Assembly (NCBI GenBank): GCA_028289525.1
Contig: JANQPJ010000093.1
Coordinates: 1 to 38,942 of the forward strand
DNA length: 38,942 nucleotides
Direction: 5' to 3'
Source: Pirellulales bacterium
Lineage (GTDB): Bacteria > Planctomycetota > Planctomycetia > Pirellulales > JAGQOS01
Shown: piece after piece, positions 1 through 38,942 of the stretch
How the letters are laid out: each line of letters opens with the position of its first letter
How positions within the stretch are numbered: the first letter of the stretch is position 1
Made by a program: the position numbers and the translations under genes
Notes under the pieces: model-generated
What the model saw: only the letters and a program-made list of their open reading frames with translations
Databases searched by the model: none
Told to the model about the DNA's origin: nothing

Positions 1-1735
<1,735 letters not shown>

Positions 1736-2372
1736 ATCCAACACTCGACAAGACGCCCGGCAAGCGAACGACTCGAAAAGCGATGAATCTAGCAAGCTAA
1801 CTTGATCCGAATCTCCTGCCTTGCTCACGCAAGACAAACAGACCTAAATCTTTCGTAACGATTATCCAACTTCTGTCAAAAGCCGCATTTGCTAGAAATA
1901 GAAAACACGACCAATGACTGAGTAGTAAGATGCTACAAAGAGCCAATGAGCCCAATGTGCTTACCCAAACGGATAAGCTATGGGCTCCAAATATAGATGC
2001 CACATCGCAACAAACCAAATTGTCAAAGATCCAACTAAAGCAAAATCCCCAGGCGGGGATCAATGCTTTGCGGCCCAGTGGGCCGCCTGTCCTCAGTGAA
2101 CAGGGGCTGCGACGAATGTTGAATAAACCGTCGCGGCCTTTGCTCACATTGAACTGAAGGTGATGTCACTGCTGGCATCTGCCCTCAACTGCGAAACAAC
2201 GAATATAGCGAAGCCCTCGGTACCTGCCAAGGGCAGTTAATAACAAATTTTTTCCGATTTCTTAACGACCATGACCAGGGGGTGGTCGAGTCAATTGGCA
2301 GCCGGGCTACCTGCCAAAATTGCGAATAGCGGATTATATCGGCATGATAGCGTTCGGCCAAGAGCGCAAAAT

Positions 2373-2408
2373 AAAAGCGTCCCTGCCTTTGGAAGCAGGG
2401 ACGCTTTT
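2373..2408 (-). terminator. Rho-independent terminator downstream of the GGDEF gene
   Basis: Perfect 14-bp stem AAAAGCGTCCCTGC / GCAGGGACGCTTTT with an 8-nt loop; T-rich tract (TTTTATTTTG) on the minus strand, just 3' of the stop at 2465. Confidence 0.8.
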
Positions 2409-2464
2409 CGTGTGGTTAGTGCCTGGTTTTTAGCGGGCTACGTGGCCCAGCGATCTTGCAAGGC

Positions 2465-4012
2465 CTAGGCGGTTGTGGGGCTGGCGTTTTCAAGCTCCGA
2501 GCAGTCTTCGCCATTGTGTAGGTAAACAGAGTTGGCTCCGCCTGCCTTGGCCTGGAAGAGGGCGGCATCGCCCCGGGCTAGGATTGTTTCGATGGCGTCG
2601 TCTTGCTTGATGGTGGCAATCCCCTGGCTCACTGCGAGCTGGAGTTGAGAGCCTTTGAGCGGGATGACGCAGGCACTGACCGAATCGCGAATTCGGCGGG
2701 CGACCGCGGCTGCTTCGTCCAATTGCGTGCCAGGCAGCATGATGCGGAATTCGCCGTCGTCGTATCGAGCCAGCAAGTCCATGTCGCGAAGCAAGATGTC
2801 CAGGTATTGGGCAACCGTGTCGAGAATCAAGTGGCCAATCGCAGCTCCGTATTTGGAGGTGATTTCGCCAAAGTCATGGACATGGATGGCGATCACCGAA
2901 AGTGGGACGTCGAAGCGCAGGGCTTCAGCAACCCGACGCTGTAGTTCGCTAGTGAATACAGTGCGGTCAGGAAGGCGGTCGAGTGTTTCGGTGGTGATGG
3001 CCGTTTCCTGCTGGGAGGGTTGGCTTGGTGAAGTAGCCTCGCTGATGGTCTTGGCATCGGTTGTGGCAACTTTTTCTTCGTGGCAAGTGATCGGCACATT
3101 GCGTTGGCCGTCATTGAAGTGTGCAAAGTTGCGGCCGGCCTCTTTGCTGGCATAGAGGCCCTCGTCGGCTCGACGGATAAACGAGTCGTTGTCTTCGCCA
3201 GGTTGGATTTCGGCTAAGCCAGCACTTACGGTAACGTTGAGATCCTTGCCTTCGAAGTGGAAAGTCGCGGCTTCGATTGCCTGGCGGACACATTCAGCGG
3301 CGTGTTGGCCAATGTCGCTGGTTGTCCCTGGCATGATAACAGCAAATTCTTCGCCACCATAACGGCAGGCCAGGTCTGTCGACCGGGTTGATTGTTTCAA
3401 GACATCGCCCACGCCTCGCAGCACCGCGTCGCCTGCTAGATGGCCGTGAACGTCGTTGAACTTTTTAAAGTGATCGACGTCGATCAAGAACATGCAATAC
3501 GGGGTTTGGTGTTGTTGCCAATGATCAAGACATTCGTCCAGAGTGCTGTCGAAAGCTCGGCGATTGGGCAGGTCGGTAAGGGCGTCTGTGTGGGCTTCGG
3601 CCACATGGCCTTCGATCTCCTGGGCTTGTTGCTGCAGGCGTTCTTCAGCGCTGGCGAGTTTCTGTTGCAGCTTTTCGTTGGCTTCCAGCATATTGGCCAC
3701 GGTTGCTAGGACTTCTCGGTCAACCGAATCGCTGCCATTGGCAGTTAGTTCGTGCAGCTCGTTCGAGGCCTCTTGCATCTTGCTTGAATGCTCGCCAACG
3801 TCGAGAGCGACAGACGTTGCCAAGCCTTGGATCTTGGCAAGTGCATCCCGGGCTTGCTCCAGGCCGCTGGGATTAGGGCGTTGATTTCGTTTGCTCAGGA
3901 ACCAGGCTAGCGTAAAGCCTGTGCCAAGCATGGCGAGGGCGAACACGATGTCGATGACCACGTTCTGGGGGGAGAGGATTGCTGCGAGCAACATAGTCAT
4001 GATCTCCGGCAA
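2465..4012 (-). CDS. Diguanylate cyclase-type protein with two GGDEF domains, N-terminal TM segment and coiled coil
   Basis: DALTDLPNRRAFD...FLIDVDHFKKFNDVHGHLAGD...RYGGEEFAVIMPG, then a second GGDEF-like unit LDRLPDRTVF...RYDDGEFRIMLPG. Confidence 0.93.
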   Translation of the reverse strand: MPEIMTMLLAAILSPQNVVIDIVFALAMLGTGFTLAWFLSKRNQRPNPSGLEQARDALAKIQGLATSVALDVGEHSSKMQEASNELHELTANGSDSVDREVLATVANMLEANEKLQQKLASAEERLQQQAQEIEGHVAEAHTDALTDLPNRRAFDSTLDECLDHWQQHQTPYCMFLIDVDHFKKFNDVHGHLAGDAVLRGVGDVLKQSTRSTDLACRYGGEEFAVIMPGTTSDIGQHAAECVRQAIEAATFHFEGKDLNVTVSAGLAEIQPGEDNDSFIRRADEGLYASKEAGRNFAHFNDGQRNVPITCHEEKVATTDAKTISEATSPSQPSQQETAITTETLDRLPDRTVFTSELQRRVAEALRFDVPLSVIAIHVHDFGEITSKYGAAIGHLILDTVAQYLDILLRDMDLLARYDDGEFRIMLPGTQLDEAAAVARRIRDSVSACVIPLKGSQLQLAVSQGIATIKQDDAIETILARGDAALFQAKAGGANSVYLHNGEDCSELENASPTTA

Positions 4013-4156
4013 TGAGGGCGGGGGTGATTTTGGGAATAGCAGTTATATTGTCAAGAAAATAGATGTTTGGCCGGTGCGACCTGTGTCCGACCCATCATGT
4101 TTTGGGCTTAGCTGTAGGGGGGCTCGTTGGTTGGGCTGCCAGGGGAACGCTTGTGG

Positions 4157-4342
4157 CTAAGCACGCGGTGTTTCGGGCGGTAAGGCAGGTAGTGTGTGCT
4201 GCTTCGCACTTTTCAAGGCTAGGATGAAATAAAGGTTGGTCAAAGCAACCAGGGGCATTGCGAGAAAATACATCGTGTTGCGCAACGCTACAGGCAGCCC
4301 TTGCGCCCTAATCGCTACAACCGGTAGGGTAGTCGATGCCAA
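4157..4342 (-). CDS. Small hydrophobic protein, hypothetical
   Basis: 61-aa ORF with one likely TM segment (YFLAMPLVALTNLYFILAL), co-directional with and 6 nt from the neighbouring membrane-protein gene. Confidence 0.35.
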   Translation of the reverse strand: MASTTLPVVAIRAQGLPVALRNTMYFLAMPLVALTNLYFILALKSAKQHTLPALPPETPRA

Positions 4343-4348
4343 AATGGG

Positions 4349-5647
4349 CTAGAGAGAGTTTGCGCCGGAAGCCCGTTGCGTGCGGGGATGGGCATTTAGC
4401 CAGTGTTGTTGGGCTGCTTGTTGGATCGGCACAATTCCACGCAATTCGGTGCAGCGGCGGATTCCGCTGAAGCGAGCTGCTGGTCCAAAGGCGTAAGCCC
4501 GGATTGAGTAATCCAAGTGATATTGGCGGGCGACCGCCTTTGCGACGCCAAGCTGAAACCGAGCCTGAGGGTAGATCGGCACATGCAGTTCTTCTAGAGA
4601 CCAGCGGTCAATGTCCAATTGGAGCCAGGCTTCATCTGGGTTCGGGTCGACCAGATAAGTTGCTGCCGGTGGGGCAATGCGATCGGCTGCTTGCCGGTGG
4701 ATAAAAACGGATACCCGACCTGCGCTCGGGGAATAAAGCCCCCAGGCCGGCCAGTGGTCAAACCATTGCCATGGCGCCAGGAAAGGGCAGATTAAAACCA
4801 GCATAGCCAGGGCAATGCCAGGCGCAGTGCTGGTGTTCAAGGACGGCTTCAGGCCCTTGGCCTTGGTGGGAAAAAAGCGACGACAGTTCCAAAACAGCAG
4901 TAGGTTCAGCAGCATGAAGCCAGCATTCCAGAGCAACACTGGCGTCTGATGGTCGAGGCCCGTGGGGCCTAAAATAATCAATAACGTCGAGTGCATAATC
5001 AGTGAGCCAAGACAGGCCAAGCGACGTGTTGTCCGAAAGCAAAGCCCGCCGGCAATCGCAATTTCTCCCAGCGGAAAGCACGCAATGCCTAGGGTGGCAA
5101 GACGCGACTCTCGGCCAACCTGGAGGCCGAGCTGGTCGAGCAGTGTTGAAAAGAAGTCGTACCCTAGGGTCTGGAAGAACGTGATATCCGCCTTGGAAAG
5201 GGCAGAGTGGAAATAAATGCTGACTGTCAGTAGACGTAGTAATGGCAGAACCCGTTCGGCTGGCGCGAAGACCATGACCAGAACGATCAGCAGGAATTCG
5301 TAGGCCCATGGTTGAAGGCGATGTTGGTCGCCGATGAACTGCAGGATGAGGCAGGTGGCTAGGATAACAAACGCCTGCCATCTTCTTGGGGCATGGGGGG
5401 CATGTGCGCCCAAGAGCAGCAGCGAGGCCACGATTCCCAAAAGTGTAAGCCAGTCGACCCAGCCTGGAAGGTAGCAGGCTAACTGAAGTAGAGGGACTTG
5501 GGGGTAAAGGCTCTGGGGCGTCCAGAGCTGCCAAGTTGTGCTCCAAAGTAGAACGCCAAGGTAGCATAGCCCCCGGCAAAGCCATGTCAGTCTGCTGGCG
5601 TCACTCGGTTGCGATGGCGACGCCGTTCGGAGGCCGGAGCCCGCCAT
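4349..5647 (-). CDS. Multi-pass membrane protein, possibly HTTM-like
   Basis: 432-aa ORF with many hydrophobic segments and IYFHSALSKADITFFQTLGYDFFSTLLDQLGL; family assignment by impression only. Confidence 0.7.
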   Translation of the reverse strand: MAGSGLRTASPSQPSDASRLTWLCRGLCYLGVLLWSTTWQLWTPQSLYPQVPLLQLACYLPGWVDWLTLLGIVASLLLLGAHAPHAPRRWQAFVILATCLILQFIGDQHRLQPWAYEFLLIVLVMVFAPAERVLPLLRLLTVSIYFHSALSKADITFFQTLGYDFFSTLLDQLGLQVGRESRLATLGIACFPLGEIAIAGGLCFRTTRRLACLGSLIMHSTLLIILGPTGLDHQTPVLLWNAGFMLLNLLLFWNCRRFFPTKAKGLKPSLNTSTAPGIALAMLVLICPFLAPWQWFDHWPAWGLYSPSAGRVSVFIHRQAADRIAPPAATYLVDPNPDEAWLQLDIDRWSLEELHVPIYPQARFQLGVAKAVARQYHLDYSIRAYAFGPAARFSGIRRCTELRGIVPIQQAAQQHWLNAHPRTQRASGANSL

Positions 5648-5680
5648 GGTTTTGCAGATGGTTCAAGGTGACGTGAAAAG

Positions 5681-5753
5681 TGGAGGTAGACGGACTCGAA
5701 CCGACGACCCCTGCCTTGCAAAGGCAGTGCTCTCCCAACTGAGCTATACCCCC
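5681..5753 (-). tRNA. tRNA-Ala(TGC)
   Basis: GGGGGTATAGCTCAGTTGGGAGAGCACTGCCTTTGCAAGGCAGGGGTCGTCGGTTCGAGTCCGTCTACCTCCA: D arm, anticodon TGC, TTCGAGTCC T-loop; acceptor stem pairs. Confidence 0.95.
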
Positions 5754-5873
5754 GGGGAATTTGTAGCGATGCTTTTTATCTTGTCAGGTTCGACCAGGAA
5801 AGTCCATGCGTGAAGCAACGTCTGAATGGTATCAGACCGCCTGTTGCTTGGATGGTTTGTTTCGTTCCTCGAC

Positions 5874-6137
5874 TCAATTGTTCTCTGGGGTTTCGTCGGG
5901 GGCTGATTGTCCCGTAAGACGAAAATTGTCGACGGCCCGTTCGGCCGCATGGCCGAATGCTTCGGCAAATTCAAGGCCTTTGACCATGCTCTTGTGGTTC
6001 GTGATTAAGAGCATCTCTTGCTCTTCTTGTTCCATCCAGGTTGCTACGGCGCGAAGCCGGCCTGAGAGACGGTCGAGTCGCTGAATCAAACTCAGCAGCT
6101 TCTGGGGCGAATACGGCTCGATTGGTTTGGCTGGCAT
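5874..6137 (-). CDS. Small hypothetical protein, divergent from the phage-like cassette
   Basis: Start at MPAKPIEPYSPQKLLSLIQRLDRL; helical, acidic C-terminus. The ORF extends upstream to 6227 but the AT-rich N-terminal extension looks non-coding. Confidence 0.5.
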   Translation of the reverse strand: MPAKPIEPYSPQKLLSLIQRLDRLSGRLRAVATWMEQEEQEMLLITNHKSMVKGLEFAEAFGHAAERAVDNFRLTGQSAPDETPENN

Positions 6138-6233
6138 AACGCTATCACCATGGGGCAAATAGAGGTGTTTGTCAATAATGATGCGAGAAGTGGATTGAAA
6201 TAAGATGAAAAATTTTAAAAAAATCATTTACGG

Positions 6234-6261
6234 TTGACTTTTGTATGTATTTATATATACT
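6234..6261 (+). promoter_or_regulatory. Sigma70-type promoter upstream of the phage-like cassette
   Basis: TTGACT (6234-6239), 16-nt spacer, TATACT (6256-6261), in a strongly AT-rich segment 80 nt before the first cassette ORF. Confidence 0.6.
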
Positions 6262-6341
6262 TATTTTCAATTGAATTTAAAAGCGAGGTAAAGAGGGCGG
6301 TTCACGCGTGAACCTGGGGGCAGTGAAGCTGGGAGGAAGGC

Positions 6342-6710
6342 GTGACGATTTGCGGAATTGCTTCAGCGACAAACAGCCCGGATGACTGCCGTTGTCCCGA
6401 GGATCCTTTGGCGGAGCGATGCCTGATGGCAGGGCAAGGCGAACTGTTGCGACGGCTTCAAAATCTGCGTTGGGTAGATGGGAGTGAAGTGGCTGGCGGG
6501 GGGGAGATTCATGCCGAGTGGATTCGATTGGTTTTCGAGCTACAGGCCTCTCGGTTGGCTGCTGAGTGCATGGCGATGGCAGTGGCAATCTTGCGCGTCG
6601 TAACGATGGAGGTGGGCAAGTTGCCTGACACGTGGGAAGTGCAGGAATTGAAAGCGGTCGCAGAGCACGTAACGACAGTTGTCGAGGCAACGCGGGGAGA
6701 TCGGTTATGA
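6342..6710 (+). CDS. Hypothetical protein (first cassette gene)
   Basis: 122-aa ORF, GTG start; ends in an ATGA overlap with the next ORF. Confidence 0.6.
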   Translation: MTICGIASATNSPDDCRCPEDPLAERCLMAGQGELLRRLQNLRWVDGSEVAGGGEIHAEWIRLVFELQASRLAAECMAMAVAILRVVTMEVGKLPDTWEVQELKAVAEHVTTVVEATRGDRL

Positions 6711-7060
6711 ACCGCACCGATTGGTTTTTGGGTCAGCCTAGATTATCAGGCGTGCGAAACGGCAACCACTCCAATGCGTTCGAGCGCAAGAGGGCATGGG
6801 CTGGTGGCGGCTCATCGGTGGACTACTTGCGTGGAGTGCCTGGCTTGTCGACGGCGAAGGCTCGGCTGGCTGCCAGAAAGGATCTTACAGCTTCTCAGGA
6901 GCAGATGTTGACGCGAGAGATTCACGCGGTGTGTGAAATGATTCGTCAGGCTCGCCAGCGGGTTGAGGAGGGGCGGCAAGCGGAAGTCTGTGAGGGATTG
7001 CAAGACGTTGAAGATTGGGATTTGTTCGACCCGTATGTCTTGCTGGAGCAAGGCAACTAA
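6707..7060 (+). CDS. Hypothetical protein
   Basis: MNRTDWFLGQPRLSG...; ATG at 6707 overlaps the preceding TGA, suggesting translational coupling. Confidence 0.6.
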   Translation: MNRTDWFLGQPRLSGVRNGNHSNAFERKRAWAGGGSSVDYLRGVPGLSTAKARLAARKDLTASQEQMLTREIHAVCEMIRQARQRVEEGRQAEVCEGLQDVEDWDLFDPYVLLEQGN

Positions 7061-7134
7061 TTACTGAGAAAGGGGAGCGGACGCCAGCGGTGTTCGCTAA
7101 CCGAGTCCAGCAGACTACGGAATTGAAACAAGTG

Positions 7135-7791
7135 ATGGCAATTGAGACTCCAGTTCGTTGGCAAGCAGGCGATGTGCTGGCGTTTTCTGGTCGAGGGGCC
7201 GTTTCAATGGGAATTAAGCTTGGCACTTGTTCGGCCATTTCGCATGTCGCGGTGGTGGGTTGGACGCCAGGATGGCAGCTACGCAATGTGGCCGCCAGCG
7301 GTGTGGTTCGGATTCCTGAAGACCGGCTTGCCGACTGGAAAAATCAGTACCTCCTTTATGAGAGTACGACCTTGGCGACAGCTCCTTGTGAGATCACCGG
7401 GCGTGTGATTACAGGCGTTCAGGCGCATGAGCCGAATTCGCGGGTGGCAAGATATCGTGGTCGGGTGTGGCTTTATCGGATGACGGCTGCTTGGCGGCGG
7501 GACTTCACGCCGGCTCGAGGAACACGCTTGACAGGCCATCTGTTAGCCCGCATCGGTCAGCAGTATGACGGCTCCGGCGCTATTTTGGCCGGGACGCGTG
7601 TTGTGAAGCATTTATGGGCATGGAGAAAGGTGGACCGCAGTAGTCTGTTTTGTAGTGAGTATCTCGCGGCAGTGTTACAGCACGTGGGGTTATTTCCGAT
7701 TTCCAATGCCAGCAAGGTAACGCCGGCGTCGTTGATTCGCGACCTAATCGCGGCCGAAGTTTACTCCCCAGGCGTCCAGTTGAAAGGTTAG
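7135..7791 (+). CDS. YiiX/permuted NlpC-P60-like cysteine hydrolase
   Basis: GDVLAFSGRGAVSMGIKLGTCSAISHVAVV (His block) then SLFCSEYLAAVLQHVGL (Cys block), the permuted papain-fold order. ATG 7135 (MAIETPVRW) preferred over 7015. Confidence 0.75.
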   Translation: MAIETPVRWQAGDVLAFSGRGAVSMGIKLGTCSAISHVAVVGWTPGWQLRNVAASGVVRIPEDRLADWKNQYLLYESTTLATAPCEITGRVITGVQAHEPNSRVARYRGRVWLYRMTAAWRRDFTPARGTRLTGHLLARIGQQYDGSGAILAGTRVVKHLWAWRKVDRSSLFCSEYLAAVLQHVGLFPISNASKVTPASLIRDLIAAEVYSPGVQLKG

Positions 7792-7795
7792 TCGT

Positions 7796-8371
7796 ATGCA
7801 AGGAATTCACCTGCCAATCTGCCGGGTGGTTTTGTTGTTTGCCTTGGCCGGCGGAGGTTGTGAGAGTGAGGCGGGGCCGCCTTGTGATGGTCCGGAATGT
7901 CCGTATCAACAAGCCGCAACTCCGGCAATTGATTTGCCGTTAGCGATGCGCGAAGCCAACTGGGACACCGGCTCTTGTGTGCATGCGTGTTTGGTCCATG
8001 TGCTGCGCTGGCAAGGACAGTATTCTCTGGCTAACTGGTGGCGGCAACATCACTCTGGCGGCGAGTATGCCGAGCGGTTGAATGCTCGCATGGAAGCCGC
8101 AGGCTTGCGTTATGCCTATACCGATCGTGGAGATGAGAAATTTCTGGAGTGGGCGATGCGGACTCGGCGCGGAGCAGGAGTCACCTTCTGGCCACAGCAT
8201 GCGGTGAATCTTGTGCATCTCGATGAAACGCAGGCCGCGCTGCTGGACAACAACCGCATCGAAACCATTGTTTGGTTGTCGCGCGAGGAATTCATTCGCC
8301 GTTGGCGAGGCTATGGTGGTTGGGCGTGGACGTTGGTCTACGAGCCGCCGCCGCCCCGGCCCTACTACTAA
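7796..8371 (+). CDS. Secreted/lipoprotein papain-like (C39-like) cysteine peptidase candidate
   Basis: Signal peptide with lipobox-like LAGGGC; NWDTGSCVHACLVHVLRWQGQ and AVNLVHLDETQAALLDNN in Cys...His...Asp/Asn order. Confidence 0.6.
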   Translation: MQGIHLPICRVVLLFALAGGGCESEAGPPCDGPECPYQQAATPAIDLPLAMREANWDTGSCVHACLVHVLRWQGQYSLANWWRQHHSGGEYAERLNARMEAAGLRYAYTDRGDEKFLEWAMRTRRGAGVTFWPQHAVNLVHLDETQAALLDNNRIETIVWLSREEFIRRWRGYGGWAWTLVYEPPPPRPYY

Positions 8372-8462
8372 TGCTCAATTTCGTTGGCCAGCGATAGGAT
8401 CGCTATCAAAAGATTCCAGGCAAATTGAAGCCCTGAATTGATTTTGTAAAGGGAGGGGTGTA

Positions 8463-9092
8463 ATGCGTTGCGCTATGCTTGTTCTCGGTTTGTTCGGCCT
8501 TGGGGGTGTTTGCTGGGGCGGTAATTCAGCGGCTTTGGCGGAAGGCCTACAGGACCAGCCCCATCGCGAACGGGTAATCCATTTGCCGGAAGATGGAGGC
8601 ACCTGGTGGGTAACGCTCTGTTTGCCTGTCAACCACCACGCTGATTCCGCCAGTCGCCGGCTGCTGGTTGCCATGTCGACCGAGCCACGTTTGGTGTCGC
8701 TCAAGGCACAATGCAAACAGCATGTCTTTGCAGCCAATGATCCGCTGTTTCGCGCACGTTGGGCAGCTCATGTAGGACGCTTGCCAGCGATTCTGGTGCA
8801 ACAACCAGATGGCAGGACATGCTACAAGGCCAGTGCCGAAAACATTCCGCCAAACGCAGCGGCTTTAGCCGATGAAATTTCCGCCGCAATCGAGAACTGT
8901 CGGCCAAGGCCCCAGCCGACTCCGGCGCCGGCTCCCGTAACCCCAGCACCAACAGTGCGGCCGATTCCCGACATTCGGCCGACGCCGAGCCAGACGAACT
9001 CCGATGGTGGGCTGCTATTGGCGTTGTTGGCCGGCCTGGGAGGGGCTGCTGGAGGGTTGGCGTCGGAATGGAAAAAGTCAGAGGCGGTGTAA
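8463..9092 (+). CDS. Exported protein with possible thioredoxin-like core, Pro-rich linker and Gly-rich C-terminal TM
   Basis: N-terminal signal; RLPAILVQQPDGRTCYKASAENIP resembles the cis-Pro strand of Trx folds (no CxxC); PTPAPAPVTPAP linker; LLLALLAGLGGAAGGLASEW. Confidence 0.55.
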   Translation: MRCAMLVLGLFGLGGVCWGGNSAALAEGLQDQPHRERVIHLPEDGGTWWVTLCLPVNHHADSASRRLLVAMSTEPRLVSLKAQCKQHVFAANDPLFRARWAAHVGRLPAILVQQPDGRTCYKASAENIPPNAAALADEISAAIENCRPRPQPTPAPAPVTPAPTVRPIPDIRPTPSQTNSDGGLLLALLAGLGGAAGGLASEWKKSEAV

Positions 9093-9095
9093 GGG

Positions 9096-9164
9096 ATGTT
9101 TAGCCGCAACTTAATCGAGCAGTGGGTATCGCAAGAAAAAGACACGTTGACGACGGAGGATTAA
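9096..9164 (+). CDS. Putative 22-aa microprotein MFSRNLIEQWVSQEKDTLTTED
   Basis: ATG 9096, stop TAA 9162-9164 overlapping ATG of the next gene (TAATG). Too short to appear in the ORF track. Confidence 0.3.
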   Translation: MFSRNLIEQWVSQEKDTLTTED

Positions 9165-9589
9165 TGATGTTGACGCCTTTATTGGGAGCAATCGCGGGGA
9201 TTGCAACAAAGGATCTGGTCATCGCTGGTTTGGCGGGGATTTCTGCCGCCCTGGGGGCCAAGACCCTTTTTCGACGCGATGAAGCAGTCGAAGACCGACG
9301 TCGGAATGCAATCAAGATGGCCGCCGAATTAAAAACGATGGGGCTGGGGCGATTCTCGCCAATTCTCGAAGATTTTGCCGTGGGCGATCTGAGCAGCATG
9401 GTGCATCGCGTGCGAGCATTTCGCGACATGTTGGCCAGCGACGAAGACCGCTTGGCGTTTGTCGACGATGTGTTTGCCAAACAACTATTGCCGCGGCTTC
9501 GCGATCCTCAACGAGGTCAAGCGATCATTCAGGCGGTCGACGAATTTCGCCAAGGAGTCTCAGCATCTAGCAAGGAGCAGGCATCATGA
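9164..9589 (+). CDS. Small membrane-anchored hypothetical protein
   Basis: GGAGG Shine-Dalgarno before ATG 9164; N-terminal hydrophobic LLGAIAGIATKDLVIAGLAGISAALGA then a charged helical domain. Confidence 0.6.
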   Translation: MMLTPLLGAIAGIATKDLVIAGLAGISAALGAKTLFRRDEAVEDRRRNAIKMAAELKTMGLGRFSPILEDFAVGDLSSMVHRVRAFRDMLASDEDRLAFVDDVFAKQLLPRLRDPQRGQAIIQAVDEFRQGVSASSKEQAS

Positions 9590-9894
9590 ACCACGTGGCG
9601 ATTGCGGTCATTGGCTGGGGCTTGGTGATTGGCGTGGGCGAAGTGGTTGCCGGCTTGCCAGCGGTGCCCAGCCCGTCGGCGGTCTGCCAAGACGGAATGT
9701 GTCGCGCCGGGCAGCCAGAGAAACAGGCGGTAACACAGCGTCGCACGCCATTACCGCCTGCGTGGCCTGAGCGGGGGTATGTTGCTGGACAGCCGGTACG
9801 AAATGTTTGGCGGTTTTTGTTTCCGATCCGACGCCAGAGAGCAGGGCAAGGGCTGGAAGTCAACGCAGGAGAAATCCCGTGGCTGACGAATTAA
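9586..9894 (+). CDS. Small exported hypothetical protein
   Basis: ATGA overlap with the upstream gene; signal-like N-terminus MNHVAIAVIGWGLVIGVGEVVAG. Confidence 0.55.
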   Translation: MNHVAIAVIGWGLVIGVGEVVAGLPAVPSPSAVCQDGMCRAGQPEKQAVTQRRTPLPPAWPERGYVAGQPVRNVWRFLFPIRRQRAGQGLEVNAGEIPWLTN

Positions 9895-10283
9895 ACGCCG
9901 CCAGGCTCGATGCTCGCATTGATGATTTGGCCGAACGGACCGATCGCACGGATGAACGTCATGAAAAAACCAGTCGAATGGTGTTTCAAAAATTGGCCGT
10001 GATTGAGCGTCAGGTCGGAAAGGTCGAGCGTCAGTTGGTACGTGTGTCGGCGCAACTCGACTCGGAACAGCGGAGCATCAGGCACCGCTTAGAGAAAATC
10101 GACAGAGAGCAAGCCACGCACGAAGCGATCTTTACCGGTCGCAACGGAGTGGCGGGGTTGTTAGTTCGAACCGATCGGATTGAGCAACACGTGGCCTCCA
10201 GCCGTTGGCTCTTGAGGGCGGTGATTGTCACAGTGATTACCTTGTGTGCTACTTCGGTGGCTCGCGTGTTGTTAACAAGCTAG
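9879..10283 (+). CDS. Coiled-coil protein with C-terminal TM segment, holin/spanin-size
   Basis: GTG 9879 (VADELNAARLDARIDDLAERTDRTDERHEK...) heptad-rich; C-terminal LLRAVIVTVITLCATSVARVLL. Confidence 0.6.
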   Translation: MADELNAARLDARIDDLAERTDRTDERHEKTSRMVFQKLAVIERQVGKVERQLVRVSAQLDSEQRSIRHRLEKIDREQATHEAIFTGRNGVAGLLVRTDRIEQHVASSRWLLRAVIVTVITLCATSVARVLLTS

Positions 10284-10299
10284 AGCGAGTTTTGGTTTG

Positions 10300-10845
10300 A
10301 TGATTCGAGATCGAATCCGCGAGCTGCGTCGCGTGCCGGCTTCTGAGCTGGTTCCACATCCTCGCAACTGGCGAACCCATCCCGACGGTCAGCGCAAAGC
10401 CCTTCAGGCGGTCTTGGCCGAGGTTGGATTCGCTGACGCCTTGTTGGTGCGGGAGTTGGCCGATGGCAGGTTGGGCCTCATTGATGGCCATCTGCGGGCG
10501 GAAACAATTCCTGACATGCAAGTGCCGGTGTTGGTGTTGGACGTTGATGATCGAGAGGCTGAAAAAATACTCGCGACCTACGATCCATTGGCCGCCATGG
10601 CCGAAGCGGATCGTGAGCGTGCGACTGCCTTGCTTGCTGACATCGAGTTTGAGGACGAGAAGCTTGGGCCGCTGTTGGAATCCCAGTTGGCGGCAGAACA
10701 CAGCCAGCCGCCAATGTCGGCAGAGCATGGAAGATTGGATGAAGTATTTCAAGTGCTGGTGGAGTGTGAGGATGAGGCACAGCAGCGGGAGCTATTCGAA
10801 CGACTTGCTGCGGAAGGCCATGTCTGTCGCGTGCTCACACTTTAG
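10300..10845 (+). CDS. ParB/Srx-like nuclease-domain protein (phage type)
   Basis: VPASELVPHPRNWRTHPDGQRKALQAVLAEVGFADALLVRELADGRLGLIDGHLRAETIPDMQVPVLVLDVDDREAEKILATYDPL. Confidence 0.88.
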   Translation: MIRDRIRELRRVPASELVPHPRNWRTHPDGQRKALQAVLAEVGFADALLVRELADGRLGLIDGHLRAETIPDMQVPVLVLDVDDREAEKILATYDPLAAMAEADRERATALLADIEFEDEKLGPLLESQLAAEHSQPPMSAEHGRLDEVFQVLVECEDEAQQRELFERLAAEGHVCRVLTL

Positions 10846-10870
10846 CCAGGTTCCTGTCTAGGACGATTCG

Positions 10871-11977
10871 ATGCCAACGATTGAAGCAACTGTGCAATGT
10901 GAAGTGCACAATTCGTTTCGGGTGCAGCAGGTAGCCGGAATGTTTGGGCTAAAAGTAGATGGGCAAAACAAAGAGACGTTTGTGGTCGACGTGCCTGATG
11001 TTCAGGAATCGTGGCGGATCGGGGCCATTGTGGGGCCGTCTGGTAGTGGCAAGTCGACCGTTGCACGTTGTGCTTTTGGCGAGGCGGTCTTCGATCGGCA
11101 TGCTTGGCCTGCCGAGCGGGCGATGATCGACTGCCTGGGAGAGCGGCCGGTAAAAGAGGTCACTCAGACGTTAACAGCCGTGGGATTTGGCAGTCCGCCA
11201 GCGTGGCTGCGTCCGTATCACGTGCTGAGCAATGGAGAACAATTTCGTGCTGATCTGGCCAGAGCCTTGCTTGCCGAGACGCCACTGTTGGTTTTTGACG
11301 AGTTCACCAGCGTAGTCGACCGGACCGTGGCGAAAACAGGGTCGGCCGCATTGGCTAGGGCATTGCGGCGAGGGCAGCTCGACAAACGTTTTGTGGCGGT
11401 AACCTGTCACTACGACGTACTGGAGTGGTTGGAACCAGATTGGGTGGTCGACATGGCGCAGCTTGAGCTGCAACGGAGGCGTCTTCGGCGACCAGAAATC
11501 CGGCTCCGCATTGTTCCTTGCCATCACTCGGCGTGGCGTTTGTTTCGAAGACATCATTATTTAAGCCATTCAGTGAATAAAGCTTCGCATTGCTATCTGG
11601 CGCTTTGGGGGCAACGGCCAGTTGCATTTTGTGCCGTGCTGGCGATGCCAGGGCGACGTGGACGTTGGCGTATCTCGCGGATCGTGGTGCTGCCGGACTT
11701 TCAAGGCATTGGAATCGCAACGAGGTTTTTGGATGCGATTGCCGAGCAATATGCGAGCGAGTCGAAACGGGTAAATATCACGACATCGCATCCGGCCATG
11801 ATCGCCAGCTTGCGGCGCTCAGGACGCTGGCGTCAGGTCGGCGTCAAAAAAACAGGACACTGCGTCCAACGCGGTGCGCGAACTGGCGTGTTGAATTCGT
11901 ATGTGAAAAGTGTCTCCCAAGGGCGAGCCGTCGTGTCGCTGGAATATCTGAAGGCAGCCGCCTGTGGAGGTCGGTGA
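10871..11977 (+). CDS. ABC-type ATPase fused to a GNAT-like acetyltransferase domain (COG2401-like)
   Basis: Walker A GPSGSGKST, signature LSNGEQFRADLARALL, Walker B LLVFDEFTSVVD; C-terminal RRHHYLSHSVNKASHCYLALWGQRPVAFCAVL...RISRIVVLPDFQGIGIATRFLDAIAE. Confidence 0.85.
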   Translation: MPTIEATVQCEVHNSFRVQQVAGMFGLKVDGQNKETFVVDVPDVQESWRIGAIVGPSGSGKSTVARCAFGEAVFDRHAWPAERAMIDCLGERPVKEVTQTLTAVGFGSPPAWLRPYHVLSNGEQFRADLARALLAETPLLVFDEFTSVVDRTVAKTGSAALARALRRGQLDKRFVAVTCHYDVLEWLEPDWVVDMAQLELQRRRLRRPEIRLRIVPCHHSAWRLFRRHHYLSHSVNKASHCYLALWGQRPVAFCAVLAMPGRRGRWRISRIVVLPDFQGIGIATRFLDAIAEQYASESKRVNITTSHPAMIASLRRSGRWRQVGVKKTGHCVQRGARTGVLNSYVKSVSQGRAVVSLEYLKAAACGGR

Positions 11978-12044
11978 TGCAGATATGGGGCAACATGCGT
12001 CTGGTGGAAAGCAATGATCGACAACCCCGTAGACCGGTTTTGAG

Positions 12045-12479
12045 TTGGCAGACAATGAAATGCTCGCAGGTGATTCAGCAGGCAGCCACTCCCAGCCCGA
12101 GCGAGCATCGGGCGAGAGGGCGAGTGCGCCACTCGACTCACAGCAATCGTGTTGGGTTATTCCTGAAGGCGCTAGAACGGTCGTCCCAGCCAGCTTGGTG
12201 CGCATCGTGGTCGAACGCCGCGAAGAGGTGTGTCCGAAAACCGGTGTCAAAACGGAAGTTTATGCCTACGACGCTCGGACGAGAATTTCGGCTGCCCAGG
12301 CGTTGGTCGCCATGCACCGGCAAATTCAAACCGAACAGACCAATGGACAGCGAGATGAGTCACCCTCGATCGCCGATTCTAAGCAACGCCAACGCCGACT
12401 TCTTGCTCTCGCTGAACAACTGCGAACTGCAGGCATGGATGGCGACATTGACTCCCTGGGAGCGGACTCTGGTGCTTGA
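12045..12479 (+). CDS. Hypothetical; position suggests a terminase small subunit-like protein
   Basis: Protein-like C-terminal half (VRIVVERREEVCPKTGVKTEVYAYDARTRISAAQALVAMHRQIQ...RQRRLLALAEQLR); TTG 12045 or ATG 12060 start; just upstream of TerL. Confidence 0.5.
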   Translation: MADNEMLAGDSAGSHSQPERASGERASAPLDSQQSCWVIPEGARTVVPASLVRIVVERREEVCPKTGVKTEVYAYDARTRISAAQALVAMHRQIQTEQTNGQRDESPSIADSKQRQRRLLALAEQLRTAGMDGDIDSLGADSGA

Positions 12480-13896
12480 AGACCTGTGTCAATTGGCCAG
12501 TCAATCGGATTGCCCAAGCAGTCCGGCAGAGTTGGGAGCCCGGGCTTGGGGACGTGTGTGGCGGATGGCCAGGCATCTGACGTTGCTGAACCGAACGCTG
12601 GTCGACTTGGCGCAACGGCGAATCAAACGTTTGTTGATCATGATGCCGCCTCGCCACGGAAAGTCGGTGCTGGCCAGCCAGTTTTTTCCCGTTTGGTATT
12701 TAGGAATGCACCCCGACCATCGTGTGTTGCTGGCAAGCTACGAAGCCACTTTTGCCGCCAGCTGGGGCCGCAAGGCCCGGGACTTGATGGAACAGTGGGG
12801 GCCTGAATTGTTCGGAGTCCGGGTGCGGGCAGATTCCTCGGCCGCTAATTCTTGGAATTTACGAAATCATTTTGGGGGGATGAGCACGGCGGGTGTTGGT
12901 GGGCCGATCACAGGGCAGGGGGCTGATTTGCTAATTGTCGACGACCCCGTCAAAAACGCCGAGCAGGCTTTGAGCGAAACCTATCGTGAAAAAGCTTGGG
13001 ATTGGTGGACATCGACCGCCTTTACCCGACTCGAGCCGAATGCCGTAGCGATTGTCGTACAAACTCGCTGGCATCAGGACGATTTGGCCGGACGTATTCG
13101 TGCCGAACAACAGGACGAAGCCTGGCGCGAAATTCGTTTTCCTGCGATCGCCGAACAGCACGATTGCTTAGGACGCAAGCCGGGCGAGGCGCTTTGGCCT
13201 GAACGCTTTTCGGTTGAGAAGCTGCGCCAGGTTGAACGGTCGATGCCTGTCCATTGGTGGCGATCGCTCTACCAACAGCAGCCAGGAAAGCACGAAAGTG
13301 TTTTGTGGCCGCTGGAATATTTTCAAGGCGACGATCTCTGGTTCGATGAGTGGCCCAGCGACTTGCAGCTGCGGGTGATGACGCTTGATCCTTCCAAAGG
13401 GCAGGGGACACGCCGGTCCGATTACTCGGCCTATGTGTTGTTAGCAGTTCAGGCGGGAGGGCTGGTTTGGGTCGAAGCAGACTTGTCAAACAGCCGGCCG
13501 CCGACCCAATTGGTCGACGACGGAGTTGCACTCTACAAGCGGTTTCGTCCTGAAGTGTTTCAAATTGAAGGCAATGCCTGGCAAGACCTGTTGGGCGGTA
13601 TGTTTGCCGAGGAGTTCCGAAAGCAAGGGCTGCTGCATGTGCGTGTCGGGGCCATGCACAACACGATTCGCAAGGAGCTAAGAATCGAAACTCTAGATGG
13701 CTTGCTCCGTGCCCGGCAAATCCGGTTTCGGCGAACGCCAGGCACAGAGCTTTTGGTCTCACAACTGCGCGATTTCCCGGCCGCACGTCATGACGACGGA
13801 CCGGACGCTCTCGAGATGGCTGTGCGAACCGCGAGAGATTGGTGGGATCAAGAGCCAAGCGAGGCGACGTCGCAGTTGCCGCACTTCGGATTTTAG
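12343..13896 (+). CDS. Phage terminase large subunit
   Basis: Walker A MMPPRHGKSVLASQF, Walker B LLIVDDPVKN, nuclease-type MTLDPSKGQG and DDGPDALEMAV. The open frame upstream to 11590 overlaps the ABC/GNAT gene and is not counted. Confidence 0.95.
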   Translation: MDSEMSHPRSPILSNANADFLLSLNNCELQAWMATLTPWERTLVLEDLCQLASQSDCPSSPAELGARAWGRVWRMARHLTLLNRTLVDLAQRRIKRLLIMMPPRHGKSVLASQFFPVWYLGMHPDHRVLLASYEATFAASWGRKARDLMEQWGPELFGVRVRADSSAANSWNLRNHFGGMSTAGVGGPITGQGADLLIVDDPVKNAEQALSETYREKAWDWWTSTAFTRLEPNAVAIVVQTRWHQDDLAGRIRAEQQDEAWREIRFPAIAEQHDCLGRKPGEALWPERFSVEKLRQVERSMPVHWWRSLYQQQPGKHESVLWPLEYFQGDDLWFDEWPSDLQLRVMTLDPSKGQGTRRSDYSAYVLLAVQAGGLVWVEADLSNSRPPTQLVDDGVALYKRFRPEVFQIEGNAWQDLLGGMFAEEFRKQGLLHVRVGAMHNTIRKELRIETLDGLLRARQIRFRRTPGTELLVSQLRDFPAARHDDGPDALEMAVRTARDWWDQEPSEATSQLPHFGF

Positions 13897-13930
13897 CTGC
13901 TCCGGACGATCAGGTGTTAGCAAACGCGGG

Positions 13931-15346
13931 ATGAAAGGCATTTCGAGCATGGGCAATCTGGAAACGGCATTAGCAGAGAACGAGCAGTTGCGCGAACAAC
14001 TTTTGCATGCGGAGAACGAGATGCTGCGCGAGTCGTTGGAATGTTATACACGCTATGTCGATCCAACCGACGCCTTGCGTGGGCCCGACGGACTCTGGTG
14101 GTCGCCGATCGGAAGTTCAAACGGGAGTGTGCCTGAGCAGACCTTCTGTTGGAGCGAAGCTCAGTTGCTCGAAGCCCGTCGGGTAGGCCGGCAGTTGGAA
14201 CGCTCGAATCCATTCGCGATCAACGGCCATGAAAACCGCATCAACTACATTGTCGCAACCGGCCACACTTACAAAGCCGTGCGAAAGCCGGGAAGTCAAG
14301 TGAGCGACGAACTGTTACGCACGGTTCAGGAGACATTAGACGACTTCGTGTGTGAGAACCGATGGCAGCAACGGCAGCAAGAGATTGTGCGCCGCCGTGA
14401 TCGAGATGGTGAAGCGTTTCTGCGGCTGTTTCTAGCGCCGGATGGCAAGGTGCGCGTCCGTTTTGTCGAGCCGGATCAGATCAACTGTCCTCCGGAGCTT
14501 ACTGGAAACCAAGCGGCAACGTTTGGCATTGAGACCGATCCAGACGACGTAGAAACGGTCGAGCGGTACTGGGTGGATGGTCGGCCCGTTTCGGCGGCGG
14601 AAATTCAACATCGAAAGCACGGGGTCGACGGCAATGTCAAGCGTGGCGTCCCGCTGTTTTATCCCGTTCGCAATAACCTTTGGCGAGCCGAGAAGTTGCT
14701 GGCCAACATGTCGACGGTGGCCGATGTTCAGACGGCGATTGCCATGATTCGGCGACACGATCGGGCAACACGCTCGGCGGCCGAAACCTTTCGGCAAGCG
14801 ACGGCCGACACGACACAAAACGCTTCGTCCGGCGATCCTTCGTTTCTACGGCGCTACTCGCCGGGAACAATTCTCGATTCGCCGAAGTCGATTGAATACG
14901 AATTTCCCGCGGCTGGGCTTGATGCCAGTCGTTATGTCCTGGTGTTGCAGGCAATGTTGCGGGCTGTGGCCTCGCGCCTGGTGATTCCAGAGTTCATGCT
15001 GACTAGCGATGCCAGTAACGCCAGTTACTCCAGCACGCTAGTGGCCGAGGGGCCAGCGGTGAAGATGTTTCAGCGTTGGCAGGCCGACATGCGCACAGAC
15101 GACTTGGCCATCATGCAGATGGTCGTCGACGCTGCGGAAAGGGCAGGGCGGTTGCCTCACGGGGTTAGCCGGCTAGTAGCGATTCAGGTTGGCCTGCCGC
15201 GTGTTGCTACGCGAGATGAAGTTGCCGAGGCCAGGGTTAATCGAATCTATCACCGGTTGGGCGTGAAATCAAAGCAGACGATCGCGGCCGAACTGGGGCT
15301 GGATTACGACCAGGAACGTCGCAATTTGGACGTCGGTGCTGTGTGA
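13931..15346 (+). CDS. Phage portal protein
   Basis: Position after TerL; NRINYIVATGHTYKAV, RRRDRDGEAFLRLF, VRFVEPDQINCP, HRKHGVDGNVKRGVPLFYPVRNNLWRAEKLL, MLTSDASNASYSSTLVAEGPAVKMFQRWQ. Confidence 0.9.
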   Translation: MKGISSMGNLETALAENEQLREQLLHAENEMLRESLECYTRYVDPTDALRGPDGLWWSPIGSSNGSVPEQTFCWSEAQLLEARRVGRQLERSNPFAINGHENRINYIVATGHTYKAVRKPGSQVSDELLRTVQETLDDFVCENRWQQRQQEIVRRRDRDGEAFLRLFLAPDGKVRVRFVEPDQINCPPELTGNQAATFGIETDPDDVETVERYWVDGRPVSAAEIQHRKHGVDGNVKRGVPLFYPVRNNLWRAEKLLANMSTVADVQTAIAMIRRHDRATRSAAETFRQATADTTQNASSGDPSFLRRYSPGTILDSPKSIEYEFPAAGLDASRYVLVLQAMLRAVASRLVIPEFMLTSDASNASYSSTLVAEGPAVKMFQRWQADMRTDDLAIMQMVVDAAERAGRLPHGVSRLVAIQVGLPRVATRDEVAEARVNRIYHRLGVKSKQTIAAELGLDYDQERRNLDVGAV

Positions 15347-15426
15347 ACGCTGTAGGGCATGATCGTTAAGTCTTCAAAGGTCGTGCAGGCAATTTGCCTG
15401 GGATTTGGACGAGGGAGGATAGTAAT

Positions 15427-16449
15427 TTGGATACATTGAATCCATTCGACGAGAAAATAGTCGAATACGTTAGCTCGCGTGGCGCGAAGATCGGGGTCGA
15501 CCGCGAAACCGGCGTCATTCGTGGTGTAAAAATCTTAGGACTGCACAGCAAGAATGACCGTGTCTATCCAGGGGCCACACTCGAGCGGGCCATCGGCTTG
15601 TACGAAGGAGTGCGGGTTAACGTCAACCATCCAGATGGTCCTCCTCACGCGCCAAGAAACTATCAGGATCGGCTTGGCGTGATCCGCAACGTCACTCGAA
15701 AAGAAGACGGTCTGTATGGCGATTTCTATTTCAACCCCCGGCATCTGCTGGCGGAACAGCTTATTTGGGATGCAGAGAACGCCCCTGGGCAGGTCGGCTT
15801 TTCGCATAACGTGACTGCCCGAACCTCGCGAAGCAAAGGGCAGACCGTGATTGATGAGATCGTGCAGGTGCGATCGGTCGATCTCGTGGCCGATCCGGCA
15901 ACGACGCGAGGTTTGTTCGAGCACCAGGCGTGTGGCGAACACAGCCCACGTGCAGAAATTTGGGACAACGTGCGCCATAGCTGGGTTCCTTTTACCCCAT
16001 TATCAACAGCGAAGGAGGAGGCGATGTCGTTAACTTTGGAAACGCTCAAGCAAGAGCACCTTGAACTTGTTGAAGCGATCAAGCAAGAAGCGTTGCGCGA
16101 GCACGAGCAGTCGGAGGCCGTATGTCAACGGGCCGCGCACTATGCACAACTGCGTGAAGAAAATCAGCAACTCAAACAACAGCAGCAGCGAGTCGAGTGG
16201 CTGGCCGCTGTGGAGCAAGCAATTCAAGAGGCTCATTTGCCTGAGATGCTCTGCACCGAGACATTTCGGCGCCAATGTGAAGCTGCCGAGAATCGAGCTG
16301 TGCTGAGCCAGTTGATTGAAGCACGGCAAGAAGACGCTCGGTTGTGGGCCGGTTCAGCGAAACCAGTGGCGGTTGCCCAACATCGCGACCGCGGGCTGGA
16401 CTCGGAAGAGGCCTTTGATCCGGCTCGTTTTGCCGTAGCAATTCGTTAG
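15427..16449 (+). CDS. Prohead protease with C-terminal scaffold-like coiled coil
   Basis: VNHPDGPPHAPRNYQDRLGVIRNV...VGFSHNVTART...VRSVDLVADPATTRGLF protease-type motifs; Gln/Glu-rich coiled-coil C-terminus. TTG 15427 has GGGAGG upstream. Confidence 0.8.
   Translation: MDTLNPFDEKIVEYVSSRGAKIGVDRETGVIRGVKILGLHSKNDRVYPGATLERAIGLYEGVRVNVNHPDGPPHAPRNYQDRLGVIRNVTRKEDGLYGDFYFNPRHLLAEQLIWDAENAPGQVGFSHNVTARTSRSKGQTVIDEIVQVRSVDLVADPATTRGLFEHQACGEHSPRAEIWDNVRHSWVPFTPLSTAKEEAMSLTLETLKQEHLELVEAIKQEALREHEQSEAVCQRAAHYAQLREENQQLKQQQQRVEWLAAVEQAIQEAHLPEMLCTETFRRQCEAAENRAVLSQLIEARQEDARLWAGSAKPVAVAQHRDRGLDSEEAFDPARFAVAIR
16024..16449 (+). CDS. Nested in-frame scaffold protein (internal start)
   Basis: AAGGAGG followed by GAGGCG-type spacing and ATG 16024 in the same frame as the protease ORF; product MSLTLETLKQEHLELVEAIKQEALREHEQ... 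is coiled-coil-like. Confidence 0.65.
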   Translation: MSLTLETLKQEHLELVEAIKQEALREHEQSEAVCQRAAHYAQLREENQQLKQQQQRVEWLAAVEQAIQEAHLPEMLCTETFRRQCEAAENRAVLSQLIEARQEDARLWAGSAKPVAVAQHRDRGLDSEEAFDPARFAVAIR

Positions 16450-16519
16450 TCCGAACACACCATCATCAGAACGACACCTATCTGTCTGAAAGTCTGACCA
16501 CGAAGAGGAGATTGAGAGA

Positions 16520-17002
16520 ATGGCAAATCAAATGCGATGGCGCTACGGAGACACCAAGCCAATTCAGCTGGCCGTTGATTCAGGAACGGTCATTGAGATT
16601 GGGGATCTTGTCTTTCTAGATGCCGACGATGGTAAGCCGGCGGCCGACTTGGCCTATGGCGCCTCGTTGGATGCGACTCAAGAGTCGCTGCACGATGTTT
16701 TTGCTGGCGTTGCCATGCAGGCCTCGTCGGCTGGCGACACGAGCGATATTCGAATCGCCACCAATGGGATTTTCGAGTTCGACCAAGCTCAGGCGAGCGT
16801 GCAAGTCGGAGATCGGGTAGGCGTCGATGACAATGCGGCGGGCGACACGCTGTTGAATCAACAGGTAATTGGCGTGCCCAGTTCGGCTCCTGAGCGGTCG
16901 ATCGGAACTTGCGCCAAGGCGGCCACCAACGCCACCAAGATCTTAATCGCGATCAACAGCACAGTGATGAACGATGGTCCCCAGGCGATCGCGACCTCGT
17001 AG
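16520..17002 (+). CDS. Capsid decoration/stabilisation-like protein
   Basis: 160-aa beta-rich ORF (VIEIGDLVFLDADDGKPAADL...VQVGDRVGVDDNAAGDTLL) between scaffold and MCP. Confidence 0.65.
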   Translation: MANQMRWRYGDTKPIQLAVDSGTVIEIGDLVFLDADDGKPAADLAYGASLDATQESLHDVFAGVAMQASSAGDTSDIRIATNGIFEFDQAQASVQVGDRVGVDDNAAGDTLLNQQVIGVPSSAPERSIGTCAKAATNATKILIAINSTVMNDGPQAIATS

Positions 17003-17038
17003 ACGTACTGCCAAGCAAGTTAATTGAGGAGAAGCAAC

Positions 17039-18190
17039 GTGAGTATTAATGCCAGAGAACTGAAACGACGATACGATTTGGACGGACCGCAAAAAACGGT
17101 GCGCCATCTTTCCGAGGCCATGCGCGAAGGGCACTTGCGTCCAGACGATTTTAGCATTCGCGACTTGGCCGAAGCGCTGATCCCCGACGGACGTGAATGG
17201 GTGTCGGGGCTCGATCCGCGACATGGCGGGACCAGTGTGTTGGAAGCGAGTGATGGAGTCGATGTGACTGCGTTTTCCAACATCGCCGGCCAAGTCGTGC
17301 ACTCAAAGATTCTAGAAGCGTTTCAAAGGGAAGAGCTGATCGGTTCTAAGCTGGTTGAGACGGTTCCTACCAAGCTTGACGGCGAGCGGATTCCAGGCGT
17401 CGGCCGATTGGGCGATCAGGCGGAAGAGGTGGGTGCCGGCATGCCCTATCCTCACGTTGGGTTAAGCGAAGATTGGATCGAGACCCCATCGACGACCAAA
17501 CGTGGGTTTATCGTGCCGGTGACCAAGGAAGCGCTCTTCTTCGACCGAACCAACCTGATTCTGCGTAATGCTGCCCAGGTTGGCGAAGCGCTGGCGCTGA
17601 ACAAGGAAAAGCGTATCTTGGATGTGATCATTGGGGCGACCAATAACTTCAATTGGCGCGGTACGGCTCATGATACCTATCAAACCACCAGCCCTTGGGT
17701 AAACATTGCGGCCGGCAACCCGTTGACCGACTGGTCGAGCCTCGATCAGGTCGAGCAGGTGTTTGCCGACATCACCGACCCGAACACCGGTGAGCCGGTA
17801 TTGGTGCGAGCTGATCGTCTGTTGGTGGCGCCAGAACTAAGGGCCACTGCCTTGCGAGTCGTGACTGCTACTGAGGTGCGCACTGGTGATATCACCACGG
17901 GAACAGGCACGCAAACGTTGACCGCTAATCCGGTGAGCAGCTATCAGGTCAATTCGAGCCGTCTCCTGAAGGCCAGGCTGGCTGCTGCTGGGATGGCAAC
18001 CTCGACTTGGTTCATGGGCGACTTCAAGCGAGCGTTTGCTTACATGGAGAACTGGCCGGTGGTGGTTACTCAGTCGCCGCTGAACAGCGAAGCCGATTTC
18101 AACCAAGACGTCGTGCTTCGGTTCAAGGCCAGTGAACGAGGCGCCGCGGCGGTGCTTGAGCCCCGAGCAGTGGTCAAGAGCACTGCTTAA
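17039..18190 (+). CDS. Major capsid protein
   Basis: GAGGAG SD then GTG 17039; position after protease/decoration; length and MCP-like text (LLVAPELRATALRVVTATEV, WFMGDFKRAFAYMENWPVVVTQSPLNSEADFNQDVVLRFKASERGAAAVLEPRAVVKSTA). Confidence 0.85.
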   Translation: MSINARELKRRYDLDGPQKTVRHLSEAMREGHLRPDDFSIRDLAEALIPDGREWVSGLDPRHGGTSVLEASDGVDVTAFSNIAGQVVHSKILEAFQREELIGSKLVETVPTKLDGERIPGVGRLGDQAEEVGAGMPYPHVGLSEDWIETPSTTKRGFIVPVTKEALFFDRTNLILRNAAQVGEALALNKEKRILDVIIGATNNFNWRGTAHDTYQTTSPWVNIAAGNPLTDWSSLDQVEQVFADITDPNTGEPVLVRADRLLVAPELRATALRVVTATEVRTGDITTGTGTQTLTANPVSSYQVNSSRLLKARLAAAGMATSTWFMGDFKRAFAYMENWPVVVTQSPLNSEADFNQDVVLRFKASERGAAAVLEPRAVVKSTA

Positions 18191-18217
18191 GTTGCCGCGC
18201 GCACTTCAAGAGTTGCC

Positions 18218-18247
18218 CGCCGGGTGGTCCATCGCGGCTGCCCGGCG
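18218..18247 (+). terminator. Hairpin downstream of the capsid gene (possible attenuator)
   Basis: CGCCGGG (18218-18224) / CCCGGCG (18241-18247), 28 nt after the MCP stop; no clear T-tract. Confidence 0.35.
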
Positions 18248-18274
18248 AGGCGCTCCAGGCCGCGAATTTGGGGC

Positions 18275-18350
18275 TTCCGATTTGGAATTTAGGATTTGAC
18301 GGACGCGCTCTCACGTACCACTAGCCAAACAAGCACTCACTACCAACCAT
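18275..18350 (+). repeat. Dispersed intergenic repeat, copy 1
   Basis: TTCCGATTTGGAATTTAGGATTTGACGGACGCGCTCTCACGTACCACT...CACTCACTACCAACC, same text as the copy at 19146. Confidence 0.85.
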
Positions 18351-18351
18351 C

Positions 18352-19155
18352 ATGCAATCTACTCAATTCACGTTACACAACCTGCGGCGCGTGCTAGCCG
18401 GAGAGCACCCGGTTACCGGACAATACAGCACCGACGCGGCCACCGCGCGCGACCAGATCAACGCAGCCAATATCCCGGTCACCAAGCCGATCAGCTCCGC
18501 CGAACTGCTTTCCTGGTCGGCTCTGAACGGCCGCAAACGCAACATCGAAGCCGCCGCCGCGGGCACCGTCCCGAATGTCGGAAGCTTGCCGCCTGGCGTG
18601 ACGGTCGAATTAGTGCAGGACGTGGCCTCGGCCGCTTCGCTGTTGATTCGACGTGACTCCACCGAACTCGACTTGAGCCTACCTGATCGACAGAACATGT
18701 TGGGCCTGCTGGTCGCTGGAGGCGTGTTGACTCAAGCCGATTCTGACAGCCTGATCCCCCTGGCCGCCGATGAGCCGATCAGCCATGCCACGCAACTCAC
18801 CTGGCCCCGGGTGCCGATCAGCCTGATCCGCCAAGCGATGGGTGATGCGCCAATCAACCAGAAGACGTTGCCCCCCGGGCATGTAGCTCAGGTGCGGCTG
18901 ATAACGGAAGAGGGCGTGCAGCCGATCGAGCACTACGGGGCTGTCACTGCCACTGATCCTGCGGTGCCAAATCTACTTGGTGCGTGGGATGATCTTCTTG
19001 AGCTACTGGCAATGCTCAATGAGATGGATGGCTATTTGGTAATTTTCGAGCCACTGGCCAACTTCGACCCTGGGCAGCCGAATCAGCCGTCGTTGGTCGC
19101 CGATAATCGCGAAGCGCAATGGGCAGAATTTGATGACGAGGCTTTGAATTTCTGA
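18352..19155 (+). CDS. Hypothetical protein (cargo gene between repeats)
   Basis: 267-aa ORF; its last residues NF and stop are supplied by the repeat GAATTTCTGA. Confidence 0.65.
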   Translation: MQSTQFTLHNLRRVLAGEHPVTGQYSTDAATARDQINAANIPVTKPISSAELLSWSALNGRKRNIEAAAAGTVPNVGSLPPGVTVELVQDVASAASLLIRRDSTELDLSLPDRQNMLGLLVAGGVLTQADSDSLIPLAADEPISHATQLTWPRVPISLIRQAMGDAPINQKTLPPGHVAQVRLITEEGVQPIEHYGAVTATDPAVPNLLGAWDDLLELLAMLNEMDGYLVIFEPLANFDPGQPNQPSLVADNREAQWAEFDDEALNF

Positions 19156-19240
19156 TTTCTGATTTGGAATTTAGGATTTGACGGACGCGCTCACGCGTAC
19201 CACTCACCACTCAACACTCACTAACAACCAACGAAAAACG
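19146..19240 (+). repeat. Dispersed intergenic repeat, copy 2
   Basis: GAATTTCTGATTTCTGATTTGGAATTTAGGATTTGACGGACGCGCTCACGCGTAC (19146-19200) followed by CACTCACCACTCAACACTCACTAAC. Confidence 0.9.
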
Positions 19241-19286
19241 AATGACCAAAACGCGAACGCGCGTTGTTTGGAAAATTTAGACATTC

Positions 19287-19325
19287 GAATTTCTGATTTG
19301 TTTCGGATTTCGGATTTAGAATTTC
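19287..19325 (+). repeat. Dispersed intergenic repeat, partial copy 3
   Basis: GAATTTCTGATTTGTTTCGGATTTCGGATTTAGAATTTC. Confidence 0.7.
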
Positions 19326-19337
19326 GTGCTTGAAACC

Positions 19338-21161
19338 ATGCCAGAAGCTACCAACCAATTCGACAACGCCACTGGCCTGACCCTGGAGCAATCCGAGGTT
19401 GCCGCCGGCGTGCTGCGCAACGCGGAGATCGTGGCCGGCCAGTTCCAGGCGATTGGCCGGACGACCAGCGGTGACGTGCTCAGTGGCCTAGACGTTGAGT
19501 CGGTGTCTAGCCTCGACGGCGTGATTGCCAGCAAGCCGGCCGGATCAACCATCCGAATCCAGGTGAGCAGCGACGGCGTCACATTCACCAACGCTTTCGG
19601 CGAAGACTGCACGAACACCGGGGCGTTTACTCTTGATGGCGTGAACGACTATCTCGGCATCGACGCGCCATTTCGGACCGCCGACCAATCTGGGGCGGTG
19701 TCAATGTGGGTGCGGTATACGCCAGGCGGCGGAAGCTGGATCTGGATGAACGGGGCGTGGACAAACAACGGCAATCGAGTCGAGACCTGGATTGTCGGTG
19801 CCGCTGGGTCGCGATCAATTGACCTGCGGGTAACCAACAGCACGACGATCAATATTGGAAATCGGGTCAGGACACCCCCTGGCTCGATCGTCGCCGGGCG
19901 CTGGCATCACGTCATCTGGATTTCGACAGGCTCCAGCTACGTAATCTTGATTGATGGCGTCCTTCAGCCGCTGTCGGTCATCAGTGGCAGCAACAACGGC
20001 TCTTGGTTTAGCGATTGCGTGAACCTAGACCGCTGGACGATCGGGGCGCAGCGCAAAAACTTCAAGACACAGTTTTATTTCGGTGGCGACATCGACGATG
20101 TGCGAGTGTTTAGTCAGGCTCCGACGACCGAGCAAGCCAAGGACTTCTTCTTTCGCCACAAGACGCCCCCGGGCCAGGTAAATCGCTGGCGATTCGATGA
20201 GATCGACACGCCGGCCGTGGGGCAAACACCTGACGCGGTCGGTACGGCACACCTTACGATCGTGGGCGCTCAGCACGAGACGGACTGGCGAGAGTTGCCA
20301 GTGTTCGGCGAAGCGGTTGGCACGCTCGACACCCTCGCGCTTGATGGCGTGAACGACTACGTCGACATATCACATTCCTCGCTAAATATCGTTGGCGATC
20401 TGACCGTCTCGGCGTGGATCAATCCACGGAGATTTCCGACCTCAGGCCATGCCATGGCCGTCAACCAATGGTCTGCGTCGACCGGCACCAATTTTTACAT
20501 TGCGTTCTTGGAGACGTTTGGTTGGGATTTATGCGTTCGATCTGGCAACGGAGGAAGCGGCGGTTCGACGATTTTGCATACTCCGATCCCGCTGAACGCT
20601 TGGACCCACGTCGTTTTGCGCCGCGAAGGCACGACACTTACTTTGTTTGTCGACGGCCAGTTGATCGACTCGACGGACATCACTGGCTTCCTGGGCGGGA
20701 GCGCGAGCGCTACTTGGATAGGCCGGTTTAGCAGTGGTACCTATCACTTCGATGGCCTGCTGGCGAACGTGTCCGTGTGGGCGAGCGGTCTCAGTGATAG
20801 CCAAGTACAAACGCTGTCTAGCCAGGGCCACCGAGGTGGCTTGCCAACGCCTTTGGGCGAGTGGAGAGCCGATGAAGGCGCCGGCACGATACTCAATAAC
20901 CACGGCACGGCCAGCAACCAGGGCTCGATTGTCGGCGCAACCTGGACCCAGCGGATCGACCGACCGGCACCGAGCGCCGAGAGCTGGTCGATCGACGTCA
21001 GCGGGGCAGGGCTGACCAATAGCGCGTTTTGGCGTGTGCTGATGATGGCCGTCGCCGACGATCGCACGGCCGCGCTCGATGAACTGAGCGTGGTCTGCGA
21101 GACTTCAGTTGGTTTGCCGCTATCGGTGCTGGTGAGCGGGCATTACGCGGGGGCAGTCTGA
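19338..21161 (+). CDS. Protein with two LamG/concanavalin-like lectin domains
   Basis: Duplicated TLDGVNDYLGI / ALDGVNDYVDI units with RWHHVIWI...LIDGVLQ and AWTHVVLRREGTTLTLFVDGQLIDS, GDIDDVRVFSQA and GLLANVSVWASGLS. Confidence 0.88.
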   Translation: MPEATNQFDNATGLTLEQSEVAAGVLRNAEIVAGQFQAIGRTTSGDVLSGLDVESVSSLDGVIASKPAGSTIRIQVSSDGVTFTNAFGEDCTNTGAFTLDGVNDYLGIDAPFRTADQSGAVSMWVRYTPGGGSWIWMNGAWTNNGNRVETWIVGAAGSRSIDLRVTNSTTINIGNRVRTPPGSIVAGRWHHVIWISTGSSYVILIDGVLQPLSVISGSNNGSWFSDCVNLDRWTIGAQRKNFKTQFYFGGDIDDVRVFSQAPTTEQAKDFFFRHKTPPGQVNRWRFDEIDTPAVGQTPDAVGTAHLTIVGAQHETDWRELPVFGEAVGTLDTLALDGVNDYVDISHSSLNIVGDLTVSAWINPRRFPTSGHAMAVNQWSASTGTNFYIAFLETFGWDLCVRSGNGGSGGSTILHTPIPLNAWTHVVLRREGTTLTLFVDGQLIDSTDITGFLGGSASATWIGRFSSGTYHFDGLLANVSVWASGLSDSQVQTLSSQGHRGGLPTPLGEWRADEGAGTILNNHGTASNQGSIVGATWTQRIDRPAPSAESWSIDVSGAGLTNSAFWRVLMMAVADDRTAALDELSVVCETSVGLPLSVLVSGHYAGAV

Positions 21162-21411
21162 ATTTCTGATTCCTGATTTGGAATTTGAGCCACGGATTAA
21201 CACGGAGAAAAAGTTTTTGGTCATTAGTGGTTGGTTGTTAGTACGCGCTAGCGCGTTCGTCAAATCCTAAATTCCAAATCAGAAATCAGAAATTCAAAGG
21301 CCCTCCACCCTTCACCCTAAACCGCGTCCCACCACTCACTAACTACCAACAACTAACAACTAACGACCTTCTGTCGCGTTCCCTAAACCCTAAACCCTAA
21401 GCCGATTCAAA
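21160..21411. repeat. Composite repeat with short forward copy, inverted full copy (21241-21295), and CCCTAAA/ACTAAC-rich tail
   Basis: 21160-21186 GAATTTCTGATTCCTGATTTGGAATTT; 21241-21295 is the reverse complement of 19146-19200 with 52/55 matches; then CCCTAAACCCTAAACCCTAA. Confidence 0.9.
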
Positions 21412-22149
21412 ATGGCAATCCGAAGTCAGCAAATTACGATTACCTACACGTCGTGGGATACGCAGGCGAATGTGCCTAAGTCCAGTGATGGTGTGAACCA
21501 TACGCTGAGATGGGTCAAAGATGGCGTGGAATCGGTCCCTGTCAATGAACCTGTTGAAAAGAGCAATGGCGAATATGCGCTCACGCTCACCTCGACGGAG
21601 ACGGATTGCGACGTAGGGACGTTGAGTGGTTCGAGCTCGACGGCCGGTGTTGTGATCGTTCCGGTCAAGGTCGATTTTGTGCGTCTCCCTGTCGTGGCGC
21701 CTGGTGACAATGGTGGGCTGCCAACCGTGGATGCTGGTAATTTTGTGGCTGGAATTCAAGGGGCGAAGAACACGCTAGACCAGCTCAGCGACTTGACGGC
21801 CGTAGAGGTTGCCAGCGCCGTATGGGATGAATTGCAAGTTGGGCACACCACGGCAGGAACTTTTGGAGCCTATCTGGATGCCGCCATTAGTTCTCTATCG
21901 TCAGGTAGCTCGGGCAGCACTAGCACTAGCACCGGCAACTATCTGCAGGATTTAGTGGCTGCCAGAGACAACGTGGCGCTCCAGTTAGCTGACCTGACGG
22001 CAAATCCGAAGCCAACGTATGACGTCGATGGCCAAAAAGTTGATTGGGATACTCATTTCAAGGCTCTGAGTGCACAGCTCGAATCGCTGACCTTGGCGAT
22101 TCAGGGAGCCGAGCCGTTTGAGGTTCAGACGACAGGATACACACAATGA
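21412..22149 (+). CDS. Phage structural hypothetical protein
   Basis: 245-aa ORF with beta-rich N-terminus and LTAVEVASAVWDELQ; ATGA overlap with the next gene. Confidence 0.65.
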   Translation: MAIRSQQITITYTSWDTQANVPKSSDGVNHTLRWVKDGVESVPVNEPVEKSNGEYALTLTSTETDCDVGTLSGSSSTAGVVIVPVKVDFVRLPVVAPGDNGGLPTVDAGNFVAGIQGAKNTLDQLSDLTAVEVASAVWDELQVGHTTAGTFGAYLDAAISSLSSGSSGSTSTSTGNYLQDLVAARDNVALQLADLTANPKPTYDVDGQKVDWDTHFKALSAQLESLTLAIQGAEPFEVQTTGYTQ

Positions 22150-22808
22150 GTATGGCGTTTGACCCTGCCAATGATTTTGAGACGGTGGTCGATCAACTCG
22201 AGCCGGTCATGCTGACATGGCCTGATGCGACCGTGACGTCAATCGAGCGGGCTCTGCGGAGAACTGGCTTTACTGGCGAAGGACGAGCGGTTGGGCGTCG
22301 TGTGGTCGAAGCTGGAGTCATCCAAGGTGATGTTATCTGGCATTTGCCGGCCTCCGAGGTTCCCTGCCAGCCGCCCTTGGGCAGTGTGATTACCGACTCG
22401 CAGGATGTTGCCTGGACGGTGCTGATGGTTGAGCATCAGGCCGCTGGTCGTCGTTGGCGATGCCATGCCCGGAATTTAACGATTGCACATGGTCTTGACC
22501 GGTTGATTCAAGTTCAGGTGATGCGTAGCAAAAAGGGGCCGCACGGAGAGTCGAAGCGCGACTGGCAAACCAGCTACTCTCGTCTTGCCGCACGCATCCA
22601 GCCAGAGTCGGTGCAGCCTGAGGTGCGAAACGACGCGCTGGGGGCCGAGGTTTCGCACATCGTCTACTTGGCCGAAGATCTGGAACTCGGACCACGGCAT
22701 CGAATCGTTGATTTGGCTGGCACAAGCTATGTCGTGCTCAAGACGATTCGCTCCGAACGCATTGGGGAATTAATGCAAGTGTGGGTGCGAGAACAGGCTG
22801 AAGGATAA
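22146..22808 (+). CDS. Head-completion/neck-like hypothetical protein
   Basis: 220-aa ORF, coupled start; position between MCP and tail-tube-like genes. Confidence 0.6.
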   Translation: MSMAFDPANDFETVVDQLEPVMLTWPDATVTSIERALRRTGFTGEGRAVGRRVVEAGVIQGDVIWHLPASEVPCQPPLGSVITDSQDVAWTVLMVEHQAAGRRWRCHARNLTIAHGLDRLIQVQVMRSKKGPHGESKRDWQTSYSRLAARIQPESVQPEVRNDALGAEVSHIVYLAEDLELGPRHRIVDLAGTSYVVLKTIRSERIGELMQVWVREQAEG

Positions 22809-22863
22809 AGCTTCGGGCTGGTCTAGATAGAGCAGGTTATCGGTGAGAGAAAGGTGAGGAATC

Positions 22864-23265
22864 ATGAGTTTAGAGCGTGCGATTCACCGGCATTGGACTG
22901 CTTGGCGTCCGTTAACCTCGCTTGTGCCAGCCGATCGGGTGCGTACTGGTTGGATTCTGGCGACTGAAAGCGGAGAAGCGCCTTTCCCTTATGTAACTAT
23001 CGAGCGCGCCGGGCGTTTGCAAACCCAGTATTTGGCCGAAGGAGTGCAGCTGCAAACAATCACGATACGTTTTAACCTCTGGACGCGTGAATTGGTCGAG
23101 GGCAAACGAATTGCTGCCGAGATCGAATGTCGCTTTGGCCGGCAAGAGTTTAGCGATGGTTGTGTGCGCGTGCTCGACATGCAGCTTAGCGGGCATAACG
23201 AGACGTTTCAGGAAGACGGAATATGGCATTTGGAACTTGAGTATTTAACCCGTAGTGAATCCTGA
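22864..23265 (+). CDS. Tail-completion-like protein
   Basis: 133 aa; FPYVTIERAGRLQTQYLAEGVQLQTITIRFNLWTRELVEGKRIAAEIECRF resembles short head-tail terminator proteins. Confidence 0.6.
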   Translation: MSLERAIHRHWTAWRPLTSLVPADRVRTGWILATESGEAPFPYVTIERAGRLQTQYLAEGVQLQTITIRFNLWTRELVEGKRIAAEIECRFGRQEFSDGCVRVLDMQLSGHNETFQEDGIWHLELEYLTRSES

Positions 23266-23273
23266 GGAATACT

Positions 23274-23792
23274 ATGAGCGACACCCTATCCCTGGACATC
23301 CAAGCCAGCATTCAATGGTTGTTTGAAGAAACGCTTGACCTTTCCACGGTTTCCGATCATTCGAAAGTGGACTTTCTGCGCAGTGTGTCAGATGGCACTG
23401 CCGACGGACAGGCAGACAAAATTTGGCACGATATTCGAACCGTTGCATCCGGGGCAAACGATGACCTCGATTTGACCAGCCTGTCGCAAACGATTCATAG
23501 CAGTGTGATCACAATCAATTTGGCCAAGGTCAAGGCGCTGTTTATCGTCAACACGGCGACCGCAGCCGGAGAACGCCTTTATCTCGATTCGTCGGTCGCA
23601 GGGGCGCTGTTGGGGCCATTCAACGGAAATGCGACGAGTCGGATCGAGGTGCCGGCCGATAGTCCATTGTTGTTGACCAATTTAATTGCTGGCTGGGCAG
23701 TTGCTAATGGCACAAGCGATGTGCTACGGGTTACCAACGATGGGACCGGTAACATCGACTACAAAATTGTGATTGTGGGCACCTCGGCGTAA
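23274..23792 (+). CDS. Phage structural hypothetical protein
   Basis: 172-aa ORF in the structural operon; beta-rich. Confidence 0.6.
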   Translation: MSDTLSLDIQASIQWLFEETLDLSTVSDHSKVDFLRSVSDGTADGQADKIWHDIRTVASGANDDLDLTSLSQTIHSSVITINLAKVKALFIVNTATAAGERLYLDSSVAGALLGPFNGNATSRIEVPADSPLLLTNLIAGWAVANGTSDVLRVTNDGTGNIDYKIVIVGTSA

Positions 23793-23822
23793 TTCACGCG
23801 AATTCAATATGAGAAACATGGC

Positions 23823-24212
23823 ATGGCGACCAAGAGTGGCAAAGACGGCAGAGTGGAGATCGGGCCGACGGCTGTGGCTTCGATCACGGCTTGGCAGTTG
23901 ACGATTCAGGCAAGCAGTTTGGCCTATACCAGTTCGGCCACCGGTGGCGCGGTAGCTCGCTTGCCTGGGGCCAAGGATGCCAGGGGCAGCATCGTCTTTC
24001 AACTTGATTTCACCAGCCCGATTACCGAATCGCTCGAGGAAGGAACACTCGTCACGCTGAAATTATATTTGGATCGCACACGGTTCTATACAGTTCCTGC
24101 GGTCATCGACGCAATCGAGTTCGAGCCGATCGACGTCGTCATGGGGGATCCCATCGGCGGCAAGATTATCTTTTCCGGAGCCGGGCCGATTACCAGTCCG
24201 GTGTTCGCGTAA
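23823..24212 (+). CDS. Tail tube-like protein
   Basis: 129 aa; VEIGPTAVASITAWQLTIQAS...SIVFQLDFTSPITESLEEGTLVTLKLYLD...YTVPAVIDAIEFEPIDVVMGDPIGGKIIFSGAGPI. Confidence 0.6.
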   Translation: MATKSGKDGRVEIGPTAVASITAWQLTIQASSLAYTSSATGGAVARLPGAKDARGSIVFQLDFTSPITESLEEGTLVTLKLYLDRTRFYTVPAVIDAIEFEPIDVVMGDPIGGKIIFSGAGPITSPVFA

Positions 24213-24266
24213 GGCAGCGGCAAGGTAAGGGCGTTGCGATTAATTAAGTAGAATTCATGACGGAAG

Positions 24267-25097
24267 GTGGCTCAGGTGGCGATCGATTTTGAAGAATTAC
24301 AAGGATCGCCCAGGCTTCGGATTGGACAAGGCGAGAGCATCGCACAGCGTGTCTTTCGGGTTGCCTGGGACGACTGGCAGGCGTTTAGTGAGTCACTGGT
24401 CGGTGGCTGGCGAGAAACCGGTGGTGCCTATACTTATCTGTCGCCGATTGCTTTTCCAGGGCTTTCGCAATTTTATGTCGACGACCTGGAGATCGATCCA
24501 TTCGATCCCGGCAACCCTGTTGGCGATCAGGTAGAGTCCGTGGCTCGCGGCACCAATATCTATCCAGCAGCCGGCGCACGTGTCACGGCAACCTATCGCG
24601 CTCGGGGCACTGCCCGACTCAGGGATCAGCCACCCATCCAGGAAGGCACGTTTCTGACCTATCAAGCCCATGTCGGGGTCGATCAGTCCGTGGCGCCAGG
24701 CAGAGATTGGGTATGGGAAAGTGATACGGCAAAATTGCCTGGCGACATGAATCTTAGTCTGTTGGTGCCGATCGGCACCTTTTCGCTCACGTGGCACATG
24801 GTGGCCCGCCCTCCCTGGCAAGCAATACGTCAGCTACGAGGCCAGATCAACAACACGCCATTTCTGGATGTTGCAGCGGAACGGGTGCTCTTTCTCGGCG
24901 CGCGTGTGCGAAGAGAGTTCGAGTTTCTCGACCAGTTGAGTCGATGGGTCGTTACTTATGAGTTTGCTGAGCATGTGAGTTCGTGGAACCAACTCCGGCG
25001 TCCCGGCGTCGGGTTTGCCAGGATTGAAGACGCGGTGAGTGGGGCGACTCCCTACGAAAGCGGTAACTTCGAGGCGCTCTTTCAGTTTGGTTCGTAA
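24267..25097 (+). CDS. Phage structural hypothetical protein
   Basis: 276-aa ORF, GTG start; co-directional. Confidence 0.6.
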   Translation: MAQVAIDFEELQGSPRLRIGQGESIAQRVFRVAWDDWQAFSESLVGGWRETGGAYTYLSPIAFPGLSQFYVDDLEIDPFDPGNPVGDQVESVARGTNIYPAAGARVTATYRARGTARLRDQPPIQEGTFLTYQAHVGVDQSVAPGRDWVWESDTAKLPGDMNLSLLVPIGTFSLTWHMVARPPWQAIRQLRGQINNTPFLDVAAERVLFLGARVRREFEFLDQLSRWVVTYEFAEHVSSWNQLRRPGVGFARIEDAVSGATPYESGNFEALFQFGS

Positions 25098-25110
25098 GGA
25101 GGCATTCAAA

Positions 25111-26460
25111 ATGCCAGTTTCTAGAGATCGCAACCAGCGAACGCTGGATGAGCATGACACGATCCAGCCTTTGGAGATCAATGCTGTTCCACCAGTTGAA
25201 CTGCAGCAGACGCCACTAGGAATGAGCGTACGGCTTGCTCATGCCCCTGGCTTGAAGCACGTGGTGCTCAAAGAAGATGTTCCGGCAAGCGCCGCCGACA
25301 AGACCTCGGCCGTGTTAGGCTATGATCCTGTTGCTGGTCAGTTTGTCGACACGGTCGATAGTCCGGCCTTTAGCAACCAAGTGTGCGCCAAAACGGCCGA
25401 TCCACAAGATGCCGGGCTTTATCTCAAACATGAGCGGCATGTTTGCTATTACGATCCCCAAAGCGACCAATACCTTCCTGTGGCGGGGCCGGCATGGCAC
25501 CTCGGGAAGACCGACGTGGCCATCGCGGCAGGGGGGGCGGGAACGGTTTCGATTTGGAAAGCCGATCTCGACGACGAGGATGTCGACAGCGACACCAGCG
25601 AGGCGATTGATTCAGGATGGGATGTCACGGCCACCGACTTCTTCGGACGCGGACTGCCAGGCGACACCCTGGTGATGGTCTTTTTTCATCATCAGTCTCG
25701 CTCATGGTATGTCTTGCGAGCAGCCAGCGACGTGATTCGATTCAAACTGATAGGCAGCCTGCAGGCAAACGGGACGGCGCTTGGCCAGCAAGTGACTTGG
25801 AACGGCTCCGCCTATGTGACTGTTGGCGCTGAGATTGGCCTGGTCGATCCAACTGGGTTGTTAGGGCCGGCCGCTCTAGGGGCCGTGGGCTGGGCAGTGC
25901 GCAGCCCAGACCGTGGCAAGGTCACCCTGAATCTGCCCGATCCGCCTGGAGACGCAGTGGAGTATGATTGTTACGAAATGGTGTCACTGGAAGGACAGGC
26001 ACGGTGGATTCGGGCTACGCTTGTCGAAGATCTCGGGCAAACCACCGTAGGCATGGCAGCCGCCACGGTCGTTGAGCATTGGGGACATCCAGCCATGGGC
26101 GATGCGCCTGACATGAGTCCCGGAGGAGTTACAGTAGTCGATGCCACGGGATTGTTCGCGCGGGCTCTGGCAGGCGCAGACTGTCAGGCAGTCCTCTACG
26201 AGCAGGACAATCAATATCACTTGGTGCACTGTGAACAACAGACCACGATGTATTTGGGGCAGATCGACCAAGCCGGCGGACTTGCTCATACCGACTTGAC
26301 GGTCCCGGTTGATGGCCTCACGGCTGTGAATGGACAGGCTCAGGTTGCCACGACACTTACGGCCAGCAACACGTTCTCTCTGGCTGCCAACGACAATGCA
26401 AAGTGTTTGGTCATTTGGAACGATTCCGAGCAGACTTGGGAGTTAGTCCAAGTCGCCTAA
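25111..26460 (+). CDS. Phage structural/fibre-like hypothetical protein (last cassette gene)
   Basis: AAGGAGG SD then ATG 25111 (MPVSRDRNQRTLDEHDT...); repetitive beta-rich sequence. Confidence 0.65.
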   Translation: MPVSRDRNQRTLDEHDTIQPLEINAVPPVELQQTPLGMSVRLAHAPGLKHVVLKEDVPASAADKTSAVLGYDPVAGQFVDTVDSPAFSNQVCAKTADPQDAGLYLKHERHVCYYDPQSDQYLPVAGPAWHLGKTDVAIAAGGAGTVSIWKADLDDEDVDSDTSEAIDSGWDVTATDFFGRGLPGDTLVMVFFHHQSRSWYVLRAASDVIRFKLIGSLQANGTALGQQVTWNGSAYVTVGAEIGLVDPTGLLGPAALGAVGWAVRSPDRGKVTLNLPDPPGDAVEYDCYEMVSLEGQARWIRATLVEDLGQTTVGMAAATVVEHWGHPAMGDAPDMSPGGVTVVDATGLFARALAGADCQAVLYEQDNQYHLVHCEQQTTMYLGQIDQAGGLAHTDLTVPVDGLTAVNGQAQVATTLTASNTFSLAANDNAKCLVIWNDSEQTWELVQVA

Positions 26461-26557
26461 AGCAAGTTGCTTTTTACCGTAGCGGACGTGACCAGCGTTT
26501 TCGCCGAGGTTTTCCGACGAAACGTCAATGCGCATTTTGGTAGTTTGCTCTAAACCT
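26458..26557 (+). repeat. Dispersed ~95-bp repeat, copy A
   Basis: TAAAGCAA...ACCAGCGTTTTCGCCGAGGTTTTCCGACGAAAC...TTTGCTCTAA; begins on the stop codon of the 25111-26460 gene. Confidence 0.8.
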
Positions 26558-26700
26558 GGAAACGGATAAGAAATCAGGTGTCCTAGCGATTCGAAAGAGC
26601 CATGACAGACAGGTGTCACTCGGTCGACCTAGGAATGGGTTAGAGCAAAATAACTTGCTCGCATTGGGTGTCGAAATGCACGCCTTTGGGGGGTGATTTC

Positions 26701-26955
26701 TGGATGGTGGAAGAGGTTAATAACGAAATGAGTGAGCAAACACACGTTGTCCATTGGGTCCATTTTTTTTCAGGAACACGTTTCTTGGGATCGCTCCCTC
26801 ATGTGCTCAGCAAACAGACAGCGCAGGCGTTTGTTGAAAGCTATAACCGCATCAACGGTCAAACAGGCCGGCGGGCTGAAATTGAGCAGCAAGAGATCCC
26901 GGTTCCGAAGCGACCATATCGGCTGCCTCACGCCTTCCAGCGGCCTGGCCATTAG
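26701..26955 (+). CDS. Small hypothetical protein
   Basis: MVEEVNNEMSEQTHVVHWVHFFSGTRFLGSLPHVLSKQTAQAFVESYNRINGQTG; plausible composition; start uncertain. Confidence 0.5.
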   Translation, partial: WMVEEVNNEMSEQTHVVHWVHFFSGTRFLGSLPHVLSKQTAQAFVESYNRINGQTGRRAEIEQQEIPVPKRPYRLPHAFQRPGH

Positions 26956-27050
26956 AGCGAGGCGTTCTTTACCATCGCGCACGTAACAAGCGTTTTCGCC
27001 AAGGTTTTCCGACGAAACATGGCTACGAAATGATTCGAAATTGCTCGAAT
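26953..27050 (+). repeat. Dispersed ~95-bp repeat, copy B
   Basis: TAGAGCGAGGCGTTCTTTACCATCGCGCACG...AAGCGTTTTCGCCAAGGTTTTCCGACGAAAC...TTGCTCGAA; begins on the stop codon. Confidence 0.85.
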
Positions 27051-27166
27051 GCGTGGGGAAGAGTTTGCCAGGGATGCGATGCCATCATCCAGGCGAGGGC
27101 GATGCCTCGATAGGTGGAGGGCGAGAATGTCTTAGCTTCTGCTTTCAGAGGAGCCAGCAGAAGAAG

Positions 27167-27240
27167 TGGGTGTGCGAGGATTCGAACCTCGGACCTCGGC
27201 CTTATCAGGGCCGCGCTCTAACCAACTGAGCTACACACCC
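27167..27240 (-). tRNA. tRNA-Ile(GAT)
   Basis: GGGTGTGTAGCTCAGTTGGTTAGAGCGCGGCCCTGATAAGGCCGAGGTCCGAGGTTCGAATCCTCGCACACCCA; full cloverleaf, anticodon GAT. Confidence 0.96.
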
Positions 27241-27577
27241 GGTGGCGGCAGTCGTTGTCGCTGCCAAAGCGTGCCATTTTAGGCGATCTTTCTAGACTGT
27301 CAAACGTACTTGGTATGGCCACGAAACGACTGCAAAGTTCAGGCAAAGTTCAGGGACTGGTTCAATTTTCGGCCATTTGGCTTTGAATTCACCAAGAAAC
27401 GTTGGCCGAAAACTTGGGCCTGAACCTCTTTTGTCTCGCAGATTTGCCATCGCAACAGCCCGTCTACCCCGTAATCGTTCTAGATGGAAAAACCGGCATG
27501 ATTCGGTGATGTCCTGCTGGTTCTTTGTCCGATCGTAGAACTATGCGCTTCTGACGCGCCTGTCAGAGAGGTCGCCA

Positions 27578-29527
27578 TTGAGGTTATGTGAGTTGAATTC
27601 TGCCCCATCGAGGATCAAACCGATGCATTTGGCATGCTGTCGTTGGTTTTTTTATTCCGCTCTGGTCGCGTTTGGGGGGCTTGCCGATTCAACGGTCTAC
27701 GGAGCTTCGCCTACCGCCCAGCAGGCACTCCGTTTAACCCCCATCCAAGATGGGGTTCCCTACGACCAGGCAGGCGATGTTGATGTAAAAACTTGCACGA
27801 TTCGCGCCGAGAAGGTCGATGGCCAAACAGGCTGGATTGTGCGTACCGCCGACGGCCAAATCTTGCGACGGTTCGCTGACACCAATGGCGACAACGTGGT
27901 CGATAGTTGGAGTTATTACCAGAGCGGTCTAGAGACGTATCGCGATATTGATGCGAACTTCAACGGCAAGGCCGACCAGTATCGGTGGTTTCATACCGCT
28001 GGTGCTCGTTGGGGCCTCGACCAAAATGAAGATGGGCGGATTGATCGCTGGCGATTCATCTCGGCCGAAGAAGTAGCGGCCGAAGTGATCGAGGCACTCA
28101 AGAAACGCGACACTCAGCGGTTTACCTCGCTGATATTGACCTCAAAAGAACTTCAATCACTCGGCCTAGGGGCTAATCGCGAAAAAGATCTGGCGGCTCA
28201 GATCAAGGCGGCCCCGCAAGCCTTCAAGACACTCATCGCCCAGCAAAAACAAATCTCCTCGGCGACCAAGTTTTTAAGCTTTGGTGGTGCTCAGCCTGGG
28301 CTGGTGCCTGCGGGGACCGCCGGTTCGAGCAAAGATCTGGTGGTCTATGAAAACGTGGCGGCATTGGCCGAGACGCAAGGGAAGTCCCACCAAGTGAATA
28401 TCGGCACACTGGTATCGGTTGGTCAGGTGTGGCGGCTGATCGGCGTACCGCAAGTCGCCAGTCACGACGAGTTGGCTGCCAGTGGATATTTTTTCCAGAC
28501 TTCGCTGCGCCGGACCGCGGGGCTTGAGCCACAACAGCCGAGCGGACCGACTGAAAAAGTTCAGCAAATGATGAACGAACTAGAGCAGCTTGATCGCAAA
28601 GTTACGGCGGCTACGCCTAGCGAACAGCAGAAGTTCAATGCTCAGCGGTGCGACTTGCTAGAGCGTTTGGCCGAGGCCTCCAAAGGAACTCCCGAGCGTG
28701 CCCAGTGGGTACGCCAAATGGCCGATATGGCGAGTGCGGCGGCTCAGTCGGGCAACTTTCCGCAAGGGGTCGAGCGTCTGAAAGACTTAGAGACGCAGCT
28801 TAACAAGTCCAGGGAAGACAAGCCGTTGTTGGCCTATGTCAAGTTTCGGCGGCTATCGGCCGACTACGGCTTGGCGCTTCAGGCTCCGAAGGCGGACTAT
28901 GCCAAGATTCAGGAGCAATGGCTCGGCGACCTGGAAGGGTTTGTCGATGCCCATCCTCGCAGTCCTGATTCGGCCGAGGCAATGTTGCAATTGGCCATCA
29001 CCCACGAGTTTGCCGGCGACGACGACCAGTCCAAATCGTGGTACAGCCGAATTCTCAAAGAGTTTCCGACCGCGACTCCCGCCAAGAAAGCGGCCGGCGC
29101 CAAACGCCGTCTGGAGTCCGTTGGCAAAGCAATCCCGTTGCGCGGGCGAACCATTCGGGGCAAAACCCTCGACCTAGCCCGTCTGCGTGGCAAAACGGTT
29201 TTGATTCAATACTGGGCCACCTGGTGCGAGCCATGCAAGGCCGACATGGTCGAACTGAAAAAACTTCAGGCACGCTATGCCAAGAAAGGCTTTATTGTCC
29301 TGGGAGTTAATCTGGACAATGAGCCGCGTGACTTGGTGACGTTTCTGAAAAAGAATCCACTGCCTTGGCACCAACTCTACGAGCCAGGCGGGCTGGAAAG
29401 CCGCTTTGCCAACGAGATGGGGATTCTAACCTTGCCGACGATGTTTCTCGTCGATGCCAAAGGCCGAGTGGTCAACCGCAACATCCATGTGGGTGAGCTA
29501 GAGACCGAACTGCGGAAGCTTCGCTAG
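27578..29527 (+). CDS. Exported TlpA/thioredoxin-family protein with EF-hand-like loops and a helical repeat region
   Basis: C-terminal TVLIQYWATWCEPCKADMVELKKLQ...TLPTMFLVDAKGRVVNRNIHVGELE; N-terminal signal; DTNGDNVVD, DANFNGKAD, DQNEDGRID. ATG 27623 is an alternative start. Confidence 0.9.
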   Translation: MRLCELNSAPSRIKPMHLACCRWFFYSALVAFGGLADSTVYGASPTAQQALRLTPIQDGVPYDQAGDVDVKTCTIRAEKVDGQTGWIVRTADGQILRRFADTNGDNVVDSWSYYQSGLETYRDIDANFNGKADQYRWFHTAGARWGLDQNEDGRIDRWRFISAEEVAAEVIEALKKRDTQRFTSLILTSKELQSLGLGANREKDLAAQIKAAPQAFKTLIAQQKQISSATKFLSFGGAQPGLVPAGTAGSSKDLVVYENVAALAETQGKSHQVNIGTLVSVGQVWRLIGVPQVASHDELAASGYFFQTSLRRTAGLEPQQPSGPTEKVQQMMNELEQLDRKVTAATPSEQQKFNAQRCDLLERLAEASKGTPERAQWVRQMADMASAAAQSGNFPQGVERLKDLETQLNKSREDKPLLAYVKFRRLSADYGLALQAPKADYAKIQEQWLGDLEGFVDAHPRSPDSAEAMLQLAITHEFAGDDDQSKSWYSRILKEFPTATPAKKAAGAKRRLESVGKAIPLRGRTIRGKTLDLARLRGKTVLIQYWATWCEPCKADMVELKKLQARYAKKGFIVLGVNLDNEPRDLVTFLKKNPLPWHQLYEPGGLESRFANEMGILTLPTMFLVDAKGRVVNRNIHVGELETELRKLR

Positions 29528-29622
29528 AGCGAGCCGTTCTTGGCCATCGCGGACGCGACCTAGTCTTTGCCGAGATTTTCCGACGAAACACGACTACGAA
29601 TGCTCGGAAATCGCTCTAAGGC
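29525..29622 (+). repeat. Dispersed ~95-bp repeat, copy C
   Basis: TAGAGCGAGCCGTTCTTGGCCATCGCGGACGCGACC...TTTTCCGACGAAACACGACTACGAATGCTCGGAAATCGCTCTA; 8-bp perfect inverted ends; begins on the stop codon. Confidence 0.85.
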
Positions 29623-29673
29623 AAAACTTCGCTACATGAGGGCGGGAACCCCCCGCCCATTGGTTTGCAGAGC

Positions 29674-29856
29674 CTACCAGCTCCAGCGTCGATTGCGGCG
29701 CTGACGAATCCCGCCAGGGGCATTTTTGACTTTGCGTGAGCGTTGGCGGCCTGCCGAAGGGCTACCAGTACGCTGAAATTGCGCTCGGGTTGAGGTCCGA
29801 GGGCTTTTGTGGACGAAGAACTCTTCCTCTGCCTTTTCAACGTCGTAGCACACCAT
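29674..29856 (-). CDS. Small very basic protein, hypothetical
   Basis: MVCYDVEKAEEEFFVHKSPRTSTRAQFQRTGSPSAGRQRSRKVKNAPGGIRQRRNRRWSW; chosen over the overlapping 29616-29840 frame on composition. Confidence 0.5.
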   Translation of the reverse strand: MVCYDVEKAEEEFFVHKSPRTSTRAQFQRTGSPSAGRQRSRKVKNAPGGIRQRRNRRWSW

Positions 29857-30737
29857 TAGTCCATTCCTCTCGTTGCTAGGGGAGATAAAAGCTGCCTGCC
29901 GATTCAGGTGACCACCAGGGCATTTCCCTGATAGCTGAGGCAGTAAAAAGCAACGGGTGTGCCAAACCCTCGAACGTTGACTGTCTACACGGTTGATATG
30001 CCAGTAGGTGCTAAAAAGCCACCGATTTTCAGCCGAAAAAAATCTTGATGGACCAGCAAACTCTTCTGCTGGTCTCTAAACGCGTTTTTCGCCTCTCCCT
30101 GTTTCGAGGATGCTTGCGTGCTCTCGATGAAAACGCTTTCTAGATCAAGACTTACGGCCGATGTCGACTCAAGCCCTGAGCGATTGGCTCTGGAAAGAGT
30201 TTGTATGCGAAGTCCGTAAGTCATTTCTGTAAAATGGCTTAGCGCAGTAGTCACCATTCTGGTGAGGCCGATTCACAAAAATAGTGAATCACCGTCTCGG
30301 CGGTGCCGGCGGGAGGAGAGTTAAGACTGAGCATGAGGAGCGCGCGAATTTCCCTTACAGCAGATGCATGAGAAGCCGGGCGAGGTGGTTAACACGGTCC
30401 AATCCCATCAGTCGTTTTAGCCAGATGGCGGGGCATTTTCAGCCTACGAAAAAGCCGTATATGCCCTAGAAACCAAGGCAATCGGGCATCAGCATCTAGC
30501 CAAGAAACGCACCGCGACACGATGTGCCCGGTTTAGGTAGACCGCAGGGAAGTTGCGATTAGCGTTTCCTCAGAATCTGGCTGGCGTGTTGGCCACGTGG
30601 GGTGAAATGGGCCAGGCGAGCCGCTCTGCTAGCGGATTGCCTGATCGTGTGTTTGTAATTTATGCAAACTCCGTGCCAAAAAATACGCTTCCAATTCGTT
30701 GCCAAGTTCTTGGAAAGATTTTTTAAAGTTCTTTTAA

Positions 30738-31193
30738 GTGCTTTTTGAGCAATGGTTTATCGTCGATTCTTGGGGTCGGTATTTAAAGGGCGGGAAGAGT
30801 TTGGCATGTAAATCGCTTTTCATTTTGTATAGATTGTCGACCCCGCCCGGCAAGGATGTCGAGGGCTTGCTCGACCGGAAATGGAATTCCTTCTTGGAGC
30901 ACATCATCGTGGATTTCTCGCAGTGTTTGGAGTGGATGCCTACGGTTTGGACGCTAATTCTTGTACAGACATTAGGGCTAGGCAGTGCGCTGCTGGCGCG
31001 AATTAGCGAAGGATCTTCCCGGCAAACACCTTGCCAATGTGTGTTCATGCTGGCCATGGCGGTGGTGGGGCTAGCCACGATTTTCTCTTTTTGGCTCAAT
31101 GTCGGCGGTTGGTTTCTCTCTGGGATCACGCTTTCGATCATGGTCGTAGCCGCGACCTGGGATTCTCGTCACGGGGCGACCGTGACTGTCTAG
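30738..31193 (+). CDS. Small membrane protein, hypothetical
   Basis: Two to three TM segments (VWTLILVQTLGLGSALLARI, CVFMLAMAVVGLATIFSFWL, FLSGITLSIMVVAAT); start uncertain. Confidence 0.5.
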   Translation: MLFEQWFIVDSWGRYLKGGKSLACKSLFILYRLSTPPGKDVEGLLDRKWNSFLEHIIVDFSQCLEWMPTVWTLILVQTLGLGSALLARISEGSSRQTPCQCVFMLAMAVVGLATIFSFWLNVGGWFLSGITLSIMVVAATWDSRHGATVTV

Positions 31194-31288
31194 TTCGGGT
31201 CGAACTGAACTGTAGCGTCTCTCGCGCTTTGATTTCCAACGTTTTACGACGAAACAACGCTACACTTACGCTCGCATCTGCTCTAAAG
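31191..31288 (+). repeat. Dispersed ~95-bp repeat, divergent copy D
   Basis: Starts on the stop codon; shares CGTTTTACGACGAAACAACGCTACAC...GCTCTAAAGG with copies A-C. Confidence 0.6.
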
Positions 31289-31545
31289 GGCAAACCGTCT
31301 TATAAAGCCCCAGCTCCCGTTGTGCTGGCAGTGCTGTCGCGGTTGTGGCCGTTCGCTACACGTTTTCGCGCCTTTTCGTCGGAAGATCGGCAAAATCGAA
31401 AAAAAGTTCCTATTCGGTACAACCAGTAACCGAATACGTTCTTAGAGCCGATTTTCAAAGCAAGGCAGATCAGACACCGGTGTGATGCGAGTGTCAGGCT
31501 GCCGCGCTTCCGATGCGAAAAATCGTTTTTCAGGAGGGTAACAGG

Positions 31546-32343
31546 ATGCGTGGCCTTTTGCTTGGCATGACAATTGTTTTAAGCGGGACGGGAATGTCCG
31601 ACTTCCTCCATGCAGGAGAGAAGGAGGATCGAGCGTTGGCCAACAAGGTTGCCCAAAACCTGAAGACCGGCGGCCAACTCAAGTCCTACGAGATTGGCGT
31701 GATGTGTCGCGAAGGGACCGCCTGGCTCAAGGGCACGGTCACTTCGCAGCGTCAGGCCAGCTTGGCGATTCAGCAGGCTCGTCAGACCGAAGGCGTGAAG
31801 TTCGTCGTGGATCTCATCGAGATCAAGCCGCCAGCGGCCAAGCAGGTAGCCCATCATCAGCCGCCGCAACGGCCAACAACGTCTGCGAAACAACAAGCGG
31901 TTCAAGAGCAAGCGGCCTCGGCGATCGCCAGCAAGCGGCTACAGGTTAGCGAACCGATTCCTGCGACCAGCAACCAGCAAGCGGACTTGCGTCAGGTGGC
32001 CCATCAAGCTCTGGCTGCCCGTCGCACCAATACTCCGTTGCCCTATGGAAGAACGGCCAATCAAGTCACACCAGTCGGTTATGGTCAGCCGCTGCCGGCC
32101 CACGTCCCTGGTCCCGGTCGGGCTCGACCAATCCGACACGATAGCCCCCAACTGCCTGGCTATGCATGGCCCAGCTATTCACCCTATCCCAACTACGGCG
32201 CGTTGTCCTATCCCAAACAGTACTCGCCGACTGCCTGGCCGTATATTGGTCCATTCTATCCGTACCCTCAGGTACCGCTTGGGTGGCGTAAGGTCACGCT
32301 CGAATGGGACGATGGCTGGTGGATGCTCGACTTCAGAGACTAG
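31546..32343 (+). CDS. Exported BON-domain protein with Pro/Tyr/Gln-rich C-terminus
   Basis: CAGGAGGGT SD then ATG 31546; DRALANKVAQNLKTGGQLKSYEIGVMCREGTAWLKGTVTSQRQASLAIQQARQTEGVKFVVDLIEI. Confidence 0.85.
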   Translation: MRGLLLGMTIVLSGTGMSDFLHAGEKEDRALANKVAQNLKTGGQLKSYEIGVMCREGTAWLKGTVTSQRQASLAIQQARQTEGVKFVVDLIEIKPPAAKQVAHHQPPQRPTTSAKQQAVQEQAASAIASKRLQVSEPIPATSNQQADLRQVAHQALAARRTNTPLPYGRTANQVTPVGYGQPLPAHVPGPGRARPIRHDSPQLPGYAWPSYSPYPNYGALSYPKQYSPTAWPYIGPFYPYPQVPLGWRKVTLEWDDGWWMLDFRD

Positions 32344-32352
32344 AAGCGGTGG

Positions 32353-32445
32353 AGAGTTTAGGGTGGAGGGTGGAGGGAACGCGCTCGCGCGTACCACTCA
32401 CCACTCACCACTCACCACCTACCACCTACCACTCACCACCTACCA
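32353..32445 (+). repeat. Low-complexity/dispersed repeat related to the 18-21 kb family
   Basis: GGTGGAGGGTGGAGGGAACGCGCTCGCGCGTACCACTCACCACTCACCACTCACCACCTACCACC shares ACGCGCTC.CGCGTACCACTCACCACTCA with copy 2. Confidence 0.8.
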
Positions 32446-32481
32446 AAAACCCTTGCACGAAAAGATCGTGTGAGGGTTTTT
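32445..32481 (+). terminator. Rho-independent terminator-like hairpin
   Basis: AAAAACCCTTGCACGA-AAAGA-TCGTGTGAGGGTTTTT, stem with T-tract. Confidence 0.7.
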
Positions 32482-32830
32482 GCATTTCAGACAGTTTGGT
32501 TTGCTTGCCAAGGAGAAAAACTTTTATTTGTCAAACTGGAGAAATTGGGTCGCGAATTCCGATATCTACTTAGGCACGGATGTCACAGCCGCTGACGGTT
32601 TGCCTGGTGGTGCTTACGGCCATCCATGGCATAGCGGGATACGAAAGTCAGTAGTTCCAAAAAACAGGGCCGATAAAACTACCTGTTTCGCGATTCGGCC
32701 ACCGGCCGCTGCTACGAATCACATGCCAAGTTTGGAACGACTGAAGTTAACATTTTCATCGACCAAGCTGGAAAACAAGATTTTCTAGACTGGTTCTGTC
32801 GCATTCGAACCCTGGACGAGCATTCTCCCC

Positions 32831-33322
32831 ATGATCTCTTCCGCTCCTCATTATTTGTTGTTGGCCGACGCCGAAGCTGATGCAGACACAGGTCGTTGGC
32901 ATTTTGAGCTTCAGGAAGACAACGGGCATCGCCGGTTGAGCGCTGCCGACAGTGAACCTGACATGACCGGCGAGCGGCTCGAGCTGTTGTCGGTGGTTCG
33001 CGGCCTGGAAGCCATCGACCAGCCATCCCGAGTGACGTTGCTTACTCAGAGCCGCTATGTTCGCCGGGTGCTCAGCGTCGGGTTGGACGAATGGCGCGAA
33101 AATGACTGGTGTTGGGAGCACTATGGCAGTTGGGTACCGGTAAAACACCGTGATCTTTGGCAACGGGTCGATACGGCGATGAAATATCATCAAGTCGAGT
33201 GCCGTACATGGAGGGTAGACCGGCCACATGGTGGGGCAGAGGGCGAAAACCGCCTGAATAACGAGCATTCCCCTCGACTAACCGCAGCTGGCCGACGGCG
33301 GCGAACCTTCTTCCAGCGTTGA
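32831..33322 (+). CDS. RNase HI-like protein with substituted catalytic residues
   Basis: ERLELLSVVRGLEAIDQPSRVTLLTQSRYVRRVLSVGLDEWRENDWCWE...VKHRDLWQRVDTAMKYHQVECRTWRV parallels RNase HI MEL...TDSQYV...W...VKNxDLWxxLD...H. Confidence 0.75.
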   Translation: MISSAPHYLLLADAEADADTGRWHFELQEDNGHRRLSAADSEPDMTGERLELLSVVRGLEAIDQPSRVTLLTQSRYVRRVLSVGLDEWRENDWCWEHYGSWVPVKHRDLWQRVDTAMKYHQVECRTWRVDRPHGGAEGENRLNNEHSPRLTAAGRRRRTFFQR

Positions 33323-33358
33323 ACCCAAGCGTGTGGTTCGTGTGGATTTCCCGACGAA

Positions 33359-35590
33359 ATGGAGTTTGGCACCTTGCGAACACAGATTTCTCTCGGTAGT
33401 GTTGGACCGTTGGTTGACGGATACCATGACAACCCTTTTGAAATTTTAGGCCCGCACACGATCGAATCCGGAGGCCACCAGTTGGTGGCGGTCCGGGCCT
33501 ACCTACCCGATTCAGAGCAGGCCTGGGTGGTGGAGCCCAACCAGGGCCCAAGTCGCGCAATGCGGCGTATTCATCCGTCTGGCCTATATGAAGCGATCCT
33601 TCCCCGAGATACCCAGGTTTCGGGACAGCATTATCAACTCCGAGTGAGCGACGCCCGAGGCAACCAGAAGATCATGCACGACCCTTATGCATTCCCGCCG
33701 CTGCTCAGCGATTACGATTTGCACCTGATCGGCGAAGGCCGCCACTGGCAGAGCTACGACCTGTTGGGAGCCCATCACCGAGAGATCGACGGAGTGAAAG
33801 GGGTGAATTTCGCCGTTTGGGCCCCCAATGGCACGGCCGTAAGCATCGTAGGCGATTTTAACGACTGGGATGGTCGCCGGCACCCGATGCGCAAACTGAT
33901 CCCCAGCGGCGTTTGGGAACTCTTTGTACCCGACTTGCCGGAGGGGACGCTTTACAAATATCAGATCAAGCACCATGGCCATGTGAGCGAGCGTTCCGAT
34001 CCTTGTGGATTTGCCGCTGAGCTGCCCCCGCGCACGGCGTCAATTGTCACCGATCTCTCGCGTCACCAGTGGCAAGACGACGAGTGGATGGCGCGTCGGG
34101 CAGAGCAGCACAACGGCCTGGACTGCCCGATTTCGGTGTACGAAGTCCACCTAGGCAGCTGGCAACGCGATCCGAACCACGAACACGGCTGGTACAACTA
34201 CCGCGAGCTGGCCCATCAGTTGGTCAAGTATTGCCACGAGATGGGCTACACGCATCTCGAGCTGATGCCGATTAGCGAGCACCCGTTCACCGGCAGTTGG
34301 GGCTATCAAACGGTCGGCTATTTTGCCGCCACTAGCCGCTATGGCACGCCGGAAGACTTGATGTATTTTGTTGACTATTGTCATCAAAACGGCATTGGAG
34401 TGATTATTGATTGGGTACCGGCCCACTTCCCGCGCGATGGCCACGGACTGCGACAGTTCGACGGCACCGCGCTCTATGAACATTGCGATCCCCGGCAGGG
34501 CGAACACCCCGACTGGGGCACGCTGATCTTCAACTACGACCGCAACGAAGTGCGCAACTTCTTGCTTTCGAACGCGCTGTTTTGGCTCGACAAATACCAC
34601 ATTGACGGTTTGCGCGTCGACGCGGTCGCTTCGATGCTCTATTTGGACTACAGCCGTAAAGAAGGCGAATGGATTCCCAACGAGTTTGGCGGTCGCGAGA
34701 ACCTGGGCGCGATCTCGATGCTCAAGGAGTTTAACGAGCAGACCCATCTGCAATACCCTGGCGTGTTGACCATTGCCGAAGAGTCGACCGCGTTTACCGG
34801 CGTGTCGAAGCCTACGTACCTAGGCGGCCTGGGCTTCAGTCTGAAGTGGAACATGGGCTGGATGAACGACACGCTCGACTACATGTCGAAAGAGCCGATC
34901 CATCGCCAGTACCACCACGACGAGTTGACCTTCTCGTTGATTTACGCCTTTACCGAAAACTTTACGTTGCCGCTCTCGCACGACGAAGTGGTGCATGGCA
35001 AGCGTTCGCTGCTGGACCAGATGCCTGGCGACCTGTGGCAAAAGTTTGCCAACCTGCGCTTGCTCTACTGCTATATGTGGTGCCATCCCGGCAAAAAGCT
35101 CCTCTTCATGGGCGGAGACATTGCCCAATGGAACGAGTGGAACTGCGATGAGGATTTGCAATGGGATCTGCTCGAGTGGGATACCCATCAAGGCATCAAA
35201 AAACTGGTGGCCGACTTGAACCACTTGTATCGCAGAGAGCCGTCGCTGTATGAAGTCGACTTCGACCCGGCCGGTTTTGAATGGGTCGATTGCCACAACT
35301 ACCAAGACAGCACACTGGCCTTCCTGCGTCGGGCCAAAGACCCGTCGGACTATGTCATTTCTGCCTGCAACTTCACGCCGGTCCCCCGGCAAGGCTTCCG
35401 CCTAGGCGTGCCGGAACTAGGCCAGTACGACGAGGTGCTCAACAGCGATTCGAGCTTCTACGGCGGCTCGAACCTAGGGAACGGCACCGGCCTGGTGGCC
35501 GAGGAATTCCCCGCCCACGGGCGACCCTATTCGGTCGAGCTGAACCTCCCGCCACTGGCGATGGTGGTGCTCAAGCCAGCTCGGGGTTGA
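33359..35590 (+). CDS. glgB: 1,4-alpha-glucan branching enzyme
   Basis: [111 protein letters not shown]. Confidence 0.97.
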
Positions 35591-35621
35591 GCCAAGGATT
35601 TGCTCTGCAGAAGTTGTCCTG

Positions 35622-37886
35622 CTACTCTTCCCGCTCATCCGGCGTTCGCAGCCAGTCGAGCCGGGCTTCTTGGCTGACCGATTCGGCCAGCGAGGTGAGC
35701 ACCTCGGCCTGCAGGCTTTGCAAGGCCATCTGTTGGGCAGGGCCTGACTCTTGCAGTCGCAAGAAACGCGCACGCAAGGTTTCCAATGGCACGTCGTGCT
35801 CGGCCACTCGAACCACGTAGGCGACCGATTCTGCATGGTTCACCGCCACGCCAACCTGAGCGTCTTCGAGTTCAAAAATTGCCTGCATGAACTCCGGGCC
35901 AGCGCCTTCGACCCCGTCGACCACGCTCAACCGTGGCCGCCGACCCTGACCGCCGCCAGGCACCGGACCATAAGTAAGCCAAGTGAATGGCTCGGTCGTA
36001 AACGCTTTCTCTTCGCCCAGGGCTTCTGAAAGCGGCTTGCCTGACTTCTCGGCCTGTTCGGCTAACTGCTTGGCATGAGCCTGAGCAAGTGGGCGAGCTT
36101 TGGCCGTCTTCCAAGCGGCCACCACCTGATCGCGGATTTCGTCCAGCTTGGGTACCTCTTCGGCTGCCTCTTCGGTCTTCCAAACCACATAGGCATTGCC
36201 ATCTCTGTCGACGGTCAGCATCGGTTTGAAAGGGCTCATTCGGCCGCCAAAGGCATAGTTGGAAAAGAGCTCGCTGCGTTGACCCTCGACCAAGACTAAG
36301 GCTTGCCCCAGCGACATGTCACGTAGTTGAAAGTAGGTAACGATTTTCGTTGCGTTCAACTCCAAGCCATGAGGATCAGTCAACGGTTTCAGGTCCGGGC
36401 GTTCCGGTTCGGGAAGATCGGCGGCATCTTCTGGTTGGTCTTCTTGCGCGGTGCGCCATTTTGCACGACGAATCGCATAACCGCTCATCACCTCGGCAAT
36501 CGGCCCCAGCAACGCTTCGCGCCGCTGTTCCAGGCGATCATTCTGGCTGGCAAGTAAGCTACGAATCTCGTCGGCAACATTTTCCAACGGCTCATATTCG
36601 AGCCCTTCACTGGTTTCTGCCGCATCAGGTGCTTCGGTTTCGGAAGCTTCGGGCTCGGCCGTTTCCACTTCCGAAGCTTCTGTTTCTTCAGGCGTCTCGT
36701 CCGCAGGTTGGGGCTCGGTCGCCGTTTCCGAATCAGCAACGTTGAATTGGCCTTCGGTCGGGGCGGCCTTGGTCTCTGCTGGTACGGCGGTATCCGTCGC
36801 GGCTTCCTCGGCTGTGGTTGGAGTCTCGGCCGGCTCTTCCGTTGTGGGAGCTTCGGTGGCCGGTTGTTCGTCGGCCGGCTCTGCGGTTGGTGCCTCTTCC
36901 TGAGCGGATTCTTGAGATTCAGCTTCCGGTTCGGTTTCAGTTGCCGGCGCCGATTCGTCCTCCACCGGCTCGTCGTCAGGCAGCAGGCTGGCTTTGATAA
37001 AACGCTCTCGATTATCCTGGTAATAATCAGCGATTTCTTGCTCGGTGACCTCGGCCTCGTTCAGCTTGGCCACAAGTTCAGCAGGAGCTTTGGCATAGGC
37101 AAACGCCGCTCGGCGCGGTTTGAGGAACCCAGGGTCAGGCCCTTCCATTTCAACATCGAAGACCCGATAGCGGAGCTTTTCGGTGTCCTTAAAGCGGTCG
37201 TAAAACTTTTGCAACTCAGCGTCCGACGGATCGGGGGTTTGGTCTACAAAGTCGGCCACTGGTACTGGATACAACTCGGCCTGAATCACATCGTTCAGCC
37301 GGCGATAGTAATCCCAGGCTTCGCCCGGGGGCACGGCATAGGGAAAACCAAAACTGGCAATCAACTTGCTCACCAGCAGATCGTTACGCAAGCCTTCAAA
37401 CACCATGGCCATGGTCACACGCTGGCCGTCGAGTGCATAGCCGGAAAGAATTTCATGAAATTTTTCCGGCCGCAAGCTGTTGCCTGTGATCTGCTTCAGA
37501 TAGTCGTTGACCATGCGGTCGCTAATTACCATGCCGAGTTCTTCGGCCTTTTTCGTCAATAGGTAGTGCTCGACCACGCCTTGTTCGGTATCCGCGAAAC
37601 GGATCGGCCGCCGTTCATACCGTCCGCCAGCCTGATAGCCCAACCGCCAGGCGGAGTCCAAAAACTCGTTGAGGATACGGCGTTTCATCACCATGCGAAA
37701 CAATTGATGATCGCGAATCGTTCCATAGGTGGTCGTGGCCACCGGTGCGTCTTGGCTGGCCGCCGCATTGCCCTGAATGATGTTGGTCAGCGGATCGACA
37801 AACACGAACGCAAAAATTGCCATCAAGCCAGCAGCGGCAATGAACCAACGTTGATGTTTACGAAAAATACGAAACGGATTAGCCAT
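35622..37886 (-). CDS. SurA/PpiD-like peptidyl-prolyl isomerase-family protein with acidic low-complexity insertion
   Basis: N-terminal TM anchor RWFIAAAGLMAIFAFVFV, SurA_N-like helical region, long Glu/Thr/Ala/Pro tract, PpiC-like C-terminal text. Confidence 0.75.
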   Translation of the reverse strand: MANPFRIFRKHQRWFIAAAGLMAIFAFVFVDPLTNIIQGNAAASQDAPVATTTYGTIRDHQLFRMVMKRRILNEFLDSAWRLGYQAGGRYERRPIRFADTEQGVVEHYLLTKKAEELGMVISDRMVNDYLKQITGNSLRPEKFHEILSGYALDGQRVTMAMVFEGLRNDLLVSKLIASFGFPYAVPPGEAWDYYRRLNDVIQAELYPVPVADFVDQTPDPSDAELQKFYDRFKDTEKLRYRVFDVEMEGPDPGFLKPRRAAFAYAKAPAELVAKLNEAEVTEQEIADYYQDNRERFIKASLLPDDEPVEDESAPATETEPEAESQESAQEEAPTAEPADEQPATEAPTTEEPAETPTTAEEAATDTAVPAETKAAPTEGQFNVADSETATEPQPADETPEETEASEVETAEPEASETEAPDAAETSEGLEYEPLENVADEIRSLLASQNDRLEQRREALLGPIAEVMSGYAIRRAKWRTAQEDQPEDAADLPEPERPDLKPLTDPHGLELNATKIVTYFQLRDMSLGQALVLVEGQRSELFSNYAFGGRMSPFKPMLTVDRDGNAYVVWKTEEAAEEVPKLDEIRDQVVAAWKTAKARPLAQAHAKQLAEQAEKSGKPLSEALGEEKAFTTEPFTWLTYGPVPGGGQGRRPRLSVVDGVEGAGPEFMQAIFELEDAQVGVAVNHAESVAYVVRVAEHDVPLETLRARFLRLQESGPAQQMALQSLQAEVLTSLAESVSQEARLDWLRTPDEREE

Positions 37887-38357
37887 GAATACATCCCTGT
37901 CGCGTACAAAACCAAAAGATCAAATCGAGGGCCACCCTTGACAGCAACGTCGTATGAGGATTATTGATTCTCTGTGACTTCGCTTTGCCAAAAGGCCAAA
38001 TGTAGAAGTTGCTGATTTTAGGAAGAATTGACGTAAACGCAATCTCAAAAAAGGATTAGAGCACTCGTCGCAAACTTGGCGGCTGTCCCTTTAGGCAGTA
38101 GCTTGCGAAAAAACAGCTAGACGATTGCCAACGGTTTTCTCGATAGCTGGCGATTCTCTAGTTTTGAGAGCGATTTTGCGTCGTTCAGCGTTCCTTTTCA
38201 TAACACGTTTTTCCGATTTGCGTCGAGCCGAAAATACCGATCCTGCCGAGTTGACGATTCTGGTTCAGGTTGCATCGCGTGAAAAGCTGATATGTAAGTG
38301 ACGCGGTCTGTTTGTTTTGCCTAATTTGACTCGCGACAACGATAACCTCAGGTTAGC

Positions 38358-38942
38358 ATGGCCAAAAAGAAAGCATCTGCCGGCGTGAATAAGTCCTTGG
38401 TGATTGTGGAATCGCCGGCCAAGGCTCGGACGATCAGCAAGTTTTTGGGCCGAGGGTATACGGTCGAGGCCAGCATTGGGCATGTGCGTGATTTGCCTCA
38501 GGGGGCCAAGCAGATTCCGGCCAAGTATAAAGGTGAACCGTGGGCTCACCTAGGGGTGAACGTCGAGAATGACTTCGACCCGATCTACGTCATCTCGCCA
38601 GGCAAGTCGAAACAGGTCAAAAAACTTAAAGACGCGCTGAAAGAGTCGAACTGCCTGTACCTGGCGACGGACGAAGACCGTGAAGGCGAGGCGATTAGCT
38701 GGCATTTGGTCAATGTGCTTAATCCCAAGGTGCCGGTTCGCCGACTGGTGTTTCACGAGATCACTAAGGAAGCGATTCAGGAAGCCCTGGCCGAGCCGCG
38801 GGAGATCGACGATGGGCTAGTGCGAGCCCAAGAGACACGTCGGATTCTTGATCGGCTTTATGGCTATGAGGTTTCGCCGTTGTTGTGGCGCAAGGTGCGG
38901 CCGCGCCTGTCGGCCGGTCGAGTGCAGAGCGTGGCGGTGCGG
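38358..38942 (+). CDS. topA: DNA topoisomerase I, N-terminal part (truncated by window edge)
   Basis: [97 protein letters not shown]. Confidence 0.97.

Follow-up and report, generated by a model that had tools for sequence, protein, structure and literature searches.

A capsid gene block between tRNA-Ile and tRNA-Ala in a Pirellulales bacterium: a probable gene-transfer-agent-like locus of the order

How did a block of phage-like capsid genes come to lie between tRNA-Ile and tRNA-Ala in a Pirellulales genome, and what kind of genetic system does it represent? The window analysed here is a stretch of 38,942 nucleotides that makes up an entire contig of a metagenome-assembled genome (MAG; 425 contigs, 4.04 Mb, 95.5% complete). 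The original prediction, made from the sequence alone, held that an ancestral rRNA operon had been split, with a phage-like element between its two spacer tRNAs, and pointed to tRNA neighbourhoods as common integration sites. Comparison with other Pirellulales favours a different reading, with a probability of roughly two in three, namely that the block is a domesticated, gene-transfer-agent-like (GTA-like) locus of the order that was relocated between the two tRNAs in one family.

The block and its site between the two tRNAs

The minus-strand order in the window is tRNA-Ile, 21.4 kb, tRNA-Ala, 3.95 kb and 23S (ARAGORN and Rfam), just as predicted, and the Ala-23S interval holds two genes (Table 1). 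The 23S is represented by its 5' 1729 nt, the remainder being lost to the contig end, and no 16S was found among the 425 contigs of the 95.5% complete MAG. Capsid genes identified with Pfam, PHROG and Foldseek lie in the gap between the tRNAs, comprising terminase, lambda-type portal, cement, HK97-like major capsid protein (MCP), head-completion and tail-tube genes. The head and packaging genes (10297 to 26460) are all encoded on the plus strand, the tRNAs on the minus strand, and the block (GC 56.4%, GC3 0.62) is similar in composition to its flanks (55.5%, 0.65).

Table 1. Features of the window, with their positions, strands and the basis of each assignment
Feature	Position	Strand	Basis or remark
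23S rRNA, 5' part, cut by contig end	1..1729	-	Rfam RF02541, 1412 bits
GGDEF protein between 23S and tRNA-Ala, ancestral neighbour	2465..4012	-	Pfam PF00990; same position in G022 and G001:C312
Membrane protein, weakly MauE-like, adjoining tRNA-Ala	4349..5647	-	Found in the two genera of the window's family (f1)
tRNA-Ala(TGC), left border of inserted block	5680..5753	-	ARAGORN, Rfam
117-aa gene at left border	5874..6227	-	Same place in G001:C422, 61% identity over 94 aa
Putative sigma-70-like promoter, TTGACT-16-TATACT, directed into block	6234..6261	+	Consensus match only
Papain-like protein (NlpC/P60-like), possible egress function	7060..7791	+	Inspection; same-cluster homologues in G001 (57%) and G006 (35%)
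Probable secreted cysteine peptidase-like protein	7796..8371	+	Inspection; G001 homologue 64%
Signal-peptide protein, function unassigned	8463..9092	+	G001 homologue 60%
Coiled-coil protein ending in a transmembrane segment, with holin-like architecture	9807..10283	+	Inspection; G001 homologue
ParB-like protein, opens packaging module	10297..10845	+	PHROG 620/723; conserved in 17 regions
ABC-ATPase fused to GNAT domain	10871..11977	+	PHROG 11143, E 2e-108; conserved
Large terminase (TerL), intact	12343..13896	+	PF03237/PF17289, PHROG 38; alignment
Portal protein	13937..15346	+	PF05136; alignment
Probable head-maturation protease, opens head module	15394..16449	+	Conserved position; weak PHROG matches
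Cement/decoration protein	16520..17002	+	PF09956
Major capsid protein (HK97-like)	17024..18190	+	PF25209, E 3e-20
Laminin-G lectin-like structural protein	19326..21161	+	PF13385
Head completion protein	22146..22808	+	PF05521, slightly under curated cut-off
Tail terminator-like protein	22864..23265	+	PHROG 78, weak
Conserved head-module protein	23274..23792	+	PHROG 22694, E 2e-23; 53 homologous loci
Tail tube protein	23823..24212	+	AlphaFold model; Foldseek matches to R4C tail tube and RcGTA neck/tail
Conserved virion-like protein	24267..25097	+	Foldseek: uncharacterised Caudovirales proteins only
Fibre-like protein, last gene of block	25039..26460	+	Weak homologues in same position
Dispersed repeat, copy one	26458..26523	+	119 core copies in genome
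Dispersed repeat, copy two, beside tRNA-Ile	26953..27018	+	119 core copies in genome
tRNA-Ile(GAT), right border of inserted block	27166..27240	-	ARAGORN, Rfam
Redoxin/AhpC-TSA protein, ancestral tRNA-Ile neighbour	27578..29527	+	Pfam; relatives 41-53% identity

Several block proteins were examined further. Pfam returned no matches for the proteins at 7060..7791 and 7796..8371, and the sole match in a PADLOC scan of the upstream genes was a weak LmuB hit on the coiled-coil protein. Relatives of the ABC/GNAT protein at about 40% identity occur in diverse phages, and Foldseek gave no significant PDB fold match for the protein at 24267..25097. Apparent stops inside the terminase and portal frames of the relative G001 proved to lie upstream of both genes.

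Comparison with relatives upheld the view that the two tRNAs were ancestrally adjacent and have been parted by the capsid block. They lie within 300 bp of each other on one strand at 16 of the 20 order-mate loci fetched, and additionally in G011; at least 16 genomes of the order, a lower bound, thus keep the pair adjacent and not at unrelated loci, the arrangement that would have spoken against the prediction. About 15 relatives, among them most of those with the pair adjacent, have a homologue of the window's redoxin gene next to tRNA-Ile in divergent orientation (41-53% identity). The order redoxin-Ile-Ala-GGDEF-23S in G022 reproduces the flanks of the window with the site empty, and redoxin-Ile-Ala-23S is kept in G003, G006 and G011. 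The separation of Ile from Ala is in itself not special, since the pair is also split in G018, by 16 kb of efflux, GH95 and dehydrogenase genes, and lies apart in G014 and G030, in each case without capsid genes.

Apart from the window's own genome, its family is represented by G001 alone (MAG HKST-UBA20), which belongs to a second genus. On its contig C422, tRNA-Ala is followed by homologues of the genes at 5874, 7015, 7796 and 8463, while C312 carries the 23S, GGDEF and 4349 homologues and C67 the subsequent element genes as far as the MCP. As the MCPs of the two genera are 76% identical, their common arrangement argues against a chimeric contig. Judged by these gene orders, it was in one family that the block moved to its place between the two tRNAs. 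This move may have used the dispersed repeats at the right junction for recombination.

The capsid block did not, however, break up a complete rRNA operon as had been proposed, because 16S was already apart in the relatives where it was located. In every one of these it is distant from Ile-Ala, by 50 kb in G013 and G017 and by megabases in G007 and G024, and its separation is therefore older than the insertion of the block. An Ile-Ala-23S remnant persists in G003, G006, G011 and G022 and was lost in other lineages. As such, 16S left earlier, and the capsid block later came between Ile and Ala in a single family. Planctomycetes with unlinked rRNA genes have been described (Brewer et al., 2020, cited in PMC7825169); there, as here, 16S is apart from 23S. 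In the present lineages Ile-Ala may stay with 23S, and the window adds an insertion between the spacer tRNAs themselves.

Distribution, inheritance and modules across the order

Of 297 Pirellulales genomes, 134 have the MCP and 130 the portal, corresponding to 71 and 70 of 122 genera, and both genes are almost always in single copy. Among more remote members of the phylum sample, matches to the MCP are scarcer and of lower strength. A common gene order, ParB, ABC-ATPase/GNAT, terminase, portal, protease, cement, MCP, neck and tail tube, recurs across Pirellulales, and cultured hosts of the locus include Botrimarina colliarenosi, Bythopirellula polymerisocia and Aeoliella straminimaris. No host flank beyond element-associated genes was common to resident loci of different families, and the chromosomal position is therefore not conserved between families.

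The trees of the capsid and packaging genes follow the host families. For the 78 genomes with both MCP and portal, labelled by family (16 groups), the host-family label changes 17 times on the MCP tree and 15 times on the portal tree, where the minimum is 15 and shuffled labels give about 49, with none of 200 shuffles that low. Family f7 (24 genomes) forms one group on both trees. With family labels near the minimum on both trees, inheritance appears to have been vertical within the host clade, as is expected of a GTA. Furthermore, dN/dS values of 0.03-0.15 in close pairs point to purifying selection, and intact capsid and packaging genes under such selection are likewise expected of a GTA.

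The locus can be divided into a packaging module (ParB-ABC/GNAT-TerL-portal) and a head module (protease-cement-MCP-neck-tail tube). In 71 of 92 decidable genomes, portal and MCP follow each other in the expected order at a distance of 1.0-6.1 kb, and in about 21 they lie on different contigs, on opposite strands or the other way round. Different-contig cases were counted where there was ample free sequence, and in many genomes this form of separation rests on draft assemblies; 17 more genomes were undecidable owing to contig ends, and G166, with a mere 7.2-kb gap and the same orientation, was left out of the separated set. Separation within a contig was found in G006 (one chromosome), G034, G072, G127, G054 and G106. 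The break point falls between portal and protease in the cases examined gene by gene, with the exception of G006, where the portal itself is 63 kb from the remaining genes. Both modules are intact where they are separated.

Prophage and other readings of the block

An ordinary temperate prophage at tRNA-Ile/tRNA-Ala, with the order-wide copies being host-restricted prophages of one phage family, would account for the phage-like gene order and for the tRNA at the border. It would also fit the MCP relatives encoded on 211 IMG/VR contigs and the existence of a related prophage. The lack of any MCP match among 50,697 phage records, by contrast, favours the GTA-like reading. A true prophage relative with a tyrosine integrase and a DnaB helicase is present on contig C10 of G004, a genome that also carries a resident-type locus on C130. 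This prophage shares with the window related terminase, portal, protease, MCP, neck and tail genes; unlike the window, it has the integrase and DnaB, and ParB and ABC-GNAT genes were not detected with it.

The signs of integration expected of such a prophage were sought in the window and its relatives. A search of both flanks for shared exact repeats of at least 12 nt revealed no att duplication, in agreement with the original prediction, which had seen none. The only repeats shared by the flanks were a 13-mer off the boundaries, a 12-mer that falls within the element, and CCAACTGAGCTA, a D-arm sequence that the two tRNAs have in common. Att-site integration was rejected on the grounds that these are tRNA-internal or misplaced. 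Resident regions contained no integrase-like ORF in a motif scan of 823 ORFs with Pfam on selected genes, and no integrase, replication or lysogeny genes were recognised with the locus by motif scan and by Pfam and PHROG searches of the window, with a prophage as the positive control. Similarly, the 20-kb cluster regions of relatives contained no tRNA.

The family-congruent MCP and portal trees also count against a prophage, as does the separation of the modules, with which an excisable prophage could not persist. The contiguous, excisable genome of a prophage is not found across the order, although the block is contiguous in the window itself. With neither att repeat nor integrase, and with an order-wide, family-congruent locus that lies elsewhere in relatives, a mobile phage-like element that integrated at a tRNA is not supported, and an ordinary prophage is considered unlikely.

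Phages may nevertheless have contributed to the locus. The window terminase is a mosaic, in which the nuclease half matches all relatives and the ATPase half is nearer to the C10 type than to other resident copies, and the locus therefore probably exchanged parts with phages. Exchange of the locus with phages is also possible in view of the IMG/VR relatives and the true prophage relative.

A conserved capsid system with a use other than DNA transfer, such as a container or a killing particle, could explain the missing tape measure, the lectin-like proteins and the unusual upstream peptidases, but the retention of terminase and portal, together with catalytic-type TerL residues that are invariant in the alignment, makes this reading improbable. 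Encapsulin-type containers have neither terminase nor portal, and an encapsulin, as an HK97-fold shell without them, was rejected because the block has both.

A decaying remnant of a defective prophage, to which the missing integrase, replication and tape-measure genes might point, is very improbable, being strongly disfavoured by purifying selection on genes that are intact across families (dN/dS 0.03-0.15) and by near-single-copy retention in 71 genera. A misjoin at the 119-copy repeat beside tRNA-Ile would fit the two repeat copies exactly between the last element gene and the tRNA and the many contigs that end in the repeat, but it has very little chance of being correct given that the left junction (Ala and element genes) recurs in G001:C422 and 23S-GGDEF-4349 in G001:C312, and that a join made at random, with about 119 copies of the repeat available, would seldom bring Ile and redoxin together correctly oriented.

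A probable GTA-like locus in Pirellulales

GTAs are known chiefly from Alphaproteobacteria and a few other groups. None was found in Planctomycetota in the literature searched, whose coverage excluded preprints and most subscription papers. For the Pirellulales locus, membership among GTAs is supported by genomic criteria. The broader proposal, of an order-wide Pirellulales GTA that has no sequence relationship with the GTAs already known, that would be the first of its phylum Planctomycetota, and whose modules were repeatedly split between portal and protease in the chromosome yet function jointly, stands at about even odds.

The closest parallel considered is the Rhodobacter capsulatus GTA (RcGTA), with its relatives in Alphaproteobacteria. 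It is likewise a capsid and packaging cluster inherited with the host and not confined to one place in the chromosome, its genes being spread over at least five loci (PMC7947584). The block's tail tube is similar in fold to the RcGTA neck/tail (Foldseek, AlphaFold model). Unlike in RcGTA, no tape measure was found in the block, its terminase is preceded by ParB and ABC/GNAT genes, and its host belongs to another phylum. The MCP and portal profiles have no sequence relatives among PDB chains, which include the RcGTA particle (6tba/6toa), and by sequence the block lies outside the RcGTA lineage. No tape-measure-sized gene was found in the block, which can be likened to the missing tails of Caulobacter GTAs, for which no apparent tails are seen though tail proteins are encoded (PMC9632790). 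About half of the sampled Pirellulales are without MCP and portal, which implies either frequent loss or a more patchy range than that of RcGTA.

If the locus acts as a GTA, the host would express the capsid and packaging genes, and a small HK97-type head with a portal would presumably assemble. The terminase would then package cellular DNA into the head, and a neck and a short tail-tube and fibre assembly would be added. The upstream peptidase-like and holin-like genes may help the particle to leave the cell, and DNA could be delivered to other cells.

Should the locus prove to be a GTA, its vertical maintenance in nearly half of the sampled Pirellulales would represent an added, independent domestication, in a host phylum with large genomes and unusual cell biology. 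The cultured hosts make the GTA reading testable. Furthermore, the recurrent separation of the modules would provide a natural experiment on what a capsid system needs when excision is irrelevant.

Packaging-module neighbours and a permuted locus

Upstream of ParB, an endonuclease/exonuclease/phosphatase-like gene recurs in the resident-locus regions of seven genomes (G039, G024, G002, G013, G034, G035 and G022), as do genes for secreted peptidases, whose papain-, trypsin- and subtilisin-like labels were assigned by inspection. In Planctomycetales bacterium 10988 (G006; loci L037, L052 and L363) the gene order is permuted to protease-MCP-...-ParB-TerL, and the portal gene is found 63 kb from this locus on the same chromosome.

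Junction repeat and tRNA separation

A dispersed repeat with the core CGTTTTCGCCGAGGTTTTCCGACGAAA has two copies in the window. The core occurs 119 times across the window's genome, against 0 in the reversed control, and contig ends are frequent sites of the repeat. In G018 (contig C21, locus L398) the tRNA pair was parted independently: the 16 kb between tRNA-Ile and tRNA-Ala hold efflux, GH95 and dehydrogenase genes, and capsid genes are absent from this interval.

Coordinates of the features discussed
Feature	Sequence	Position	Location
Large terminase	window	12343-13896 (+)	capsid block
Dispersed repeat copy	window	26458-26523	between tRNA-Ile and last capsid-block gene
Dispersed repeat copy	window	26953-27018	between tRNA-Ile and last capsid-block gene
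tRNA-Ile/tRNA-Ala interval	L398 (G018:C21)	985-17243	

A related prophage and the window terminase

Contig C10 of G004 (L055, L022, L056) carries a true Pirellulales prophage, with an integrase, DnaB and head genes akin to those of the resident locus, which the same genome also carries. The ATPase half of the window terminase is nearer to terminases of prophages of this type than to those of the other resident loci, which suggests that a domain or gene was exchanged.

Follow-up and report, generated by a model that had tools for sequence, protein, structure and literature searches.

The gene of a ParB-like protein and the gene of an ABC-ATPase/GNAT fusion that directly follows it in the window, i.e. 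the whole 38,942-nucleotide stretch of planctomycete DNA analysed here, form a two-gene set that occurs in hundreds of unrelated phages. Judged from sequence comparison and gene order, this pair very probably serves to modify DNA bases; the best evidence for this is the placement of the fusion in Mu-like phages, behind Com and in the position of mom. We propose, and hold to be probable, that the pair is a phage system for DNA-base acylation, in which the GNAT domain would acylate a base, the ABC domain would clamp the DNA, the tail of the ParB-like protein would dock on the fusion, and the product would be protective.

The window locus and the architecture of the fusion

The window is one contig of a 4.0-Mb genome in 425 contigs. 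It carries on its plus strand a phage block (terminase, portal and capsid genes), flanked by tRNA-Ala and tRNA-Ile and lying beside a partial 23S rRNA; the block may have been inserted into the spacer of a split rRNA operon. We considered that it might be a gene-transfer agent, an idea prompted by the fact that no integrase was seen in the window. The terminase-capsid block is shared with a related locus (G167). The features are the following.

1-1729, minus strand: partial 23S rRNA, cut by the contig start, beside the phage block
5680-5753, minus strand: tRNA-Ala(TGC), one flank of the phage block
10300..10845, plus strand: ParB-like protein, 181 aa (ParB-like N-terminal domain, linker, conserved C-terminal tail)
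10732..10842, plus strand: C-terminal tail ("adaptor", RLDEVFQVL...CRVLTL) of the ParB-like protein, from a profile HMM
10871..11977, plus strand: ABC-ATPase/GNAT fusion, 368 aa (phrog_11143, AlphaFold2), proposed nucleobase acyltransferase
10871..11488, plus strand: ABC ATPase domain of the fusion, residues 1-206, from motifs and fold comparison
11033-11059, plus strand: Walker A, GPSGSGKST, in the ABC domain
11225-11242, plus strand: signature, LSNGEQ, in the ABC domain
11285-11305, plus strand: Walker B, LLVFDEF, in the ABC domain
11309-11320, plus strand: D-loop, in the ABC domain
11405-11416, plus strand: H-loop, CHYD, in the ABC domain
11492..11956, plus strand: GNAT domain of the fusion, residues 208-362, from PF00583 and fold comparison
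11552-11566, plus strand: HHYLS with the invariant H-Y (H229-Y230), in the GNAT domain
11702-11719, plus strand: CoA loop, QGIGIA, in the GNAT domain
12045..12479, plus strand: 144-aa ORF between the fusion and TerL, outside the conserved pair
12361..13896 (start approximate), plus strand: terminase large subunit (TerL), context only and not part of the module
27166-27240, minus strand: tRNA-Ile(GAT), other flank of the phage block

The ORF of the ParB-like protein opens at a TTG (10297), the likely start being the ATG at 10300. The initial annotation had read this region as a ParB-like ORF, then intact ABC motifs and a GNAT-like domain in a single ORF, then a terminase, and the order was confirmed. 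The window fusion retains every ABC motif and the CoA loop intact, the former being the motif set of an ABC ATPase, and key motif residues, including Q278, G279 and G281 of the CoA loop, are invariant in 63 relatives. The GNAT domain matched PF00583 (E 1.1e-8), and phrog_11143 covers the whole fusion (residues 7-362, E 2e-108). TerL (phrog_38 E 3e-96, PF03237 E 5e-16) begins at about 12361, with only the 144-aa ORF between it and the fusion; this ORF gave no Pfam or PHROG match of note, and no homologue of it was found in 80 viral loci.

An AlphaFold2 model of the fusion has two confident domains (mean pLDDT 92, pTM 0.87). Residues 1-206 of the model align with ABC nucleotide-binding domains with VIA-align Z scores of 13.6-15.3. 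Modelled alone (pLDDT 89), the GNAT domain found its nearest folds, among the best 50 matches listed, in 1y9k (Z 15.7), RimI (15.2) and PA4794 (14.5). As modelled, it thus resembles ordinary CoA-dependent acetyltransferases acting on proteins or small molecules, such as RimI and Naa50, and it has both the loop (Q/R-x-x-G-x-G/A) and the fold of a CoA-dependent GNAT.

The initial annotation had further suggested that the fusion could act on DNA in the manner of Mom. The DNA-modifying part of this suggestion is very probable in view of the Com/mom placement described below; a specific relationship with Mom is not supported by profile comparison. The Mom family PF25680 was not among the Pfam matches of the window fusion at E<=0.1, while Mu Mom itself scores E 2e-75, and a profile comparison (hhalign) of the fusion with diverse Mom proteins returned a probability of about 1%; membership of the fusion in the Mom family is thereby ruled out. 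An H-Y motif common to the fusion (H229-Y230) and to Mom (H58-Y59) is a weak lead. The crystal structure of Mom (8bv8, present in the PDB) is not among the best 50 fold matches of the GNAT domain, and this was given no evidential weight.

Pairing with the ParB-like protein and its tail

The window ParB-like protein matches the phage ParB family phrog_620 (E 1e-10) and also phrog_498 (E 1e-11), a DNA methyltransferase family that is matched near its N-terminus. The PADLOC model MTase_II matches residues 9-119 (E 8e-7), and the Pfam ParB_N match (PF02195, E 0.097, 13.2 bits) is below the cut-off, the gathering score being 26.3.

For the viral census, 80 viral contigs were retrieved using the fusion alone as query. 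A ParB gene was detected directly upstream of the fusion in 68 of the 70 loci with room for it. This count comes from a six-frame profile search, used in place of gene calling, which had found ParB at 56 loci, long antisense ORFs masking it. The offset between the two genes is identical in 35 viral loci (22 nt, in the convention of the script), and the annotated genes of Lactococcus phage P335 and Streptococcus phage MismyG overlap by 22 nt; such a fixed offset is consistent with translational coupling. Among 80 loci from planctomycete genomes, the ParB tail lies upstream of the fusion in all 74 that have room, and all 74 also match the ParB profile, one of them (L329) over a short length. We conclude that the adjacency is not due to chance and that the pair is a unit. 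The ParB-like protein, put forward in the initial annotation as a partner of the fusion, is a fixed one. The census does not extend this to the terminase: TerL was found within 2.5 kb downstream of the fusion in 53 of 64 planctomycete loci and within 3 kb of it in 30 of 65 viral loci, and outside one phage group it does not follow the pair.

Homologues of the fusion are encoded by isolated phages of Gordonia, Arthrobacter, Lactococcus, Streptococcus, Leptospira, Aeromonas, Pseudomonas and others. In P335 and MismyG, two ORFs behind ParB encode ABC and GNAT separately, the break falling at the domain boundary, and a split at this place was observed in three loci (L083, L089 and L147: two Firmicutes phages and one viral contig). 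The fusion also matches 647 plasmid records; among the matches listed, nearly all cover the ABC half only. The phage-plasmid SSU5 (L088, 3626-6770) has two ParB-like genes, then an ABC-only relative, then genes for proteins of 84 and 296 aa that gave no Pfam match, possibly a variant with no recognisable GNAT. Aeromonas phage PX29 (L092, L249) has both types of gene, ABC-GNAT and Mom-like, at a distance of about 17 kb. In two loci (L137, 6197-6769; L146, 6092-6868) an ORF resembling a second ParB-like gene lies directly 3′ of the ABC-GNAT gene, the donor genes described below being missing there.

Mu-like phages reduce the ParB partner to its end: just the last 40-50 residues or so are kept, as a short ORF between Com and the fusion. 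An HMM of the tail, built from C-termini of the window group alone and leaving out all Mu-like members, found the tail, in 76 of 81 Mu-like loci (E<1e-3), where the ABC-GNAT gene begins, with zero off-target matches below E 0.1. Since Mu-like phages retain the tail alone, the tail is probably the real partner of the fusion; we infer from these sequences that it would be the obligatory one, with the ParB domain serving as an optional module for targeting. ParB also adjoins a Mom-like gene in phage Appa, where the tail is absent from the ParB protein, and accompanies cytosine carboxymethyltransferases (PMC12783734). ParB is therefore a recurrent partner of phage base modifiers.

Mu-like phages, candidate acyl donors and a chromosomal branch

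A search with the homologue of Pseudomonas phage Komp_PAO1_1 yielded 359 loci, of which 80 were kept. Com (PF10122, E 1.5e-7) was found upstream of the fusion in 70 of them, the tail ORF being the only ORF in between. The fusion lies at the right end of these genomes, after the tail-fibre genes: its gene ends within 120 bp of the end of the sequence record in 18 of the 80 loci and within 1 kb in 41, figures to which the cutting of viral contigs may have contributed. In Mu, 115 bp separate the end of mom from the right end of the genome.

What Com usually precedes was examined in a separate search for Com, which gave 80 Com-like loci. The gene downstream encodes Mom in 20 loci, a DNA methyltransferase in 51 and ABC-GNAT in 1, the classes being Pfam-confirmed for representatives; none of the three follows in 8. 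Mom or a DNA methyltransferase thus follows Com in 71 of the 80 loci; the 8 others comprise two apparently broken methyltransferases, one contig end and five cases seemingly unrelated to Com. Com is thus mostly a partner of base-modifying enzymes, and the fusion occupies the slot of Mom or of a methyltransferase. In Mu, Com is described as activating mom translation, and the Mom modification as shielding DNA from restriction (PMC6483171). The window locus itself is neither behind Com nor at a Mu-like right end, and its phage group has neither Com nor a donor gene, so that its substrate is deduced from relatives.

Two sets of accessory genes accompany the fusion. In Jace-like actinophages, PanD (aspartate decarboxylase, PF02261 E 2e-33) and a short class III CoA-transferase (PF02515 E 2e-8) lie next to it; downstream of the fusion in 39 such loci, PanD is present in 14 and the CoA-transferase in 18. 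The self-cleavage Gly-Ser of PanD is conserved in 8 of 8 distinct sequences, and the GDT Asp of the CoA-transferase, which we take to be the catalytic Asp of class III enzymes, in 12 of 12. From these sequences, the two enzymes could make beta-alanine and then beta-alanyl-CoA; they could instead serve CoA supply. In one contig family (L128-L133, L138), two tandem ABC-GNAT genes surround PanD and the CoA-transferase, possibly with two specificities.

The second set is a formyltransferase, which follows the fusion in 42 of the 46 Mu-like loci with room, and also in Gordonia phages, a Delftia plasmid, one further locus (L156) and three planctomycete loci. Searched against the PDB, it matched the N-terminal domain of ALDH1L1 best (E 8e-24), and this weakened the assignment to a PurN-like enzyme (GAR to FGAR), which had been entertained. 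The N-domain of ALDH1L1 hands formyl to a 4′-phosphopantetheine arm (PMC8748788). As that arm has the same thiol group as CoA, formyl-CoA is one candidate donor. In the tree, the fusions sampled that are linked to a formyltransferase share a single long branch (support 100) and the Jace-like set with PanD and CoA-transferase belongs to a different clade (support 98), as expected if donor specificity varies by clade. The Com link comes from one phage lineage and the donor genes from two protein clades, so that these observations amount to few independent events. A literature search returned nothing relevant on PanD with DNA modification, on Com with ABC or formyltransferase, or on COG2401, the name by which the initial annotation had called the fusion.

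The pair is also chromosomal. In one genus of the same class as the window, one copy is present in 16 of 17 genomes and in 15 of the 15 of high quality (loci including L434/L435, L256-L261 and L438-L448). These fusion copies always lie behind ParB, are monophyletic (support 100), and show a dN/dS of about 0.07 between two species of the genus. No terminase was found by profile search beside the pair in these 4.1-kb loci. In one genome (G181), the neighbours scanned gave Pfam matches to a response regulator, a transaldolase, a sulfatase and a type II/IV secretion ATPase, and to no phage structural gene. In that genus, the pair looks less like prophage cargo than like a conserved function of the bacterium.

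Proposed mechanism, alternatives and known systems

In the acylation system that we propose, the ParB-like protein would use its conserved C-terminal tail to dock on the fusion and its ParB domain to guide the fusion to DNA. The ABC ATPase would dimerise and spend ATP to clamp or distort the DNA, so that a base could reach the GNAT site, where an acyl group would be moved from acyl-CoA to the exocyclic amine of the base. The acylated base would mask phage DNA from restriction or another defence. The acyl group would depend on the clade: in the window, where no donor gene is present, it would probably come from a housekeeping acyl-CoA, whereas phages with PanD and the CoA-transferase would possibly add beta-alanyl and those with the formyltransferase formyl. 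A more detailed version, which we regard as tentative, is a modular family of phage DNA acyltransferases. In actinophages, PanD and the minimal class III CoA-transferase would supply beta-alanyl-CoA; in Mu-like and Gordonia phages, the ALDH1L1-like transformylase would supply formyl-CoA or formylate an aminoacyl base. Bases such as N-beta-alanyl and N-formyl derivatives would result, and one planctomycete genus would mark its own chromosome by means of the pair.

The fold comparison points elsewhere, as the nearest GNAT folds are those of protein and small-molecule acetyltransferases, e.g. RimI and Naa50, and modification of the RNA polymerase of the host by phage GNATs is on record (PMC7824862). 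The GNAT could accordingly acetylate the ParB-like protein or a protein of the host, for example RNA polymerase or a ribosomal protein, with the ABC domain positioning it. We consider this unlikely, as it leaves unexplained the placement at the Com/mom locus, the sharing of ParB with other DNA modifiers and the clade-specific donor genes. The same partners, Com and ParB, indicate DNA rather than RNA, which makes a base acetyltransferase acting on tRNA or phage mRNA quite improbable. TmcA/NAT10 does pair an ATPase module with a GNAT, and when the GNAT profile was compared with PDB sequences, nothing but NAT10, an RNA cytidine acetyltransferase, matched (E 0.003, 28 residues), but the match is marginal and covers the CoA-binding motif only.

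The TerL counts given above would suit a packaging or partition factor, ABC and ParB acting with the terminase on concatemeric DNA, and the initial annotation had raised a packaging link. This link was rejected: terminase adjacency, common in the group of the window, does not accompany the pair beyond that one phage group, and neither the Mu-like phages nor, in its 4.1-kb loci, the chromosomal genus shows it. The fusion lies past the tail-fibre genes in Mu-like phages and among early genes in several actinophages, and the GNAT half is given no role, so that such a factor is very unlikely. Most improbable is a host-takeover or defence ATPase whose GNAT would act on a small molecule or toxin. 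When the window ParB and fusion were scanned against the MADS models, the ABC part gave weak, partial matches to the defence proteins mad3 (E 3e-13) and mad8 (E 3e-4), but these span parts of the ABC fold only, and the census shows no conserved toxin or nuclease partner.

In the sections of the literature consulted, base acylation by an ATPase-coupled GNAT is a prediction with no known product. If DNA-base acylation holds, the accessory genes suggest concrete products, detectable by mass spectrometry in isolated phages (Komp_PAO1_1, Jace), and the genus in which nearly all genomes have the pair provides a second system, where base modification could show by single-molecule sequencing. It would add a class of DNA chemistry, with a partner protein whose tail can be dissected, and would show a phage modification system turned into a bacterial chromosomal function.

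Among known systems, TmcA/NAT10 is an analogy of working, as an ATPase plus GNAT that acts on a nucleobase, but its ATPase is a helicase and not an ABC protein, its substrate is RNA, and only the 28 residues match. ParB-methyltransferases, CmoX and ParB-Mom likewise place a ParB-like protein beside a base-modifying enzyme; in the window the enzyme is an ABC-GNAT and the ParB bears the special tail. Com-Mom of Mu is similar in that, in Mu-like relatives of the window protein, a GNAT-superfamily enzyme stands behind Com near the right end, but Mom has neither the canonical CoA loop nor an ABC domain, whereas ABC-GNAT has an intact QGIGIA. Closest are the ABC-coupled phage GNATs (phrog_11143), which belong to the same protein family as the window fusion, with the same ABC-then-GNAT order over the whole length. 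That a GNAT with a coupled ABC ATPase carries out an acyl modification, itself uncharacterised, on a nucleobase is a prediction of 2013 (Iyer et al. 2021, PMC7824862, section 3.4.7, citing Iyer et al. 2013, gkt573), with phage pT24 as the example. Tenacibaculum phage pT24 matches the window fusion at 35% identity (E 3e-42); its record (LC168164, L084) has an in-frame TGA at 5691-5693, inside the GNAT domain, which may be due to a sequencing error, a break of the frame or recoding. The idea of DNA modification by the fusion is thus prior art, already published as a prediction. That statement, as it stands in the section cited, covers the fusion and a generic acyl modification only, and does not include the ParB tail, the swap at the Com/mom locus, the donor genes or the chromosomal copies. 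The Com link, the acyl-donor genes, the ParB tail and the chromosomal copies, none of which figured in the initial annotation, are supplied here.
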